Assembly (NCBI RefSeq): GCF_006970445.1
Contig: NZ_CP033877.1
Location: forward strand, 1,682,750-1,746,749
DNA from: Stenotrophomonas maltophilia
GTDB lineage: Bacteria > Pseudomonadota > Gammaproteobacteria > Xanthomonadales > Xanthomonadaceae
Direction of reading: 5' to 3'
Length of the DNA stretch: 64,000 bases
Position numbers and translations under genes: made by a program. The notes below the pieces were generated by a model that saw only the letters and a program-made list of their open reading frames with translations, had not been told where the DNA came from and did no database searches. Of the stretch, positions 1-64,000 are shown piece by piece. Position 1 is the first letter of the stretch; each line of letters opens with the position of its first letter.

Positions 1-898
1 CGTCCCAGCCACTGCCCCAGATCAGTTTGATCACGTTCCAGCCGGCCGCGCGGAAAGTGCCTTCCAGTTCCTGGATGACTTTGGCATTGCCGCGTACCGG
101 ACCGTCCAGGCGCTGCAGGTTGCAGTTGACCACGAACACGATGTTGTCCAGCCGCTCGCGGCCGGCCAGCGAGATTGCCGCCAGCGATTCGGGCTGGTCC
201 ATTTCGCCGTCGCCGAGGAAGGCCCAGACCTTGCGCCCCTGGTGCTGCTTCAGGCCACGGTATTCCAGGTAGCGCATGTAGCGCGCCTGGTACGCGGCAG
301 TGAGTGGGCCCAGGCCCATCGACACGGTGGGGAACTGCCAGAACTCCGGCATCAGGCGTGGGTGTGGATACGAGGACAGGCCTTCGCGACCGGCTTCGCG
401 GCGGAAGTTGTCCATCCGTGCCGGATCGATTCGCCCTTCCACGTACGCACGGCCGTAGATGCCCGGCGCGGAGTGGCCCTGGATGTAGATCATGTCGCCG
501 TCGAAGGTGTCGGTGCGGCCACGGAAGAAGTGATCGAAGCCTACGTCGTACAGCACCGCCGCCGACTGGTAGGTGGCGATGTGGCCGCCGACGTTGGAGT
601 GCTTGCCGGCGCGCAGCACCATCACCATCGCGTTCCAGCGGATCATCGCGTTCAGGCGGCGCTCGATGGCCAGGTCACCGGGGTAGGCCGGCTGGCGATC
701 CGGCGGGATGGTGTTGACGTAGGCGGTCCAGGCACGGGTATGCAGGTCACCGTGCTGCTGGGCGTCCAGCTCGCTCAGCTGGTCGATCAGGTAGTGCGCG
801 CGTGGCCGGCCACCGGCCTGCATCACCGCCTCCAGCGATTCACGCCACTCCCGCGTTTCCAGCGGGTCGGTATCGGAGGGGATAAGGGCTTGGTTCAT
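1..898 (-). CDS. aceE: Pyruvate dehydrogenase E1 component, homodimeric type (5' part only)
   Basis: Encodes the first 299 residues of the thiamine-diphosphate E1 subunit that decarboxylates pyruvate and acetylates the E2 lipoyl domain. The frame stays open to the window edge, and the rest of the roughly 890-residue protein lies outside. The translation starts MNQALIPSDTDPLETREW and contains hallmarks of the AceE family: RAGKHSNVGGHIATYQS, IYIQGHSAPGIYGRAY, and the start of the ThDP-binding motif with FLGDGEMDQPES. ATG is at 896-898, preceded on the minus strand by a GGAGA ribosome-binding site. Downstream partners (E2, E3) are not in the window. Identification is secure; only completeness cannot be judged. 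Confidence 0.96.
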   Translation of the reverse strand, partial: MNQALIPSDTDPLETREWRESLEAVMQAGGRPRAHYLIDQLSELDAQQHGDLHTRAWTAYVNTIPPDRQPAYPGDLAIERRLNAMIRWNAMVMVLRAGKHSNVGGHIATYQSAAVLYDVGFDHFFRGRTDTFDGDMIYIQGHSAPGIYGRAYVEGRIDPARMDNFRREAGREGLSSYPHPRLMPEFWQFPTVSMGLGPLTAAYQARYMRYLEYRGLKQHQGRKVWAFLGDGEMDQPESLAAISLAGRERLDNIVFVVNCNLQRLDGPVRGNAKVIQELEGTFRAAGWNVIKLIWGSGWD

Positions 899-1109
899 GA
901 CTGTCTCCAGAGGGCGCCGGTCGGACCTCTGCCTGGGCGACAACACCGGCAGGGCGCACAGCACTGGAGCGGGGTCGCAACGGCGGGGCCGTGACGCGAA
1001 GGGCGGCCGTGGCGGCCACCGAGGAGACAAGCGTAGGTCCGCGTCTGGATGGGGGGTAGACGGGCATGACTTGGAACTGCGCCAATCCAGCGTTGCTTCG
1101 CGTGTGCAG

Positions 1110-1176
1110 GGTCGAGCCGCGCTCGACTGCCTTTCGATCATTGACCGGGAAGCGCAGTCGAGCATGGCTCGACTCC
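1110..1176. repeat. Pair of REP-like palindromes in inverted orientation
   Basis: Two short palindromes face each other in the 294 bp gap between aceE and the phospholipase gene: GTCGAGCCGCGCTCGAC at about 1111-1127 and AGTCGAGCATGGCTCGACT at about 1156-1174. They share the GTCGAGC/GCTCGAC stem, the arrangement of a REP doublet. The remainder of 899-1192 holds the aceE leader and nothing else I can identify. Confidence 0.7.
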
Positions 1177-1192
1177 ACAGTGGCGCAACCGC

Positions 1193-3313
1193 TCAATCGT
1201 GCTCGAAGTGCAGCGGTTCGGTGCCCATCGCGGGGTCGCTGGTGCTGGGGCGGCCATCCTCGGCGCGGCCGGCCAGGCGCAGGGCATTGTCGCCCGCACC
1301 GACGTGCAGGTCGTACCAGCCTGCGGTCGGCGTTGCGTCCCACGCCAACGTGGTCTCCGCGCGCGCCGGCAGCGCCAGCGTCTGTTCGGGCATGTGCCCG
1401 GCATAGGCACCGGCATGCACACGCAGCTGTTGTGCGGCATCGCCGAGGTTGCGCAGGTGCAGCCGCAGCTGACCATCCGCGCGCTCGATTGAAGCCTGTA
1501 TGGCAGGTCCCTTGGCTGCACCCAGGAAATGGCGGTGGAACCCGTTCGGGCCGAGCAGCCATAGGTCATAGCGGCCCTGGGCGTCCAGCGGCCAACGCTC
1601 GCGCAACGGCGTACCTGGCAGCAGCGTGTAGCGGCGTGGCACCGCCTCCAGCCGCAGCCGATCGTAGACATGCAGCACTGCCGCCGCGCCTTCGCAGGAC
1701 AACGTCAGATCCACACCCGAGGTGTCGACCGCGGCAATCGATGCCTGCGGCCGATAGGGCAGGGCACGCGCAGGGCGTACGCCGCTTTCCTGTTTCGCCG
1801 GCTTCAGCCCCTCCGGCAGCGCGGGCACGGTACGCCCCGGCAGAGCGGCAGCACGTGCCGCCACCGCGCTGACGTCGGGCAGGCCGCGCACGAACGGGCG
1901 GGTATCACGCTGGGCGAAGTCGAAGGCGTTGCTGAGGTCGCCGCAGACCGCACGGCGCCACGGCGAGATGTCCGGTGCGGCCACACCGAAGCGGCGTTCG
2001 ATCAGTCGAATGACCGAGGTGTGGTCGTACACCTGAGAATCGACCCAGCCCCCCCGGCTCCACGGCGAGATCACGTACAGCGGCACGCGCGGGCCCAGTC
2101 CATACGGGCGGCCGCGCAGTTCGGCGAGGTCGTACTTCTCGTCACCTGGCGCCGGATGGCGGTGGTACTCGCCTTCAGTGCTGACCGAAGACGCACCCGC
2201 CCAGCCACCGTCCAGCGGCGAAGGTGGTGCCGGTGGCGGCATGTGGTCGAAGAAGCCGTCGTTCTCGTCGAACATCAGCAGCAGGGCCGTGCGGCTCCAC
2301 ACCTGCGGATCGGCGGTCAGCGCATCCAGTACGCGTGCGGTGTAGGCCGCGCCCTGGGCCGGGCTGGACGGGCCGGGATGCTCGCTGCCGGCCGCGTCGG
2401 CGATGATGAAGCTGACCTGTGGCAGGCGCCCATCGATGACGTCCTGTCGCAGCTGCGCCAGGCCGCGCGTGCTGACCCCGCGCGCGCGCAGCTGCGGGTC
2501 ATGCCCCGGCGCCGCGCGGTGGGCCTGGCGGAAGGCCTCGAAGCCCGCCAGCGGGTTGTCGGTGAAGTTGTCGGCCATGTCCTGGTAGATCTGCCAGGAC
2601 ACACCGGCGTTCTGCAGGCGCTCGACATAACTGGTCCAGCGGTACGACGCCGGGTGCCCGCCCTGTTCGGGGAAGTTGTCGTGCGAATTGGCGATCACCG
2701 GTCCGCCGGCACGCGCCTGCCCATCGTTGTGGCCGGTCCACAGGAACACCCGGTTTGGGTTGGTCCCGGCCTGCATCGCGCAGTGGTAGGCGTCGCAGAT
2801 CGTGAAGGCATCGGCCAGGGCGAACTGGAAGGGCAGGTCGCTGCGCTGGAAGTAGCCCATCGAGTGGTTCTGCTTGGCTTTCGGCCATTGCCCCATGCGT
2901 CCGTGGTCCCACGCCCGATGGGCATCGGGCCAGGTGTGCGGCGTGCCTTCCACCCGCATGTAGCCGAAGTGCGCAGCGGTATCCAACGGGAATGGTGCGA
3001 TCGCCCGCGTGCCGCTGGCATCGGGTTGCAGCCACAGGCTGCGCGCGCGGCCGCCGGCCTGCAGTGCCTGCGCCGGAGCGACGAAGCGATCGCCGAAACC
3101 ACGTACCCCCGGCAGCGTGCCGAAGTAGTGGTCGAACGAGCGGTTTTCCTGCATGAACACTACGATGTGCTGCAGGTCTTCGAGGCTGCGCGTCTGCGCG
3201 GCAGGCGCGATCGCTGCGGCCCGGGCGATGCTGGGCAGCAGCGGGGAAAGGCCGGCGGTTACGCCGGCCTGCAACAACCGGCGTCGGCCGATATCGGTCA
3301 CGGGCTCACTCAC
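1193..3313 (-). CDS. Tat-exported phospholipase C (phosphoesterase family, PlcN/AcpA type)
   Basis: 706-residue secreted phospholipase C, predicted to hydrolyse phospholipid headgroups outside the cytoplasm. Residues 9-35 form a twin-arginine signal (GRRRLLQAG followed by a hydrophobic stretch and ARAAA). The phosphoesterase domain carries ENRSFDHYFG at 56-65 and FDENDGFFDHMPPP near 348-361, the metal and active-site motifs of the PlcC/AcpA family. The C-terminal 200 residues match the position of the two DUF756 beta domains of such enzymes. The start is GTG at 3311-3313; it overlaps the stop of the upstream TonB receptor as GTGA, so the two are translationally coupled. Whether it prefers phosphatidylcholine or is haemolytic cannot be read from the sequence. 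Confidence 0.93.
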   Translation of the reverse strand: MSEPVTDIGRRRLLQAGVTAGLSPLLPSIARAAAIAPAAQTRSLEDLQHIVVFMQENRSFDHYFGTLPGVRGFGDRFVAPAQALQAGGRARSLWLQPDASGTRAIAPFPLDTAAHFGYMRVEGTPHTWPDAHRAWDHGRMGQWPKAKQNHSMGYFQRSDLPFQFALADAFTICDAYHCAMQAGTNPNRVFLWTGHNDGQARAGGPVIANSHDNFPEQGGHPASYRWTSYVERLQNAGVSWQIYQDMADNFTDNPLAGFEAFRQAHRAAPGHDPQLRARGVSTRGLAQLRQDVIDGRLPQVSFIIADAAGSEHPGPSSPAQGAAYTARVLDALTADPQVWSRTALLLMFDENDGFFDHMPPPAPPSPLDGGWAGASSVSTEGEYHRHPAPGDEKYDLAELRGRPYGLGPRVPLYVISPWSRGGWVDSQVYDHTSVIRLIERRFGVAAPDISPWRRAVCGDLSNAFDFAQRDTRPFVRGLPDVSAVAARAAALPGRTVPALPEGLKPAKQESGVRPARALPYRPQASIAAVDTSGVDLTLSCEGAAAVLHVYDRLRLEAVPRRYTLLPGTPLRERWPLDAQGRYDLWLLGPNGFHRHFLGAAKGPAIQASIERADGQLRLHLRNLGDAAQQLRVHAGAYAGHMPEQTLALPARAETTLAWDATPTAGWYDLHVGAGDNALRLAGRAEDGRPSTSDPAMGTEPLHFEHD

Positions 3314-5688
3314 AGGTCCACACGGAAGGAGATGCCGACGGTGCGCGGGGCGCCGATGAAGGCGTTGTCGCGGCCGTCCACCCCTGCAAGATACCGCTTG
3401 TCGGTGAGGTTGCTCACCACCAGGTTGGCGCCCATGCCCTTCAGGCGCGGCGACAGGCCCTGCAGGTCGAAGCCGATGTTGGCATTGAACACGGTGGCCG
3501 AGGGCAGCTTGTTGACGTTGGCGGCGTCGAGATAGCGCGTGCCCAGGTAACGGCCGGACAGGCCGAAGTTCCAGTTCTCGCCCTGCCAGTCCGCCGACAG
3601 CACCAGGGTCTGTTCGGGTTGGCCGATCACCTTGGCGCCATCGACGATGCCCAGCTGGGTATCGCGCGCGGCATCGCCGCTGCCGAGGTACTTGGAGCGG
3701 TTGTAGGTATAGGCGGCGTTGAGGCGCCAGCCGTTGTCCCAGCCGTAGCCGAACGCGGCTTCCAGGCCGTTGCTTTCCACGCCGCCGAAGTTCTCGTAGA
3801 CGCCGTCGGTCTCGCCGAGATAGTCGATGCCGCTGACGAAACCAGCCGGCAGGTAGACGATGCGATTGTCGAACTTGATGTTGTACAGGGTCACCGAGGC
3901 GGTCAGCGGCCAGCGGCTGATGCGCATGCCCACTTCGATGTTGTCGGCGGTCTCAGGCTCGACGTTGCGGAAGCGCTGCGGATCGGTCTCGCCAAGCACG
4001 CCGGAGGGAATGGCGGCGAAGTTCTGCGAGAAGCCCGCGAACAGCTCCATGCCTTCCACGCCCGGCGCCCAGGTGAAGCCGGTGGAGAGCAGCGGATCGG
4101 ACTTGGAATCGGACGTCACGTGTTCGTTGGCGCCGATCACGCGGCGACGCGACTGGTCTACGAAGAACTGCTTCACGCCCAGGCGTGCACTGAACGGCCC
4201 GAAGCGGGCCACGTCCTCGACGTAATACATCTGCTCGTCGACCTTGTACTTGTCCTCGAACTGCACCCAGTAAGGCTGGTGGTCGAAGGCGATGTCCTGG
4301 CCGACGTTGAGCAGGCGGTGCCAGTCGCGGCGGGCCGAGCGGTCCAGCTTCTCCACCCACAGGCCGCCGCGGATCGTGTTGTCGACCGCACCGAAGGTCT
4401 GCCGCCACTCGACGTCGGCGGTCACGCCCATGCGGTCATTGTCGTAGTGGGTGTGGCGATACGACTGCGCGCCCAGCACGTTGCCGGCATAGCAGTTCGG
4501 ATCGTATTCGGCAGTGAAGCCCAGCCGCGGGGTGCAGCTGGCCAGGCGCTGCGCGGCGCTGCCATCGGGATTGACGAAAAAGATCTGGCCACGGTTGCTG
4601 CCGCCATACACGGTCTTGCCGCCGAGGTATTCCGACTCGGGGCGGCCCGCACCCTCATCGCTGACCTGCGCCAGGTACGGCGGCAGCCAGTCGCCGCGGC
4701 CTTGCATGCGATGCCCGTAGGCGGCCACCGAGGCCTTGAAGCCGTTGCCGCCGTCGAAGGCTGCACGCAGGTAGCCGAAGGTGTTCTCGCGCAGTGCACG
4801 CGAGCCGGAACGGTAGTTCTGGTCCAGATACGGAATGCCGGTGAGGGTGCCGACCAGGTTGTCGCGATCCGGATTGGTGGCGAAGCCCTTCGGTGAGACG
4901 CTGGTGTATTCCGGCTCGTCGGCATCGTTGTAGGACAGGTAGCCGGTCAGGGTCCAGCGGTCCAGTTCGGTGATGAACTTGCCGGCGATGTGGTCGTTGC
5001 TGGTCTTGCCGCTGCCATCGATCCAGTCATGCACGCGCGCCGACGAGGCACTGACCCAGGCGCGGGTGTGGCCGCCGAGCAGGCCGGTGTCATAGCGCAC
5101 GTAGTACTTGCGCGCCTCGTTGTCGCCGGCGCCGACCACGAAGCGCAGGCGGCTGTCCTGCAGCGGATCGCTGGTGAGGAAGTTGAGCGTGCCGCCCAGC
5201 GCTTCGTTCGAGCGCGAGGAGATATCGGCGGTGCCCTGGCTGACTTCCATCGTTTCCAGGTCGAGCGTGTCGATGTAGCGGTTGGCCAGCGAGCCGCCGC
5301 CGTAACCCGAACCGCCGTTGGGCAGGCCGTCGATGGTCGTGCCGATCTGCTGGGTGTCGCGGTTGGTGACGAAGCCACGCATGCTGATCTGCGTGCCCCA
5401 TACCGACGAGCCGGTGGCATCAGCTTCGCTGACCACCACGCCGGGCACTTCATTGAGCGCGTCGTTGACGCTGCTCATCACCGTCTGGCGGTTCAGCGTT
5501 TCCGCGCGCACCGAGGTCTTGGCGTAGCTGGTGGCCTGGCCGATCACCTGCACCTGATCGAGGGTGCGGGCCTCACTGCTGCGCGCTTCAGCGGCATCGC
5601 CCTGCGGTGCTTCGGCCAGGGCGTCCAGTGCGGGGGCGATCAGCAGGGCAAGCAGCGAGACACGGGGAAAGCGCGCAGACGTTCGCAT
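3310..5688 (-). CDS. TonB-dependent outer-membrane receptor, coupled to phospholipase C
   Basis: 792-residue TonB-dependent receptor. A signal peptide follows MRTSARFPRVSLLALLIAP. A TonB-box-like segment (LDQVQVIGQ) and a plug domain (VNDALNEVPGVVVSEAD, ISMRGF, TIDGLPNGG, TADISSRSNEALGGTLNF) precede a long beta-barrel ending GISFRVDL. I chose ATG at 5686-5688 because it begins the signal peptide; a longer frame up to 5862 would overlap the cytochrome gene. Its last base pairs overlap the phospholipase start. A Pho-box-like site lies 50 bp upstream. Pairing with a phospholipase suggests uptake of a phosphorus-containing product, but the ligand is inference. Confidence 0.93.
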   Translation of the reverse strand: MRTSARFPRVSLLALLIAPALDALAEAPQGDAAEARSSEARTLDQVQVIGQATSYAKTSVRAETLNRQTVMSSVNDALNEVPGVVVSEADATGSSVWGTQISMRGFVTNRDTQQIGTTIDGLPNGGSGYGGGSLANRYIDTLDLETMEVSQGTADISSRSNEALGGTLNFLTSDPLQDSRLRFVVGAGDNEARKYYVRYDTGLLGGHTRAWVSASSARVHDWIDGSGKTSNDHIAGKFITELDRWTLTGYLSYNDADEPEYTSVSPKGFATNPDRDNLVGTLTGIPYLDQNYRSGSRALRENTFGYLRAAFDGGNGFKASVAAYGHRMQGRGDWLPPYLAQVSDEGAGRPESEYLGGKTVYGGSNRGQIFFVNPDGSAAQRLASCTPRLGFTAEYDPNCYAGNVLGAQSYRHTHYDNDRMGVTADVEWRQTFGAVDNTIRGGLWVEKLDRSARRDWHRLLNVGQDIAFDHQPYWVQFEDKYKVDEQMYYVEDVARFGPFSARLGVKQFFVDQSRRRVIGANEHVTSDSKSDPLLSTGFTWAPGVEGMELFAGFSQNFAAIPSGVLGETDPQRFRNVEPETADNIEVGMRISRWPLTASVTLYNIKFDNRIVYLPAGFVSGIDYLGETDGVYENFGGVESNGLEAAFGYGWDNGWRLNAAYTYNRSKYLGSGDAARDTQLGIVDGAKVIGQPEQTLVLSADWQGENWNFGLSGRYLGTRYLDAANVNKLPSATVFNANIGFDLQGLSPRLKGMGANLVVSNLTDKRYLAGVDGRDNAFIGAPRTVGISFRVDL

Positions 5689-5737
5689 CGAGACCGGACC
5701 TTCAGAGGAGGGAAGCCCCGGAGTGTCGGCAGTGCCA

Positions 5738-5755
5738 ATGACATCGGCATGACGT
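5738..5755 (-). promoter_or_regulatory. Pho-box-like direct repeat upstream of the receptor-phospholipase operon
   Basis: On the minus strand the sequence reads ACGTCATGCCGATGTCAT: two 7-mers ending GTCAT spaced 11 bp start to start, the geometry of the PhoB box (CTGTCAT-N4-CTGTCAC). It ends 50 bp before the receptor start codon. I see no clear -10 hexamer downstream. Two mismatches at the 5' ends of the 7-mers leave this a candidate. Confidence 0.6.
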
Positions 5756-5803
5756 GACGATGCAGGAATCGTGTTGTGCGACGGCCGGCACCTGCTGCCT
5801 GCT

Positions 5804-6730
5804 TCAGTACCGCGCGTCCTTGGGTTTCGGGTCGCGCGGCCAGTCCTTGTCCTTGTTGGCAAAATCCGGCCGCGGCTGGTTGATGAAATAGCCGGCGATG
5901 TCCACCGCGTCCTGGTCGGGCATCACCTGCTGTCCCAGTGGCGGTTCACGGGTCACCGCCGGTGGCATGTTGTGTTTGACGAAGCCGGCGGCCTTGTACA
6001 GGCGCGCCATGCCGGCGCCGATGTTGAAGCTGTGGTCGCCCCAGAGCGGCGGGAACGCGATATCACCGCTGGCGTCGCGCCGGCCTTCACCGTTGTCGCC
6101 GTGGCAGGCAGCGCACTGCACGGCGTACAGCGCCCGGCCGCGGATCGGGTCCGGGGTGAGCGTACTGTCGATGGGGCCCTCGCTGGGAGCGGCAACCTTT
6201 GCACCGCCGGGCACCGGACTGCTCAGCCACGCCATGTAGTCGAGCATCGCGCGCATCTGCGGCGAGTCCTTCGGTAGCGGCTTGCCGTTCATCGAACGCT
6301 GCAGGCAGCCGTTGATGCGCTCGGTCAGCCCGATCACCTTGCCCGGGCGCGGCATGTAACGCGGATAGGCACCGCCACCCGTGTTGAAGTAGTGGTTTCC
6401 GAAGGGCCGCTTGCCCTCGGCCATGTGGCACGAGTTGCAGTTCAGATCGTTGCCGACGTTGTCCGGCAGCAGCCGTGCGGTCTCGTTGAGGATGCGGCGG
6501 CCGAGCATCACAGATTCGGCATTGCCCAGCCCGGCGATCTCTTCAGCACTGGGCGCGTGGTAGTGGCCGACCACTTTGCCCTGCGCATCGAGGATATCGA
6601 TCGTGCTGGCCACCGCGGCATCCAGGTCCGGATACAGATGACGGTAGGCGAGGGTACCTGCCCCGGCCAGCAGCATGAGGGTGATCGCACTGCCGATCAG
6701 CAGGCGGGAACGCGCGCGTGAACGCTTCAT
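5804..6730 (-). CDS. Diheme cytochrome c of the TsdA (thiosulfate dehydrogenase) type
   Basis: 308 residues with an N-terminal membrane anchor or uncleaved signal (about 9-28) and two c-type heme motifs, CNSCH at 98-102 and CAACH at 206-210. Between them lies RINGCLQRSMNGKPLP at about 138-153, typical of TsdA, which oxidises thiosulfate to tetrathionate in the periplasm. In TsdA a cysteine about 43 residues after heme 1 is an axial ligand; here Cys142 lies 40 residues after His102, so the unusual His/Cys ligation may be kept. The start overlaps the stop of the upstream triheme cytochrome as ATGA (6727-6730). Electrons could pass between the two proteins. The true substrate is not certain, as TsdA-like proteins vary. 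Confidence 0.85.
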   Translation of the reverse strand: MKRSRARSRLLIGSAITLMLLAGAGTLAYRHLYPDLDAAVASTIDILDAQGKVVGHYHAPSAEEIAGLGNAESVMLGRRILNETARLLPDNVGNDLNCNSCHMAEGKRPFGNHYFNTGGGAYPRYMPRPGKVIGLTERINGCLQRSMNGKPLPKDSPQMRAMLDYMAWLSSPVPGGAKVAAPSEGPIDSTLTPDPIRGRALYAVQCAACHGDNGEGRRDASGDIAFPPLWGDHSFNIGAGMARLYKAAGFVKHNMPPAVTREPPLGQQVMPDQDAVDIAGYFINQPRPDFANKDKDWPRDPKPKDARY

Positions 6731-8073
6731 TGTGCGGCCTCCTGCGGAACGTAGTGCACGGGCTTGTCGCGCACCACCCGGCGCATGCGCGCCACGTCGA
6801 CTTCGCTCACCGCGCTGGCCTGGTTGCCCCAGCTGCTGCGGATGAAGGTCAGGATCTGTGCCAGCTGCGCGTTCGGCAGCTGTTCGAAGCCGGGCATGGT
6901 GAAGGCCATGCGGTCATGCGGGGTATGCGGCGTGCGGCCACCGATCAGGGTCACCTGCACCAGCGAGCTGGGATCATCGGCGAACACGATCGAGTTGCCG
7001 GCCAGCGCCGGGTACACCCGGGGCATGCCGCGCCCGTCGGCGCGGTGGCAGGCCTGGCAGTGTTCGGCATAGGCCAGCGAACCGGCAACGCGATAGTCGC
7101 CACTGCGCAGTGCGGTGGTGGTGGTGTCGGTACCGGGCGACCACTGCGCACTGCGGCCCTCACGCGCCGGCAGCTGCTTCAGGTAGCGCGCCATCGCCAG
7201 CAGGTCGGCGTCGGACAGGTACTGCGTGCTGTGCTCGACTACGTCGGCCATACCACCGAAGGCGGCCGAGCGATCGGTGCGGCCGGTGCGCAGGAAGTCG
7301 ACGATCTCGCCCTCGCTCCAGCTGGCCAGGCCGGTCGACTCGTTGCGCAGGTTCTTCGCGTACCAGCCTTCCAGCACCGAGCCGGACAGGAACTGGCGGC
7401 TGCCATCATCGGCCATCGCCTTTTCCTGGAATGCCAGGCCCCGTGGCGTGTGGCAGGCGCCGCAATGGGCCAGGCCTTCAACCAGTTCGGCACCGCGCTG
7501 CTGGCCGGCATCCAGCGATGGATCTGGGCTGAAGCTGCGCGGGCGTGCGAACAGCAGCTGCCACCACGCCAGGGGCCAGCGCATGTTGGCTGGCCACGGA
7601 ATCGTACTGTCGGCGTTGTCCTGTTTCACCGGCTGCACCGAGCCCATGAAATAGGCGTACAGCGCCTTGATTTCGGCATCGGAGGCGATCACGTACGAGG
7701 CGTATGGCATTGCCGGATACAACGGCTGGCCATCGTGACGGAAGCCGCGGCGCACCGCACGCTCGAAGTCGGCGTAGTCGTAGGCACCGATGCCGGTGTC
7801 CGGATCGGGGGTGATGTTGGTCGAATAGATCGTGCCCATCGGCGTCTGCATGCCGAGGCCACCGGCGAACGGCTTGCCGCCCGGCGCGGTGTGGCAGGCC
7901 GCGCAGTCGGCGGCGCGCGACAGGTATTGCCCCTGCGCGATCAGCGCCGGGTCGCGGATGTCGACCTGCGCGGTCTGCCGCGGTGCGAACCAGTAGGGCG
8001 TGCTACGGGCGATGCCATAGGCGGCGGCCACCGTGGCGGCCAGAGCGAGGGCAAGCTTGATCGAGGTGCGCAT
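6727..8073 (-). CDS. Triheme cytochrome c, alcohol/gluconate dehydrogenase subunit type
   Basis: 448 residues with a signal or anchor helix at about 7-22 and three heme motifs: CAACH (57-61), CGACH (204-208) and CQACH (339-343). The segment after heme 1 (GGLGMQTPMGTIYSTNITPD, GIGAYDYADFERAVRRG) is characteristic of the cytochrome c subunit of membrane-bound alcohol, aldehyde or gluconate dehydrogenases, which carry electrons to ubiquinone. No flavin or PQQ dehydrogenase partner lies nearby; its only operon partner is the TsdA-like cytochrome downstream. ATG at 8071-8073 was preferred over a longer frame from 8145 because it directly precedes the hydrophobic signal. Neither start has a strong ribosome-binding site. 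Confidence 0.87.
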   Translation of the reverse strand: MRTSIKLALALAATVAAAYGIARSTPYWFAPRQTAQVDIRDPALIAQGQYLSRAADCAACHTAPGGKPFAGGLGMQTPMGTIYSTNITPDPDTGIGAYDYADFERAVRRGFRHDGQPLYPAMPYASYVIASDAEIKALYAYFMGSVQPVKQDNADSTIPWPANMRWPLAWWQLLFARPRSFSPDPSLDAGQQRGAELVEGLAHCGACHTPRGLAFQEKAMADDGSRQFLSGSVLEGWYAKNLRNESTGLASWSEGEIVDFLRTGRTDRSAAFGGMADVVEHSTQYLSDADLLAMARYLKQLPAREGRSAQWSPGTDTTTTALRSGDYRVAGSLAYAEHCQACHRADGRGMPRVYPALAGNSIVFADDPSSLVQVTLIGGRTPHTPHDRMAFTMPGFEQLPNAQLAQILTFIRSSWGNQASAVSEVDVARMRRVVRDKPVHYVPQEAAQ

Positions 8074-8167
8074 GGGCGCACTCTGGGCAATCGCGCGCGC
8101 GCGTTCATTGATCCGGATCAATGACTGAACGCGTACAGCTTGCATACGAAGCTGAATCGTTCCTGCG

Positions 8168-8185
8168 CTGTCATCAAGCCGTCAT
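8168..8185 (+). promoter_or_regulatory. Pho-box-like direct repeat in the divergent promoter region
   Basis: CTGTCATCAAGCCGTCAT: two 7-mers CTGTCAT and CCGTCAT separated by 4 bp, an excellent match to the PhoB consensus. It reads toward the lipoprotein hydrolase, whose start codon is 73 bp beyond the site. A -10-like ATAGAT lies at 8195-8200, about 10 bp past the box, as expected when the box replaces the -35. It could also influence the divergent cytochrome operon. Confidence 0.75.
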
Positions 8186-8258
8186 CCACGCGCGATAGAT
8201 GGCCGGCCTACTCGGGCGTTAAGGTCCTCGCCTGTCTGATTCACCCCTATGTCGTGAT

Positions 8259-9377
8259 ATGAAGCGCCTGCTGCTGCTGTTGCTGGCGTGCGCCGGCCTG
8301 TGGCTGGCTGCATGCTCATCCTCGATCAATGCCTCATCCACCTCGCTCGCCGATCGGCTGATCGCGCCAGGTGGTGTGTCGACCCTGCTCGATCGTCCGC
8401 GCATTGCCGCGGCCATCGCCGAGCTGCCCAACCGCCACGGTTTTGCGCCGGGCCGGGATGGCGTGCCGATCTTCTGGCGCGTGTTCGATCCAGGTGATTA
8501 CGGCGCGCGTTACCACTACCTGCCGCAGCGCCACGAGAACGGCCTGCCGCTGGATACCGGGTTGAGCCTGGCCGTGCCGCAGCCCTTCCGTGCGCAGGCT
8601 CCGCGCGGCACCGTGGTGCTGCTGCACGGCTGGATGATGAACGGCGATTCGATGCTGCCGTGGTCGCTGCAGCTGGCCGAATCCGGCTACCGCGTGGTCA
8701 CGCTCGACCTGCGCAACCATGGCCAGTCCGGCGCCGGTCCGTCCGGCTATGGCACCTATGAATCGGATGACGTGGTCGATGTGATCGGCGAGCTGCGCGC
8801 GCGCGGCGAAGTGACCGGGCCGTTGTACCTGTTTGGTGTGTCCTATGGTGCGGCCACGGCTGTGTTCACCGCCGACAAGCTCGGCGACCAGGTCGCCGGT
8901 GTGGTGGCGATGGAATCGTTCGCCAATGCCGGTGTGGCGATCCGCACGATGATCCCGCACCTGATGGGGCTGCAGCCGGAAGGCCTGAAGGCACAGGCGG
9001 TGGCCTCGTACGCGCGCTGGCGCTACGGTGGCCAGGACATCAACCAGGTGATCGCTGCCGCCAGCCGCCGTATCGACGTCGATCTGGACCGCGTCGATGT
9101 CGCGCGTGCGCTGGCCGATACCCGCGCCTGCGTGCTGTTGCTGCACGGGCAGGGCGACCAGCACATTCCGGTCAGCCAGGGCCGCGAGCTCGCGCAGGCC
9201 AACCCGCGCGCGCACTACATCGAAATGCGGGGCGAAGACCACATCACCCTGCCGCTGCGGCTGGACCTGCTGGCCGGAGTGGTCGACGACTGGATGGCAC
9301 GCGACGAGCACCATCCGCAAAGCGCCTGCCCGGCACCGCAACTGCCGGCCCAGGCCGAGTGGCTGACGCGCAGCTGA
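8259..9377 (+). CDS. Lipoprotein alpha/beta hydrolase
   Basis: 372 residues. A lipoprotein signal ends in LAAC, so Cys19 would be lipidated. The alpha/beta-hydrolase fold shows the oxyanion strand VVLLHGWMMNG near 119-129, the nucleophile elbow GVSYGA with Ser195, an acid in the LLLHGQGDQHIPV segment near 288-300, and a histidine in GEDHITLP near 329. The substrate is unknown. The gene stands alone, with a Pho-box-like site upstream and a strong hairpin immediately after its stop, so it may be a phosphate-starvation esterase or lipase; that is inference from the promoter only. Confidence 0.88.
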   Translation: MKRLLLLLLACAGLWLAACSSSINASSTSLADRLIAPGGVSTLLDRPRIAAAIAELPNRHGFAPGRDGVPIFWRVFDPGDYGARYHYLPQRHENGLPLDTGLSLAVPQPFRAQAPRGTVVLLHGWMMNGDSMLPWSLQLAESGYRVVTLDLRNHGQSGAGPSGYGTYESDDVVDVIGELRARGEVTGPLYLFGVSYGAATAVFTADKLGDQVAGVVAMESFANAGVAIRTMIPHLMGLQPEGLKAQAVASYARWRYGGQDINQVIAAASRRIDVDLDRVDVARALADTRACVLLLHGQGDQHIPVSQGRELAQANPRAHYIEMRGEDHITLPLRLDLLAGVVDDWMARDEHHPQSACPAPQLPAQAEWLTRS

Positions 9378-9455
9378 GAAAAGGGGACGGAGGGGATTAA
9401 GTCGTTTGCAGCACACCCGGGGCAGAAACGACTTAATCCCCTCCGTCCCCTTTTT
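9378..9455. repeat. 30 bp inverted-repeat hairpin (GGGACGGAGGGGATTAAGTCG family), copy 1
   Basis: Arms 9378-9407 and 9426-9455 are complementary over 30 bp apart from one end base, with an 18 nt loop. The arm contains GGGGACGGAGGGGATTAAGT. A run of T after the right arm and A before the left would let it end transcription both ways between the convergent hydrolase and MFS genes. A second copy with the same arm sequence but a different loop is at 53416-53482. Confidence 0.9.
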
Positions 9456-9458
9456 CTG

Positions 9459-10598
9459 TCAGGCCACGCGTCGTGCCAATGAGCGCGCAGACGCCGCGAC
9501 GCCGAGCAGCAGCGCGGCCACGCACACGAAGGCGAAACCGAGGCTGGTGGCATGTGCCAGTGCGCCGATCGCCGCCGGACCGGCGAGGATGCCGGCATAG
9601 CCCAGCGTGGTGACCGCGGTGATGGCGATGCTCTCTGGCATCACCCGCTGCTGACCCGCCATCGAGAACAGTGCCGGCACGATGTTGGCGCAGCCCAGCC
9701 CGACCAGCACGTAGCCGGCCAGCGCCACCGGGAACGAGGGCACCAGCGTGGCCAAGGTGAAGCCTGCTGCGGCGGTGATGCCGCCGATGACCAGGGTGCG
9801 GGTGCGTCCGAGGCGCTCGACGATACCGTCGCCAAACAGGCGCATCGCGGTCATCGCCAGCGTGAACAACGCGAAGCCGGCCCCGGCCTGGTCGCGCGGT
9901 ACCTGCCGCACTTCAGCCAGGAACACCGCACTCCAGTCCAGCATCGAGCCCTCGGCAAGGAACACCACGAAGGCCAGCACGCCGATGAACAGCACCACGC
10001 CATGCGGCAGCGCCAGCAGAGGCCCTTCGTGCAGGATCCGTTGCGGACGCCAGTGCGGCGCCGACAGCACGGCCACCAGCAGCAGAGCGGCCACCGAAAC
10101 CAGTGCGGCCAGCCACAGCGGCGTGCCGAGGATCAGCAGCCCGGTCATGCAGCCGGCGCCGACGAAGCCACCGATGCTGTAGAAGGCGTGGAAGCCGGAC
10201 ATCATCGCGCGCCCGGCATCGCGCTCGACCGCCACCGCCTGCATGTTCATCGCACAATCCAGTGCACCGACGCCGGCGCCGAACACGAACAGTGCCGCGC
10301 CCAGCGCCACCGGCGAGGGCGCCAGCACCAGCAAGGGCAGGGCGCACAGCATCATCGCGCAGGTGATCACCATCACCCGGCGGCAGCCCAGCCGCCCGGT
10401 CAGCGCACCTGCCAGTGGCATCGCCAGCAACGAACCCAGCCCAAGACACAGCAGCACGGCGCCGAGACTGCCGTCGGACAGCCCAGCCTTGGCCTTGGCG
10501 TAGGGCACCATCGGCGCCCACGCGGCGGTGGCGAATCCGGGAATGAAGAAGGCGGCACGGGTGGCGTGCTGCTGGGCACGTGGGGATGAAGGCGTCAT
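9459..10598 (-). CDS. Major facilitator superfamily transporter (YbjJ/fucose-permease-like)
   Basis: 379 residues, almost entirely hydrophobic, with about 11-12 predicted membrane segments. The N-terminal half contains the GxLxGRxGxR-type loop as AGALTGRLGCRR, a standard MFS signature between helices 2 and 3. Sequence character resembles the small YbjJ or fucose-permease-like branch rather than large drug pumps. The substrate cannot be inferred. It is convergent with the lipoprotein hydrolase across a hairpin and divergent from the next hydrolase. A 7 bp inverted repeat lies 23 bp upstream of its start. Confidence 0.88.
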   Translation of the reverse strand: MTPSSPRAQQHATRAAFFIPGFATAAWAPMVPYAKAKAGLSDGSLGAVLLCLGLGSLLAMPLAGALTGRLGCRRVMVITCAMMLCALPLLVLAPSPVALGAALFVFGAGVGALDCAMNMQAVAVERDAGRAMMSGFHAFYSIGGFVGAGCMTGLLILGTPLWLAALVSVAALLLVAVLSAPHWRPQRILHEGPLLALPHGVVLFIGVLAFVVFLAEGSMLDWSAVFLAEVRQVPRDQAGAGFALFTLAMTAMRLFGDGIVERLGRTRTLVIGGITAAAGFTLATLVPSFPVALAGYVLVGLGCANIVPALFSMAGQQRVMPESIAITAVTTLGYAGILAGPAAIGALAHATSLGFAFVCVAALLLGVAASARSLARRVA

Positions 10599-10620
10599 GC
10601 GTGATGCGATGCTCCAGGAG

Positions 10621-10638
10621 AACGATTATGAAATCGTT
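10621..10638. promoter_or_regulatory. Short inverted repeat, candidate operator
   Basis: AACGATT-ATGA-AATCGTT forms a perfect 7 bp dyad with a 4 bp spacer in the 185 bp divergent region between the MFS gene (start 10598) and the hydrolase (start 10784). Its size and position fit a TetR- or MarR-type operator, but no such regulator is adjacent. The rest of 10599-10783 has no feature I recognise. Confidence 0.35.
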
Positions 10639-10783
10639 TTCAGGTCGAATCGGCAAGTGCCGTGCATGACATCGAACGACGCATACGATTGCAGTGACCC
10701 GATTGCGTCACCAGCGATTAACGCCGCACACGGACAGTGGTTGCACGGTCCGCATCCTGCCGGCCGCTGCCGGAGACCTGTAC

Positions 10784-11479
10784 ATGAGCACGACACCCAC
10801 CATCCTCCTCGTCCATGGATTCTGGGGCGGGGCCGCACATTGGGCCAAGGTGATCCTGGAACTGCATCGCAATGGCCATGACCGTGTGCAGGCGGTGGAG
10901 TTGCCGCTCACGTCGTTGGCCGATGATGCAGGACGCACGCAGAAGATGATCCGGCAGATCGATGGACCGGTGGTGCTGGTTGGCCACTCCTATGGTGGCG
11001 CGGTGATCAGCCAGGCCGGCAACGAGGACAACGTGAAGGCCCTGGTCTACATCGCTGCCTTCGCGCCTGATGCAGGCGAGAGCCCTGGTGGCATCACCCA
11101 GCAGCACCTGCCGGAGGCGGCGCCGAACCTCGCACCGGACAGCGATGGCTACCTGTGGCTGCGTGCGGACAAGTTCCATGAGAGCTTCTGCCAGGACCTG
11201 AGCGCCGACGAAGGCCGGGTGATGGCAGTGACCCAGAAGGCGCCGCTGGCCAGCACCTTTGGTGACGCGGTCAGCGACCCGGCGTGGAAGCACAGGCCGA
11301 GCTGGTACCAGCTGTCCCGCCACGACCGCATGATCGCGCCGGAGAACCAGAAGGCCATGGCCGCAAGGATGCAGCCCAAGCGACTGCTGGAGCTGGATGC
11401 CAGCCATGCCTCGCTGGCCTCGCAGCCGAAGGAAGTGACCGCGCTGATCCTGGAGGCCTGCGTCGCCATCGGCGGCTGA
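10784..11479 (+). CDS. Cytosolic alpha/beta hydrolase
   Basis: 231 residues, no signal peptide. The start ATG 10784-10786 is preceded by GGAG and begins MSTTPTILLVHGFWGGAAHW, which contains the oxyanion loop HGFWGG. The nucleophile elbow is VGHSYGGA near residues 73-80, and a late histidine in LDASHASLASQP near 210 completes the likely triad. It resembles the family of small hydrolases annotated as esterase or non-heme chloroperoxidase-like. It is a single-gene unit between a transporter and a siderophore receptor. The substrate is unknown. Confidence 0.87.
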   Translation: MSTTPTILLVHGFWGGAAHWAKVILELHRNGHDRVQAVELPLTSLADDAGRTQKMIRQIDGPVVLVGHSYGGAVISQAGNEDNVKALVYIAAFAPDAGESPGGITQQHLPEAAPNLAPDSDGYLWLRADKFHESFCQDLSADEGRVMAVTQKAPLASTFGDAVSDPAWKHRPSWYQLSRHDRMIAPENQKAMAARMQPKRLLELDASHASLASQPKEVTALILEACVAIGG

Positions 11480-11626
11480 GCCTGCGGCAGCGCGCCGCAC
11501 CACAGCACATCGCACGACAGCCGGGGCGCAGGGGAGTACACTCCTGCGACTGCGGCCATCCGGCCGCGTCCCCGTCTTCCCTCCAGCCGCCGCCAGAGGA
11601 TCCCACCCGATCGTGGAGGTCCCGTC

Positions 11627-13831
11627 GTGCTGTCTGTGCCTGATGCCCGTATTTCGTCCCCATTGCCGCGTCGCCGTGCGTTGCCGCAGGCGCTTGCCCA
11701 GGGCCTGCTGATCACCGCACTGGCCAGCAGCGGCATCGCAGCCGCGCAGTCCACCACCGAACCGGACAAGGCCCCCCGCACGCCGGCATCGCAGACGCTG
11801 CAGACCGTCCAGGTCACCGCCAACCTGCTCGGCACCATCACCGAGGGCAGCGGCGCGTACACGCCCGGCACCATCGCCACCGCCACCCGCCTGGTGCTGA
11901 CGCCGCGACAGACGCCACAGACCATCAGTGTCATTACCCGCGCACAGATGGATGACTTCGGCCTGCATGGCATCGACGACGTCATGCGGGTGACCCCGGG
12001 TATCAGCATCGTCACCTACGACAGCGAGCGCACCGAGTACTACGCGCGCGGCTTCGCCGTGCAGAACTTCCAGTACGACGGTATCCCGATGTCGCGTGAC
12101 TCGGCCTACTCGGCGGGCAACACGCTCAGCGATACCGCGATCTATGACCGCATCGAAGTGCTCAAGGGAGCCACCGGCCTGCTGACCGGCATGGGTGATC
12201 CGGGTGCGACCATCAACCTGGTGCGCAAGAAGCCGGGCAAGGACTTCGCCGGCAGTGCGACGCTGGGTGTCGGCCGCTGGGACGACTATCGTGCCGAGAT
12301 CGATGTGGGTGGCCCATTGACCGCCGATGGGCGTGTGCGCGGCCGCGCGGTCGGTGCGTGGCAGGACAAGCATTCCAACCTCGACCACTACCAGCGCACC
12401 AGCAAGGTCGGTTACGCCGTGTTGGAGGCCGATCTGGGCGAGCGCACCCTGCTGACCGTGGGGGGCGATGCGATGGACAGCGATCCGAAGGGCTCGACCT
12501 GGGGTGGCATTCCGCTGCTGGACAGTGCAGGCAATTTCAATGACATGCCGCGCTCGTTCAACAACGGCACCCGTTGGAGTGGCTGGCGCCAGTATGTGCG
12601 TACCGGCTTTGCCACGCTGGAGCACACCTTCGACAACGATTGGGTCGCCAAGCTGCAGCTCAACCACCAGGTCAACGGCTATGACGCCGCGCTGGCCGGG
12701 GCGGCGGGTGGAAATCCTGATCCGGTCACTGGCGAAGGCGTGTCGCTGTGGCTGGGCAAGTATGTCGGCAAGACCGTCAGCAATGCCGCCGACTTCTATG
12801 TGAGCGGGCATTTCGGCCTGTTCGGCCGCGAGCATGAGCTGGTGGTGGGCGGCAGTGCTTCGCGCAAGCGCTGGACCAATACCGGTTACTCGCCGCAGCC
12901 TGGCTACCCGACGGAAGTACCCGACTACCGCGCATGGCAGGGCGACATTCCCGAGCCGGAGTGGCAGCGCAGCTACAGCAACAACGAAGTGACGCGTGAG
13001 AACGGCCTGTACGTGGTCGGCCGTTTCGACGTGGCCGATCCGTTGAAGTTGATCGTCGGCAGCCGACTGGCCAGCTACCGCTCGCCGGACACGCGCGAGA
13101 CCGGCGTCTATGTGCCGTATGCCGGTGTGGTCTACGACCTGGGTGAGCACTACTCGGTATACGCCAGCTACAGCACCATCTTCAAACCGCAGGGGCAGCG
13201 CGACGAGCAGGGCAAGGCGCTGGATCCGCTGGAAGGCCGCAGCTACGAGGTGGGCCTGAAGGCTGAGTTCTTCGATGGTCGCCTCAATGCAAGTGCGGCG
13301 TTGTTCCAGCTTGACCAAGACAACTTTGCCCAGCCCACCGGTGGCAAGACACCGGATGGTCAGGATGCCTATCGCGCCCTGATGGGGGTGCGTACCAAGG
13401 GTTACGAGCTGGAAATGTCTGGCCAGCTGGCCGAGGGCTGGCAGGTGCAGGGTGGGTTCTCGCACAAGATCGCGCGCCAGGCCGGTGGCAAGGTGACCAC
13501 GCTGGAGCCGGAAAACCAGTTCAGCCTGCACACCAGCTACCGCCTGCGCGGCGACTGGAAGGGGCTGACGCTGGGCGGTGGCGCGCGCTGGCAGGATTCC
13601 ACCTTCGGCGAGATCACCAACCCGGCCACGCAGGGCAAGGTGGTGCATCGCACCCAGCCTTATTGGCTGCTCGATGCGATGGCGCGCTATGAATTCAACG
13701 ATCGCCTGTCGGCCACGCTCAACGTCAACAACCTGCTGGACAAGCGCTACTACACGATCTTCAGCTGGTACAGCACCTACACCTGGGGTGAGCCGCGCAA
13801 TGTGCGGCTGGCGATGACGTACAGGTTCTGA
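11627..13831 (+). CDS. TonB-dependent siderophore receptor (FhuE/FpvA type)
   Basis: 734 residues. A GTG start at 11627 is chosen because GGAGGT ends 6 nt before it. A signal peptide ends about AAAQS, then LQTVQVTANL resembles a TonB box. The plug shows RQTPQTISVITRAQMDDF, VMRVTPGISI, YYARGFAVQNFQYDGIPM and IEVLKGATGLLTGMGDPGATINLVRKKP, the pattern of ferric-siderophore receptors such as FhuE, FpvA and FoxA. It ends LAMTYRF with the terminal phenylalanine of outer-membrane barrels. It lies alone, without synthesis genes or a sigma/anti-sigma pair, so it probably takes up a foreign siderophore. I could not recognise a convincing Fur box in 11480-11626. Confidence 0.95.
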   Translation: MLSVPDARISSPLPRRRALPQALAQGLLITALASSGIAAAQSTTEPDKAPRTPASQTLQTVQVTANLLGTITEGSGAYTPGTIATATRLVLTPRQTPQTISVITRAQMDDFGLHGIDDVMRVTPGISIVTYDSERTEYYARGFAVQNFQYDGIPMSRDSAYSAGNTLSDTAIYDRIEVLKGATGLLTGMGDPGATINLVRKKPGKDFAGSATLGVGRWDDYRAEIDVGGPLTADGRVRGRAVGAWQDKHSNLDHYQRTSKVGYAVLEADLGERTLLTVGGDAMDSDPKGSTWGGIPLLDSAGNFNDMPRSFNNGTRWSGWRQYVRTGFATLEHTFDNDWVAKLQLNHQVNGYDAALAGAAGGNPDPVTGEGVSLWLGKYVGKTVSNAADFYVSGHFGLFGREHELVVGGSASRKRWTNTGYSPQPGYPTEVPDYRAWQGDIPEPEWQRSYSNNEVTRENGLYVVGRFDVADPLKLIVGSRLASYRSPDTRETGVYVPYAGVVYDLGEHYSVYASYSTIFKPQGQRDEQGKALDPLEGRSYEVGLKAEFFDGRLNASAALFQLDQDNFAQPTGGKTPDGQDAYRALMGVRTKGYELEMSGQLAEGWQVQGGFSHKIARQAGGKVTTLEPENQFSLHTSYRLRGDWKGLTLGGGARWQDSTFGEITNPATQGKVVHRTQPYWLLDAMARYEFNDRLSATLNVNNLLDKRYYTIFSWYSTYTWGEPRNVRLAMTYRF

Positions 13832-13851
13832 CGCCAGTCGCTGCACGAAAA

Positions 13852-13881
13852 CGCCCGCGGTGCATCATGGCATCGCGGGCG
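13852..13881. terminator. Hairpin between convergent siderophore receptor and pirin genes
   Basis: CGCCCGCG at 13852-13859 pairs with CGCGGGCG at 13874-13881, with further TGC/GCA pairing in the loop. AAAA precedes it, which gives a U run on the minus strand for the pirin transcript. It sits exactly in the 56 bp between the two stop codons. Confidence 0.6.
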
Positions 13882-13887
13882 CTACGG

Positions 13888-14589
13888 TTACAGCGGCAGG
13901 TCGAACACCAGCACTTCGGCGTCGTTGCCGTTTTCCAGGGTCAGCTGCGCTTCGTCGCTGACCTGCAGCGCATCACCGGCTTCCAGGGTGATGCCGTTGA
14001 CCTGCAGCTGCCCACGGGCCACCTGCACATAGGCGCCACGGCCGTTGCCGAGCGCGTGATGCAGCTTCTGACCGCCATCGAGGATGGTGGCGAAGATGCG
14101 GGCATCCTGATGGATGCGCAGCGAACCGTCGGCACCGTCCGGCGAGGCGATCAGGCGCAGCTGGCCGCGCTTGGTCTCCGGTGCGAAGTGGGTTTCCTCG
14201 TAGGACGGCGTGATGTTCTCGCTGTCGGGGAAGATCCAGATCTGCAGGAAGTGGACGGTCTCGTCGGACGAGTGGTTGAACTCGCTGTGGCTGACGCCGC
14301 TGCCGGCGCTCATGCGCTGCACGTCGCCGTAGCGCAGCACCGAACCGGTGCCCATCGAGTCCTTGTGCTCCAGCGCACCACCCAGCACGTAGGAGATGAT
14401 TTCCATGTTGCTGTGGCTGTGGGTGCCGAAGCCCTGGCCGCCGATCACCTTGTCTTCGTTGATCACCCGCAGCGGGCCGAAGCTGACGTAGCGGGGGTCG
14501 TAGTAGTTGGCGAAGGAGAAGGTATGGCGCGAGGACAGCCAGCCATGCTCGGCCAGGCCACGGGTAGCGCTCTTGCGGATCTGCAGCAT
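13888..14589 (-). CDS. Pirin-family cupin (YhhW/quercetinase-like)
   Basis: 233 residues with the bicupin pirin fold. The metal-binding signature is clear: HSHSNMEIISYVL near 56-68 supplies two histidines and a glutamate, and GVSHSEFNHSSDE near 98-110 supplies the remaining residues. Family members bind Fe and some oxidise quercetin; others act as redox-sensing cofactors. It is transcribed divergently from a LysR regulator 140 bp away, a common arrangement in which the regulator controls the pirin gene. The physiological substrate is unknown. Confidence 0.93.
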   Translation of the reverse strand: MLQIRKSATRGLAEHGWLSSRHTFSFANYYDPRYVSFGPLRVINEDKVIGGQGFGTHSHSNMEIISYVLGGALEHKDSMGTGSVLRYGDVQRMSAGSGVSHSEFNHSSDETVHFLQIWIFPDSENITPSYEETHFAPETKRGQLRLIASPDGADGSLRIHQDARIFATILDGGQKLHHALGNGRGAYVQVARGQLQVNGITLEAGDALQVSDEAQLTLENGNDAEVLVFDLPL

Positions 14590-14666
14590 GATGGAATCTC
14601 CTTGTTCGATGGTTTCGATGGGGCGGGGTGGGCTGGTAGCCGCTGTGTTTCCCCGTTGGAGAGAAG

Positions 14667-14700
14667 TATCCGCTTGCGCCTCGGGTTTGAAAAACGGATA
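14667..14700. promoter_or_regulatory. Candidate LysR operator between pirin and regulator genes
   Basis: TATCCG at 14667-14672 and CGGATA at 14695-14700 form an inverted repeat 22 bp apart in the shared promoter region, with the second half-site 29 bp before the LysR start. LysR proteins often bind dyads in such divergent regions. No footprint-like confirmation is possible from one copy. Confidence 0.4.
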
Positions 14701-14729
14701 GTTTTGACAGCCATCATCGAAAAATTCGA

Positions 14730-15650
14730 ATGCTCAAGCTCAGCCTCGATGCCCTGCAGATCCTGGATGCCATCGACCGCCGCGGCTCCTTTGCCGGCGC
14801 CGGCAAGGCCCTGCACAAGGTGCCCTCGACCATCTCCTACACCGTGGCCAAGCTGGAGGAGGACCTGGGCGTTCAGCTGTTCGACCGGGTCGGCCCGCGT
14901 GCCGAGCCGACCGAGGCCGGGCGCGCCCTGCTGGATGAGGGCCGGCATCTGCTGCGCGCGGCCCGCGAGCTGGAGCTGCGGGTGCGCCGGGTGGCATCGG
15001 GCTGGGAGACCGAACTGACCCTGGCGGTGGATTCAGTGTTCCCGACCTGGTTGCTTGGGCCGGATATCGCAGCGTTTCGTGAGGCGGAGGCGCCGACCCG
15101 GTTGCGGTTGATCGGCGAGGCATTGTCCGGCACCTGGGAGGCCCTGCTGGACCGCCGTGCCGACCTGCTGGTGGGTGCTCCGGGCGAGGGCCCCAGTGGC
15201 GGTGGTTATGTGGTCGAGCCGCTGGGCACGGTGGAGTTCGTGTTCGCGGTCGCACCCGAACATCCGTTGGCCAACGTGCCGGGCGTGCTGGGTCGCGAGC
15301 AGCTGGTCGAGCATTGCGCGATTGCCGTTTCCGATTCGGCGCGCAGGCTGCTACCGCGCACGGTGGGGTTGTTGATGGGGCAGGAGATGCTGACGGTGCC
15401 CGACATGGCCAGCAAATTGAAGCTGCAGTGCGAAGGCGTGGGATTCGGCTTCCTGCCCGAGCCGTGCGCGCGCGCTGCAGTGGCGCGTGGCCAGCTGGTG
15501 ATCCGCGAGGTGGAGGAACACAAGCCGGAGGAAACCTTCTGGCTGGCCTGGCGCACCGGTGAGGATGGCGCGGCATTGCGCTGGTGGCGCGAGCGCCTGC
15601 GGAGGCCGGAGCTGCTGTCGCAATGGTGGCAGGCAATGGCCAGGGGGTAG
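14730..15650 (+). CDS. LysR-family transcriptional regulator
   Basis: 306 residues. The N-terminal winged helix-turn-helix (about 5-62) contains LQILDAIDRRGSFAGAGKAL, STISYTVAKLEEDLGVQLF and TEAGRALLDEG, the standard LysR signature. The C-terminal part is the substrate-binding effector domain (LTLAVDSVFPTWLL onward). It probably autoregulates and controls the divergent pirin gene, the only neighbour sharing its promoter. The effector is unknown. Confidence 0.94.
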   Translation: MLKLSLDALQILDAIDRRGSFAGAGKALHKVPSTISYTVAKLEEDLGVQLFDRVGPRAEPTEAGRALLDEGRHLLRAARELELRVRRVASGWETELTLAVDSVFPTWLLGPDIAAFREAEAPTRLRLIGEALSGTWEALLDRRADLLVGAPGEGPSGGGYVVEPLGTVEFVFAVAPEHPLANVPGVLGREQLVEHCAIAVSDSARRLLPRTVGLLMGQEMLTVPDMASKLKLQCEGVGFGFLPEPCARAAVARGQLVIREVEEHKPEETFWLAWRTGEDGAALRWWRERLRRPELLSQWWQAMARG

Positions 15651-15656
15651 GGGTTT

Positions 15657-15678
15657 GGCAGGGCTGCGCCCTGCACCC
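15657..15678. repeat. GGCAGGGCTGCGCCCTGC palindrome, outer flank of the palindrome pair
   Basis: CAGGGCTGCGCCCTG is a near-perfect palindrome just after the LysR stop. The inverted counterpart GCAGGGCGCAGCCCTGCC is at about 16174-16191, beyond the second long palindrome, and related copies flank the pair near 58900. It thus marks the outer border of the composite structure at 15657-16191. That interval carries no convincing gene. Confidence 0.6.
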
Positions 15679-15726
15679 ACAGAGGCGTCAAGCCAAGCAA
15701 CAGCAAAAGCTGGTTTCCTGAGGGAT

Positions 15727-15828
15727 GGCGGGGTGGGTCCGGTTGCGGGGGACGCCGTAAATACGTCCATGTAAGCTCGGTCGCCGCATCCATGCGGCTC
15801 ACGCCCCCGCAACCGGACCCACCCCGCC
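15727..15828 (+). repeat. Long T-shaped palindrome, copy A (forward)
   Basis: Arms 15727-15751 and 15804-15828 are a perfect 25 bp inverted repeat. They enclose a 52 nt core (15752-15803) that begins ACGCCGTAAA and contains two small palindromes, TACGTCCATGTA and CCGCATCCATGCGG. The 3' flank reads TTCGACAGATTTCCGCG, similar to the other forward copies. First of an inverted pair with the copy at 16012. Confidence 0.92.
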
Positions 15829-15874
15829 TTCGACAGATTTCCGCGATCTGTCGGAACGGCATGGACCGCTGTTG

Positions 15875-15986
15875 GTAGGTGTCGACCTTGGTCGACACAG
15901 TAGATCCACGCCATGCGTGGATGCTTTTCGATCTCGATTCGAAATATTCGATTCCGATGGAGATTCATCCACGCATGGCGTGGATC
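15875..15986. repeat. GTAG-headed SMAG/REP palindromes between the two long palindromes
   Basis: Three elements: GTAGGTGTCGACCTTGGTCG starting at 15875, GTAGATCCACGCCATGCGTG starting at 15900, and the inverse CATCCACGCATGGCGTGGAT at 15966-15985. These are typical Stenotrophomonas GTAG-headed palindromes with different stems. Confidence 0.8.
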
Positions 15987-16011
15987 CATCAGATCGCGGA
16001 AATCTGTCAGG

Positions 16012-16113
16012 GGTGGGGCGGTATCGGAGTGCGGGGTGTCCGCGGCATGGATGCCGCGGCCAAGCCCCCATGGACGGGTTCACGGCGTCCCCGCGCTCCG
16101 ACACCGCCCCGCC
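16012..16113 (-). repeat. Long T-shaped palindrome, copy A' (reverse)
   Basis: Arms about 16012-16036 and 16089-16113 pair with only a few mismatches or wobbles. The 52 nt core (16037-16088), read on the minus strand, begins ACGCCGTGAA and contains CCCGTCCATGGG and CCGCGGCATCCATGCCGCGG. Arm sequence differs from copy A. The flank on its outer side, read on the minus strand, includes GCAAAAGCTGGCATTCCGTG. Confidence 0.9.
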
Positions 16114-16202
16114 AACCCACGGAATGCCAGCTTTTGCTGTTGCCGTTGCCTTGGCTTGAGGCATCTGCGGGTGCAGGGCGCAGCCCTGCCGAAAAACACG
16201 CA

Positions 16203-16233
16203 TAAAAAAACAGCAGGCCGAGGCCTGCTGTTT
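16203..16233 (-). terminator. Rho-independent terminator of the tRNA-Arg transcript
   Basis: CAGCAGGCC-GAG-GCCTGCTG at 16211-16230 is preceded on the plus strand by seven A, which gives a U run after the stem on the minus strand. It follows the last tRNA-Arg gene in the direction of transcription. Confidence 0.85.
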
Positions 16234-16241
16234 CGGTGTAA

Positions 16242-16318
16242 TGGTGCGCCCGGAGAGATTCGAACTCCCGACCGCCTGGTTCGTAGCCAGGTACTCTATC
16301 CAACTGAGCTACGGGCGC
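16242..16318 (-). tRNA. tRNA-Arg(ACG), third in transcript order
   Basis: 77 nt including an encoded CCA. The acceptor stem is GCGCCCG/CGGGCGC, the anticodon arm CCTGG-CTACGAA-CCAGG gives anticodon ACG (read as ICG after deamination), and the T arm is GGGAG-TTCGAAT-CTCTCC-like. The sequence is identical to the two copies upstream. Confidence 0.97.
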
Positions 16319-16350
16319 CAATTACATAAACTTGTTGTGCTGACTGTGTA

Positions 16351-16427
16351 TGGTGCGCCCGGAGAGATTCGAACTCCCGACCGCCTGGTTCGTAGCCAGG
16401 TACTCTATCCAACTGAGCTACGGGCGC
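16351..16427 (-). tRNA. tRNA-Arg(ACG), second in transcript order
   Basis: 77 nt, same sequence as the flanking copies, with encoded CCA and anticodon ACG. It is separated from its neighbours by 32 and 69 bp of AT-richer spacer, so the three copies form one probable transcription unit. Confidence 0.97.
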
Positions 16428-16496
16428 GCGGTACACAATCAACTTACTGCTTAATTTTACTGCATTTTCAGCGGCGGATGCTGAAAACCTGTCGAG

Positions 16497-16573
16497 TGGT
16501 GCGCCCGGAGAGATTCGAACTCCCGACCGCCTGGTTCGTAGCCAGGTACTCTATCCAACTGAGCTACGGGCGC
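16497..16573 (-). tRNA. tRNA-Arg(ACG), first in transcript order; overlaps a CDS
   Basis: 77 nt identical copy. Its 5' end at 16573 overlaps the 3' end of the hydrolase gene (stop at 16564-16566) on the same strand: the TAG inside GCGCCCGTAG of the acceptor/D-arm junction is the hydrolase stop codon. Transcription of the hydrolase would therefore run into the tRNA cluster. Confidence 0.96.
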
Positions 16574-17490
16574 CCTGCGACAGGAGCGGAATTATGCGGA
16601 TGTCGGCGCGTACCGTCAACAGTTTTGTGAAAATTTTCATCCAACTGAATGAAAAAGCTGTCAGCTACGGCCTCCGGCGCCTTCAGCCACGCGAAATGGT
16701 CGGCGCGCGTGCCCAGTTCCTGCGCGGACAGCACGCGCAGCTGCGCGTCCACATTCGGCAGCTTCGCCAGCAGCGTCTGCATCGATCCGGTCGGTGCCAA
16801 CCAATCATGCTCCATCAGCACGGCCTGTGCGCTGCCATGCACGCGCGCCATCTGCGCATCGAGGTCTTCGTCCATGCCAGCTGCGGCGTAGTGGTTGTTC
16901 AGGCCCACGCGTGCCCAGTCGGCAATCAGTCCGCGCGCTTCGGTGCCACCAAAGCCGAGGCGACGGCCATGCAGCACGCCCTGGCGCTGCGCGATCCACG
17001 GCAGGAAGCGGTAGACCAGTGGCAGCAGCCAGCCACGCGGTGGCGGGAACCCGCGCCAGAACGGTGAGCCACTGGCGGCCAGCCACAGCCGGTTGAAGTA
17101 GTGCGGGTTGCGGCCGGCATGCACGCAGGCCAGCTGCCCACCGAGGCTGTGTCCACCGATGATCCAGGGCAGGGCGCCGGCGTCGTCATCCGCTGCGGCC
17201 AATACCGTTTGGCTGGTTGGCAGATCCTGTTCGAGTACCTCGCGATAGCCCCAGTCCTGCGTGCGCGATGGGCGCAGTGAGCTGCTGCCGTTGCCGCGCC
17301 ACTCGTGCACGTAGACCGCCACGCCCTTCGCCGCCAGCGCCAATGCCAGCGGCAGGTAGTGGCGCGCGGCCACGCCCAGTGCCGGCAGCCACAGCAGGCG
17401 CGCGATGGGCTGTGAGGGCACGCAGGCAATCACCTCGTAGCGATGGCCGTCGTTGCACTGCACCGCATGGAGGGTCGGCGTCAGGCTCAT
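16564..17490 (-). CDS. Alpha/beta hydrolase (serine aminopeptidase S33-like)
   Basis: 308 residues. The start ATG at 17488-17490 overlaps the thiD stop as ATGA; a longer frame to 17622 would lie wholly inside thiD. The protein shows the lid-type hydrolase pattern: LPALGVAARHYLPLALAL, VYVHEWRGNGSS, the nucleophile elbow GGHSLGGQLA and a late histidine in RADHFAW. The last residues PVAGRP and the TAG stop are encoded by the 5' end of tRNA-Arg, so the natural C-terminus may have been altered when the tRNA array formed. The function is unknown; coupling to thiD may be only positional. Confidence 0.87.
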   Translation of the reverse strand: MSLTPTLHAVQCNDGHRYEVIACVPSQPIARLLWLPALGVAARHYLPLALALAAKGVAVYVHEWRGNGSSSLRPSRTQDWGYREVLEQDLPTSQTVLAAADDDAGALPWIIGGHSLGGQLACVHAGRNPHYFNRLWLAASGSPFWRGFPPPRGWLLPLVYRFLPWIAQRQGVLHGRRLGFGGTEARGLIADWARVGLNNHYAAAGMDEDLDAQMARVHGSAQAVLMEHDWLAPTGSMQTLLAKLPNVDAQLRVLSAQELGTRADHFAWLKAPEAVADSFFIQLDENFHKTVDGTRRHPHNSAPVAGRP

Positions 17491-18296
17491 GCGTGTGGTG
17501 CCGCGCCGAAGTGATCGAGCACCAGCACCTCGCTGCGGCCGGGGGCATAGCCCTGCTGCAGGCCGCGTGCAACGTAGTCGATGCCGGCTTCGCAGGCGTT
17601 GGCCAGGCTCAGGCCATTGCACAGCTGCGCGGCGATGGCCGAGGCCAGTGTGCAGCCGGTGCCGTGTGCATCCAGTGGCAGCCGGGCGTGGATGAATTCT
17701 TCGCTGCTGACGCCGTCGAAGTAACGGTCGATCACGCGGCTGCCTTCCTGCAGGTGGCCGCCTTTCAGCAGCACCGCACCGGCACCCAGGTCGAGCAGGG
17801 CGGAGGCCGCCCGTTCGGCGTCATCGCCGTTGCCGATCTTCCGTCCGACCAGCAGCTCCGCTTCCGGCGTGTTCGGGGTGATCAGCGTGGCCAGCGGGAA
17901 CAGCCGCTCACGCATTGCCTGCAGGGCGCTGTCTTCCAGCAGGCGGGCGCCACTGGTGGCGACCATCACCGGATCCAGTACCACGTGCGGCGGGCGATGG
18001 CGCTCCAATGCATCGGCGACGGCATTGATCACCTCGGCGTTGGCCAGCATGCCGAGCTTCACCGCGTGGATGTCGAAGTCGTCGAAGCAGGCATCCAGTT
18101 GTGCCCGCAGGAAATCGATCGGCGGCACATGCACGGCGGCGACGCCACGGGTGTTCTGCGCGGTCAGTGCAGCGATCGCCGAGAGGCCATGCACGCGGTG
18201 CGCGGCGAAGGCCTTCAGGTCGGCCTGGATGCCTGCGCCACCGCCGGAGTCGGAGCCGGCGATGGTGAGGGCGGATACGGGAGTGGTCGGGCTCAT
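17487..18296 (-). CDS. thiD: Hydroxymethylpyrimidine/phosphomethylpyrimidine kinase
   Basis: 269 residues. Phosphorylates HMP and then HMP-P to HMP-PP for thiamine biosynthesis in the cytoplasm. The ribokinase-like fold is evident from AGSDSGGGAGIQADLKAF (substrate binding) near residue 13 and DAHGTGCTLASAIAAQL (anion hole and catalytic Asp) near 216. Length is normal for ThiD. It starts ATG at 18294-18296. No TPP riboswitch is evident upstream; the hairpin at 18350 is a dispersed repeat. It is followed, with a 4 bp overlap, by the S33-like hydrolase. Confidence 0.96.
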   Translation of the reverse strand: MSPTTPVSALTIAGSDSGGGAGIQADLKAFAAHRVHGLSAIAALTAQNTRGVAAVHVPPIDFLRAQLDACFDDFDIHAVKLGMLANAEVINAVADALERHRPPHVVLDPVMVATSGARLLEDSALQAMRERLFPLATLITPNTPEAELLVGRKIGNGDDAERAASALLDLGAGAVLLKGGHLQEGSRVIDRYFDGVSSEEFIHARLPLDAHGTGCTLASAIAAQLCNGLSLANACEAGIDYVARGLQQGYAPGRSEVLVLDHFGAAPHA

Positions 18297-18349
18297 CCAG
18301 CGATTGTGCCGTGGTCGCCGTAAAGGCGGTAGCGTCGCCGCCGGTAGAT

Positions 18350-18390
18350 GGGGTCAGATCCCTTTTCCGCAGGAAAAGGGATCTGACCCC
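18350..18390. repeat. 19 bp hairpin GGGGTCAGATCC family, copy 1
   Basis: Perfect 19 bp arms (18350-18368, 18372-18390) around the loop GCA, beginning GGGGTCAGATCCCTTTTCC. It lies between the thiD start and the convergently placed 3' end of the YoaK-type gene. Related copies are at 37707 and 59148; the latter differs at one stem position with the pairing base changed too. Confidence 0.9.
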
Positions 18391-18403
18391 CATAGCGCGG
18401 TAC

Positions 18404-19072
18404 TCAATGCCGCCAACGCGCCCACTGCTGGTACAGCACATAGCCCAGCCCGGTCAGGCCGGTCAGCAGGGCCGGGGCGAGCAGGGCGTCGTACTGCCAG
18501 CGCATGAACAGCCAGGCGCCGATCATGCCGCCGGCGAGGAAGCCACTGATGATCAGGCCGCTGAGGGTCAGCCGTCGCACCTGCAGCGGCAGTCCGCGCA
18601 GCAGGTGGCCCAGGCCGATGCCGAGATCGGTGAACATGCCGCTGAGGTGGGTGGTGCGCACCACCGCGCCGCTGAAGGTGGTGGCCATTGCATTCTGCAG
18701 GCCGCAGGCCATGGCGGCGGCCAGTGCGCCCCAGATCTGGTGTTGTTCGAACAACGGAATGGCCACCAGCAGCAGTGCCGATTCCAATGCCAGCGCTACG
18801 CCGTAGCGGCGGCCCAGCTGCAGGGTGCTGTCCTGGATCAGCAGGCCGCTGAGCATCGCGCCCAGCGAGAACGCGATCAGCAGTCCCCACAAGTGGCCGA
18901 CCGCGCGCCAGTCACCTTGGGCCAGCGCCATGCCGAGCTGGCTGGTGCTGCCGGTCATATGGCTGACCGCCTGGTGCTCGAAACCAAGGAAGCCAACCAC
19001 GTTGACCATGCCGGCCACGCACGAGAGCGCGACCGCGCCGATCCAGACCCAGGTGGGCAGGCGAATTCCCAT
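18404..19072 (-). CDS. DUF1275/YoaK-family inner-membrane protein
   Basis: 222 residues with about six hydrophobic segments. Family features include VGFLGFEHQAVSHMTGSTSQLG near 26-47, GLQNAMATTFSGAVVRTTHLSGMFTDLG near 124-151 and GGMIGAWLF. DUF1275 proteins are widespread but have no established function; some are suggested to be transporters. It starts 11 bp after the stop of a lipoprotein gene, so it is likely cotranscribed with the lipoprotein and the PIN-PhoH ATPase. Confidence 0.9.
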   Translation of the reverse strand: MGIRLPTWVWIGAVALSCVAGMVNVVGFLGFEHQAVSHMTGSTSQLGMALAQGDWRAVGHLWGLLIAFSLGAMLSGLLIQDSTLQLGRRYGVALALESALLLVAIPLFEQHQIWGALAAAMACGLQNAMATTFSGAVVRTTHLSGMFTDLGIGLGHLLRGLPLQVRRLTLSGLIISGFLAGGMIGAWLFMRWQYDALLAPALLTGLTGLGYVLYQQWARWRH

Positions 19073-19083
19073 CGGCGGGGCCC

Positions 19084-19590
19084 TCAGGGCCCGCCGAGGC
19101 CGCCGTTGAACTGCAGCTCGCTGAAGGTGTTGTTGGCCGGGTCGAACACTGCGCCCCAGAACTGCGCGCCGCCATCGCAGACGCGGATCGCTTCGCGGGC
19201 CGGATTGATGCCGCTGTCGTCGGGCAGGTGGAAGGCGTTGATGTAGATCAACCGTTGGCCAGCGCTTTCGATGCCGACGTACTGGCGGTCAAAGTCCAGC
19301 ACCTTCGGCACCTGGGCCTCCAGCGAAGACAGCTTCGCTTCCAGCTGGTCGACCTGCTGCCGGCTGGGCGCCCAGTAACCACTGACCCGCCCGGCCTCGC
19401 GGCCGGGGCTGGGACGCGAGCAGGTGTCGAGCACCTGCGCGGCGATGATCGGGCGGGTGACTACCCAGGACTGGCCGGTGCGCTCGGTGGTCGGCACGCT
19501 GGCTGGGCCGCGCGTGGTGGTACAGGCACCGAGCACGGCTGCGAGGGCGATCGCAGCCGTGGGCAGCAACAGGCGGGTGCAGCGGTTCAC
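19084..19590 (-). CDS. Putative lipoprotein, unknown function
   Basis: 168 residues. The GTG start at 19588-19590 overlaps the stop of the PhoH-like gene (GTGA). The lipobox LGAC gives Cys23 as the lipidation site. A central heptad-like stretch (QQVDQLEAKLSSLEAQVPKV) is likely helical, and the two remaining cysteines (CSRPSPGRE and RVCDGG) could form a disulfide. I do not recognise a family. The neighbours give no pathway. Confidence 0.85.
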   Translation of the reverse strand: MNRCTRLLLPTAAIALAAVLGACTTTRGPASVPTTERTGQSWVVTRPIIAAQVLDTCSRPSPGREAGRVSGYWAPSRQQVDQLEAKLSSLEAQVPKVLDFDRQYVGIESAGQRLIYINAFHLPDDSGINPAREAIRVCDGGAQFWGAVFDPANNTFSELQFNGGLGGP

Positions 19591-20987
19591 AACACCTCCG
19601 AAGCGTAATCGGCCAGGCGCGAACGCTCGCCACGGCGCAGGGTGATGTGCGCACTATGCGGCCAGTTCTTGAAGCGGTCCACCGCGTAGGTCAGGCCCGA
19701 GGTGGTCTCGGTCAGGTACGGTGTGTCGATCTGCTCGACGTTGCCCAGGCAGACGATCTTGGTGCCGGGACCGGCACGGGTGATCAGCGTTTTCATCTGC
19801 TTCGGGGTGAGGTTCTGCGCCTCGTCCAGGATCAGATAGCGCGACAGGAAGGTGCGGCCGCGCATGAAGTTCATCGAGCGGATCTTGATGCGGCTGGCCA
19901 GCAGGTCGTTGGTGGCCTGGCGGCCCCAGGTGCCGCCTTCCTGGTTGTGCGTGAGCACTTCCAGGTTGTCGGTCAGCGCGCCCATCCACGGCGTCATCTT
20001 CTCTTCCTCGGTGCCTGGCAGGAAACCGATGTCTTCGCCGACGCTGACCGTGGCGCGGGTCATGATGATCTCGCGGTAGCGCTGTTGGTCCATCGTCTGC
20101 GCCAGGCCGGCGGCCAGCGCCAGCAGGGTCTTGCCGGTGCCGGCGGTACCCAGCAGCGTGACGAAGTCGATCTCCGGGTCCATCAGTGCGTTGAGGGCGA
20201 AGTTCTGCTCGCGGTTGCGTGCGCTGATGCCCCATACGGCGTGGCTGCCGTGGCGGAAATCATCGACCAGCGACAGCACCACCTTGCCGTCGCCGACCAC
20301 GCGGCTGACGCGCAGCTCGACTTCATCTTCTCCCGGCAGGTAGACGTACTGGTTCGGGTACCACTCCTCGCCATCCTGCGCCTGGATTTCGTAGTGCGTG
20401 CGGCCCTTGTCGCTCCAGCTGCGCAGGTCGTCGCCGTGGCGCTTCCAGAAGTCTTCCGGCAGCTCGGTGGCGCCGGTGTAGAGCAGGCTGAAATCGTCCA
20501 GCGCGCGGTCGTTCTCGTAGTCCTCGGACACGATGCCGGCGATGGCGGCCTTGATCCGCAGGTTGATGTCCTTGGAAACGAACACCACCGGCAGGTCCGG
20601 GGTTTCTTCCTTCAGGGCCAGGATCGCGCCGAGGATGGCATTGTCCGGAATGACCTTGCCAAAGCTCTTGCCCGCGTCGAAATGACTGGTCTGGAAGCGC
20701 AGCTTGCCGGCGCTCTGCTTGCCGCGCAGCTGCAGGCCATTGGGTCGCTGCAGCGGAATGCCGTCGGCCAGGTTGTCCAGGCCGGATTCCTGCACCAGCT
20801 CGTTGAGGAAGCGGCTCACCTGGCGGGCGTTGCGGCTCGCTTCGGAGGTGCCCTTCTTGCCGTTGTCCAGCTCCTCGATCACCTGCATCGGCAGGTAGAC
20901 GTCGTGCTCCTCGAATTTGAACAGCGCGGTGGGATCGTGCATCAGCACGTTGGTATCCAGCACGTAGATGCGCTTGCCTCGGGTCAT
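19587..20987 (-). CDS. PIN-domain/PhoH-family ATPase (YlaK type)
   Basis: 466 residues. The N-terminal PIN nuclease domain starts YVLDTNVLMHDPTALFKF, with conserved acidic residues in VLDTN and VIEELDNGKK. The C-terminal PhoH P-loop domain has GTAGTGKTLLALAAGL (Walker A) and YLILDEAQNLTP (Walker B). Such PhoH2-like fusions combine an RNA helicase-like motor with an RNase. The start at 20985-20987 has AGGAA upstream; an upstream ATG at 21056 lacks support. It heads a three-gene run with the lipoprotein and the YoaK-type protein. Confidence 0.94.
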   Translation of the reverse strand: MTRGKRIYVLDTNVLMHDPTALFKFEEHDVYLPMQVIEELDNGKKGTSEASRNARQVSRFLNELVQESGLDNLADGIPLQRPNGLQLRGKQSAGKLRFQTSHFDAGKSFGKVIPDNAILGAILALKEETPDLPVVFVSKDINLRIKAAIAGIVSEDYENDRALDDFSLLYTGATELPEDFWKRHGDDLRSWSDKGRTHYEIQAQDGEEWYPNQYVYLPGEDEVELRVSRVVGDGKVVLSLVDDFRHGSHAVWGISARNREQNFALNALMDPEIDFVTLLGTAGTGKTLLALAAGLAQTMDQQRYREIIMTRATVSVGEDIGFLPGTEEEKMTPWMGALTDNLEVLTHNQEGGTWGRQATNDLLASRIKIRSMNFMRGRTFLSRYLILDEAQNLTPKQMKTLITRAGPGTKIVCLGNVEQIDTPYLTETTSGLTYAVDRFKNWPHSAHITLRRGERSRLADYASEVL

Positions 20988-21071
20988 CGTCGATTCCTGG
21001 TTACGGACAGGGAAAAACCACCACGGCCTGCTGCGGGGCAGGGTGGTGGCAGACACAGTAGGCAGTGGGAC

Positions 21072-21551
21072 TCACTTGGACTGGGAGGCCTTCAGTTCGG
21101 CGAGAACGGCATCGGCATGGCCGGCAACCTTGACCTTGCGCCAGGACTGCACGATGCGGCTGTCGGGGGAAATCAGGAAGGTGCTGCGTTCGATGCCACG
21201 TACCTGCTTGCCGTACATGTTCTTCATCTTGATCACATCGAAGGCGCTGCACAGCGCTTCGTCGCCATCGCTGACCAGCGGGAAGTTGAAGCCCTGCTTG
21301 GCACAGAAATTGTCGTGCGACTTCACCGAGTCGCGCGAGACGCCCAGCACGACTGCGCCGGCCTTCTTGAACTTCGGCAGCAGCGCGTTGAAGTCGATGC
21401 CTTCGGTGGTGCAGCCGGGGGTGCTGTCCTTGGGATAGAAGTACAGCACCAGCCAGTGGCCGGCGTAGTCGCCGAGGGTGGTCTGTTCGCCGCCGGACAG
21501 CGCCAGCGGCAGGGAAAGGGTGGTGCTGTCCAGGATATCGCCGTTGTTCAT
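21072..21551 (-). CDS. bcp: Thiol peroxidase, PrxQ/Bcp subfamily
   Basis: 159 residues. Reduces hydroperoxides with the peroxidatic cysteine in YPKDSTPGCTTEG near residue 46. The segment VVLGVSRDSVKSHDNFCAKQGFNFPLVSD follows the normal PrxQ order. In this subfamily a resolving cysteine five residues after the peroxidatic one is often present; here that position is in TTEGID and lacks Cys, so it behaves like an atypical or 1-Cys variant, with the Cys of NFCAKQ further on. ATG 21549-21551 is preceded by AAGGA and gives the normal length. Confidence 0.94.
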   Translation of the reverse strand: MNNGDILDSTTLSLPLALSGGEQTTLGDYAGHWLVLYFYPKDSTPGCTTEGIDFNALLPKFKKAGAVVLGVSRDSVKSHDNFCAKQGFNFPLVSDGDEALCSAFDVIKMKNMYGKQVRGIERSTFLISPDSRIVQSWRKVKVAGHADAVLAELKASQSK

Positions 21552-21630
21552 GAGGTCCTTCTGTCGAGCCTGGGTTCTTTCTACGACAATTGCATGAAAC
21601 GCCACGCGCCCGTGAGAGGCGCGCGAAGAA

Positions 21631-22191
21631 TCAGAATTTCATCGGGTCCATGATCGCGTCCAGGTTCAGGTGGTCGCAGAATTCAAGGAAATCGTCGCGC
21701 AGCGCGGCGATGTGCATGTTGGCCGGCACGCCGATGGTGACCTGTGCACTGAACATTTCCGCGCCGGTCTGCATGGCGCGGTAACGCGTGCTCTGCAGGT
21801 TCTCGATGGTGATGCCCTGGCGATCGAAGAAATCGGCAAGCTGGAACAGGATGCCCGGCTTGTCGGCGGCGATCACTTCAACGATGTACGGCAGCAGGTT
21901 GGACTGCGCCTGCTTGGCGGCGGTGCGGTACCAGACCAGCTTCAGGCCTTCCTCGCGCTCCAGCCGGGTCAGCATCGCCTCGAGCTTGGCCACCGAGTCC
22001 CAGGAGCCGGTGGCCAGGGCGGTGACCGAGACATCGCGGCCGACCGTGGCCAGGCGTGCGTCCACCAGATTGCAGCCGCTGTCGGCGATGCGGCGGGTCA
22101 CGGACAGCAGGGGGGACTCCGGATGCGTCGTATAGGCGTTGATCAGGAGGTGGTTTTCGCTCGGCGCGGGGCGCGGGGTGGTGTCGGTCAA
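21631..22191 (-). CDS. gcvR: Glycine cleavage system regulator-like double-ACT protein
   Basis: 186 residues with two ACT domains (about 10-80 and 95-175). E. coli GcvR binds glycine and modulates GcvA. Recognisable segments are NAYTTHPESPLLSVTRRIADSG, NLVDARLATVGRDVS and VEVIAADKPGILFQLADFFDRQGI. I chose TTG at 22189-22191, giving an LTDTTPRPAP start, since the frame further upstream runs into the divergent dapA leader and lacks family-like sequence. Divergent placement next to dapA matches E. coli, which supports the name. Confidence 0.88.
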   Translation of the reverse strand: MTDTTPRPAPSENHLLINAYTTHPESPLLSVTRRIADSGCNLVDARLATVGRDVSVTALATGSWDSVAKLEAMLTRLEREEGLKLVWYRTAAKQAQSNLLPYIVEVIAADKPGILFQLADFFDRQGITIENLQSTRYRAMQTGAEMFSAQVTIGVPANMHIAALRDDFLEFCDHLNLDAIMDPMKF

Positions 22192-22355
22192 GGCGATTCC
22201 GGGTAATGCATGCGTTAGTCTGAATGCCCGCCAGAGGCGGGGATCCACCGGTGTCCAGCATACTTGCCCGTGCTTTCGCGCCGCAAGTAACATTCAAGTC
22301 GCCCCCGGCCTTTCGTGGCGGGCGTTTTCCCTTCCCAGCCAAGAGCAGCACGTCC

Positions 22356-23249
22356 TTGTCCCTTTCCGGCCTCATCACCGCGCTGGCGACCCCGTTCCGG
22401 GCCGACGGCGCCCTCGATCCCGACGGTTGGCAGCGCCTGCTGCACCTGCAACTGGAAGGTGGCGTCCATGGCGTTGTCGTAGCCGGCTCGACCGGTGAAG
22501 CGGCAACCCTCACCGATGCCGAGTACGACCTGCTGCTGGCCAGCGCGGTCGAGCGCATCGGCGGCCGCATCCCGGTCATGGCCGGTACCGGCCTTTCGGG
22601 CACCGCCAAGACCATCGAACAGACCCGCCGTGCCGCCGCGCTCGGTGCCAGCCATGCGCTGGTGGTCACCCCGCCTTATGTGCGGCCGACCCAGGCTGGC
22701 CTGATCGCGCACTACCGCGCGGTCGCCGACCAGGGCGGGCTGCCGGTCGTGCTGTACAACGTGCCAGGCCGTACCGGTTGCGACATGCAGCCGGAGACCG
22801 TGGCCGAGCTGGCCAGCCACCCCAACATCGTCGGCATCAAGGAAGCGGTGGGTGACACCGGCCGGGTGCAGGCGCTGCTCGCGCTGCGCAGCCCGCAGTT
22901 TGCCGTGCTCAGCGGCGACGACGGTACGGCCGCGCGTTCGATCCAGGCCGGTATCGACGGCCTGATCTCGGTGGGTTCCAATGTGCTTCCGGGCGCCTAC
23001 CGCCGGATGTGCGAACTGGCCGCCGCGCACGATCACGAAGCCACCGGGTCGTGGGATGCGCGCCTGCATCCGTTCCATGATTTCTGTGGTGTCGAACCGA
23101 ACCCGATCCCGGTCAAGGCGCTGCTGCGCCGCATCGGCATCGGTCATGACCTGCGCCTGCCGCTGCTGCCGCTGTCGGCAGCGCATCATCCGGCTGCCGA
23201 CCATCTTGCCGGCGACATCGCCGCCCTCGAAGCCCTTTCCAGCCACTGA
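22356..23249 (+). CDS. dapA: 4-hydroxy-tetrahydrodipicolinate synthase
   Basis: 297 residues. Condenses pyruvate with aspartate semialdehyde, the committed step to lysine and diaminopimelate. Motifs: [14 protein letters not shown] (substrate loop), [14 protein letters not shown] with the catalytic Tyr, and [11 protein letters not shown] with the Schiff-base Lys. Start TTG at 22356 gives the usual [14 protein letters not shown]-terminus; the open frame from 22224 adds 44 residues of non-family sequence. BamC follows after 32 bp, as in E. coli. The upstream gap to gcvR is about 165 bp and carries no clear regulatory element that I can name. Confidence 0.95.
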
Positions 23250-23281
23250 CCTTCCGTCTTGGTCTGACCCAGGAGATTCAC

Positions 23282-23797
23282 ATGCGTCAATCCGTTTCCA
23301 CCGTCCGCGTGCTGTCCTACGCCCTGCTTGCCGTGGCTGTCGCCGCCGGTACCACCGGCTGCTTCAAGCGTGGCGTCAAGGGCGACTACGCCCTGGCCCC
23401 GGAAATGCGTCCGCTGGAAGTGCCGCCGGACCTGAACCTGCCCAATGCCACCACCGACAACAAGGTGCCGGCGCTGACCTCTGCGACCAAGCCGGCGGCC
23501 CCGGTTGCCGCAGCCCCGGCGGTGGGCAACACCGGTTTCACCATTGCCGGCGGCAAGGATGAAGCCTTCGCCAAGGTCGGCACCGCGCTGGAAGGCGTCG
23601 AAGGCGTGACCATCGCCAGCCGCGCGCAGCTGCTGGGCTCGTACGACGTGGCCTATGAAGGCAGCAACTTCCTGGTCCGCGTGGTGGCCGTCGATGCCGG
23701 CGCCTACATCTCCGCGGTCGACCCGCGTGGCCTGCCGGCCACCGCCGAAGCGCCGGTGAAGCTGATCGCTGCGCTGAAGGCGAAGCTGGCCCAGTAA
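23282..23797 (+). CDS. bamC: BamC-like outer-membrane lipoprotein, short form
   Basis: 171 residues. The signal ends TTGC, with Cys27 lipidated. An N-terminal disordered segment contains RPLEVPPDLNLP, the conserved stretch by which BamC contacts BamD in the outer-membrane protein assembly machine. One small helix-grip-like domain follows (DEAFAKVGTALEGVEGVTIASR to the end). E. coli BamC has two such domains and 344 residues, so this is a reduced version. Its position directly after dapA matches the E. coli nlpB locus, which supports the assignment more than similarity alone. Confidence 0.82.
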   Translation: MRQSVSTVRVLSYALLAVAVAAGTTGCFKRGVKGDYALAPEMRPLEVPPDLNLPNATTDNKVPALTSATKPAAPVAAAPAVGNTGFTIAGGKDEAFAKVGTALEGVEGVTIASRAQLLGSYDVAYEGSNFLVRVVAVDAGAYISAVDPRGLPATAEAPVKLIAALKAKLAQ

Positions 23798-23808
23798 GGG
23801 GAGGCCAG

Positions 23809-23893
23809 GTGGGCGCGGACCCAGGTCCGCACCTGCCCGGGTAGAGGCCGACCCTGGTTGGCGCTTTTGTGCCAACCAAGGTTGGCACCTGCC
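23809..23893. repeat. SMAG/REP-type palindromes downstream of bamC
   Basis: GCGGACCCAGGTCCGC near 23815, then GTAGAGGCCGACCCTGGTTG starting at 23841 and the inverse GCCAACCAAGGTTGGCACC from 23871. Typical Stenotrophomonas GTAG palindromes with a pyrimidine-rich stem. Confidence 0.75.
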
Positions 23894-23924
23894 GGATCTT
23901 GCGGTTGGCACCTGCCGAGAAGCA

Positions 23925-23951
23925 GAAAAGGGCGCCGATGGCGCCCTTTTC
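23925..23951. terminator. Bidirectional terminator between bamC and fdxA
   Basis: GAAAAGGGCGCC-GAT-GGCGCCCTTTTC is a perfect 12 bp stem with flanking A and T runs, located between the convergent bamC and ferredoxin genes. Confidence 0.88.
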
Positions 23952-23972
23952 CGTTGCCACTCCAGGCGCTTC

Positions 23973-24296
23973 TCAGCGCTCCAGCAGCTTCAGCTTGTCC
24001 GGCTTGCCGTCCCATTCGCCGGCGTCGGCGGGCGGGTCCTTGCGCACGGTCAGCACCGGCCACTCCTTCGTCAGCTCGGCGTTGAGGGCGACGAAGCCTT
24101 CCTGGCCGGCGGGAACATCGTCCTCCGGGAAGATCGCATTGACCGGGCACTCCGGCTCGCAGAGGGTGCAGTCGATGCACTCATCCGGGTCGATCACCAG
24201 GAAGTTGGGGCCTTCGTGGAAGCAATCCACGGGGCACACTTCCACGCAATCGGTGTGTTTGCACTTGATGCAGTTTTCGGTGACGACAAAGGGCAT
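23973..24296 (-). CDS. fdxA: Seven-iron ferredoxin FdxA
   Basis: 107 residues. Electron carrier with one [3Fe-4S] and one [4Fe-4S] cluster. The N-terminus reads [26 protein letters not shown] and contains the CxxxxxxxCxxxCP arrangement of the FdxA family; the second site is [16 protein letters not shown]. The C-terminal extension to residue 107 is normal for the Azotobacter-type ferredoxin. It is a monocistronic gene ending at a strong terminator. Redox partners cannot be told from context. Confidence 0.95.
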
Positions 24297-24485
24297 GGGC
24301 TGGGGGTGGATCGATTCCTGAACCCGCTAATTCTAGAACAGGTTGGCCCCCGGTGTCGGCGCGGGACGGAAAACGGGCGTCTGGCAGGCGCGGCGGTGGC
24401 GGTCATTGGCGGCACGGCAAGGCCTGTGCGACGCTGCGCGGCAACCGGTCCCCGTGGCCGGACTCCCTTCCCAGCAGGATCGTCC

Positions 24486-25910
24486 ATGTCCCAAGCCCAG
24501 TCCGGCACCGCCTCCCACGGTGGTGAAAACACGGCGTTCATCGTCCTGATCAGTTGCGTGGCCACGCTCGGTGGATTCCTGTTCGGTTTCGACAGTGGTG
24601 TCATCAATGGCACGGTCGATGGCCTGCGCCAGGCCTTCAACTCCAGCGAGGCGGCGCTGGGTTTCGAAGTCGCCTCGATGCTGCTGGGCTGCGCGATCGG
24701 TGCATTCCTGGCCGGCTGGTTGGGCGACCGCCTGGGGCGACGTGGTGTCCTGATCGTGTCCGCGCTGATGTTCCTGGTTTCGGCGCTGGGCGCCGGGGCG
24801 GCCCACGCGTCCTGGCTGTTCATCGCGGCCCGCGTGCTGGGCGGCTTTGCGGTGGGGGCGGCCAGCGTGATGTCGCCGGCCTACATCGCCGAAGTCGCCT
24901 CGGCGCGCTATCGCGGCCGCCTGGCCACGGTGCAGCAGATGGCGATCATCTGCGGCCTGTTCGCGGCCTTCCTCAGCAATTACCTGCTGGCCCGCGCCGC
25001 CGGCGCCTCGACCGAGCCCTTGTGGCTGGGCCATGAGGCCTGGCGCTGGATGTTCTGGATGCAGGCGCTGCCGTCGGGGTTGTTCCTGCTGCTGTTGCTG
25101 GTGATCCCGGAAAGCCCGCGTTTCCTGGTGCTGAAGGGCCGCCAGGCGCAGGCGAGGGCGGTGCTGTCGCGGCTGTATGGCGAGGTCGCTGCCACGGCCA
25201 AGCAGGCCGAGATCGAGGCCAGCCTGGCCCAGGACCAGCACAAGCCGCGCTTCAGTGATCTGCGCGACAAGGTCACCGGCAAGCTGCGCCCGATCCTCTG
25301 GGTGGGCATCGGCCTGGCCATGTTCCAGCAGCTGGTCGGCATCAATGTGGTGTTCTACTACGGCGCGGTGCTGTGGCAGGCGGTGGGCTTCTCGGAAAGC
25401 GACGCGCTGCTGATCAACGTGTTGTCCGGCGCCCTGAGCATCGGTGCCTGCCTGCTGACGGTACTGCTGATCGACCGCATCGGTCGCAAGCCGCTGCTGT
25501 GGATCGGCTCGGTCGGCATGTCGGTGGCGCTGGTGCTGATGGTGGTGGCGTTCGCCAGTGGCAGCCTGGTCGATGGGCGCCTGCAGCTGTCCGATGGCAT
25601 GGGCCGGCTGGCGCTGGTGGCGGCCAACGTCTACGTGGTGTTCTTCAACATGTCCTGGGGCCCGGTGATGTGGGTGATGCTGGGCGAGATGTTCCCCAAC
25701 CAGATCCGCGGCCCGGCGCTGGCCGTGGCGGGGGCCGCGCAGTGGACCTCGAACTTCGCGATCACCGTGACCTTCCCGATGCTGCTGGCCGGCATCGGCC
25801 TGGCTGGCGCCTATGGCATCTACGCGGTCGCCGCGATCCTCTCGATCTTCTTCGTGGTCCGCTGCGTGCGTGAGACCAAGGGCAAGGAGCTGGAGCAGAT
25901 GGAAGGCTGA
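24486..25910 (+). CDS. Sugar:H+ symporter, MFS sugar-porter family
   Basis: 474 residues with 12 predicted membrane segments. Sugar-porter signatures are intact: GFLFGFDSGVINGT (helix 1), GRRGVLIV after helix 2, RVLGGFAVGAASVMSPAYIAE (helix 4-5 signature), PESPRFLVLKGR at the end of helix 6, QQLVGINVVFYYG in helix 7 and DRIGRKPLL. These define the glucose, galactose and xylose porters. ATG 24486 is preceded by AGGA. Its likely substrate is a hexose or pentose that feeds the Entner-Doudoroff genes elsewhere in the window, but specificity is inference. Confidence 0.93.
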   Translation: MSQAQSGTASHGGENTAFIVLISCVATLGGFLFGFDSGVINGTVDGLRQAFNSSEAALGFEVASMLLGCAIGAFLAGWLGDRLGRRGVLIVSALMFLVSALGAGAAHASWLFIAARVLGGFAVGAASVMSPAYIAEVASARYRGRLATVQQMAIICGLFAAFLSNYLLARAAGASTEPLWLGHEAWRWMFWMQALPSGLFLLLLLVIPESPRFLVLKGRQAQARAVLSRLYGEVAATAKQAEIEASLAQDQHKPRFSDLRDKVTGKLRPILWVGIGLAMFQQLVGINVVFYYGAVLWQAVGFSESDALLINVLSGALSIGACLLTVLLIDRIGRKPLLWIGSVGMSVALVLMVVAFASGSLVDGRLQLSDGMGRLALVAANVYVVFFNMSWGPVMWVMLGEMFPNQIRGPALAVAGAAQWTSNFAITVTFPMLLAGIGLAGAYGIYAVAAILSIFFVVRCVRETKGKELEQMEG

Positions 25911-25963
25911 CGTTGTCTGGCTTCGGTTGCATCCCGTTGGCGCTTGGTTGTCCCGGGTGTGAG

Positions 25964-26061
25964 GGGGCAGACCGCCCTCTCCAGGACACGCAGAAGCCCA
26001 TCCATGGTGCTCGATGGCGCCATCCATGGCGCCAACGGTCCTGGAGAGGGCGGTCTGCCCC
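25964..26061 (+). repeat. Long T-shaped palindrome, copy B (forward)
   Basis: Perfect 23 bp arms 25964-25986 and 26039-26061 (GGGGCAGACCGCCCTCTCCA...), core 52 nt at 25987-26038 containing CCATCCATGG and GGCGCCATCCATGGCGCC. The 3' flank ATTCGGACAGTTTCATGG resembles that of the other forward copies. It lies 53 bp after the sugar-porter stop. Confidence 0.92.
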
Positions 26062-26143
26062 ATTCGGACAGTTTCATGGTGCGTGCGGACGCGGCGAAGC
26101 GCTGGTCGGTTGTTGCCGACGCTCGCGGGAAACCGTCCAGAGT

Positions 26144-26243
26144 CGGTGGGGTCACCCAGGGCGGGACCGTTGGCGCCATGGATGGCGCCATCGAGCCCCC
26201 ATGGATGGGTTCACGGCGTGTCCTGCCCTGGGTGACCCCACCG
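26144..26243 (-). repeat. Long T-shaped palindrome, copy B' (reverse)
   Basis: Arms 26144-26166 and 26221-26243 pair over 23 bp with one wobble. The core of 54 nt, read on the minus strand, begins CACGCCGTGAACCCATCCAT and contains GGCGCCATCCATGGCGCC. It is the inverted partner of copy B, 82 bp away. The region 25911-26358 contains no gene, only this pair, a terminator and flanks. Confidence 0.92.
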
Positions 26244-26312
26244 GCTCAAGCCGATTGCAGGGAGACGCCAATGCGACCAAGTCGACCGACGCCATCACAA
26301 CCCCGGAAAACA

Positions 26313-26340
26313 GAAAAGCCCGCACGAGGCGGGCTTTTTC
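26313..26340. terminator. Terminator downstream of tRNA-Glu
   Basis: GAAAAGCCCGC-ACGAG-GCGGGCTTTTTC: a strong GC stem with A and T runs on either side. It ends the minus-strand tRNA-Glu transcript 19 bp after the tRNA. Confidence 0.88.
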
Positions 26341-26358
26341 GGTTCCTGCTGCGGCGAC

Positions 26359-26433
26359 TGGCGCTCCCTAGGGGACTCGAACCCCTGTTTTAGCCTTGAG
26401 AGGGCCACGTCCTAACCACTAGACGAAGGGAGC
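26359..26433 (-). tRNA. tRNA-Glu(CTC)
   Basis: 75 nt including encoded CCA. The acceptor stem is GCTCCCT/AGGGAGC. The anticodon loop CTCTCAA within GGCC...GGCT gives anticodon CTC, which reads GAG. The D arm (TCGTCTAGTGGTTAGGAC) and T arm (CAGGGGTTCGAGTCCCCTA) are typical of bacterial tRNA-Glu. Confidence 0.95.
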
Positions 26434-26479
26434 GTAACTGTGTCGCTGCCGAGGCAGGAGCGCTAGTATATGCACCTCG

Positions 26480-27865
26480 ATGCCATTGGGCAATCCCGAA
26501 ACTTCAACCGGAAGCGCCAACATCATTTCCTCTGCTACATCACCGTTCAGCCTGCGCGTCATCCCGCGCGACCAGCACACGATCTCCCGCAAGGACATCA
26601 GCCCGAACGCCCTGCGCGTGCTTTATCGCCTGCGCGATGCCGGCTTCGGCGCCTACCTTGTCGGCGGCGCGGTGCGCGATCTGCTGGTCAATGGCCAACC
26701 CAAGGATTTCGACGTGGCCACCGACGCCACGCCCGAACAGGTCAAGCAGCTGTTCCGCAACTGCCGCCTGATCGGCCGCCGGTTCCGTCTCGCCCATGTG
26801 GTGTTCGGCCGCGAGATCATCGAAGTCGCCACCTTCCGTGCCAACAGCGATGACGGCAGCGGCGACCGCGAGATGGAAAACGGCATGCTCGTGCGCGACA
26901 ACGTGTACGGCACCATCGAAGACGACGCCGTTCGCCGCGACTTCACCTGCAACGCCCTGTACTACGCCATCGAGGACTTCTCGGTGCGCGACTACACCGG
27001 CGGCTTCGAAGACGTGCAGGCGCGCCTGATGAAGCTCATCGGCGATCCCGAGCAGCGTTACCGGGAAGACCCGGTGCGCATGCTGCGTGCGGTGCGCCTG
27101 GCGGCCAAGCTCGGCTTCCAGATCGAAGAGGGCACCGCCGCGCCGATCCCGCACCTGGCCGGCCTGCTCAACGAAGCCGCACCGGCGCGCCTGTTCGAGG
27201 AAGTGCTCAAGCTGTTCCTGTCCGGGCACGGCGTGGCCAGCTTCGAAGGCCTGGAGCGTTACGGCCTGCTCGACGTACTGTTCCCGGAGAGCGCCAAGGC
27301 GCTGAAGTCCAACCGCACCGGCGCGCTGCGCCGCATGCTGGTCGAGGGCCTGGCCAATACCGATGCACGCGTGGCCAACGACGAACCGGTCTCGCCGGCG
27401 TTCCTGTTCGCGCTGCTGCTGTGGCCGGCCTTCTGCCGCGCACAGGCGACCCTGCTCAAGCAGGGCGTGGCACCGGAAGAGGCGCAGCGCCGTGCCGCCG
27501 ACCGCGTCACCGTGCAGCAGCTCAGCACCATCGCGCTGCCGCGCCGCTTCTCGTTGCCGATGCAGGAAATCTGGCTGCTGCAGTCGCGCTTCAGCTCGCG
27601 CCAGCGCAAGCGCGTGTTCCGTACCCTGACCCATCCGCGCTTCCGTGCCGCGTTCGATTTCCTCAGCCTGCGCCAGGTGGCTTCGTCCGAGCACGCTGCC
27701 GATGTCGAGTTCTGGCGCGAAGCACAGGCGCAGTCCGGCCGTGAGCTGGAGTCGTCGCTGGATGCGATGCACAGCGAAGATGGCGATGACGAGAGCGGGG
27801 CGCCGCGCAAGCGTCGCCGTCGCCGTCGCCGTCCGGGCGCCACGGCCGGTGCAGCGGGCGAGTAA
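26480..27865 (+). CDS. pcnB: Poly(A) polymerase I
   Basis: 461 residues. Adds poly(A) tails to RNA 3' ends to promote decay. The nucleotidyltransferase domain shows YLVGGAVRDLLVNGQPKDFDVATDA with the catalytic aspartates, followed by FRLAHVVFGREIIEVATFRA and RRDFTCNALYY. The basic tail RKRRRRRRR near the C-terminus is a usual RNA-binding extension of PcnB and not of the CCA-adding enzyme. ATG 26480 is the longest start; translation could begin somewhat further in, as residues 1-30 are not family-like. folK follows after 3 bp. Confidence 0.94.
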   Translation: MPLGNPETSTGSANIISSATSPFSLRVIPRDQHTISRKDISPNALRVLYRLRDAGFGAYLVGGAVRDLLVNGQPKDFDVATDATPEQVKQLFRNCRLIGRRFRLAHVVFGREIIEVATFRANSDDGSGDREMENGMLVRDNVYGTIEDDAVRRDFTCNALYYAIEDFSVRDYTGGFEDVQARLMKLIGDPEQRYREDPVRMLRAVRLAAKLGFQIEEGTAAPIPHLAGLLNEAAPARLFEEVLKLFLSGHGVASFEGLERYGLLDVLFPESAKALKSNRTGALRRMLVEGLANTDARVANDEPVSPAFLFALLLWPAFCRAQATLLKQGVAPEEAQRRAADRVTVQQLSTIALPRRFSLPMQEIWLLQSRFSSRQRKRVFRTLTHPRFRAAFDFLSLRQVASSEHAADVEFWREAQAQSGRELESSLDAMHSEDGDDESGAPRKRRRRRRRPGATAGAAGE

Positions 27866-27868
27866 GCG

Positions 27869-28354
27869 ATGACCCTTGCCTGGATCGGCCTCGGCGCCAA
27901 CCTTGGTGACGCGGCCGCCACCGTCAGCGCGGCGATTGCCGCGCTGGACGGCCTGCCCGGGACCCGCCTGCGCCAGGCCTCGCGGCTTTATGCAACGCCG
28001 GCCTGGGGTAATGAAGACCAGCCGCCGTTCGTCAATGCGGTGGCCTCGGTCGAAACCACGCTGCCGGCCGATGAGCTGCTGCAGGCGATGCTGGCACTGG
28101 AGCAGGGTTTTGGCCGCGTGCGCGATCCGGCGATGCACTGGGGGCCGCGCGCGCTGGACCTGGACCTGCTGCTGTATGGCGCGCAGGTACTCGATCGACC
28201 AGGCCTGCAGGTACCGCATCCTTACCTGCACGAGCGTGCCTTCGTGTTGGTGCCGCTGGCCGAAATCGCGCCGGATCTGGCCATTCCTGGCCATGGCAGC
28301 GTGCGGGATGCAGTGATGCGGGTGGATGCCTGCGGGATTGCGCCGATAGGGTGA
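27869..28354 (+). CDS. folK: 2-amino-4-hydroxy-6-hydroxymethyldihydropteridine pyrophosphokinase
   Basis: 161 residues. Transfers pyrophosphate from ATP to the pterin in folate synthesis. Motifs: [16 protein letters not shown] at the N-terminus, [12 protein letters not shown], and the ATP/Mg site [20 protein letters not shown] with the paired aspartates. Starts 3 bp after pcnB, and panB follows after 34 bp, the same pcnB-folK-panBC order as in many gammaproteobacteria. Confidence 0.96.
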
Positions 28355-28388
28355 TAATGCCCGGGTTATCTCCCCCGGTTATCAGCAC

Positions 28389-29204
28389 ATGAGCACCCAC
28401 GCAGACAGCAAGCCCTGGACCGTTCCCGCCCTGGCCGAGGCCAAGCGCAATGGCCAGAAGCTGGTCATGTTGACCGCCTACGACGCTGGCTTTGCCCGCA
28501 CTTTCGACGCAAATGGCATTGACCTGATCCTGATCGGCGATTCGCTGGGCATGGTCGTGCAGGGCCATGATTCGACCCTGCCGGTGACCGTGGCCGACAT
28601 GGTTTACCACACCCGCGCCGTGGCCCGCGTGCTGCAGCGTGCGCTGCTGGTGGCCGACCTGCCGTTCGGCGCCGATGCCACCCCGGAGCGCGCGCTGGAT
28701 GCATCGCTGCAGCTGCTGCAGGCCGGTGCCGAGATGGTCAAGATCGAAGGCGCCGGCTTCAAGGTCGACATCATCCGCTACCTGGTCGAACGCGAGATTC
28801 CGGTCTGCGCGCACCTGGGCCTGACCCCGCAGTCGGTGCTGCGCCTGGGCGGCTTCAAGATCCAGGGCCGCGGCGATGCTGCACGCCAGCTGGTGGAGGA
28901 TGCCAAGGCCGTGACTGCCGCGGGCGCCAGCATCATGGTGCTCGAATGCGTGCCGACCCCGGTCGCCGCCGAGGTGACCGCTGCAGTGGCGGTGCCGACC
29001 ATCGGCATCGGTGCTGGCCCGCAGTGCGACGGCCAGGTGCTGGTGCTGCACGATTTCCTCGGCCTGGACAGTGGCCATCGCCGTCCCAAGTTCGTCAAGG
29101 ATTTCCTTGCCGAAGGTGGTTCGGTGGCCGGTGCCACCCGCGCCTATGCCGACGCCGTGCGCGACGGCAGCTTCCCCGACGAACAGCACGCCTACGCCCA
29201 ATGA
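28389..29204 (+). CDS. panB: 3-methyl-2-oxobutanoate hydroxymethyltransferase
   Basis: 271 residues. Uses methylene-tetrahydrofolate to make ketopantoate, the first step to pantothenate and CoA. Conserved TIM-barrel segments: [33 protein letters not shown] (metal-binding Asp), [12 protein letters not shown] and [21 protein letters not shown]. Its stop overlaps the panC start as ATGA. folK directly upstream supplies the same folate branch. Confidence 0.97.
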
Positions 29205-30040
29205 TCCAGACCTTCAACGAGCTCGGCGCGCTGCGCGAGCAGATCGCCCAGTGGAAGCGCGAGGGCCTGCGCGTGGCGCTGGTGCCGACCATGGGCAACC
29301 TGCATGGTGGCCACCATTCGCTGGTGACCCTGGCCCGCCAGTATGCCGACAAGGTGGTGGCGAGCATCTTCGTCAACCCGACCCAGTTCGGGCCGAATGA
29401 AGACTTCAACCGCTACCCGCGCACGCCCGAGGCCGACGTGGCCGGGCTGGAGCAGGCCGGCTGCGATGCGGTGTGGCTGCCCAGCGTCGAGGCGATGTAC
29501 CCGCTGGGCGTGGACAAGACCACGCGCATGCACGCGCCGGGCGTGAGTGAAGTGCTGGAAGGCGCCAGCCGTCCGGGACACTTCGATGGCGTGTGCACGG
29601 TGGTGGCGCGCCTGTTCCTGCAGGTGCAGCCGGACGTGGCCGTGTTCGGCCGCAAGGACTACCAGCAGCTTGCCGTGATCAAGCAGATGGTGGCCGAGCT
29701 GTCGTTCCCGATCCAGATCGTCGGTGCGGAGATCGTGCGGGACGAGGATGGCCTGGCCAAGAGTTCGCGCAACCAGTACCTGAGCGCCGAACAGCGCCCG
29801 GTCGCGACCACCATCCACCGCACCCTGATGGGGATGCGCGAGGGCTACGTCGCGGGGCAGGCGCGCGAGCGCATCGAGGCCGACGCCACGGCGGCATTGC
29901 AGGCGGCCGGTTTCCAGGTCGACTACGCCGTGCTGCGCACTCCGGAACTGGCCGAGCCGACCTTCGACGGCGGTGGCCGCGTGGCGCTGATCGCCGCACG
30001 CCTGGGCACCACCCGCTTGATCGACAACCTGGAGTTCTGA
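29201..30040 (+). CDS. panC: Pantothenate synthetase
   Basis: 279 residues. Joins pantoate and beta-alanine using ATP. The HIGH-like motif is [14 protein letters not shown] near residues 28-41, and the KMSKS equivalent is within [15 protein letters not shown] near 182-196. ATG 29201-29203 overlaps the panB stop, so the two are translationally coupled. A weak GGCGCCCG-CAA-CGGGCGCC hairpin follows at 30058-30076. Confidence 0.97.
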
Positions 30041-30106
30041 GCCGCGTGCGGCTTGGGGGCGCCCGCAACGGGCGCCTCTCCACTTCCCACGGACGGGAGA
30101 CCGGAA

Positions 30107-30604
30107 ATGAAAACCCCCAGCACTGATACCGGCCGTCTTGCCCAGGCCTCTATCCTGGCGGTGTTGGCGGCAGGCATGCTGCCGGCCCAGCTGTTTGGCG
30201 GCCTGTTGTTCGCGCTTGAATTCAGGCGTACGCCGATGCCTGCGCTTACAGGTGGTGGGCTGATGTTCGTGCTGGCCGTCTGCAATGCCATCGCGGTGTT
30301 GCTGCCGATGGCGCTGATCCTTCAGTCTCAGCAGCGCCTGCGCCGGGCCGGATTCGTACTGGTCGGCTTCGGGCTGGGCGCGCTGGCCATGGCCGCCTGC
30401 GCCTGGCCGGGCGCGGACAACGGTCCGCTGCTGCAGCGCCTGCGCTATGTCGACACCTTCGACGTGATCAGCTATGCCCTGCAGGTGCTGGCCGCGGGTG
30501 GCTTCGGCCTGGTCGCCGGGCTGGCCTTCCATACGGTGTTCCGGCTGTCTCTGGAGGGCAGTTCCGGGCATGCCGCGACGCCGCCACCGGGGGAGGGGGC
30601 CTGA
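30107..30604 (+). CDS. Small integral membrane protein between panC and panD
   Basis: 165 residues with about four hydrophobic segments (about 18-40, 52-74, 85-106, 130-152). ATG at 30107 has GGGAGACCGGAA upstream. No motif or family is evident to me. Its place inside the pantothenate operon would suggest cotranscription with panD, yet nothing ties it to pantothenate transport. The end is low-complexity (ATPPPGEGA). Confidence 0.75.
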   Translation: MKTPSTDTGRLAQASILAVLAAGMLPAQLFGGLLFALEFRRTPMPALTGGGLMFVLAVCNAIAVLLPMALILQSQQRLRRAGFVLVGFGLGALAMAACAWPGADNGPLLQRLRYVDTFDVISYALQVLAAGGFGLVAGLAFHTVFRLSLEGSSGHAATPPPGEGA

Positions 30605-30691
30605 ACAGCCTTCAGCGTCCTGCCGCAGCCCCCTGACGACGGCCAAGCGGGTGCTAGAATCCGCTCTTTCCTTTGCCGTTGCAGCGCCCCC

Positions 30692-31072
30692 ATGCACCTG
30701 TCCCTGCTCAAGACCAAGATCCACCGCGCCACCGTCACCCATTCCGAGCTGAACTACGAAGGCTCGATCGCCATCGATGACAACCTGCTGGCTGCCACCG
30801 GCATCCGCGAGTTCGAGCAGGTGCACATCTGGGACGTGACCAACGGTGCGCGCTTCTCAACCTACGCCATCCGCGCCGAAGCCGGCAGCGGCGTCGTCTC
30901 GCTCAACGGTGGCGCTGCGCGTCACGTGCAGGTCGGTGACATCATCATCATCGCCGCGTTCGCCAGCATGACCGAGCAGGAAGCCGATAGCTTCAGGCCG
31001 AAGCTGGTGTACGTTGATGGCAAGAACCAGATCACCCACACCAACGACACGATCCCGACCCAGGCCGCATGA
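30692..31072 (+). CDS. panD: Aspartate 1-decarboxylase (pyruvoyl enzyme precursor)
   Basis: 126 residues. Makes beta-alanine for PanC. The self-cleavage site Gly24-Ser25 is present in YEGSIAID; cleavage gives a pyruvoyl group on Ser25. Lys9 and Tyr58-region (STYAIR) are the expected catalytic residues. The stop overlaps the pgi start as ATGA. Confidence 0.97.
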
Positions 31073-32583
31073 CAACGAACAACGGATTCGACTCGCTGCA
31101 TTCCCACGCCCAGCGCCTGAAGGGCGCAAGCATTCCCAGCCTGCTCGCCGCCGAACCCGGCCGCGTCCAGGATCTGGCGCTGCGGGTCGGTCCGTTGTAC
31201 GTCAACTTAGCCCGGCAGAAATACGATGCTGCGGCGCTGCAGGCGTTGCTGGCGCTGGCTGCCGACCGTGATGTCGGCGGTGCCATCACCCGCCTGTTCC
31301 GCGGCGAGCAGGTCAATCTGACCGAAGGCCGCGCGGCGCTGCATACCGCGCTGCGTGGCGACGTGGTCGATGCGCCGGTGGCGGCGGAGGCCTATGCCAC
31401 CGCACGCGACATCCGCCAGCGCATGGGCGTGCTGGTGCGCGCGCTGGAAGACAGCGGCGTGACCGATGTGGTCAGCGTCGGCATCGGTGGTTCCGACCTC
31501 GGTCCGCGCCTGGTCGCCGATGCGCTGCGCCCGATCACCGGTGCGCGCCTGCGCGTGCATTTCGTGTCGAACGTGGACGGCGCCGCCATGCAGCGCACGC
31601 TGGCCACGCTGGATCCGGCGAAGACCGCCGGCATCCTCATTTCCAAGACCTTCGGCACGCAGGAAACCCTGCTCAACGGCCAGATCCTGCACGACTGGCT
31701 GGGCGGCAGCGAGCGCCTGTACGCGGTCAGCGCCAATCCCGAACGCGCCGCCAAGGCCTTCGCGATCGCCGCCGATCGCGTGCTGCCGATGTGGGACTGG
31801 GTCGGTGGCCGTTATTCGCTGTGGTCGGCGGTCGGTTTCCCGATCGCGCTGGCGATCGGCTTCGAGCGCTTTGAGCAGCTGCTGGAAGGCGCGGCGCAGA
31901 TGGATGCGCATGCGCTGGATGCACCGCTGGAGCGCAACCTGCCGGTGCTGCACGGCCTGACCGATATCTGGAACCGCAACCTGCTGGGCCATGCCACGCA
32001 CGCGGTGATGACCTATGACCAGCGCCTGGCGCTGCTGCCGGCCTACCTGCAGCAGCTGGTGATGGAAAGCCTGGGCAAGCGCGTGCAGCGTGACGGCCAG
32101 CCGGTCACCACCGACACCGTGCCGGTATGGTGGGGCGGGGCAGGCACCGACGTGCAGCACAGCTTCTTCCAGGCGCTGCACCAGGGCACCAGCATCATTC
32201 CGGCCGATTTCATCGGCTGCGTGCACAACGACGATCCGTACACGATCAATCACCAGGCACTGCTGGCCAACCTGCTGGCGCAGACCGAAGCGCTGGCCAA
32301 TGGCCAGAGCAGCGAGGACCCGCACCGTGATTACCCGGGCGGCCGCCCGAGCACGCTGATCCTGCTCGACGCGCTGACCCCGCAGGCGCTGGGTGCGCTG
32401 ATCGCCATGTACGAACACGCCGTGTACGTGCAGTCGGTGATCTGGAACATCAACGCGTTCGACCAGTTTGGTGTCGAGCTGGGCAAGCAGCTGGCCAGTG
32501 GCCTGCTGCCGGCGCTGCAGGGCGAGGACGTGGCGATTGCCGATCCGATGACCCGCGAGATCCTGGCACAGCTGAAGGGCTGA
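31069..32583 (+). CDS. pgi: Glucose-6-phosphate isomerase
   Basis: 504 residues. Interconverts glucose-6-P and fructose-6-P. Motifs: [49 protein letters not shown] and the C-terminal [16 protein letters not shown] with the catalytic Lys. Being coupled to panD by a 4 bp overlap is unusual functionally, but is the order in xanthomonads as far as I recall. It links to the Entner-Doudoroff genes lying 5 kb downstream. Confidence 0.97.
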
Positions 32584-32590
32584 GGTTCGG

Positions 32591-32708
32591 GTGCCGGCCA
32601 GCGGCCGGCACTACCGGTGGTCCTGCCTTCTGGTAGTGCCGGCCGCTGGCCGGCATCCTGGCGATGCCTTCACCGTTCATGAGGTTGCCGGCCAGCGGCC
32701 GGCACTAC
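32591..32708. repeat. Three SMAG/REP palindromes with GCCGGCC stems
   Basis: GTGCCGGCCAGCGGCCGGCA from 32591, GTAGTGCCGGCCGCTGGCCG from 32633 and TTGCCGGCCAGCGGCCGGCA from 32685, in alternating orientation between the convergent pgi and regA genes. The outward ends read GTAG (CTAC on the opposite strand). Confidence 0.85.
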
Positions 32709-32712
32709 CGCG

Positions 32713-33282
32713 TCACCGGCTCGGGTCGCGCTCCGGGCTGGGCCGCTTGGCCAGCTTGCGCTGCAGCGAGCGCCGGTGCATGCCGAGCAGGCGCGCGGCC
32801 GCCGAAACATTCCCGCCGGTTTCGTGCATCGCCTGCTGGATGTGTTCCCATTGCAGGCGGCTGATCGGCGTCATCGCGTCCGGCACTTCCATTTCGCCAT
32901 CGTCGGCCGGGCCGTCGTCTTCCTCGCCGAGGGCGCGCAGGATCATCGGCACCGTGGCCGGCTTCGGCAGGTAATCATCCGCCCCCAGTTTGATCGCCTC
33001 CACTGCGGTGGCGATGCTGGCGTAGCCGGTCACCAGCAGGATGCGCATGTCCGCGCGCAGCGCGCGCAGCGGCTGGATCAGCGCCAGGCCGGAATCGCTG
33101 CCCAGCTTCAGGTCGATCAGTGCGAACGCCGGGGGATGCTGGCGGGCCAGCGCCAGTGCGCTGGCGGCATCCTGTGCGGTCTGCGTTTCCAGGCCTTTGC
33201 GGGCCAGGCTGCGCTGCAGGGTGCGCAGGTACAGCTCGTCGTCGTCGACCAGCAGGCCCAGGGTGGAGTGGTGAAGGCTCAT
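32713..33282 (-). CDS. regA: RegA/PrrA/ActR-family response regulator
   Basis: 189 residues. Receiver domain 1-120 with LLVDDDELYLRTL, phosphoacceptor Asp in FALIDLKLGSDSGL, Thr in LLVTGYAS and Lys in YLPKPATV. The C-terminal Fis-type helix-turn-helix is EHIQQAMHETGGNVSAAARLLGMHRRSLQRKL. A short length with a Fis-like output is diagnostic of the RegA family, global redox regulators. ATG 33280-33282 overlaps the kinase stop (ATGA). Confidence 0.93.
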   Translation of the reverse strand: MSLHHSTLGLLVDDDELYLRTLQRSLARKGLETQTAQDAASALALARQHPPAFALIDLKLGSDSGLALIQPLRALRADMRILLVTGYASIATAVEAIKLGADDYLPKPATVPMILRALGEEDDGPADDGEMEVPDAMTPISRLQWEHIQQAMHETGGNVSAAARLLGMHRRSLQRKLAKRPSPERDPSR

Positions 33283-34505
33283 GGGGTGTCCTCGCGTGGG
33301 GCCAGCGGCAGGCGGAAGCCGACGCGGCTGCCGGCCCCCTGGGCCGGGCGCATCCACATTTCGCCGTCGAGGCGTTCGATGGTGGCATGGGACAGGGCCA
33401 GGCCGACGCCCATGCCCTCGCTCTTGCTGCTGCCGAACAGCTTGCCCGGCAGCACGGCGGCACGGGCGTCGAAGCCATGGCCGTAGTCGCGTACTTCGCC
33501 GATCAGGTCATCGCCTTCGATGCGCAGGTCCAGGTCCACGCGCGGCCGGCCGGCCTTCTCGCCGGCATCGGCGGCATTGTTGAGCAGGACCATCAGCAGA
33601 TGGCCCACGCCCGGGTCGAGTGGCAGCCGCAGCGGTGCATCGTCGTTGCGGTGCAGGTCGATGGTCGGCCGTACCAGGCGCCACTGCTCCAGCACCTGCT
33701 GGGCGCTGGAATGGCTGCGGCCGGGCGCGTCGGCCGAGGCCGGTGCGGCCAGCGCCAGTACGCGCTCCCGGCACTGCACCAGCAGCTCGCGCAGGGTTTC
33801 CATGTCCTCGCGCACTTCAGGCTCTTCGCTGCGCTCGGCGACATCGTCGGCAAGCAGGGTCATGGTCGCCAGCGGTGTGTTCAATTCATGCGCGACCGAG
33901 GCGGCATGGGTGGCCAGGGCGACGATGCCCTCGTTGCGGGCGAAGCGCTCGCGCAGTGCCGACAGTTCCAGTTCGCGCTCCCGCAGCGCCAGTGCCAGGC
34001 GGGTGGAGAAGGCCAGCACCACCGCAGCGGAAATCAGGAAGTTGGCGACCACGCCCCAGCGATTGAGGTCCTGCGCGCGGAAATAGCCGTCCGGCAGCGA
34101 TTGCCCGAAGATGCCGCTGGCGGCGTAGCCGAGCAGGCAGGCCAGCGCGACCGCCAGCGCCCAGCGCAGGGGCAGGGCGAACGCGGCCAGTGCGATCAGG
34201 ATCAGGAACAGTGAACTGAACGGGTTGGCCATGCCACCGCTCCAGCCGACCATCCAGGTCAGGATGATCACGTCCACCAGGATGTGGCCGAATGCGGTCA
34301 GCGGCGCGGTGTCGGCCGCTTCCGGGCGCAGCTGGGTATAGACGTTGAACAGGGTCAGCACCGCCACGCCTGCCCACAGCGGCAGCTGCGGCAATGGCAG
34401 GCCCAGCACCCAGGTGGCGACCAGGATGGTGGCGGCCTGGCCGCCTACGGCAAGCCAGCGCAGGCTGCACAGGGTGCGGAGAAACGGGGCGTCGGGACCG
34501 GTCAT
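33279..34505 (-). CDS. regB: RegB/PrrB-family redox sensor histidine kinase
   Basis: 408 residues, with six membrane segments in the first 175. The loop GWSGGMANPFSSLF contains GGxxNPF, the ubiquinone-sensing heptad of RegB. The H-box is SVAHELNTPLATM. The N and G boxes are LMVLLNNAADAGEKA and GMGVGLALSHATIERL. A cysteine in RELLVQCRERVLAL lies where RegB Cys265, a redox switch, is expected. It phosphorylates the downstream RegA with which it is coupled. Probable role: adjusting respiration or carbon flow to quinone redox state. Confidence 0.92.
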   Translation of the reverse strand: MTGPDAPFLRTLCSLRWLAVGGQAATILVATWVLGLPLPQLPLWAGVAVLTLFNVYTQLRPEAADTAPLTAFGHILVDVIILTWMVGWSGGMANPFSSLFLILIALAAFALPLRWALAVALACLLGYAASGIFGQSLPDGYFRAQDLNRWGVVANFLISAAVVLAFSTRLALALRERELELSALRERFARNEGIVALATHAASVAHELNTPLATMTLLADDVAERSEEPEVREDMETLRELLVQCRERVLALAAPASADAPGRSHSSAQQVLEQWRLVRPTIDLHRNDDAPLRLPLDPGVGHLLMVLLNNAADAGEKAGRPRVDLDLRIEGDDLIGEVRDYGHGFDARAAVLPGKLFGSSKSEGMGVGLALSHATIERLDGEMWMRPAQGAGSRVGFRLPLAPREDTP

Positions 34506-34619
34506 TCACGCTCATCGTATGCGTTCACGCGTGCACATGCCTGCGACAATCGGCCGCAGCCGTGCCGCCGGCTGAATGCGAGTCACCCGGAATGCGGGGC
34601 CGGGCGCTAGAATGCCCGC

Positions 34620-35885
34620 ATGCACGACGCCGTCACCCGCCCGACTCCCCCATCCGATGCCACCGCCTGGCCCCGTCGCCAGACCCATGCCGTCCAGATC
34701 GGCGGGGTCACCGTAGGCGGAGGCAAGCCGGTGGTGGTGCAGTCGATGACCAACACCGATACCTCCGACGTGGCCTCCAGCGTGAAGCAGGTGGCCGAGT
34801 TGTGGCGTGCCGGTTCGGAAATGGTGCGGTTGACCGTCAACACCGTGGAAGCCGCTGCCGCGATCCCGCGCATCGTCGACAAGCTGGCGATGATGGGCAT
34901 CGACGTGCCGCTGATCGGTGATTTCCATTACAACGGCCACCAGTTGCTCACCGCCGAACCGGCGTGTGCCGAAGCACTGGCCAAGTACCGCATCAACCCG
35001 GGCAACGTCGGCTTCGGCAAGAAGAAGGACCTGCAGTTCGCCCAGTTGATCGAGTTCGCGATCCGCTACAACAAGCCGGTGCGCATCGGTGCCAACTGGG
35101 GCTCGCTGGACCAGGCCTTGGCGGCCAGGCTGATGGACGAGAACAACCATCGCGAGCAGCCCTGGGACGCCGGCCGCGTGCTGCGCGAGGCGCTGATCCG
35201 TTCGGCGCTGGATTCGGCCGAGCAGGCGGTGGAACTCGGCCTGCCGCGCGATCGCATCGTGCTGTCAGCCAAGGTCAGCGGCGTGCAGGAACTGATCGCG
35301 GTGTACCGCGACCTGGCCCAGCGCTCCGACTTCGCCCTGCACCTGGGCCTGACCGAAGCCGGTATCGGCAGCAAGGGCATCGTCGCCTCGTCGGCAGCAC
35401 TGAGCGTGCTGCTGCAGGAAGGCATCGGTGACACCATCCGCATCTCGCTGACCCCGGAACCGGGCCAGTCGCGTACGCAGGAAGTGATCGTCGCCCAGGA
35501 ACTGCTGCAGACCACCGGCCAGCGCGCCTTCACGCCGCTGGTCACGGCCTGCCCGGGCTGCGGCCGCACCACCTCCGAGTTCTTCCAGGAGCTGGCCAAA
35601 GTGGTGCAGAACCACGTGCGCGAGAAGATGCCGCTGTGGAAGATCCACCATCCCGGCGCGGAGAACATGACCCTGGCGGTGATGGGCTGCATCGTCAACG
35701 GACCGGGTGAGTCGCGTCATGCCAACATCGGCATCTCGCTGCCGGGCACGGGTGAAACGCCTGCGGCACCGGTGTTCGTCGATGGCGAGAAGAAGGTGAC
35801 CCTGCGCGGCGACAACATCGCCCAGGAGTTCGTCGCCCTGATCGACGACTACGTCGAACACAAATATGTCCGAAGCGCCGGATAA
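34620..35885 (+). CDS. ispG: 4-hydroxy-3-methylbut-2-enyl-diphosphate synthase
   Basis: 421 residues. [4Fe-4S] enzyme of the MEP isoprenoid pathway. The N-terminal TIM barrel shows [14 protein letters not shown] and [15 protein letters not shown]. The cluster-binding cysteines are in [14 protein letters not shown] and [16 protein letters not shown]. Length fits the two-domain bacterial form. The last 20 bp overlap the PAP2 phosphatase gene. Confidence 0.97.
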
Positions 35886-36615
35886 GCCCGCGATCCTTGC
35901 TGCGCCGGAGTCCGCCTCCGGTTTCCGACACTGGATGGCACGCAACGCCTGGCGCCTGGTTCTGCTGTTCGGCGGTGTACTGCTGCCGCTGGCGGGTTTC
36001 GTCGCCCTGGCCGACGAAGTGCACGAGTTTGAATCGTTCCATTTCGATGCCCCCCTGCTGTGGCAGATGCATGGTCTGCATTCGCCGCTGCTGGACCGCT
36101 TCTTCGTGCTCATCTCAAAACTGGGCTACGAATGGTTCCTGATTCCGGCCGACGTGCTGATCATCGGCATGCTGCTGGGTTACCGGCGTTGGCGCGAGGC
36201 TACGTTCGTGGCGGTCAGCTTCGTCGGCTCGGCGTTGCTGAACATGGGCAGCAAGCACTTCTTCCAGCGCCAGCGCCCCAGCCTGTGGGAATCGATCGCG
36301 CCAGAATCGACGTTCAGCTTTCCCAGCGGCCACGCGATGGGCTCGATGACCCTGGCCGTGACCCTGGTGCTGCTGGCCTGGAACACCCGCTGGCGCTGGC
36401 CGGTGCTGCTGCTGGCGCCCTCGTTCAGCCTGCTGGTCAGCGTTTCCCGGGTCTATCTGGGGGTGCATTACCCCTCGGACATCCTGGCCGGATGGTGTGC
36501 CGCGCTGGTTTGGGTGGTAGGGTGCTATCTGGTCATGTTCAGTCGCCGGCATCCTTGGCGACGTCACGATTCGCCGCCAGCGACGGCCAGCGAAGCATCA
36601 CCACAGGGGGATTGA
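35866..36615 (+). CDS. PAP2-family membrane phosphatase
   Basis: 249 residues with about six membrane segments. The three phosphatase motifs are intact: KHFFQRQRP, the PSGH motif in [11 protein letters not shown], and [12 protein letters not shown]. Such enzymes dephosphorylate undecaprenyl diphosphate or phosphatidic or lipid A phosphates. The 20 bp overlap with ispG, an isoprenoid gene, hints at undecaprenyl-diphosphate recycling, but this is inference. The start ATG 35866 fits the reading frame and leaves no space for another. Confidence 0.92.
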
Positions 36616-36816
36616 CGTGGATGGCCCCTCCGGGGCGTCTACGTAATAGATCAGTTGTTTCGTTGCAGCAGGTTCTGCAAGACAGGGGGCAAGCACAACG
36701 CGCGGTACTGTGATGCGCAAGGCAGAACGCCTGGGTCGCATCTCGAACGCGCTTGCAGGGGTATCGGCGCCCTGCCTAGCTTGACCTGCAATGGCCGCAT
36801 GCGAAGAGGTACGTGA

Positions 36817-37464
36817 ATGACGATTCGAGTCTACCTGGTGGATGACCACGCGCTGGTCCGCACCGGGATGAAAATGATCCTGTCGGGGGAGACCGACATC
36901 GAGGTGGTGGGCGAAGCCGAGACCGGTGAAGACGCGCTGCGCGATGTCCGCCAGCTGCTGCCGGACGTGGTGCTGTGCGACCTGCACCTGCCCGGTGTCA
37001 GTGGCATGGAAGTGACCGAGCGCATCGTCCGCAGTCACCGCAACACCCGCGTGGTGATCGTGTCGGTGCTGGAGGACGGGCCGCTGCCGAAGCGCTTGCT
37101 GGAAGCCGGGGCTGCCGGTTACATCGGCAAGGGTTGCGATGCGCAGGAGCTGCTGCGCGCGGTGCGCGATGTGGCCATGGGCCGTCGCTACCTGGGCACC
37201 AGCATCGCGCAGAACCTGGCCTTGTCGACCGTGGAAGGCAATGGCTCGCCGTTCGACAGCCTGTCGCCGCGCGAGCTGGAAGTGGCGTTGCTGCTGACCC
37301 AGGGCCTGCGCCAGGAAGACATTGCGCGGCGCTTGAGCCTGAGTGCGAAGACGGTGAACACGCACAAGGCGCGGCTGTTCGAGAAGATGGGGATCCACGA
37401 CAACATCGCGCTGGCGCGCATGGCCAGCCAGTACGGGCTGGTGGATCCGGCACGGCCGCTGTAA
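36817..37464 (+). CDS. gacA: GacA/UvrY-type response regulator
   Basis: 215 residues. Receiver domain with VYLVDDHALVRTGMKMIL, phosphoacceptor Asp in VVLCDLHLPGVSGMEV and Lys in GYIGKGCDAQEL. The C-terminal LuxR-type HTH is LSPRELEVALLLTQGLRQEDIARRLSLSAKTVNTHKARLFEKM. Length and sequence match GacA/UvrY, the partner of GacS/BarA. No kinase or uvrC is adjacent. AGAGG lies before the ATG. The 200 bp upstream (36616-36816) hold a small CCCCTCCGGGG hairpin and presumably the promoter; nothing else is visible. Confidence 0.88.
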   Translation: MTIRVYLVDDHALVRTGMKMILSGETDIEVVGEAETGEDALRDVRQLLPDVVLCDLHLPGVSGMEVTERIVRSHRNTRVVIVSVLEDGPLPKRLLEAGAAGYIGKGCDAQELLRAVRDVAMGRRYLGTSIAQNLALSTVEGNGSPFDSLSPRELEVALLLTQGLRQEDIARRLSLSAKTVNTHKARLFEKMGIHDNIALARMASQYGLVDPARPL

Positions 37465-37521
37465 GGGGTTCGGCCAACGGCGAAGCCCCTCGCGGCGTAT
37501 TTCCGCTGACATCGGTGGCTT

Positions 37522-37624
37522 GGCCGGGCAGGTTGGGTTCGCGGGGGACGCCGTGAACCCATCCATGGGGGCTTGGTCGCCGCATCCATGCGGCTCACAC
37601 CCCGCAAACCCAACCTGCCCGACC
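37522..37624 (+). repeat. Long T-shaped palindrome, copy C (forward)
   Basis: Arms 37522-37546 and 37600-37624 pair over 25 bp with two mismatches. The 53 nt core includes GACGCCGTGAACCCATCCAT, with CCCATCCATGGG and CCGCATCCATGCGG. The 3' flank is TTGGACAGTTTCCTG. It is downstream of the GacA-type gene and faces copy D across eda. Confidence 0.9.
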
Positions 37625-37706
37625 TTGGACAGTTTCCTGTGGCATCCGCCGCGGAATGAAGAAGAAAGAGCAGGAGCGGGTCGCGCGCTTTGCGCGCTCG
37701 TTGCCC

Positions 37707-37747
37707 GGGGTCGGATCCCTTTCCCGGCGGGAAAGGGCTCTGACCCC
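37707..37747. repeat. 19 bp hairpin GGGGTCAGATCC family, copy 2 (diverged)
   Basis: GGGGTCGGATCCCTTTCCC at 37707-37725 and GGGAAAGGGCTCTGACCCC at 37729-37747, loop GGC, two mismatched pairs. It sits just beyond the eda stop and could terminate the eda transcript. Confidence 0.85.
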
Positions 37748-37755
37748 GTGGTGCT

Positions 37756-38415
37756 TCAGTGGCCGCGCACGCGCTTGATGATCTTCGCGGCGTCGGCGGC
37801 GCTGGCGCGGACCTTGTCCCATTCGCCGTTGGCGATCCAGTTGCCCGGCACCATCCACGAACCGCCGATGCAGACCACGTTCTTCTGCTCGAGGTATTCG
37901 GCGGCGGTGTTTTCGGTGATGCCGCCGGTCGGGCACAGCTTGAGATCGGCGACCGGGCCGGCCAGACCCTTGATCATCGCCAGCCCGCCCACGGCCGTGG
38001 CCGGGAACAGCTTGCACACGCGGAAGCCCCGCGCATACAGCGACAGCAGCTCGGTCGGCGTGGCCGCGCCCGGCACCACCGGCAGCGGGGCGGCGGCCAG
38101 CGCATCGGCCAGCGCCGGCGGCGTACCCGGGGTCACCAGGAAGTCCGCACCCGCATCAATGGACTGCTGCATCTGCTCCACCGTCAGCACCGTACCGGCA
38201 CCCACCACCACGTCCGGCAGCTCGCGCTTGAGCATCGCCAGCGCTTCCATGGCCACCGGCGTGCGCAGCGTCAGCTCGATCGCCGGCAAACCACCTTCCA
38301 GCAGCGCCGCGCTGACCGCACGCGCCTGGTCCAGCGTATGAATCGTCACCACCGGCAGGATGCCCGCCGCATGCAACAGCTCCGCCGCCTTCACCTGATG
38401 TTGTTCGATACCCAT
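37756..38415 (-). CDS. eda: KDPG/KHG aldolase
   Basis: 219 residues. Cleaves 2-keto-3-deoxy-6-phosphogluconate to pyruvate and glyceraldehyde-3-P, the last Entner-Doudoroff step. The Schiff-base Lys is in RVCKLFPATAVGG, the phosphate site includes GAGTVLTVEQM, and CPTGGITENTAAEYL precedes the C-terminus. It lies downstream of edd in the same orientation, but 233 bp of repeat-bearing DNA separate them. The gene is enclosed by the inverted palindromes C and D. Confidence 0.96.
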   Translation of the reverse strand: MGIEQHQVKAAELLHAAGILPVVTIHTLDQARAVSAALLEGGLPAIELTLRTPVAMEALAMLKRELPDVVVGAGTVLTVEQMQQSIDAGADFLVTPGTPPALADALAAAPLPVVPGAATPTELLSLYARGFRVCKLFPATAVGGLAMIKGLAGPVADLKLCPTGGITENTAAEYLEQKNVVCIGGSWMVPGNWIANGEWDKVRASAADAAKIIKRVRGH

Positions 38416-38493
38416 AGCTCTGCTTCTGCCTTTTGCTTTCGAATTTGATTTTCAGTGATCACTTCGCGGCATTGATGCGCCGGAGAGTGTGAT

Positions 38494-38601
38494 GCGGCGG
38501 AGGGCAGGCCGTCGCCAGGACCGTTCGCGCCATGGATGGCGCGAATGAGCCTACAGGGACGTATTTACGGCGTGTCCTGGCGACGGCCTGCCCTCCGCCG
38601 C
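38494..38601 (-). repeat. Long T-shaped palindrome, copy D (reverse), between edd and eda
   Basis: Perfect 27 bp arms 38494-38520 and 38575-38601, the longest in the set, enclosing a 54 nt core. On the minus strand the core begins CACGCCGTAAATACGTCCCT and contains CGCGCCATCCATGGCGCG. Transcription from edd to eda would copy it into RNA. Confidence 0.93.
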
Positions 38602-38648
38602 CACCAGCAAACTCACCGCCGCGACAAACCCGCAACGCTCTTCAACCC

Positions 38649-40565
38649 TCAGGCGTCCTTCGCCTCGTGCGGCGCCGCCGCCGCCGCGGCATCGTGCCCC
38701 AGCTCGTACTCCGCGTCGTACTCCCACGGTCCGCCATCGGCTGCCGCCGGCCCGCACGAAATCGAAATCGCGCCCTGGTCGGCCGGACCCACCACGCGAC
38801 GGTTGATCGCGAACAGGTTGCGGCCCAGGTCGTGCGCGGCCGGTGCGGTATTCGGCGCCAGCGGGCGTGCCGCCCATTCGGCCGCATCGACCAGCACTTC
38901 CAGCGTGCCGGCCTCGCCGTCCAGGCGGATCATGTCGCCCTCGCGGACCTTGGCCAGCGGGCCGCCACGCGCTGCTTCCGGTGTTACGTGGATCGCCGCC
39001 GGAATCTTGCCCGAGGCACCGGAGAGGCGGCCGTCGGTGACCAGCGCCACGCGCCGGCCCTGGTTCTGCAGCAGGCCCAGCAGCGGTGCCAGCGAATGCA
39101 GTTCCGGCATGCCGTTGGCCCGCGGGCCCTGGTAACGCACCACCGCCACGAAATGCTCGGGCAGCAGGCCGCCAGCGTGCAGCTTGTTCAGCACCTGCGG
39201 TGCATCGACCACCACCGCCGGTGCTTCGATCGTGCGGTACTGCGGCTTCACGGCCGACAGCTTGATCAGCGACTTGCCCAGATTGCCGCGCAGCAGACGC
39301 AGGCCGCCCTGGTGTTCGAACGGCTGGTCGACGCCGCGCACCACCTCGTCATCGGCGCTGCGTTCCAGGCCCGGCAGGTAGACCAGCTGGCCGTCGCGCA
39401 ACTGGGGCTCGCGCGCATAGTCGGCCATGCCGCCACGCGCGACGCTGACCAGGTCGCCGTGCATCAGGCCAGCCTTGATCAGCTCGCCGAACACGAACGC
39501 CGGGCCGCCTGCGGCCGCGAAACGGTTCACGTCGGCGTCGCCGTTCGGATAGACGCGGGCCAGCAGCGGAATCAGCTGCGAAAGTTCATCGAAGTCGTCC
39601 CAGGTCAGCACGATGCCGGCCGCACGCGCCACCGCGATCCAGTGGATGGTGTGGTTGGTCGAGCCGCCGGTGGCCATCAGCGCGATGACCGCGTTGATGA
39701 TCGCGCGCTCGTCGATGATCCGGCCCAGCGGGCGGAAGTCGTCGCCCAGTGCGGTGATGTCGAGCGCGCGCTCGATGGCTTCACGGGTGAGGGCATCGCG
39801 CAGCGGCGTGCCCGGATTGACGAACGATGCGCCCGGCAGCTGCACGCCCATCGCTTCCAGGAGTACCTGGTTGGAATTGGCAGTGCCGTAGAAGGTGCAG
39901 GTGCCGGCGCCGTGGTACGACGCGGACTCCGCTTCCAGCAGTTCTTCGCGGGTGGCTTCGCCGGCAGCGTAGCGCTCGCGCACTTCGGCCTTCTGCTTGT
40001 TCGGGATGCCCGGGGTCATCGGGCCGGCCGGCACGAACACCGCCGGCAGATGGCCGAACGCCAGCGCACCGATCAGAAGGCCCGGCACGATCTTGTCGCA
40101 CACGCCGAGGTAGACGGTGGTATCGAACATGTCGTGGCTGAGGCCGATCGCAGTGGCCTGGGCGATCACATCGCGCGAGAACAGCGACAGCTCCATGCCG
40201 CCGCGGCCCTGGGTGACGCCGTCGCACATCGCCGGCACGCCGCCGGCCACCTGCGCGGTGGCGCCCAGCTCGCGGGCGATCTCGCGGATCTGCTCGGGAT
40301 AGGTCTCGAACGGCTGGTGCGCCGACAGCATGTCGTTGTAGGCGGTGATGATGCCGAGGTTCGGCGTCACGCCGCCGCGCAGGCGGCTCTTGTCGGTGCC
40401 GCCGCAGGCGGCGAATCCGTGGGCGAGGTTGCCGCAGCTCAGGCGGCTGCGGAACGGGCCCTCACGCAGGGAGGCGTCGATCGCGGCGAGGTAGGCGGCG
40501 CGCGAGGCGGCGCTGCGGCGGATGACGCGCTCAGTGATGGCTTGCAGTTGTGGATGGAGGCTCAT
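38649..40565 (-). CDS. edd: 6-phosphogluconate dehydratase
   Basis: 638 residues. Iron-sulfur dehydratase that makes KDPG from 6-phosphogluconate. IlvD/Edd-family motifs: GIITAYNDMLSAHQPFETYP, MCDGVTQGRGGMELSLFSRD (cluster Cys), YLGVCDKIVPGLLIGAL (cluster Cys) and GAGTCTFYGTANSNQ (cluster Cys), then LVTDGRLSGASGKIPAAIHVTPEA. The length is that of Edd rather than IlvD. It follows pgl after 58 bp. Confidence 0.97.
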   Translation of the reverse strand: MSLHPQLQAITERVIRRSAASRAAYLAAIDASLREGPFRSRLSCGNLAHGFAACGGTDKSRLRGGVTPNLGIITAYNDMLSAHQPFETYPEQIREIARELGATAQVAGGVPAMCDGVTQGRGGMELSLFSRDVIAQATAIGLSHDMFDTTVYLGVCDKIVPGLLIGALAFGHLPAVFVPAGPMTPGIPNKQKAEVRERYAAGEATREELLEAESASYHGAGTCTFYGTANSNQVLLEAMGVQLPGASFVNPGTPLRDALTREAIERALDITALGDDFRPLGRIIDERAIINAVIALMATGGSTNHTIHWIAVARAAGIVLTWDDFDELSQLIPLLARVYPNGDADVNRFAAAGGPAFVFGELIKAGLMHGDLVSVARGGMADYAREPQLRDGQLVYLPGLERSADDEVVRGVDQPFEHQGGLRLLRGNLGKSLIKLSAVKPQYRTIEAPAVVVDAPQVLNKLHAGGLLPEHFVAVVRYQGPRANGMPELHSLAPLLGLLQNQGRRVALVTDGRLSGASGKIPAAIHVTPEAARGGPLAKVREGDMIRLDGEAGTLEVLVDAAEWAARPLAPNTAPAAHDLGRNLFAINRRVVGPADQGAISISCGPAAADGGPWEYDAEYELGHDAAAAAAPHEAKDA

Positions 40566-40623
40566 TGGCTACCGGCGTTCGAGGTGGCGAGAGGCAAGCG
40601 GCGGCAGCATGCCGCCGCCGACA

Positions 40624-41346
40624 TCAATCAGCCCAGTGGACGCGCAGCCGCGCGCCTTCCAGGTTGATCGCATTGAGGATCGGGTACTGCTGGGCGTCAT
40701 TGCTGTCCAGCGCCTGGCGCAGCACCTGCAGCTTCTGCTTGCCGCGCAGCAGCAGCAGGCGCTGGCGGCACTGGCGCAGGCCATGCGGGGTCAGCGTGAT
40801 GCGCAGCGGCCACTGGTTCGCACCCGGGCAGCCGGTGGCATCCAGCGCTGCGTAGGGCAGGGTGCTTTCCAGTGCACGGGCCAGGTCCTTCGAACCTGGG
40901 AACAGCGAGGCGGTGTGGCCGTCGTTGCCCATGCCCAGTGCCACCAGGCTCGGCGGCTGGCTGTGCTGGGCCTGCAGGTTGGCGGTATAGACGCATTCCG
41001 GCAGCGGCTTGCCGATGCGTACCAGCGGATCGAAGTGGGCGCCTTCGGCGCGCTTGAGCAGGTGCTCGCGGACCAGCCAGGCATTGCTGTCGCGATCCTG
41101 CGGCGACAGCCAGCGCTCGTCGGCCAGGCTCACTTCAACCCGGTCCCAATGCACGTCCAGTTCGGCCAGCGCCTGGTAGACCGGCGCCGGTGTGGTGCCG
41201 CCGGACAACAGGATGCGGGCGCGGCCCACTTCATTGATGTCGTGGTTGAGGGTCTGCGCCATCTCGGCGGCCACGGCCTCGATCCAGCCATCGGCATCGC
41301 CGTGGTTGATGAACTCGATGCGGTCGTCGTGGAAGCTGGGGCTCAT
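40624..41346 (-). CDS. pgl: 6-phosphogluconolactonase
   Basis: 240 residues. Hydrolyses 6-phosphogluconolactone formed by Zwf. The DevB/NagB-type fold shows ILLSGGTTPAPVYQAL near 46-61, VSLADERWLSPQDRDSN and LGMGNDGHTASLFPG. The start overlaps the glk stop (ATGA, 41343-41346). It supplies the third step of the zwf-glk-pgl-edd operon. Confidence 0.96.
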   Translation of the reverse strand: MSPSFHDDRIEFINHGDADGWIEAVAAEMAQTLNHDINEVGRARILLSGGTTPAPVYQALAELDVHWDRVEVSLADERWLSPQDRDSNAWLVREHLLKRAEGAHFDPLVRIGKPLPECVYTANLQAQHSQPPSLVALGMGNDGHTASLFPGSKDLARALESTLPYAALDATGCPGANQWPLRITLTPHGLRQCRQRLLLLRGKQKLQVLRQALDSNDAQQYPILNAINLEGARLRVHWAD

Positions 41347-42350
41347 GCGGCAACTCCTGGTGCGTCACGTTCGGCGTCGGCGGCATAGGCGGCGGCGCCC
41401 AGCAGTCCGGCGTGGGGATGCATCACCGCCAACGAGGGCACGCGCGCCATGATCGAAGAGAAGCGGCCCTTGTGTTCGAAGCGCTGGCGGAAACCGGAGT
41501 GCTGCAGCGAATCGAGCATCTTCGGGGTCAGCCCGCCGGTCAGGAATACGCCATCCCAGGCACCCTGGGTCAGTACCAGGTCGCCGGCGATGGCGCCGAA
41601 CACAGCGCAGAACACGTCCACGGTGCGCATCGCCTGCGGATCACCGTGCAGGGCACGGGCGGTCACGTCCACCGGCTGCAGCTGGCCCGGGTCGATGCCG
41701 GCCATCTCGCATACGGCGCGATGGATGTTGACCAGCCCGGGGCCACAGATCAGGCGCTCGTTGGAGACGCGGCCGAACTGCTCGGACAGGATTTCCAGGA
41801 TGCGGATCTCCTCCGGCGTTCCCGGCGGGAAGCTGACATGACCGCCTTCGGTTTCCAGCGGATAGCAGCGGCCGTGGCGTAGGATCAGGCCACCGACACC
41901 CAGGCCGGTACCCGGCCCGATCAACGCGTAGTTGCGCGGCTGGCCGGGCTTGCCCGGGACCCAGGCGGCACCGCCGACCTGGACCACGTCGTCGGGCTGC
42001 AGCAGTGAAATCGCCATTGCCTGCGCGGCGAAGTCGTTGATCAGGTGCAGCTCATTGAAACCGAGCATCGCTGCGGTACGACTGCGCGAGATCACCCACG
42101 GATGGTTGGTGATGCGGGCTTCGTCACCATCAACGCGACCGGCAACCGCGAACACGCCGCGGCTTGCAGTGGCACCGATCTGTTCGAGATGGTGGCGTGC
42201 GGCGTCACCCAGCGAGGGAAACTCCGCCACCGCGTACTCGCGGATGCTGTCCTTCTGCAGTGGTGCGTCCTGCGAAGTGTCAGCCAGGGCGAAGCGGGCG
42301 TTGGTGCCACCGATGTCGGCGACCAGCACCGGCTGCGAGCTGGCACTCAT
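41343..42350 (-). CDS. glk: Glucokinase
   Basis: 335 residues. ATP-dependent phosphorylation of glucose in the cytoplasm. The N-terminal phosphate loop is LVADIGGTNARFAL; the substrate site shows EFPSLGDAARHH, the catalytic region LHLINDFAAQA, ALIGPGTGLGVGGLI, ETEGGHVSFPP and the second phosphate loop GVFLTGGLTPKML. This is the bacterial hexokinase-like Glk family. ATG 42348-42350 overlaps the zwf stop; a longer frame to 42641 lies inside zwf and was rejected. Confidence 0.96.
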   Translation of the reverse strand: MSASSQPVLVADIGGTNARFALADTSQDAPLQKDSIREYAVAEFPSLGDAARHHLEQIGATASRGVFAVAGRVDGDEARITNHPWVISRSRTAAMLGFNELHLINDFAAQAMAISLLQPDDVVQVGGAAWVPGKPGQPRNYALIGPGTGLGVGGLILRHGRCYPLETEGGHVSFPPGTPEEIRILEILSEQFGRVSNERLICGPGLVNIHRAVCEMAGIDPGQLQPVDVTARALHGDPQAMRTVDVFCAVFGAIAGDLVLTQGAWDGVFLTGGLTPKMLDSLQHSGFRQRFEHKGRFSSIMARVPSLAVMHPHAGLLGAAAYAADAERDAPGVAA

Positions 42351-43783
42351 GCCGACGCTCCGCTGTCCGGCGCATCCACGCCCTGCGGCAGGAACTCGCC
42401 CGCGTTGGCCGGGCCCCACTGGCCGGCGGGGTAGGGCTCCAGCGGCAGCTTGGCGTCCTTCCAGGCGTCGGCCACGCTGTCGATCCAGGCCCAGGCAGCA
42501 CGCACTTCGTCGTCGCGCACGAACAGCGTGTGGTTGCCGTTGAAGGCATCCAGGAACAGGCGTTCGTAGGCGATGCGGCGGTGCAGGCCGGTCGGCACCG
42601 ACAGTTCCAGTTCCAGCGGGTGCAGTTCCAGCGCGCCCCATTCCGGGCCGGCCAGGCTGCTCATCAGGCCCAGCTCGATGTTCTCCTGCGGCTGCAGCTG
42701 GAACACCAGGCGGTTCGGTGCGGCCTGCGCGCGCTGCGGGCGCTCGAACAGCCAGTGGGTGACCGGCTTCAGCGTGACCACCACGCGGGTGGTGCGCTCG
42801 GGCAGGCGCTTGCCGGTGACCAGGTGGAACGGCACGCCGCTCCAGCGCCAGTTGTCGATATGCGCAGTGACACCGGCGAAGGTTTCCACGTCGCTGCCTT
42901 CCGGCGGCTGGTAGGCCTGGGCCTGCTGGCCGTTGATGGTGCCGGCGGTGTAGCGGCCACGGATGCTGTCACGCGCGGCGTGCTTCGCATCAAGCGGGCG
43001 CAGGGCGCGCAGCACCTTGACCTTCTCGTCGCGGATGCGATCGGCTTCCAGCGACGCCGGCGGTTCCATCGCCACCATGCACAGCAGCTGCAGGATATGG
43101 CTCTGCACCATGTCGCGCAGCGCGCCGGAGCGGGCGTAGTAGGCGTCACGGCCGTCCACGCCTTCGCTCTCGGCCACCAGGATGTGCACCGATTCGATGT
43201 AGTTGCGGTTCCACACCGCTTCCAACAGCGTGTTGCCGAAGCGCAGTGCGATCAGGTTCTGCACGGCCGCCTTGCCCAGGTAATGGTCGAGGCGGAACAC
43301 GCGGTCCTCGTCGATCCACTGGCCGATGGTGCTGATGATTTCCTCGGCGCTCTCGCTGTCGCTGCCGATCGGCTTTTCCAGCATCAGGCGAGCCGGCGCG
43401 GCGAGGGCGCCGCCCTTGGCCAGGCCTTCGCAGGTGGAGATGTACAGGCCCGGCGGGATGGCCAGGTAGCTGACGCACTTGCGGTGCACCAGGTCGGCGA
43501 CCGCGGCGGCAACCGAGTCGACGTCGCGCAGGTCCACCGAACGGTAGTCGATGCGGCGCAGCAGGGCACTGATGTCGTCCTGCGTGGCCATCGGCATGGC
43601 CTGCTGCAGGCGCGGCCGCAGGATGTCATGGAAGGCTTCGGTGTCATGCCCGGACAGGGCCAGCGCACGGATGCGGAAGTCCTCCGGCAGCAGGCCGTCG
43701 CCAAGCAGGCGAAGCAGCGAAGGGAACAGGTAGCGCTGGGCCAGATCACCTGTGGCACCGAACAGGAAGAGGGTGTCGTGCAT
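42347..43783 (-). CDS. zwf: Glucose-6-phosphate 1-dehydrogenase
   Basis: 478 residues. Oxidises glucose-6-P with NAD(P)+. The N-terminal nucleotide motif is FLFGATGDLAQRYLFPSLL, the active-site block is RLDHYLGKAAVQNLIALRFGN, with EKPIGSDSESAEE before it. ATG 43781-43783 begins MHDTLFLFGATGDL; the frame upstream to 43855 is not family-like. First gene of the Entner-Doudoroff operon, transcribed divergently from the ABC ATPase. Confidence 0.97.
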   Translation of the reverse strand: MHDTLFLFGATGDLAQRYLFPSLLRLLGDGLLPEDFRIRALALSGHDTEAFHDILRPRLQQAMPMATQDDISALLRRIDYRSVDLRDVDSVAAAVADLVHRKCVSYLAIPPGLYISTCEGLAKGGALAAPARLMLEKPIGSDSESAEEIISTIGQWIDEDRVFRLDHYLGKAAVQNLIALRFGNTLLEAVWNRNYIESVHILVAESEGVDGRDAYYARSGALRDMVQSHILQLLCMVAMEPPASLEADRIRDEKVKVLRALRPLDAKHAARDSIRGRYTAGTINGQQAQAYQPPEGSDVETFAGVTAHIDNWRWSGVPFHLVTGKRLPERTTRVVVTLKPVTHWLFERPQRAQAAPNRLVFQLQPQENIELGLMSSLAGPEWGALELHPLELELSVPTGLHRRIAYERLFLDAFNGNHTLFVRDDEVRAAWAWIDSVADAWKDAKLPLEPYPAGQWGPANAGEFLPQGVDAPDSGASA

Positions 43784-43990
43784 CGCTCGAGTTTCAGATC
43801 CGGGTGACATCGTTGTCAATCGCTTCATGGCTGGGTTCGGGGGACATCCGCGCAACTGCCTGTCCGAGGTTCGTCAGGGGCGATCTCCGGGGTGGCGGAA
43901 GACCGTTCCATTCGAAACCACTACCTCGGCGGAACCTTCGTTCAACCGCCGACGCAGATCGGTGCGCACCGATCATCGGATAGTGCCACG

Positions 43991-44004
43991 TGAAAACGTT
44001 TACA
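43991..44004. promoter_or_regulatory. LacI-family-type operator in the zwf/ugpC promoter region
   Basis: TGAAAACGTTTACA is a near-perfect palindrome with the central ACGT step typical of LacI/GalR operators. It lies about 208 bp from the zwf start and 132 bp from the ATPase start. The whole 352 bp region 43784-44135 has no gene and presumably contains both promoters. No LacI-type gene is in the window. Confidence 0.6.
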
Positions 44005-44135
44005 TGGCAGAATGGGCAACTGTATTCGATTGCAGTGCTCGCCGTCATGCGGCGGGCGCGCAATCATCACTGCCATCGGGAGGGCCGAGGCAGTCCCAAA
44101 AGACAGCCCGGCTTCGGGCGGACCGGATAGGTGAT

Positions 44136-45218
44136 ATGGCAAAAGTGCAGTTGCAGGGTGTGCGCAAGGTCTATGACAACGGCCAGGTCGCGGTGAAGGA
44201 CGCCAGCTTCGAGGTCGCCGATGGCGAGCTGATGGTGCTGGTCGGTCCGTCCGGCTGTGGCAAGTCGACCCTGCTGCGGATGGTGGCTGGCCTGGAGGAG
44301 ATCAGCGGCGGCACGCTGACCATCGGCGATCGCGTGGTCAACGACGTGGCGCCGAAGGATCGCGACATCGCGATGGTGTTCCAGAGCTACGCGCTGTATC
44401 CGCACATGACCGTGGCCGAGAACCTGGCCTTTGGCCTGAAGCTGCGCGGGCATGACAAGGCGACCATCGACAAGCGCATCGCCGAGGCGGCGCAGACGCT
44501 GGGCCTGACCGAGATGATGGACAAGCTGCCCAAGGCGATGTCCGGTGGCCAGCGCCAGCGTGTTGCGCTGGGTCGCGCACTGGTGCGCGAGCCGGCGGTG
44601 TTCCTGCTCGACGAACCGCTGTCCAACCTCGATGCCAAGCTGCGCCACAGTGTGCGCACCGAGATCGCGCAGCTGCACCGCAAGCTGGGCACCACCATGA
44701 TCTACGTGACGCACGACCAGGTCGAAGCAATGACCCTGGGCCAGCGCATCGTGGTGCTGAAAGACGGTGTCATCCAGCAGATCGATACGCCGATGGCGCT
44801 GTATGACCGCCCGGCGAATCTGTTCGTGGCGGGCTTCCTCGGCAGCCCGGCGATGAACGTGCTGCGTGGCACGCTGCAGGGCGACGCCGGCGGCGTGACC
44901 GTGGTCGACGGCGAATGGCGTGCGCCGCTGGGCCAGGCCACGATCGATCCGGCATGGCTGCAGAAGCCGATCGCGGTGGGCGTGCGTCCGGAACACCTGC
45001 AACCGGCGGCTGCCGATGATGCGCATGCGTTCATCGCACGCATCGAAGGCATCGAACCGGTCGGTAACGAGATCTTCGTCAACCTGAGCAGTGGCCAGCA
45101 CGCGCTGACCATGCGCGTGGCGCCGCAGGCGCTGCCGGCGGTGGGCGAGCAGATCCGCGTGGCGATCCACCCGCAGGGACTGCATTTCTTCAACCCGGAA
45201 ACCGGCGAGCGCCTGTAA
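44136..45218 (+). CDS. ugpC: Sugar ABC transporter ATP-binding subunit (MalK/UgpC type)
   Basis: 360 residues. Walker A GPSGCGKSTLL near 37, Q-loop MVFQSYALYPHM, signature LSGGQ-like MSGGQRQRVALGRALV, Walker B VFLLDEPLSNLDAKLR and switch His in VTHDQVEAMT. The C-terminal TOBE/MalK regulatory domain contains GVRPEHL. This subclass energises uptake of oligosaccharides or glycerol-phosphate. No permease or binding protein lies nearby, so it may serve several transporters. Divergent from zwf, it shares the LacI-type operator. ATG 44136 has AGGTGAT before it; frames further upstream are unlikely. Confidence 0.92.
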   Translation: MAKVQLQGVRKVYDNGQVAVKDASFEVADGELMVLVGPSGCGKSTLLRMVAGLEEISGGTLTIGDRVVNDVAPKDRDIAMVFQSYALYPHMTVAENLAFGLKLRGHDKATIDKRIAEAAQTLGLTEMMDKLPKAMSGGQRQRVALGRALVREPAVFLLDEPLSNLDAKLRHSVRTEIAQLHRKLGTTMIYVTHDQVEAMTLGQRIVVLKDGVIQQIDTPMALYDRPANLFVAGFLGSPAMNVLRGTLQGDAGGVTVVDGEWRAPLGQATIDPAWLQKPIAVGVRPEHLQPAAADDAHAFIARIEGIEPVGNEIFVNLSSGQHALTMRVAPQALPAVGEQIRVAIHPQGLHFFNPETGERL

Positions 45219-45221
45219 TTT

Positions 45222-45403
45222 GTAGTGCCGGCCGCTGGCCGGCAACCTCAACCATGCGTGGTTGCCGGCCAGCGGCTGGCACTACCACTCCTTCACCGAA
45301 GGCATGCGGACCAACGGTCCGCACCCACCGCGTTCAGTAGATCCACGCCAGGCGTGGATGGGATGCCGGCAGAAGCAGTGCGGACCAAGGTCCGCACCCA
45401 CCA
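45222..45403. repeat. SMAG/REP cluster with four stem types
   Basis: Inverted doublet GTAGTGCCGGCCGCTGGCCG (45223) with its counterpart ending CACTAC (about 45286); two GCGGACCAACGGTCCGC-like palindromes near 45305 and 45380; and GTAGATCCACGCCAGGCGTG from 45337. They fill the gap between the ATPase gene and ygfZ. Confidence 0.8.
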
Positions 45404-45423
45404 GATGCGGTTTCCCGCCGGCT

Positions 45424-46299
45424 TCAGCGCGCCAAGCCATCCAGCAACGGCATGCGCTGCGCCACCGCGTCGCCCACCTGCAGATCAGCGTCGCTGGCCT
45501 CCAGCGGCAGCACCGCCAGCGCCAGCTCGCCGGCCACGCAGGCGATCGTGCCCAGCGCCGCGCCGTCCTGCTGTACGCCATCGCCGGCCCGTGCCGGTGC
45601 TGCGGTATGCAGCAGTTGCACCGCACGCTTGGCCTTGCCGAGGAAGTGGGTGCGGGCGACGATTTCCTGGCCCGGGTAGCAGCCCTTCTTCACGCTGTAG
45701 CCGTTCAGGCGGTCCAGGCCGAGCTGCTGCGGGGTCCACACTTCGCGCTGGCTTTCTTCCAGCCGCGGCAGGCCGTAGCGCAGGTCGGCCTGGCGCCAGG
45801 CCAGGGTGAAGGCGGCCTCATCGGCTTCGCTGCCGGCGGCGAAGGCATCGGTGCTACCGATTCGCAGGGTGCGCGGCAGGGCATCGCTGCCCAGGTCCAG
45901 CTCCCAGCCGTCTCCTGCGGTCTGCGCAATCGCGGCGCCGCTGGCGGCCTCGGGTGCGGTGAACGCGCCGGCCACCGCCAGATCGCTGCGCACCTGCACC
46001 TTCACCCTGCGGCGGAACACGAAGCGCTGCAGTTGCGACGCAATCGCATCGGCATCGCCGTCAGCCAGTACCAGCATCACGTGGTCGTCGGCCAGCCGAA
46101 GCAGCTGGAACACCGCCAGGGTGCGGCCCTTGGCGCTCAGCCAGGCACTCCACTGCCAGTGCTGCAGGGGCAGGGCGGTGACATCGCTGCTGAACTGGGC
46201 GTGGGCAAAGACAGCCGCATCCGGGCCTTGCAGGCTCAGCAGCTGGTGGCCGGGCAGGCGCGGATATCCGACGAAAGCAGGGGGCAGGTTGTCAGGCAC
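45424..46299 (-). CDS. ygfZ: Folate-binding Fe-S cluster assembly protein YgfZ
   Basis: 291 residues from a GTG start at 46297-46299 (VPDNLPPAF...). GcvT-like fold; the family signature KGCYPGQEIVAR with its essential Cys is present near residue 210. YgfZ assists repair or assembly of [4Fe-4S] proteins using folate. An alternative ATG at 46350 would overlap the divergent DUF1674 gene start. Divergent placement against the succinate dehydrogenase operon is fitting since SdhB is an Fe-S protein. Confidence 0.92.
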   Translation of the reverse strand: MPDNLPPAFVGYPRLPGHQLLSLQGPDAAVFAHAQFSSDVTALPLQHWQWSAWLSAKGRTLAVFQLLRLADDHVMLVLADGDADAIASQLQRFVFRRRVKVQVRSDLAVAGAFTAPEAASGAAIAQTAGDGWELDLGSDALPRTLRIGSTDAFAAGSEADEAAFTLAWRQADLRYGLPRLEESQREVWTPQQLGLDRLNGYSVKKGCYPGQEIVARTHFLGKAKRAVQLLHTAAPARAGDGVQQDGAALGTIACVAGELALAVLPLEASDADLQVGDAVAQRMPLLDGLAR

Positions 46300-46338
46300 G
46301 TGAACGAGGTCTAAAATTTGTGCGTTGCGAGACCGAAC

Positions 46339-46509
46339 ATGATAGGCCAAACAACCCCCACTCCCGACGACGAATCTGAAGCCCCGCTGGTCCCCGCGGC
46401 ACCCGTGCCCGTGGAACAGGAAAAAGCAGAAGAATTCGGCGGCCGCGGCGGACTTGATCCGGTGCGGTACGGCGATTGGGAGAAAAACGGACGCTGCATC
46501 GATTTCTGA
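46339..46509 (+). CDS. SDHAF4-like (DUF1674) succinate dehydrogenase assembly factor
   Basis: 56 residues. An acidic, proline-rich N-terminus (TPTPDDESEAPLVPAAPVP) is followed by the DUF1674 signature EFGGRGGLDPVRYGDWEKNG and then RCIDF at the C-terminus. In eukaryotes SDHAF4 binds the flavinylated catalytic subunit and promotes its union with the Fe-S subunit. Here it precedes sdhC by 56 bp and is probably the operon's first gene. ATG 46339 was preferred to a TTG at 46318. Confidence 0.87.
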   Translation: MIGQTTPTPDDESEAPLVPAAPVPVEQEKAEEFGGRGGLDPVRYGDWEKNGRCIDF

Positions 46510-46565
46510 TCAGCATTGAGCCAACGCGGCCGCGTGCCGCCCAGCCGAGACAACGAGCCCAGCGA

Positions 46566-46958
46566 ATGGCGACCAGACAACGCCCACTTTCCCCGCACCT
46601 TCAGGTGTATCGCTGGCAGATTCAGATGGCCACCTCGATCCTGCATCGAGCCACTGGCGTCTTTCTGTCTGTTGGTGCCCTCATCATCGCCGCCGGCCTG
46701 CTGGCCCTGATGATGGGGCCCGAGTCCTGGAACTGCTTCACCGGCCATGCCGGGGCCTGGTATGGCCGCGTGTTCCTGTTCGCGTGGACATGGTCGTTCG
46801 CCTATCACCTGTGCAATGGCATCCGCCATGTGGTGCAGGACTTCGCCATCGGCTTCAGCATCCCCGCCTTCATCCGCAGCAGCTGGCTGTCGGTCATCGG
46901 CAGCCTGGTGATCACCCTGCTGGTGTGGGCCTATGTGATGTTCGGAGGTGCCGCGTGA
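46566..46958 (+). CDS. sdhC: Succinate dehydrogenase cytochrome b556 subunit
   Basis: 130 residues with three membrane segments. Family motifs: RPLSPHLQVYRWQ, SILHRATGVFLSVG (quinone-site Ser and Arg) and HLCNGIRHVVQD with the heme-ligand His. ATG 46566 gives the standard N-terminus. The stop overlaps sdhD (GTGA). Anchors SdhAB in the inner membrane and passes electrons to ubiquinone. Confidence 0.95.
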   Translation: MATRQRPLSPHLQVYRWQIQMATSILHRATGVFLSVGALIIAAGLLALMMGPESWNCFTGHAGAWYGRVFLFAWTWSFAYHLCNGIRHVVQDFAIGFSIPAFIRSSWLSVIGSLVITLLVWAYVMFGGAA

Positions 46959-47341
46959 GCAAGTTCCGTACCCCGTTGAAGAGCGTGCGTGGCCTTGGCT
47001 CGGCCAAGACCGGCACCGAGCACTTCGTGCACCAGCGCCTGACCGCCGCCGCCCTGGTGGCTCTGGGCATCTGGTTCCTGGTCTTCGTGCTGAGCCTGCT
47101 GGGCTCGGACTACGCGACCGCCGCCGCCGCCGTGGCCAAGCCGTGGAACGCCGTGCCGCTGATCGGCCTGCTGATCGCCATGTTCTGGCACGCGCAGCTC
47201 GGCATGCAGGTCGTGCTGGAAGACTACATCCACGAATCGCTGCTGGCCCTGGTGCTGCAGACCGCGGTGAAGTTCGTCGCCGTGCTCGGCATGATCGTCA
47301 GTGTGTTTGCGGTGGGCCGCATCGCCCTCGGCGTTGCCTGA
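46955..47341 (+). CDS. sdhD: Succinate dehydrogenase membrane anchor subunit
   Basis: 128 residues with three membrane segments. GTG start at 46955, with GGAGGTG upstream inside sdhC. Motifs RGLGSAKTGTEHFVHQRLTA and WHAQLGMQVVLEDYIHE (conserved His and Asp-Tyr near the quinone site) identify SdhD. Confidence 0.94.
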   Translation: MSKFRTPLKSVRGLGSAKTGTEHFVHQRLTAAALVALGIWFLVFVLSLLGSDYATAAAAVAKPWNAVPLIGLLIAMFWHAQLGMQVVLEDYIHESLLALVLQTAVKFVAVLGMIVSVFAVGRIALGVA

Positions 47342-47372
47342 GCCCAGGCACCAACACAGGAATCCAGATTAG

Positions 47373-49163
47373 ATGTCCGCTTACAAGATCACCGAACACA
47401 AGTACGACATGGTCGTGGTCGGCGCCGGCGGCGCCGGCCTGCGCGCCACGTTCGGCCTGGCCGCCAAGGGCCTGCAGACCGTGTGCCTGACCAAGGTCTT
47501 CCCGACCCGTTCGCACACCGTTGCCGCCCAGGGCGGTATCTCGGCCGCACTCGCCAACATGGGCGAGGACGACTGGCGCTACCACTTCTTCGACACCATC
47601 AAGGGTTCGGACTGGCTGGGCGACCAGGACGCCATCGAATACATGTGCCGTGAGGCCATCCCGGCCATCATCGAGCTCGAACACTACGGCGTGCCGTTCT
47701 CGCGCACCGCCGAAGGCAAGATCTACCAGCGTCCGTTCGGTGGCATGACCACCAAGTACGGCGAAGGCCCGGCGGCGCAGCGTACCTGCGCGGCGGCCGA
47801 CCGTACCGGCCACGCGATGCTGCACACCCTGTACCAGCAGTCGCTGAAGCACGATGCGCGCTTCATGATCGAGTACTTCGCACTCGATCTGATCTTCGAC
47901 GAGGAAGGCGCCTGCCGCGGCGTGCTGGCGCTGGACATGTCCGACGGCACCCTGCACCTGTTCCGCGCCCAGGGCGTGGTGCTGGCCACCGGCGGCTACG
48001 GCCGTGCCTACTTCAGCGCCACCTCGGCGCACACCTGCACCGGCGACGGTGGCGGCCTGGCCATGCGTGCCGGCATCGCCATGCAGGACATGGAGTTCGT
48101 GCAGTTCCACCCGACCGGCATCTACGGCGCCGGCTGCCTGATCACCGAGGGTGTCCGCGGTGAAGGTGGCATCCTGCGCAACAGCAGTGGCGAGCGCTTC
48201 ATGGAGCGCTACGCACCGCACTACAAGGATCTGGCCTCGCGCGACGTGGTCAGCCGTTCGATGACCATCGAGATCCGCGAAGGCCGCGGCGTTGGCGAGC
48301 ACAAGGACCACATCCTGCTCGACCTGACCCACCTCGGCCCGGGCGTGATCGACGAGAAGCTGCCGGGCATCGCCGAGAGCGCCCGCATCTTCGCCGGCGT
48401 CGACGTGCACAAGCAGCCGATCCCGGTCATCCCGACCGTGCACTACAACATGGGCGGCATCCCGACCAATTACCACGGCGAAGTCGTCCGCAAGGATGGC
48501 GACAACCCCGACGCGGTGATCCCGGGCCTGTACGCGATCGGCGAAGCGGCCTGCGTGTCGGTGCACGGTGCCAACCGCCTGGGCTCGAACTCGCTGCTGG
48601 ATCTGGTGGTGTTCGGTCGTGCGGTGGCCAACCGCTGCGCCGAGACCATCAAGCCGGGCGCGTCGCACAAGCCGCTGGCGGCCGATGCCTGCGACAAGGC
48701 GCTGGGCCTGCTGGACAAGCTGCGCCACGCCAACGGCGATACCCCGACCTCGGTCATCCGTGATCGCATGCAGCGCACCATGCAGGCCGACGCGGCGGTC
48801 TTCCGCACCAGCCAGACGCTGAAGGAAGGCTGCGAGAAGATGGACAAGATCTTCGACTCGTTCCAGGACGTGAAGGTCTCCGACCGTTCGCTGGTGTGGA
48901 ACTCGGACCTGATCGAGACCTACGAGCTGAACAACCTGCTGCTCAATGCGGTGGCGACGATCAACTCGGCCGAACAGCGCAAGGAAAGCCGCGGCGCGCA
49001 CGCGCACGAGGACTTCCCGGACCGCGACGACGTCAACTGGCAGAAGCACACCCTGGTCAGCGTCGACGAGAAGGGCAAGTGCAGCTTCGACTACCGTCCG
49101 GTGCACATGTACACGTTGACCGACGACGTGTCCGTAGTGCCGCCGAAGCCGCGCGTGTACTGA
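47373..49163 (+). CDS. sdhA: Succinate dehydrogenase flavoprotein subunit
   Basis: 596 residues. FAD motif [18 protein letters not shown]; the covalent FAD His is in [16 protein letters not shown] near residue 48. Active-site segments: [49 protein letters not shown] and the C-terminal [11 protein letters not shown]. It is the normal bacterial length. Two flavinylation or assembly factors are encoded in the same cluster. Confidence 0.98.
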
Positions 49164-49229
49164 TCCGACCCCGCCTACCATGCAATCCGCGCCCAAGGGC
49201 GCGGGCCGCCTGAGCCAACGAGAGCAGCC

Positions 49230-50015
49230 ATGGCCGAGTTTTCACTCCCCAAGAATTCCAAGATCACGAAGGGCAAGCACTTCCCCGTCAAGAACGGCGG
49301 CAAGAACGTGCGCACCTTCAAGATCTACCGCTGGAGTCCGGACGACGACAGCAACCCGCGCACCGATACCTATGAAGTCGATCTGGACGCCTGTGGCCCG
49401 ATGGTCCTGGACGCCCTGATCAAGATCAAGAACGAGATCGACCCGACCCTGACCTTCCGCCGCTCCTGCCGCGAAGGTATCTGTGGTTCGTGCGCGATGA
49501 ACATCGACGGCACCAACACCCTGGCCTGCACCCGAGCCATCTCGGACTGCGGCAAGAAGGAAGTGCCGATCTACCCGCTGCCGCACATGAACGTGGTCAA
49601 GGATCTGGTTCCGGACCTGACCCACTTCTACGCGCAGTACGCCTCGATCAAGCCGTGGATCCGCACCCAGACTCCGGCACCGCCGGACCGCGAGCGCCTG
49701 CAGTCGCCGGAAGACCGCAAGAAGCTGGACGGCCTGTACGAGTGCATCCTGTGCGCCTGCTGCTCGACCAGCTGCCCGAGCTACTGGTGGAACGGCGAGC
49801 GTTACCTGGGCCCGGCGATCCTGCTGCAGGCCTACCGCTGGATCATCGACTCGCGCGATGAGGACACCGGTGCGCGCCTGGACGATCTGGAAGATCCGTT
49901 CAAGCTGTACCGCTGCCACACCATCATGAACTGCGCCCGGACCTGCCCGAAGGGCCTGAACCCGGCGCTGGCGATCGCCGAGATCAAGAAGCTGATGATG
50001 GAACGCCGCGCCTGA
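49230..50015 (+). CDS. sdhB: Succinate dehydrogenase iron-sulfur subunit
   Basis: 261 residues. The [2Fe-2S] site is [19 protein letters not shown]; the [4Fe-4S] site [17 protein letters not shown]; the [3Fe-4S]/[4Fe-4S] ligands in [18 protein letters not shown]. It relays electrons from the flavin to the heme/quinone anchor. Its N-terminus ([12 protein letters not shown]) is slightly longer than that of E. coli SdhB. Confidence 0.97.
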
Positions 50016-50034
50016 TCGGCTCTGGCTGTACCCG

Positions 50035-50091
50035 GTAGAGCCACGCCAAGCGTGGCTGTGCCACCCCAGTAGAGCCACGCCATGCGTGGCT
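50035..50091. repeat. Two direct SMAG/REP palindromes between sdhB and sdhE
   Basis: GTAGAGCCACGCCAAGCGTG from 50035 and GTAGAGCCACGCCATGCGTG from 50069, same orientation, 34 bp apart. They lie within the probable sdh transcript and could act as RNA stems that modulate decay. Confidence 0.85.
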
Positions 50092-50113
50092 TTGCTGTAT
50101 CTGGAGAAACACA

Positions 50114-50362
50114 ATGGAAGAAGACGTTCTGCTGAAGAAGCTGCGCTGGCGTTGCCGTCGCGGCATGCGTGAACTGGACCAGCTGTTCGGCCGCTACCTG
50201 GACCGTGAGTGGAGCACTGCGCCGACCGAAGAGCGCGAGGTTTTCCTGTTCCTGCTCGATTGCGAGGACGATAAGTTGTGGCGCTGGTTCATGGGCTATG
50301 AGGCCTGCCCGCATGCGCACGCGATCCCCCTCATGCAGAAGATCCTCGCCCTCAAGCCTTGA
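50114..50362 (+). CDS. sdhE: FAD assembly factor SdhE
   Basis: 82 residues. Family signature [16 protein letters not shown] with the RGxxE that contacts SdhA and promotes covalent FAD attachment. C-terminal [16 protein letters not shown] is typical. Its gene lies after sdhB and before ygfX as in many gammaproteobacteria. Confidence 0.96.
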
Positions 50363-50762
50363 GTGGCGCCCCTCGCGGCTGCAGGCCGCCGCCCAGTTGG
50401 CGGTGCTGCTGGTCGCCCCCTGGCTGCTGCGCGCATCGGATCTGCCGCCCCGGCTGCTGATGCCCGCGGTGTTGCTGGCCTGGGGCATTGGGCTGGCCGA
50501 ACTGGCCTGGCGCCAGCGCAGGCCACGCGTGCAGGTGCTTCTGCCTCTGCTTCCCGAGCCACTGCAGGTGGCCGGGCAGGACGTCGAGGAGCCGCAGCTG
50601 GTGGCGCGCGGGCCGTGGCTGCTGTTGCTCTGGCGTGAGGATCGGCTCCGCCGGCGCCTGCTGTTCTGGCCCGATGTGCTCGATTCCGGCCAGCGACGTG
50701 AACTGCGACTGGCCGTGGCCGCACGCGGCGTTTCCCGTCGGCCCCGGTCGATGGCACCATAA
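50313..50762 (+). CDS. YgfX-like SdhE partner (CptA family)
   Basis: 149 residues from ATG 50313, with the core from about residue 15 onward. The [13 protein letters not shown] start, two hydrophobic helices (about 25-58), and then the soluble part [19 protein letters not shown] followed by [18 protein letters not shown] match the organisation of E. coli YgfX (CptA), described as an inhibitor of cell-shape proteins or simply as an SdhE partner. The start overlaps sdhE by 50 bp; it may begin a little later at an unusual codon. Identity rests on layout plus sequence character. Confidence 0.7.
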
Positions 50763-50785
50763 GCTGAATTGACCGGCGTGCCTGC

Positions 50786-52027
50786 ATGTTCAAACCCATT
50801 CCCGTGGCCATTGGCCTGCGCTACCTGCGCGCCAAGCGCCGCAACGGCTTCATCTCCTTCATCTCGATGGCATCGATCCTGGGCATCGCGCTCGGCGTCA
50901 CGGTGCTGATCACCACCCTGGCGGTGATGAGCGGTTTCCAGAAGGAAATCCGCAGCCGCCTGCTGCAGATGACCGCCCACACCACCATCAGCCGTGACGG
51001 CGAGCCGATGCCGGACTGGATGCGCGTGGTCGATGTCGCACGCAAGGACCCGCGCGTGGCCGGTGCCGCGCCGTACATCGAGATCCAGTCGATGATCAGC
51101 GGCCCGCGCGTGCAGGGTGCGATCATCCAGGGCATCGATCCGGCGCTGGAGCCGAAAGTCTCGGTGATCGACAAGAAGGTCACCAAGGGCAGCTATGACA
51201 GCCTCAAGCCGGGCAGCTTCAACCTGCTGCTGGGCAAGGAGCTGGCGATCTGGCTCGGCGTGGACGTGGGTGACCAGGTACTGGTGACGTTCGCCGAAGT
51301 GCAGGGCACGCCTGCCGGCGCGGTGCCACGGATGAAACGCTTCACCGTCAGCGGCATCTTCGAGGCCGGTTACAACGAGGTCGACCGTGGCGTCGGCTTT
51401 GCCAACATGCAGGATCTGGAGCGCGTGCTGCGCAGCGATGGTGCCACTGGCGTGCGGCTGAAACTGCACGACATGGACCGTTCGCTGGAAGTGGGCGTGG
51501 ACCTGGCGCAGAGCCTCGGCGGTGCTTACCGCGTGAGTGACTGGACCCAACAGAACGCCAACCTCTACCACTCGCTGCGCATGGAGAAGGTGGTGATGGG
51601 CATCCTGCTGTCGCTGATCATCGCCATGGGCGCCTTCAACCTGGTGTCGTCGCAGGTGATGCTGGTGACCGACAAGCAGGCAGACATCGCCATCCTGCGT
51701 ACCCTCGGCCTGACCCCGGGCGGAGTGATGCAGGTGTTCATGGTGCAGGGCTCGCTGATCGGCATCTTCGGCACGTTGGCCGGGCTGATCGGTGGCATTA
51801 CCCTGACCCTCAACCTGGAACGCATCCTCGGCGCCATCGAGAGCGTGTTCAACGTGAAGCTGCTGCCGGAAGATGTGTACTACATCACCGGCCTGCCGAC
51901 CGACATGCAGACCGGCGACGTGGTGGCGATCACCGTGGTCGCGCTGCTGATGAGCTTCCTGGCCACCCTGTACCCCGCGTGGCGGGCAGCGCGCACCCAG
52001 CCGGCGGAGGCCCTGCGTTATGAATAA
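50786..52027 (+). CDS. lolC: Lipoprotein-releasing ABC transporter permease LolC/LolE (LolF-like)
   Basis: 413 residues. An N-terminal membrane helix (after [21 protein letters not shown]), a large periplasmic domain, then three C-terminal helices. The FtsX-like C-terminus contains [38 protein letters not shown]. Releases lipoproteins from the inner membrane to LolA. Only one such permease accompanies lolD here, which suggests a homodimeric LolF-type transporter. Confidence 0.92.
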
Positions 52028-52733
52028 GGTCTTCAACCGCGGCGATGAAGTGATCCGCGCCGAAGCACTGGGCAAGACCTACGCCGAAGGGCGCATGCAG
52101 ACCCCGGTGTTCGATGGCCTCGACCTGACCGTGACCGCCGGCGAAACCGTGGCGATCATCGGTGCCTCCGGTGCCGGCAAGAGCACCTTGCTGCACCTGC
52201 TGGGCGGGTTGGATATTCCGACCGCTGGCGAGGTCTACGTGACCGGCCAGCGCATGTCGGCGCTGTCGGACACCGCGCGTGGCCTGCTGCGCAACCAGGC
52301 GCTGGGCTTCGTCTACCAGTTCCACCACCTGCTGCCTGAATTCACCGCGCTGGAAAACGTGATGATGCCGGTACTGCTGGCCGGCACCGCCGTGGCCGAG
52401 GCGAGCAGCCGGGCCACCGCGCTGCTGGAAGCGGTCGGCCTCGGCCATCGCCTGGACCACAAGCCCGGCGAGCTGTCCGGTGGTGAGCGCCAGCGAGCAG
52501 CCGTGGCGCGTGCGCTGGTCAATCATCCGGCCTGCGTGCTCGGCGACGAGCCGACCGGCAACCTGGATGACCGCACCGCGGGCACCGTGTTCGAGCTGAT
52601 GCTGGAACTCAACCGCGCGCGCCATACCAGCCTGGTGCTGGTCACCCACGACCGCAGCCTGGCGCGGCGCCTGGACCGGGTGCTGGAGCTGCGCGAAGGT
52701 CGCCTTCACGCACTGGCCCACGCCGACGTCTGA
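52020..52733 (+). CDS. lolD: Lipoprotein-releasing system ATP-binding protein
   Basis: 237 residues. Walker [18 protein letters not shown], LolD-specific loop [27 protein letters not shown], signature [17 protein letters not shown] and Walker [13 protein letters not shown]. Starts 8 bp inside lolC. Powers extraction of outer-membrane lipoproteins, of which the window encodes several. Confidence 0.96.
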
Positions 52734-52752
52734 GCGGGTTGGGTCGGCTCTG

Positions 52753-52865
52753 GTAGATGCCGACCTTGGTCGGCTGCTCTTGTAGGGCAAGCGCCAACCA
52801 AGGTTGGCGACTACCGGAATCCGGAGCCTTGGGTCTGCTTTGGTAGAGGTCGACCTTGGTCGACC
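52753..52865. repeat. Three SMAG/REP palindromes after lolD
   Basis: GTAGATGCCGACCTTGGTCG from 52753, the inverse GCCAACCAAGGTTGGCGACT at 52793-52812, and GTAGAGGTCGACCTTGGTCG from 52843. All share the CC/AA-TT loop region but differ in the stem. Confidence 0.85.
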
Positions 52866-52954
52866 GCCGACCGGCGACTGAATGGGCTGCCGGTCGTCGC
52901 GCCGGTGTTGCCGGGCCAGGCGCATGATGGCGACGGTACCCCGAGGAGATCGCC

Positions 52955-53413
52955 ATGAAGACCCCGATCCTGATTGCCGGACTCTGCCTGGCCCTGGCCG
53001 CCTGCGCGACCACCGGCCGGCTCAGCAGTACCGAGAAACTGGATCTGTACCGTGCCCACGCCGGCGCGCCGCAGAACGACATGCAGTTCTTCGGCAGCCT
53101 CAATGGCTGGACCGAACTGGGTGACAGTGCGCTGGCGGTCTGGACCCGACCGAGCGAGGCTTACCTGCTGGAACTGAGTGGCCCGTGCCCGGACCTGTCC
53201 TACGCCACCGCCATCGGGCTGACCAGCAGCATGGGCCGCGTGTCGTCGCGTTTCGACAAGGTGCTGGTGCGCGACCCGACCGGTGGTCCGCGCATGCCGT
53301 GCTTCATCAACAGCATCCGCAAGCTGGACGTGAAGGCACTGCGTGCCTCCGAGCAGGAGCTGCGCCAGGCTCAGGTGCAGGAGCGCGAGGCGGAGACCTC
53401 CCCGGCCAAATGA
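52955..53413 (+). CDS. Putative lipoprotein (DUF6491-like)
   Basis: 152 residues. Lipobox LAAC puts the lipid on Cys17. The central part reads MQFFGSLNGWTELGDSALAVWTRPSEAYLLEL followed by SGPCPDLSYATAIGLTSSMGRVSSRFDKVLV, a pattern I associate with the small xanthomonad lipoprotein family DUF6491; function unknown. The C-terminus is a charged helix (ASEQELRQAQVQEREAE). It ends at the strong hairpin at 53416. Confidence 0.8.
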   Translation: MKTPILIAGLCLALAACATTGRLSSTEKLDLYRAHAGAPQNDMQFFGSLNGWTELGDSALAVWTRPSEAYLLELSGPCPDLSYATAIGLTSSMGRVSSRFDKVLVRDPTGGPRMPCFINSIRKLDVKALRASEQELRQAQVQEREAETSPAK

Positions 53414-53415
53414 TC

Positions 53416-53482
53416 AAAAAGGGGACGGAGGGGATTAAGTCGTTTGTGCCACAAACGACTTAATCCCCTCCGTCCCCTTTTT
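53416..53482. repeat. 30+ bp inverted-repeat hairpin, copy 2
   Basis: Arms about 53416-53448 and 53450-53482 form an almost loopless 33 bp palindrome: AAAAAGGGGACGGAGGGGAT then TAAGTCGTTTGTG and its complement. Arm sequence equals that of 9378-9455. It again sits between convergent gene ends, with T run on each strand. Confidence 0.9.
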
Positions 53483-53487
53483 TGCCG

Positions 53488-53757
53488 TCAGGCTTCCGGA
53501 ACGAAGCCTGCCGGCTTTTCCGCGTCCTTCTCGAACAGGAACTTGACCAGTTCGCCTTCAAGGAACGCGCGATGTTCCGGGGTGCGCGGTGACAGGCGGT
53601 TTTCGTTGATCAGCATGGTCTGGTGCGCCAGCCACGCAGCCCAGGCCTGCTTGCCGATGTTGCTGAAGATGCGCTGGCCCAGTTCGCCGGGGTAGGGCAC
53701 GAAGTCCAGGCCCTCGGCATCGCGTTGTTCATACTGGCAGAAGACGGTTCGGGACAT
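53488..53757 (-). CDS. yggX: Oxidative damage protection / Fe(II) trafficking protein YggX
   Basis: 89 residues. Starts [19 protein letters not shown] with the single conserved Cys7; [25 protein letters not shown] and [17 protein letters not shown] are all family hallmarks. Protects Fe-S proteins from oxidative damage. Follows mutY by 5 bp, the same mutY-yggX arrangement as E. coli. Confidence 0.97.
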
Positions 53758-53762
53758 GGCAC

Positions 53763-54887
53763 TCACTCGTGGTTGCGGGGTTTCTTGGACGTTCGTTTCG
53801 GCGCCTTGATCGTGGCGCCATCGAGCAGTTTGCGGATCGGTGCCGGCAGGCCCAGTGCGGGCAGTTCGTCGGCGGCGACCCAGCGCAGCGTGGGTTCTTC
53901 CACGCGCAGGCCGTGCACCTGCCGCGACAGTACCTGCAGATGCAGCTTGTAGTGGCTGAAGGTGTGCTGCAGCACGGGCAGCTCCTCGGCGTCTTCCAGC
54001 GAACCTTCGACATGCGCGTCGAACCAGTCCTGCAGCACGCTGCCGGCATCGGCCTGCGGCAGCGTCCACAGTTGCGCCCAGATGCCGGTATCCGGCCGCT
54101 TCTGCAGCAGCACGCGCTGCTGGGCATCGCGCAGCAGCAGGGCCACTGCTTCGCGCTCGGGCAGGGTCTTGCTGGGCTTGGGCGTGGGCAGTTCAGCGGT
54201 GCGGCCTTCGCGGCGCGCCACGCACTCGTCCTGCAGCGGGCAGATCACGCAGGCTGGCTTGGCGCGGCTGCACACCGTCGCACCCAGGTCCATCTGTGCC
54301 TGGCTGTAATCGGCCATGCGCCCGGCCGGCACCTGCGCTACGTGCGCCTCGGCGATCGTCCACAACTGTTTCTCGATGGCCGGCAGCCCGGGAAAGCCGT
54401 CGATGCCGTGGTAACGGCTGAGCACGCGCTTGACGTTGCCATCGAGGATCGCGAACGGATCGTTCCAGGCTTGGCTGAGGATCGCACCTGCGGTGCTGCG
54501 GCCGATGCCGGGCAGGGCATGCAGTGCATCGAAATCGCGCGGCAGGTCGCCGTCGTGCAGTTCCACGCAGCGCTTTGCAGCGGCGTGCAGATTGCGTGCG
54601 CGGGCGTAGTAGCCGAGCCCGGCCCACTGCGCCATCACCGCGTCATTGCTGGCGGCGGCGAGGTCGGGCAGGGTCGGGAAATGCTGCAGGAACCGCTGGA
54701 AGTAAGGGATGACCGTGGCCACCTGGGTCTGCTGCAGCATGATTTCCGACAGCCAGACCCGATAGGGGCTGCGTGGGTGCTGCCAGGGCAGGTCGTGGCG
54801 ACCGTGGTCGTCGAACCAGTGCAGCAGGCGGGCGACGAAACCGTTCCGTTCTGCAGTCTCGGCGCTGGCGTGCGGCTGGCGGGGCAT
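53763..54887 (-). CDS. mutY: A/G-specific adenine glycosylase
   Basis: 374 residues. Removes A opposite 8-oxoG. Helix-hairpin-helix [16 protein letters not shown] with the catalytic Asp in [14 protein letters not shown]; the Fe-S cluster ligands Cx6Cx2Cx5C in [17 protein letters not shown]. The C-terminal NUDIX-like domain covers about 230-350. Cotranscribed with yggX. Confidence 0.97.
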
Positions 54888-54915
54888 TGGAGTTCCCGAG
54901 GAGGGCAGCCACCTG

Positions 54916-54938
54916 GTAGAGCCACCCCATGGGTGGCT
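54916..54938. repeat. Single SMAG/REP palindrome between mutY and ftsY
   Basis: GTAGAGCCACCCCATGGGTG, continuing GCT, is the only repeat in the 80 bp between ftsY stop and mutY start. Confidence 0.8.
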
Positions 54939-54967
54939 GCACCAGATTGCGGTGGCTGCGCGGTGTA

Positions 54968-56284
54968 TCAGGCGCCCAGCGCTTCGGGCAACAGGGCGTC
55001 GACGAAGGCTTCCGGGTCGAACACGCGCAGGTCTTCCGGGCGCTCGCCGATGCCGGCGAAGCGGATCGGAATGCCGAACTCGCGCGCCAGCGCGAACACC
55101 ACGCCGCCCTTGGCGGTGCCATCCAGCTTGGTCACCACCAGGCCGGTCACGTTCACCGCGGCATTGAACTGGCGCAGCTGCGACAGCGCGTTCTGGCCGG
55201 TGGTGCCGTCGATCACCATCAGCACTTCGTGCGGTGCGGTGGGGTCGATCTTGCCGAGCACACGGCGGATCTTGCCCAGCTCGTTCATCAGGCCGGACTG
55301 GGTGTGCAGGCGGCCGGCGGTATCGGCGATCAGCACCGAGGTGCCACGGGCCTTGCCGGCCTGCAGCGCGTCGAACGCCACCGAAGCGGCATCGGCGTTC
55401 TGCCCCTGCGCGACCACGGCCACGCCGTTGCGCTCGCCCCAGGCCTGCAGCTGGGCCACGGCGGCGGCACGGAAGGTATCGCCGGCAGCCAGCATCAGGC
55501 TGTGGCCGTCATCCTTGAAGCGCTTGGCCAGCTTGCCGATGGTGGTGGTCTTGCCGACGCCGTTGACGCCGACGGTCAGTACCACGAAGGGCTTGGCAGT
55601 GCGGTCGATCACCAGCGGCTTGGCCACCGGCTGCAGGATCGCGATCAGCTCGGCGCGCAGTGCGGCCAGCAGTGCATTGGCGTCGGCGAACTCGCGCGAC
55701 TTCATGCGCTTGCGCAGGCCCTCGACCAGATCGGTGGTGGCACCCACGCCGACGTCGGCGGTGATCAGTGCGGTTTCCAGCTCGTCCAGCAGGTCGTCGT
55801 CGAGCTTGGGGTTGCGCGAGAACAGGCCACCGAAGCTGCGCGCGATGACGCTGTTGCGCAGGCGTTCGCGCCAGCCGGGCTTGCCGGCAGGCGCCGGAAC
55901 GGCATCAACCGAGGCGGCGGCAGGCAGGTCGTCGGTGACCGGTGCCGGGGTGGGCTCGGGCAGCGGTGCGGGTGCCGGTTCGATTGCCGGGGCCGCAACG
56001 GGGGCGACGTCAATCTGCGCCGTCGGCGCTGGAGCTGCCGGAACCGGCGCGGCTGGAGCCGGAATCACCGGCGTGGGCTCGACAGCGACTGGAGCGACCG
56101 CTGCCGGGGGCGGCTCGACCGGGGCAGGCACGGCCGGCGCGGCTACCGGCGCAGGTTCCTTGTCCTCGACCGGTGCGGTCGACGGGAACGCCGCCGCCAG
56201 CTCTTCAGCCGAGTAGTGCTGGGTCTTGGGTGCCTCCACTGCGGGGGCATCCTGGGGCTTCTTGCGGCGGAAAAAACTGAGCAT
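54968..56284 (-). CDS. ftsY: Signal recognition particle receptor FtsY
   Basis: 438 residues. Long Ala/Pro/Glu-rich N-terminal A domain (about 20-125) and the NG domain: helical N part, then GVNGVGKTTTIGKLAKRF, DTAGRLHTQSGL and VTKLDGTAKGGVVF. Docks ribosome-SRP complexes at the inner membrane. ATG 56282-56284 (MLSFFRRKK) chosen over a TTG two codons earlier. ftsX/E do not follow; rsmD, its usual neighbour, is 3 kb away across htpG. Confidence 0.96.
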   Translation of the reverse strand: MLSFFRRKKPQDAPAVEAPKTQHYSAEELAAAFPSTAPVEDKEPAPVAAPAVPAPVEPPPAAVAPVAVEPTPVIPAPAAPVPAAPAPTAQIDVAPVAAPAIEPAPAPLPEPTPAPVTDDLPAAASVDAVPAPAGKPGWRERLRNSVIARSFGGLFSRNPKLDDDLLDELETALITADVGVGATTDLVEGLRKRMKSREFADANALLAALRAELIAILQPVAKPLVIDRTAKPFVVLTVGVNGVGKTTTIGKLAKRFKDDGHSLMLAAGDTFRAAAVAQLQAWGERNGVAVVAQGQNADAASVAFDALQAGKARGTSVLIADTAGRLHTQSGLMNELGKIRRVLGKIDPTAPHEVLMVIDGTTGQNALSQLRQFNAAVNVTGLVVTKLDGTAKGGVVFALAREFGIPIRFAGIGERPEDLRVFDPEAFVDALLPEALGA

Positions 56285-56413
56285 TGGCAAAAGGCGCTGA
56301 AATCAGAGGGATATGCTACCACTCGGGCCTGTCGGGCCGATGTGGACTCAAGGTCGCGGCCAGCCGGCCGTTAACCGGTCCGGAGGGCTGCGCAGTGCGG
56401 CCCGGAGACCGCC

Positions 56414-56713
56414 ATGAACAACGTGATGGGAATCGCCCTCAGCGGGATGCGTGCGGCCCAGCAGGGCGTGCAGGTGGCCGCGCACAACATGGCCAATCTG
56501 GCGACCCCCGATGCCCGGCGCCTGCAGGTACAGCGCGGTGCCGCTGAGCAGGGTGGGGTGCAGGCCTCGGTGATTCCCACCGGCGCCGATGCCGGCGCGC
56601 CGCTGGGTGATCTGCTGGCGGCGAAAGCCGAGGTGGTGGCGTTCGCCGCCAATGCCACGGTGATCCGGCGCCAGGACCAGATGCTGGGTTCGCTGCTGGA
56701 TCGCGAGGTTTGA
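56414..56713 (+). CDS. Small protein with flagellar rod/hook N-terminal motif, orphan
   Basis: 99 residues. GGAGACCGCC precedes the ATG. The N-terminal 35 residues resemble the flagellar basal-body rod domain (ALSGMRAAQQGVQVAAHNMANLATPDARR is the pattern of FlgB/FlgC/FlgG, where NNxAN.xTPG is conserved). The end LGSLLDREV resembles the C-terminal coiled-coil of rod proteins (VIRRQDQMLGSLLD). No flagellar gene is nearby. It may be a minimal rod-like protein or a degenerate copy. Confidence 0.75.
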   Translation: MNNVMGIALSGMRAAQQGVQVAAHNMANLATPDARRLQVQRGAAEQGGVQASVIPTGADAGAPLGDLLAAKAEVVAFAANATVIRRQDQMLGSLLDREV

Positions 56714-56726
56714 TCAGCCCGCCTCG

Positions 56727-56879
56727 GTAGGCGCCAACCGCCGCCCCTGGTGGGTGCCAACCTTGGTTGGCATGCTCGACGCCCTGGTAGGTGCCAACCT
56801 TGGTTGGCACGCTTTTGGGGCGCCAACCAAGGTTGGCCTCTACCAGGGCAGTAGTGCCAACCAAGGTGGGCACCTACCA
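56727..56879. repeat. Cluster of five SMAG/REP palindromes with GCCAACC stems
   Basis: Copies begin near 56727 (partial), 56750, 56787, 56821 (inverse) and 56851 (inverse), each built around GCCAACCTTGGTTGGC or its complement. This is the densest REP array in the window, between the rod-like gene and htpG. Confidence 0.85.
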
Positions 56880-56917
56880 GAGCGTCGCCGGGCCATGCCC
56901 GGCGACCACCTTGCCGA

Positions 56918-58807
56918 TCAGGCCGACAGTTCCAGCAGCAGCTTGTTCAGGCGCGCCACATAGGCGCCTGGGTCCTTCAGGCTGTCACCGGCGGCCAGCG
57001 CGGCCTGGTCGAACAGCACCCGGCCCAGATCGTCGAAACGCGCGCCATCGGCTTCGGCATCGAGCTTGGCGATCAGCGGATGGCCCGGATTGATTTCCAG
57101 AACCGGCTTGCTGTCAGGTACCTTCTGCCCGCTGGCTTCCAGGATCTGGCGCATCTGCAGGCCCAGGTCCTGTTCGCCGATGGCCAGCACCGCCGGCGAA
57201 TCGGTCAGGCGATGCGAGACACGCACTTCGGCCACGTCATCGCCCAGCACCGTCTTCAGGCGCTCGACCAGGCCCTGCTTGTCCTTCGCCGCCGCTTCCT
57301 GCTCCTGCTTGTCGGCCTCGCTTTCCAGCGCGCCCAGGTCGAGGTCGCCGCGGGCGATGTCGACGAAGCCCTTGCCGTCGAAATCGGTCAGGTAGCCCAT
57401 CAGCCACTCGTCGATGCGGTCGGTCAGCAGCAGCACTTCCACGCCCTTCTTGCGGAACACTTCCAGGTGCGGGCTGTTGCGTACCTGACTGTAGCTCTCG
57501 CCGGTCAGGTAGTAGATCTTGTCCTGGCCCTCGGTCATGCGGCCGAGGTAATCGGCCAGCGACACGCTCTGTGCATCGCCGTCGCCACGGGTGGAAGCGA
57601 AGCGCAGCAGGCCGGCCACCTTCTCGCGGTTGTTGTAGTCCTCGGCCGGGCCTTCCTTCAGCACCTGGCCGAATTCCTTCCAGAACGCGGCGTACTGCTC
57701 CGGCTTGTCGGCGGCCAGCTTGTCCAGCATGTCCAGCGAGCGCTTGGTCAGCGCCGCCTTCATCGAATCGATGACCGGGCCGGACTGCAGGATCTCGCGG
57801 GAGACATTCAGCGACAGGTCGTTGGAATCGACCACGCCCTTGATGAAACGCAGGTACAGCGGCAGGAACTGCTCGGCCTGGTCCATCACGAATACGCGCT
57901 GCACGTACAGCTTCAGGCCCTTGGGCGCATCGCGGTGGTACAGGTCGAACGGCGCGCGGCCCGGCACGTACAGCAGCGAGGTGTACTCCAGCTTGCCTTC
58001 GACCTTGTTGTGGCTCCACGCCAGCGGATCGCTGTGGTCGTGCGCCACGTGCTTGTAGAACTCGGTGTACTCGGCGTCGCTGATCTCGGTGCGCGGGCGG
58101 GTCCACAGCGCGCTGGCACGGTTGACGGTCTCCCACTCGCCGGCGGCGCCTTCTTCGCCTTCCTTCGGCATCTGGATCGGCAGGCCGATGTGGTCCGAAT
58201 ACTTCTTGAGGATGCTGCGCAGGCGCCAGCCATCGGCGAAGTCATGCTCGCCGTCCTTCAGGTGCAGCACGATGCGGGTACCGCGCTCGGCCTTGTCGAC
58301 GGTGGCGACGTCGAAGTCACCTTCGCCGCGCGAGGTCCAGCGCACGCCTTCGGCCGCGGCCAGGCCGGCGCGGCGCGAGGTCACTTCCACTTCATCGGCG
58401 ACGATGAAGGCGCTGTAGAAGCCGACGCCGAACTGGCCGATCAGCTGCGAATCCTTCTTCTGGTCGCCGGACAGCTGGCGCAGGAAATCGCCGGTGCCGG
58501 ACTTTGCGATCGTGCCGAGGTGGGCAATCGCTTCGGCGCGGCTCATGCCGATACCGTTGTCTTCGATGGTGATGGTGTGGGCGGTGGGGTCGAAGCTGAC
58601 GCGCACGCGCAGTTCGCTGTCGCCTTCCAGCAGGGCCGGCTGGGTCAGGGCCTCGAAGCGCAGCTTGTCGGCGGCATCGGCGGCATTGGAGACCAGCTCG
58701 CGCAGGAAGATTTCCTTGTTGGAGTACAGCGAGTGGATCATCAGCTGCAGCAGCTGCTTGACTTCGGTCTGGAAGCCAAGGGTTTCGGTCTGGGTGGTCT
58801 CGGTCAT
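56918..58807 (-). CDS. htpG: Chaperone protein HtpG (Hsp90)
   Basis: 629 residues. GHKL ATPase N-terminus: [67 protein letters not shown]. The middle domain and C-terminal dimerisation domain follow normally. ATG 58805-58807 has GGAG before it; the open frame upstream to 59062 belongs to a repeat and was rejected. No sigma-32-like promoter is clear to me. Confidence 0.97.
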
Positions 58808-58930
58808 CGATAAGGCTCCATGTGCAATGCCGCGCCAGCGCGTGCGGCCTCGCCAAGGGGTATGGCTGATTGTCCCGAAATCAAGGGGTTGGTCGGGCAG
58901 GGCTGCGCCCTGCACCCGCTGAGTGCAACT

Positions 58931-58954
58931 GCCAGAGCCAGAGCCAGAGCCAGA
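58931..58954. repeat. Hexanucleotide tandem repeat (GCCAGA)x4
   Basis: Four perfect GCCAGA units in the 5' flank of palindrome E. Outside any gene. The region 58808-59456 (649 bp) has no gene; it consists of this repeat, palindromes E and F, one SMAG element and a hairpin. Confidence 0.85.
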
Positions 58955-58973
58955 GCGGCATTCCGTGGGATGC

Positions 58974-59071
58974 CGGGGCACTGTGGGTTCGCGGGGACGG
59001 CGCAAGTACGTCCATGTAGCCTTGGTCGCCGCATCCATGCGGCTCACACCCCGCGAACCCACAGTGCCCCG
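58974..59071 (+). repeat. Long T-shaped palindrome, copy E (forward)
   Basis: Perfect 23 bp arms 58974-58996 and 59049-59071 around a 52 nt core that contains TACGTCCATGTA and CCGCATCCATGCGG. The 3' flank is TCTGACAGGTTCACGCGG, as in the other forward copies. Confidence 0.92.
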
Positions 59072-59097
59072 CCTCTGACAGGTTCACGCGGCTGTTG

Positions 59098-59120
59098 GTA
59101 GGCGTCGACCTTGGTCGACA
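59098..59120. repeat. SMAG/REP palindrome between palindromes E and F
   Basis: GTAGGCGTCGACCTTGGTCG then ACA; nearly the same element as at 15875, which also sits between the two members of a long-palindrome pair. Confidence 0.8.
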
Positions 59121-59147
59121 CATCTGTCAGATATCGATACATCAAAT

Positions 59148-59188
59148 GGGGTCAGATCCGTTTTCCGCAGGAAAACGGATCTGACCCC
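59148..59188. repeat. 19 bp hairpin GGGGTCAGATCC family, copy 3
   Basis: Perfect arms 59148-59166 and 59170-59188, loop GCA. Compared with copy 1, one stem base changed C to G and its partner G to C, so pairing was preserved. Confidence 0.9.
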
Positions 59189-59224
59189 AAGGGACGTTCC
59201 GACAGGTCGCAGGAAACTGTCGAA

Positions 59225-59326
59225 GGCGGGGTGGGTCCGGTTGAGGGGGTGTGAGCGCCATGGATGGCGCGACCAAGCCCCCATGGATGGGTTTACGGCG
59301 TCCCCCTCAACCGGACCCACCCCGCC
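59225..59326 (-). repeat. Long T-shaped palindrome, copy F (reverse)
   Basis: Perfect 25 bp arms 59225-59249 and 59302-59326, core 52 nt. On the minus strand the core starts ACGCCGTAAACCCATCCATG and contains CGCGCCATCCATGGCGC. The arm equals that of copy A except for one base, compensated in the other arm. The outer flank on the minus strand includes GGCTATCCGTGGGTTGGC. Confidence 0.93.
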
Positions 59327-59456
59327 AACCCACGGATAGCCGGCTTTTGCCCTTGCTTCGGCTGTTGCTCTGGCCTCTGCGGGTGCCGGGCAAAGCCCGG
59401 ACGACTACAATCCCGCTCATGCTGAAATTCTCGAATGAACTCCGCCGGGGGCGCCG

Positions 59457-60571
<1,115 letters not shown>

Positions 60572-60631
60572 GCCCCGCTGTACCCGCACCCCATTACGTA
60601 CAACACCACGCACCATTCCGGGAGGAAACCC

Positions 60632-61123
60632 ATGAACACCACCATGCGCGCGATGCTGATCGCTTCGTTGGCCCTGGCCTTCACGGCCTGCAAGAAGGAA
60701 GAGGCCGCTCCGGTCGACGAGGCCAAGCAGGCCCTGGTCGCTCCGTCCAAGGACGACGATGCAGGCTGGAAGAAGTACCTGCAGGAAGTGGCGATCCAGA
60801 ACATGGGCAACATCACCAACAGCCCGTTCCTGTACTACCTCTCGCCGGAATCGGATCCGGACTTCCAGGCCAAGTACGAGCGCCAGACCGAGAGCGCGAC
60901 CCAGGCCGTGGCCCGTGGCGTGCAGCCGGGCAACATGCTGGCCTTCGGTTCGTCGGCCTCGGGCAAGATGGCTGACATGATCCAGGCCGTGTTCAAGGAC
61001 GTGTCGCCGGATTCGATGAAGGGCGTGCGCGTCGTCTTCATCGGCCAGTCGGCCGACAATGCCCGCGTGCAGGCTGCGATCCAGCCGACCGGTGCCGAGT
61101 ACATTTTCGTCGAAGCCAAGTAA
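60632..61123 (+). CDS. Putative lipoprotein, unknown function
   Basis: 163 residues. GGGAGGAAACCC precedes the ATG. The lipobox FTAC gives Cys20, followed by an acidic-basic linker KKEEAAPVDEAK. The folded part includes MGNITNSPFLYYLSPESDPDFQAKYERQ and GVRVVFIGQSADNARVQAAIQPTGAEYIFVEAK. I know no defined family. Conserved-looking and probably exported to the outer membrane. It is followed by a GGCC-rich 130 bp gap with a GACCGGCC...GGCCGGTC stem near 61194-61222. Confidence 0.82.
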   Translation: MNTTMRAMLIASLALAFTACKKEEAAPVDEAKQALVAPSKDDDAGWKKYLQEVAIQNMGNITNSPFLYYLSPESDPDFQAKYERQTESATQAVARGVQPGNMLAFGSSASGKMADMIQAVFKDVSPDSMKGVRVVFIGQSADNARVQAAIQPTGAEYIFVEAK

Positions 61124-61255
61124 TACCGAGCCATGGCGGCCATGCTCCGGCATGGCCCGGGCGGCGTCCTGCAAGGGAGCCGCTGATGACCTGACCGGCC
61201 CGCGCGCCCGCGCTGGCCGGTCCTTTGTCCCAGGGCGCGGGCGAGGAGTATCGCC

Positions 61256-61537
61256 GTGTCGCTGAAAATCAACGAGCTCTGCGTCAACTGCGACGTATGC
61301 GAGCCGGCCTGCCCCAACCAGGCCATTGCGATGGGTGAAACCATCTACGTGATCGACCCTGCGCGCTGCACCGAATGCGTGGGTCATTTCGACGAGCCAC
61401 AGTGCGTGGTCGTCTGCCCGGTCGAGTGCATCGACCCGGACCCGGAGATCGTGGAAACGGAAGACCAGCTGCTGGCCAAGCTGCGCCAGCTGCAGCACGA
61501 TCACCCCGAACTCTACGCGGAGCCCCCATCCGAATGA
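61256..61537 (+). CDS. yfhL: YfhL-family 2[4Fe-4S] ferredoxin
   Basis: 93 residues. GTG start at 61256 with GAGGAG upstream. Cluster motifs CVNCDVCEPACPNQAI and CTECVGHFDEPQCVVVCPVECI, the latter with the longer insertion typical of the YfhL family. The C-terminal helix DQLLAKLRQLQHDHPELY is also typical. Its stop overlaps the ggt start (ATGA). In coaD-yfhL neighbours of other proteobacteria the same order occurs. Confidence 0.95.
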   Translation: MSLKINELCVNCDVCEPACPNQAIAMGETIYVIDPARCTECVGHFDEPQCVVVCPVECIDPDPEIVETEDQLLAKLRQLQHDHPELYAEPPSE

Positions 61538-63264
61538 AGACGCTGATCGTCCGCCCCCTGTTGCTGCTCGGCCTGCTGCTGAGCCCGATCGCCTGGGCCG
61601 ACAACCCGGCCCGTGCCGATCGCCCTGATGGCGCGGCCATTGCCAGCGGCCACGCACTGGCCACCCAGGCCGGCATCGACATCCTTGCGCAGGGCGGCAA
61701 CGCCTTCGACGCTGCGGTGGCGGTGTCGTCCACGCTGGCGGTGGTCGAGCCGATCAGTTCCGGGCTGGGCGGCGGCGGCTTCTTCCTGCTGCACGACGCG
61801 GCTACCGGCAAGGATGTGATGCTGGATGCACGCGAGACCGCACCGGCCGCTGCGACCCCGCAGGCTTTCCTGGACAAGCAGGGCAACCTGGACCGTGATC
61901 GTTCGGTCAACGGTGCCTGGTCGGCGGGTATTCCTGGCCTGCCCGCGGCGCTGGTCGAGCTGTCGGCCAAGCACGGGAAGCTGCCCCTGTCAGCGTCGCT
62001 GCAGCCGGCGATCCGCATTGCGCGCGAAGGCTTCCCGGTGTACGACCGCATGGCCAAGGGCTATGCGTCACGGCGTGAAGTGATGGAACGCTATCCCGGC
62101 ACGCGTGAGGTCTACCTGCGCAACGGCAAGCCAATCGCCACCGGTGACCTGTTCAAGCAGCCGGAACTGGCGCAGACGCTGGAGCGCCTGGCCGCGGATG
62201 GCTTCGATGGCTTCTACAAGGGCCAGACCGGAAAGCTGTTGCTGGCAGGCGTGAAGCAGGCCGGAGGCAAGTGGACCGCTGAAGAGCTGGCCGGCTACCG
62301 CGTGAAGCAGCGCGAGCCGATCGTGTTCAACTACAACGGCTGGAAGATCACCACCGCACCGCCGCCGTCGTCCGGTGGCATCGCGCTGGCAAGCATGCTG
62401 CAGATCCTGGAAGGCTGGGACATCAAGAAGATGGACCCGGCACATCGCACCCACCTGGTGGTGGAGTCGATGCGCCGCGCCTACCGCGACCGCACCTTCT
62501 TCCTCGGCGATCCGGACTTCGTGCAGATCCCGCAGAAGGTGCTGACCAGCAAGGACTACGCACAGGGCCTGCGGGCGACCATCCATCCGGAGAAGGCTAC
62601 GCCCAGCGACCTGCTGTCGGGCAACCCGACACCGCTGGAAGACGACGAGACCACGCACTTCTCGATCATCGACCGCGATGGCAACCGCGTCGGCGCCACC
62701 CAGACCGTCAACCTGCTGTATGGCTCGGGGCTGATTCCCAAGGGCACCGGCGTGCTGCTCAACAACGAGATGGACGACTTCGCGCTGAAGCCGGGCACAC
62801 CCAACGCGTTCGGCGTGATGGGCTACGAGGCCAATGCGCCGAAGGCGGGCAAGCGCATGCTCAGCTCGATGACCCCGACCTTCATGGAGAACGCCGACAA
62901 GGTGGTGGTGCTGGGTACCCCGGGCGGCAGCCGCATCATCACCATGGTGCTGCTGGGTATCCTGGGCTACGACGCCGGCCTGGATGCGCAGCAGGTTGCC
63001 GCGCTGCCGCGCTACCACCACCAGTGGCTGCCGGACCTGATCGAAGCCGAGGACGATGCGTTCGACGCGGCGACGGTGAAGCAGCTGCAGGCAATGGGTC
63101 ACAAGATCGACCTGCCGGGCAATGTCGCCGCCGGTGGCCGCGGCTCCAGCCATGTGTGGGGCAACCTGCAGACCGTGGAATGGGACCGCAAGGCGAACAG
63201 ACTGTTCGGCGGCAGCGACCCGCGCAATCCGGTGGGCAGCGCCCAGGTCGTACCGGCGCGCTGA
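61534..63264 (+). CDS. ggt: Gamma-glutamyltranspeptidase
   Basis: 576 residues. Signal peptide cleaved about AWA-DNP (residue 22). The propeptide is processed at Thr in LEDDETTHFSIIDRDGN, where the second Thr becomes the N-terminal nucleophile of the small subunit. Substrate-binding GLGGGGFFLL, NNEMDDFALKPG, SSMTPTFM and GTPGGSRIITMV are conserved. Periplasmic hydrolysis or transfer of glutathione gamma-glutamyl groups. It is coupled to yfhL by a 4 bp overlap. Confidence 0.96.
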   Translation: MKTLIVRPLLLLGLLLSPIAWADNPARADRPDGAAIASGHALATQAGIDILAQGGNAFDAAVAVSSTLAVVEPISSGLGGGGFFLLHDAATGKDVMLDARETAPAAATPQAFLDKQGNLDRDRSVNGAWSAGIPGLPAALVELSAKHGKLPLSASLQPAIRIAREGFPVYDRMAKGYASRREVMERYPGTREVYLRNGKPIATGDLFKQPELAQTLERLAADGFDGFYKGQTGKLLLAGVKQAGGKWTAEELAGYRVKQREPIVFNYNGWKITTAPPPSSGGIALASMLQILEGWDIKKMDPAHRTHLVVESMRRAYRDRTFFLGDPDFVQIPQKVLTSKDYAQGLRATIHPEKATPSDLLSGNPTPLEDDETTHFSIIDRDGNRVGATQTVNLLYGSGLIPKGTGVLLNNEMDDFALKPGTPNAFGVMGYEANAPKAGKRMLSSMTPTFMENADKVVVLGTPGGSRIITMVLLGILGYDAGLDAQQVAALPRYHHQWLPDLIEAEDDAFDAATVKQLQAMGHKIDLPGNVAAGGRGSSHVWGNLQTVEWDRKANRLFGGSDPRNPVGSAQVVPAR

Positions 63265-63268
63265 TCCG

Positions 63269-63291
63269 GTAGCGCCGGCTGCTGGCCGGCA
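63269..63291. repeat. SMAG/REP palindrome after ggt
   Basis: GTAGCGCCGGCTGCTGGCCG then GCA, five bases after the ggt stop. Confidence 0.75.
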
Positions 63292-63307
63292 ATCTGGCTG
63301 ATTACCG

Positions 63308-63334
63308 AAACCCCGCCTTTGCCGGCGGGGTTTT
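63308..63334. terminator. Rho-independent terminator downstream of ggt
   Basis: AAACCCCGCC-TTTGCC-GGCGGGGTTTT: a 10 bp stem followed by TTTT, placed 44 bp after the ggt stop. Confidence 0.9.
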
Positions 63335-63384
63335 CTGTTTCCTTTCTAGCGATTATTTAACGAGCCGGCGCCGATAATCGACGC

Positions 63385-64000
63385 ATGAAACTCTGGTCTA
63401 TTCGTGGAAACTCGCAGCGCCTCGATGGCGGCGCGATGTTTGGCAACGCGCCGCGTGCGTTGTGGGAAAAATGGGCGGCACCGGACGAGCTCAATCGCAT
63501 CGAGCTGGCCTGCCGTGCGCTGCTTGCCAGCCCGCTGGAAGGCAAGACGGTGCTGTTTGAAACCGGTATCGGGGCGTTCTTCGATCCGCGCATGCGTGAG
63601 CGCTATGGCGTGCAGGAAAGCCAGCACGTACTGATCGATTCGTTGCGCGAAGCAGGTTTCGAGCACGAGGACATTGATGTCGTCGTGCTCAGCCACCTGC
63701 ATTTCGATCATGCCGGCGGCCTGCTGGCGGCATGGAGCGAAGGTCGCGAGCCCGAGTTGCTGTTCCCCAACGCGACCTACGTGGTCGGCGCGCAGCATTG
63801 GCAGCGCGCCGTGCAACCGCACCCGCGTGATCGCGCCAGCTTCATTCCGGAACTGCCGGGCCTGCTGCAGGCCAGTGGCCGGCTGGAAGTGGTGGACGGG
63901 GAGTACTCGAAGGCGCTCGGCCGCAGCGTACGCTTCAGCTATAGCGACGGGCATACGCCGGGGCTGATGCTGGCCGAGATCGTCGGTCACGCGCATGCAG
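63385..64000 (+). CDS. Metallo-beta-lactamase-fold hydrolase (3' end cut by window)
   Basis: 205 residues visible. Starts [20 protein letters not shown]. The MBL motif [13 protein letters not shown] near 107-119 supplies the first zinc ligands, and later SDGHTPGLM near 193-201 another His. It resembles the quinolinase/AHL-lactonase or YtnP-like branch, but substrate and completeness cannot be judged. The frame is open to the window edge. Upstream is the ggt terminator and an A/T-rich stretch (63335-63384) that probably holds its promoter. Confidence 0.9.

Follow-up and report, generated by a model that had tools for sequence, protein, structure and literature searches.

The window, a 64,000-nucleotide stretch of Stenotrophomonas maltophilia DNA, contains eight copies of an intergenic palindromic repeat of approximately 100 nt, here called the T element (Table 1). 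All eight copies of the original prediction were recovered, each no more than a few bases from its predicted coordinates; judging from arm pairing, the copy placed at 16012 starts at approximately 16015. A stricter pattern scan of the window returned seven elements, the copy at 38494 being missed by the pattern. As originally described, the arms were approximately 22–27 bp long and fully or nearly fully complementary, and both core hairpins varied in a paired manner. The core, predicted to be 52–54 nt long, measured 50–53 nt in the window copies. The arms had also been described as almost wholly different between copies. Instead, they fell into recurrent types, those of the copies at 15727 and 59225 being nearly the same.

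Table 1. T elements of the window. The strand is that carrying the GGA loops, which is opposite to the strand on which the elements were originally described.
Element	Position	Strand	Placement	Observations
e1	15727..15828	-	left member, inverted pair 1	25-bp perfect arms, core, both hairpins; CATGGATG and CATGGACG 23 nt apart
e2	16015..16110	+	right member, inverted pair 1	22-bp arms; CATGGATG and CATGGACG 23 nt apart
e3	25964..26061	-	left member, inverted pair 2	24-bp perfect arms; two CATGGATG 22 nt apart
e4	26145..26242	+	right member, inverted pair 2	arms and core; two CATGGATG 23 nt apart
e5	37522..37625	-	3' of eda	22-bp arms; two CATGGATG 23 nt apart
e6	38494..38600	+	between edd and eda	hairpin-1 loop with G at free N position (CAGGGACG); orthologous site occupied in other Stenotrophomonas
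e7	58974..59071	-	left member, inverted pair 4	23-bp perfect arms; CATGGATG and CATGGACG 23 nt apart
e8	59225..59326	+	right member, inverted pair 4	25-bp perfect arms; two CATGGATG 23 nt apart

The predicted fold of the T element is a three-way junction, in which a long outer stem that varies in sequence is joined by a bulged hairpin and by another hairpin with a stem of 5–8 bp. When the window copies were folded singly, the long outer stem was recovered; details of the junction differed between predictions. The junction and the covarying stems were upheld using an alignment of 30 copies from the same genome, in which 94.6% of 870 pair cells held standard pairs and both sides had changed in 20 of 29 pairs (204 cells). 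The covariation score was equalled in none of 500 shuffles and the number of doubly changed pairs was reached in one. A further measure, the number of further pair types, was not above the shuffles, 303 of 500 being as high. As a control, the same alignment was evaluated in slid registers, in which only 36–46% of cells were paired. A chance origin of the pairing is excluded. The core was 52 nt long in 204 of 225 copies, and copies inspected from other families had arms that were unrelated in sequence yet paired. Pairing in the arms was almost exclusively Watson-Crick, G.U accounting for 3 of 420 cells, and a DNA template-switch process, not selection alone, may partly maintain this near-perfect pairing.

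Stem changes in homologues were also evaluated at the orthologous edd-eda site, where uncompensated changes would have counted against the structure. The arms varied there and mostly remained complementary. A T copy occupied the site in 30 of 80 eda loci, with the TCC strand as sense. In L174, L175, L176, L178, and L196, as judged by eye, the element had been lost except for its 5' arm, which suggests slippage at the site.

The relevant strand of the T element is probably the one opposite to that described originally, which displays GGA loops of the CsrA type. On this strand, both hairpins presented C-A-N-G-G-A-N-G hexaloops, 22–23 nt apart in all eight window copies. Such a spacing may suit a single CsrA dimer. 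All eight C-ANGGAN-G hairpins with a 5-bp stem in the window fell in T elements; outside T elements, the mean per loop class was 0.43. The loop pattern, C-N-TCC-(N)-T-G or its reverse complement CA-(N)-GGA-N-G, occurred in both hairpins of 122 of 148 copies in the S. maltophilia genome, all 55 in genome G065, all 22 family loci, 17 of 22 loci at the class level and 11 of 12 at the phylum level, and 29 of 30 loci of family f171 (L364 being counted in both of the latter sets); the T model was built from copies picked by a TCC pattern, so this conservation is perhaps somewhat overstated. All four bases were found at each of the two loop N positions, and the loops and closing C-G pairs were highly conserved among copies. 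A(N)GGAN hairpin loops closed by C-G are a hallmark of CsrA/RsmA-binding RNA, and the T hairpins carry them at the frequencies given above. Reviews describe the CsrA site as RUACARGGAUGU, with ANGGAN hexaloops and AC/GU pairing, and report very stable stems as possibly unfavourable for CsrA.

The loops also varied in several respects. Variants shorter by one N (CAGGATG or CAGGACG), corresponding to the CsrB-type motif, were present in L292, L307, L199, and L362, and the GGA strand of L356, L359, L360, and L363 had TACAAGGATGT as its hairpin 1. In L070, L074, L161, L162, and L189, hairpin 2 was interrupted by inserts that contained further GGA-loop hairpins (AGGAC, AGGACA, or AGGATC); L161 and L162 represent one site in two strains, and the folding of inserts covered the four copies other than L162. 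The GGA was missing from hairpin 2 in L341, L343, L348, and L194. In minimum free energy folds of single GGA strands, the hexaloops were not always present.

T copies occurred between genes at dozens to more than 100 per genome in many Gammaproteobacteria. The S. maltophilia genome held at least 148 matches to the T model, based on 150 candidates scored, and matches were found in 66 of 369 sampled Gammaproteobacteria genomes. Within the family, the distribution was patchy (36 of 149 genomes). The T family thus reaches across the class, which goes beyond the original prediction. An Rfam search of the window yielded only four tRNAs above the gathering score and no match to the T elements. Weak matches at eight element-bearing loci, mostly to miRNA, sRNA, or Yersinia models fitting long hairpins, look like long-hairpin noise. 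The CsrB model, RF00018, had no gathering-level match in the window and exceeded its cut-off in none of the 369 class genomes; the model is therefore too narrow to judge sponges in general, and a complementary distribution of T elements and CsrB was dropped on this account. Carriage by phages was unsupported: phage searches with one window copy and one L357 copy gave no match, nor did a search of viral contigs with one exact core pattern. One Marinobacter match was obtained in a plasmid search, in which two other T copies had none.

The 148 copies formed 98 clusters, none of which overlapped a gene by more than 30 bases. Fifty clusters were doublets, all in +- order at a spacing of 180–363. 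In genome G064, among the 94 of 115 matches listed, strands alternated in 28 of 29 multi-copy clusters, the remaining one being --, and spacings were often 131–133 and 158–161. Copies in G065 were nearly all single. With respect to flanking genes, 34 of the 98 clusters were convergent, 54 tandem, and 10 divergent; for comparison, the window has 26 gaps spanning 100 bases or more, of which 10 were divergent. Tandem contexts revealed no strand preference, with 45 copies TCC-sense versus 50 GGA-sense (n = 95); the TCC/GGA split was 14/14 for single-copy clusters of the S. maltophilia genome, 13/24 for G065, 6/4 for the family, and 12/8 for class plus phylum. This absence argues against a simple mRNA role. 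A gene 3'-end signal was rejected, as the orientation of T elements to genes was random.

Within pairs, outer flanks were more alike than between pairs (p 0.0002). A four-way junction formed from the inner flanks was rejected (likeness within versus between pairs, p 0.46), as was kissing between the loops of pair members, as identical hairpin-1 loops were shared by the members of 9 pairs, for an expected 9.0, when the 42 usable pairs among the 50 were compared. The flank profile of the 148 copies revealed GGCGGGG and AG.TTTCC-like conservation; no common flank was apparent by eye among the class copies inspected.

We further evaluated the strands using arm mismatches, after re-registering and de-duplicating the copies and dropping those that paired poorly. 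Unique isolated mismatches were A.C, which is G.U on the GGA strand, in 72 cases versus G.T in 16 (p 1e-9). Without the S. maltophilia genome the counts were 39 versus 7, the direction was equal in all six sets, and a seventh set gave 12 versus 1. These values supersede an earlier fixed-register count over 122 of 148 copies (GT 26, AC 62, other 111). Transversion mismatches were likewise asymmetric (TC/CT 25 versus GA/AG 9; CC 10 versus GG 0), so the bias may also stem from mutational asymmetry or single-stranded DNA.

The S. maltophilia genome has one csrA gene. Among class genomes with a completeness of at least 90% and a contamination of no more than 5%, a CsrA match was present in 55 of 56 T-bearing versus 225 of 258 other genomes (p 0.008, with lists matched by eye). 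CsrA is also common where T elements are absent: 252 of 303 T-free genomes had a match, among them G029. Five of the 66 T-bearing genomes had no CsrA match, of which four (G327, G387, G418, and G659) are less than 90% complete and one, G513, is 98% complete.

We consider it somewhat better than an even bet that the T elements are a dispersed, REP-like family of dimeric CsrA-binding RNA sites. The GGA strand of each element would provide a compact site for one CsrA/RsmA dimer, in which the long, sequence-free outer stem would fix the distance between two hairpins each bearing a C-ANGGAN-G hexaloop. The element would spread and persist as a REP/BIME-like intergenic repeat, frequently in inverted pairs, so that whichever way a pair were transcribed, the RNA would contain one copy in the GGA sense. 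Once transcribed, the copies would capture CsrA and jointly serve as a dispersed sponge or buffer, and could have local effects on host transcripts as well. More tentatively, and rather doubtfully, the family may constitute a genome-wide CsrA sponge in many Gammaproteobacteria where none is known, its summed transcription both reporting on and buffering CsrA and its spread resembling that of a transposable element.

The main competing explanation is that the T element is, or was, a mobile repeat folded as single-stranded DNA on one strand and recognized by some transposase, like RAYT-driven REPs, with GGA loops as recognition tips that resemble CsrA sites by chance. The inverted order of all 50 doublets, the strand alternation in G064 (28 of 29 clusters among the matches listed), the random orientation to genes, the deficit of divergent clusters (10/98 versus 10/26), the patchy occurrence (36/149), and the one-strand mismatch asymmetry expected of single-strand transposition all speak for it. 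However, there was no GTAG at a fixed place in the 148 copies, no T element lay within approximately 1.5 kb of any of the 14 Y1_Tnp loci tested, which came from 8 genomes, and T-free G029 carries two Y1_Tnp genes. Moreover, the element persists at the edd-eda site, and its conserved letters are the CsrA consensus in both hairpins. We consider this explanation unlikely, albeit a serious contender.

A purely structural element, whether a terminator, an RNase III site, or a stabilizer of mRNA 3' ends, in which the loops are irrelevant, would fit the very stable stems and the many copies between convergent genes. It would also fit the edd-eda intergenic position, which resembles REP-protected operon junctions. 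This is improbable given that no T-run followed the outer stem in copies inspected by eye, that the loops and closing pairs are highly conserved, and that no orientation is preferred. Template switching (quasipalindrome correction) producing neutral palindromes would account for the strict Watson-Crick arms, and the 5'-arm-only losses at edd-eda suggest slippage there. Nevertheless, core letters are conserved across families of the class, and the element was kept in 30 of 80 eda loci despite easy loss. Conservation of core and loops argues against template switching as the full account, which we rate as very improbable; the process may act alongside selection.

CsrA is a global regulator. If the favoured CsrA-site reading is correct, a repeat exceeding 100 copies, the majority bearing a pair of loops of the CsrA consensus, would represent a novel means of holding or titrating it and a concrete RNA function for REP-like elements. 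It could also account for the binding of palindromic intergenic RNA by Rsm proteins in Pseudomonas putida, in which RIP-seq, as described in PMC7937890, recovered intergenic sequences at ISPpu8 sites with all three Rsm proteins, including an entry given as a "long palindromic region". According to PMC7694677, homologues of CsrB/RsmB, CsrC, and RsmV-Z are missing from Xanthomonas genomes; the same source describes another RsmA-binding sRNA, RsmU. A search of the open-licence literature yielded no name for the T repeat and, the P. putida pull-down aside, no paper listed as linking CsrA to REP-like repeats.

The T elements resemble REP, BIME, and REPIN sequences with RAYT transposases (including SMAG, or Smal4) in being extragenic, palindromic, present in tens to hundreds of copies, and arranged in inverted doublets and alternating arrays. 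As originally proposed, they nevertheless differ from SMAG/REP palindromes: they are approximately 100 nt long with a three-way junction as compared to REP hairpins of 20–40 nt, their core is common to many families, and no GTAG or GT(A/G)G tag was seen next to the palindrome. Identity with RAYT-driven REPs was not supported, none of the 14 Y1_Tnp loci being flanked by the repeat. With CsrA/RsmA-sequestering sRNAs (CsrB, RsmX/Y/Z, and Xanthomonas RsmU), the T elements share hairpin GGA loops, at a spacing that may accommodate a dimer. Unlike these sRNAs, which are encoded by one or few genes, T elements are scattered, at a copy number reaching at least 148, and have a long variable outer stem and no Rfam match. 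By description rather than by sequence, they also resemble the ISPpu8-site palindrome of P. putida KT2440, which is long and intergenic and to which RsmA, RsmE, and RsmI bind in vivo. Finally, integron attC sites are palindromes of varying sequence, conserved structure, and strand-specific folding. The T elements likewise vary in sequence while keeping their structure, but in the reverse layout, with the variable part outside and the conserved core inside.

All eight T elements of the original prediction were found in the window, one scan listing seven of the eight. Each has complementary arms of approximately 22-27 bp, which frame a core of 50-53 nt (52-54 nt in the original prediction). The proposed three-way fold, an outer stem with a bulged hairpin and a second hairpin, was borne out by two-sided changes in 20 of the 29 pairs in a 30-copy alignment. 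Specifically, hairpin 1 comprises 3 basal bp, a 5-nt bulge (mostly GTAAA, GTGAA or GCAAG) and 3 apical bp. In this alignment, 94.6% of the cells were paired, the covariation score was reached by none of 500 shuffles, and shifting the partner by 1-3 columns reduced pairing to only 36-46%. Further pair types did not rise above shuffles, 303 of 500 being as high. G.U occupied only 3 of 420 arm cells in the reader orientation (the TCC strand).

The strand distribution of arm mismatches was evaluated by counting unique, pair-flanked mismatches in well-paired copies from six sets. Reader-orientation counts were 72 A.C vs 16 G.T, equivalent to 72 G.U and 16 A.C on the GGA strand; leaving out the own genome, GCF_006970445.1, they were 39 vs 7. 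A seventh set yielded 12 vs 1 (29 of 30 copies). Transversion mismatches leaned the same way (TC/CT 25 vs GA/AG 9; CC 10 vs GG 0), the TC/GA contrast shrinking to 9 vs 7 when the own genome was left out. The favoured mismatches, which retain G on the GGA strand, are the milder ones. The asymmetry marks the GGA strand as that with the maintained fold, whether as RNA or as single-stranded DNA; a mutational asymmetry is a possible alternative source of the bias.

Using a model built from T copies (E 0.01 or better), at least 148 matches were found in the own genome, a lower bound because 150 candidates were scored; the weakest are damaged or doubtful. These matches form 98 clusters, none of which overlapped a gene called by a home-made caller by >30 bases. 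Fifty clusters contain two copies, invariably in the order +- (50/50) and spaced by 180-363 bases; the others are single, 24 per orientation. Of these pairs, 18 lie between convergent genes, 26 between tandem genes and 6 between divergent ones, so gene direction does not determine how the pairs are arranged. Their outer flanks are more alike within a pair than between pairs. By eye, palindromes in several pair middles and flanks match RAYT REP sequences, a family different from T, in the tabulation by Nunvar and others (PMC2817692).

Coordinates of features observed at or near T elements
Record	Positions	Feature
Window	15850-15990	Pair middle with RAYT REPs (as in several other pairs) and near-perfect palindrome GGGGTCAGATCCGTTTTCC...GGAAAACGGATCTGACCCC (as in other pairs)
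Window	59110-59190	Pair middle with the same REPs and palindrome
Window	15690-15710	Short hexamer-like arrays outside pairs (CAACGGCAACAGC, CCAAAGCCAAAGC)
L013		Locus with such arrays
L157 (own genome)	G000:C1:4354508-4355707	Called 257-aa gene between a weak + copy and a - copy, ~1.1 kb apart; arrangement like eda in the window
L047 (Xanthomonas-type genome)	1047-1873	Three tandem +- units, period 293 bases
L322 (Marinobacter adhaerens plasmid pHP-187)	3983-4065	Single T-like element; sole plasmid record found with three T copies as queries

A search with eda provided 80 named loci, 30 of which carry a T element between edd and eda, including three damaged ones (L161, L186 and L189); another, in L182, is interrupted by a contig end. 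In 27 further loci read by eye at this site, five (L174, L175, L176, L178 and L196) retain the 5' arm together with the 3' flank and lack the core and other arm, one (L195) holds a rearranged remnant, and 21 bear no visible trace. Between relatives, arm changes were compensated, as predicted: L164 and L165 differ by one double change and L192 and L173 by several. Some uncompensated changes are also present (L169, L170 and L172). The arms of L187 and L184 are wholly different. Core and loops are mostly conserved between relatives, L194 having lost the GGA of hairpin 2. In a record titled Bacillus subtilis (L228, JAHREJ010000009.1), the edd-eda region resembles that of Stenotrophomonas and carries a T element; the assembly is probably mislabelled or contaminated.

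T elements occur in 36 of 149 family genomes, 55 of 200 order genomes, and 66 of 369 class genomes (58 of 271 genera), with no matches in G029, of the same genus as the own genome. Thus, the repeat is ancient or has passed from one lineage to another, and its distribution is patchy. In the phylum sample, all 19 of 299 genomes with T belong to the same class or nearer. Strand alternates in 28 of 29 multi-copy clusters of G064, a Xanthomonas-type genome (94 of 115 matches listed); nearly all copies are single in genome G065 (56 of 62 matches listed). Three genomes of family f171 have 41, 43 and 9 T-like matches with weaker scores and cores of ~57-61 nt. T is a genuine structured repeat that occurs across the class; no published name was found in the literature searched.

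The loops read N-TCC-N-T in the reader orientation and A-N-GGA-N, with a C-G closing pair, on the opposite strand. Three loci, two from the class set and one from the family set, were left out for length; among the others, this pattern was present in both hairpins of 122 of 148 own copies (some of the remainder are damaged), 55/55 in G065, 22/22 family loci, 17/22 class loci (one exception, L345, was extracted incompletely), 11/12 phylum loci and 29/30 in f171, a conservation that may be somewhat overstated because model copies were picked with the TCC pattern. Hairpin 1 reads TACAAGGATGT in four distant copies, and some copies lack one N (CAGGATG or CAGGACG). Palindromic inserts of ~65-90 bases lie within the hairpins of some copies, as if the loops were insertion targets. 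Four of the five hairpin-2 inserts (L070, L074, L161, L162 and L189) were folded, each with two extra predicted GGA-loop hairpins of AGGAC type. Another type occupies hairpin 1 (L076, L087, L093 and L152); L076, the one folded, added no A-GGA hexaloop.

A reading of T as a mobile DNA element accounts well for its random orientation, pairs and patchy distribution, but not for conserved letters that equal the CsrA consensus. By our estimate, six specified letters match by chance on either strand at ~1 in 2000, before allowing for the number of recognisable motifs. It is somewhat probable that CsrA binds GGA-strand T RNA. Single copies showed no strand preference relative to tandem neighbours (45 vs 50), so a cis-acting mRNA role is unlikely as a general rule. 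The full proposal, in which dispersed copies together titrate CsrA as a sponge, is tentative and rather doubtful; it would need GGA-strand transcription from putative read-through, antisense or own promoters.

The own genome has one csrA gene. Matching the genome lists by eye and ignoring kinship, CsrA was found in 61 of 66 class genomes with T vs 252 of 303 without (one-sided p 0.04), and in 55 of 56 vs 225 of 258 at ≥90% completeness and ≤5% contamination (one-sided p 0.008), G513 being the sole T genome lacking a match at these thresholds.

A review (PMC7652899) gives the CsrA SELEX consensus as RUACARGGAUGU, with hexaloops and AC/GU pairing, and the RsmE motif as ANGGAN. In a Pseudomonas putida KT2440 pull-down study (PMC7937890), several intergenic sequences were bound by RsmA, RsmE and RsmI alike; these adjoin ISPpu8 copies or its possible insertion sites, and the table includes a long palindromic region. 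The Rsm-bound palindromes are candidate T elements and may provide an independent hint of an Rsm/CsrA link.
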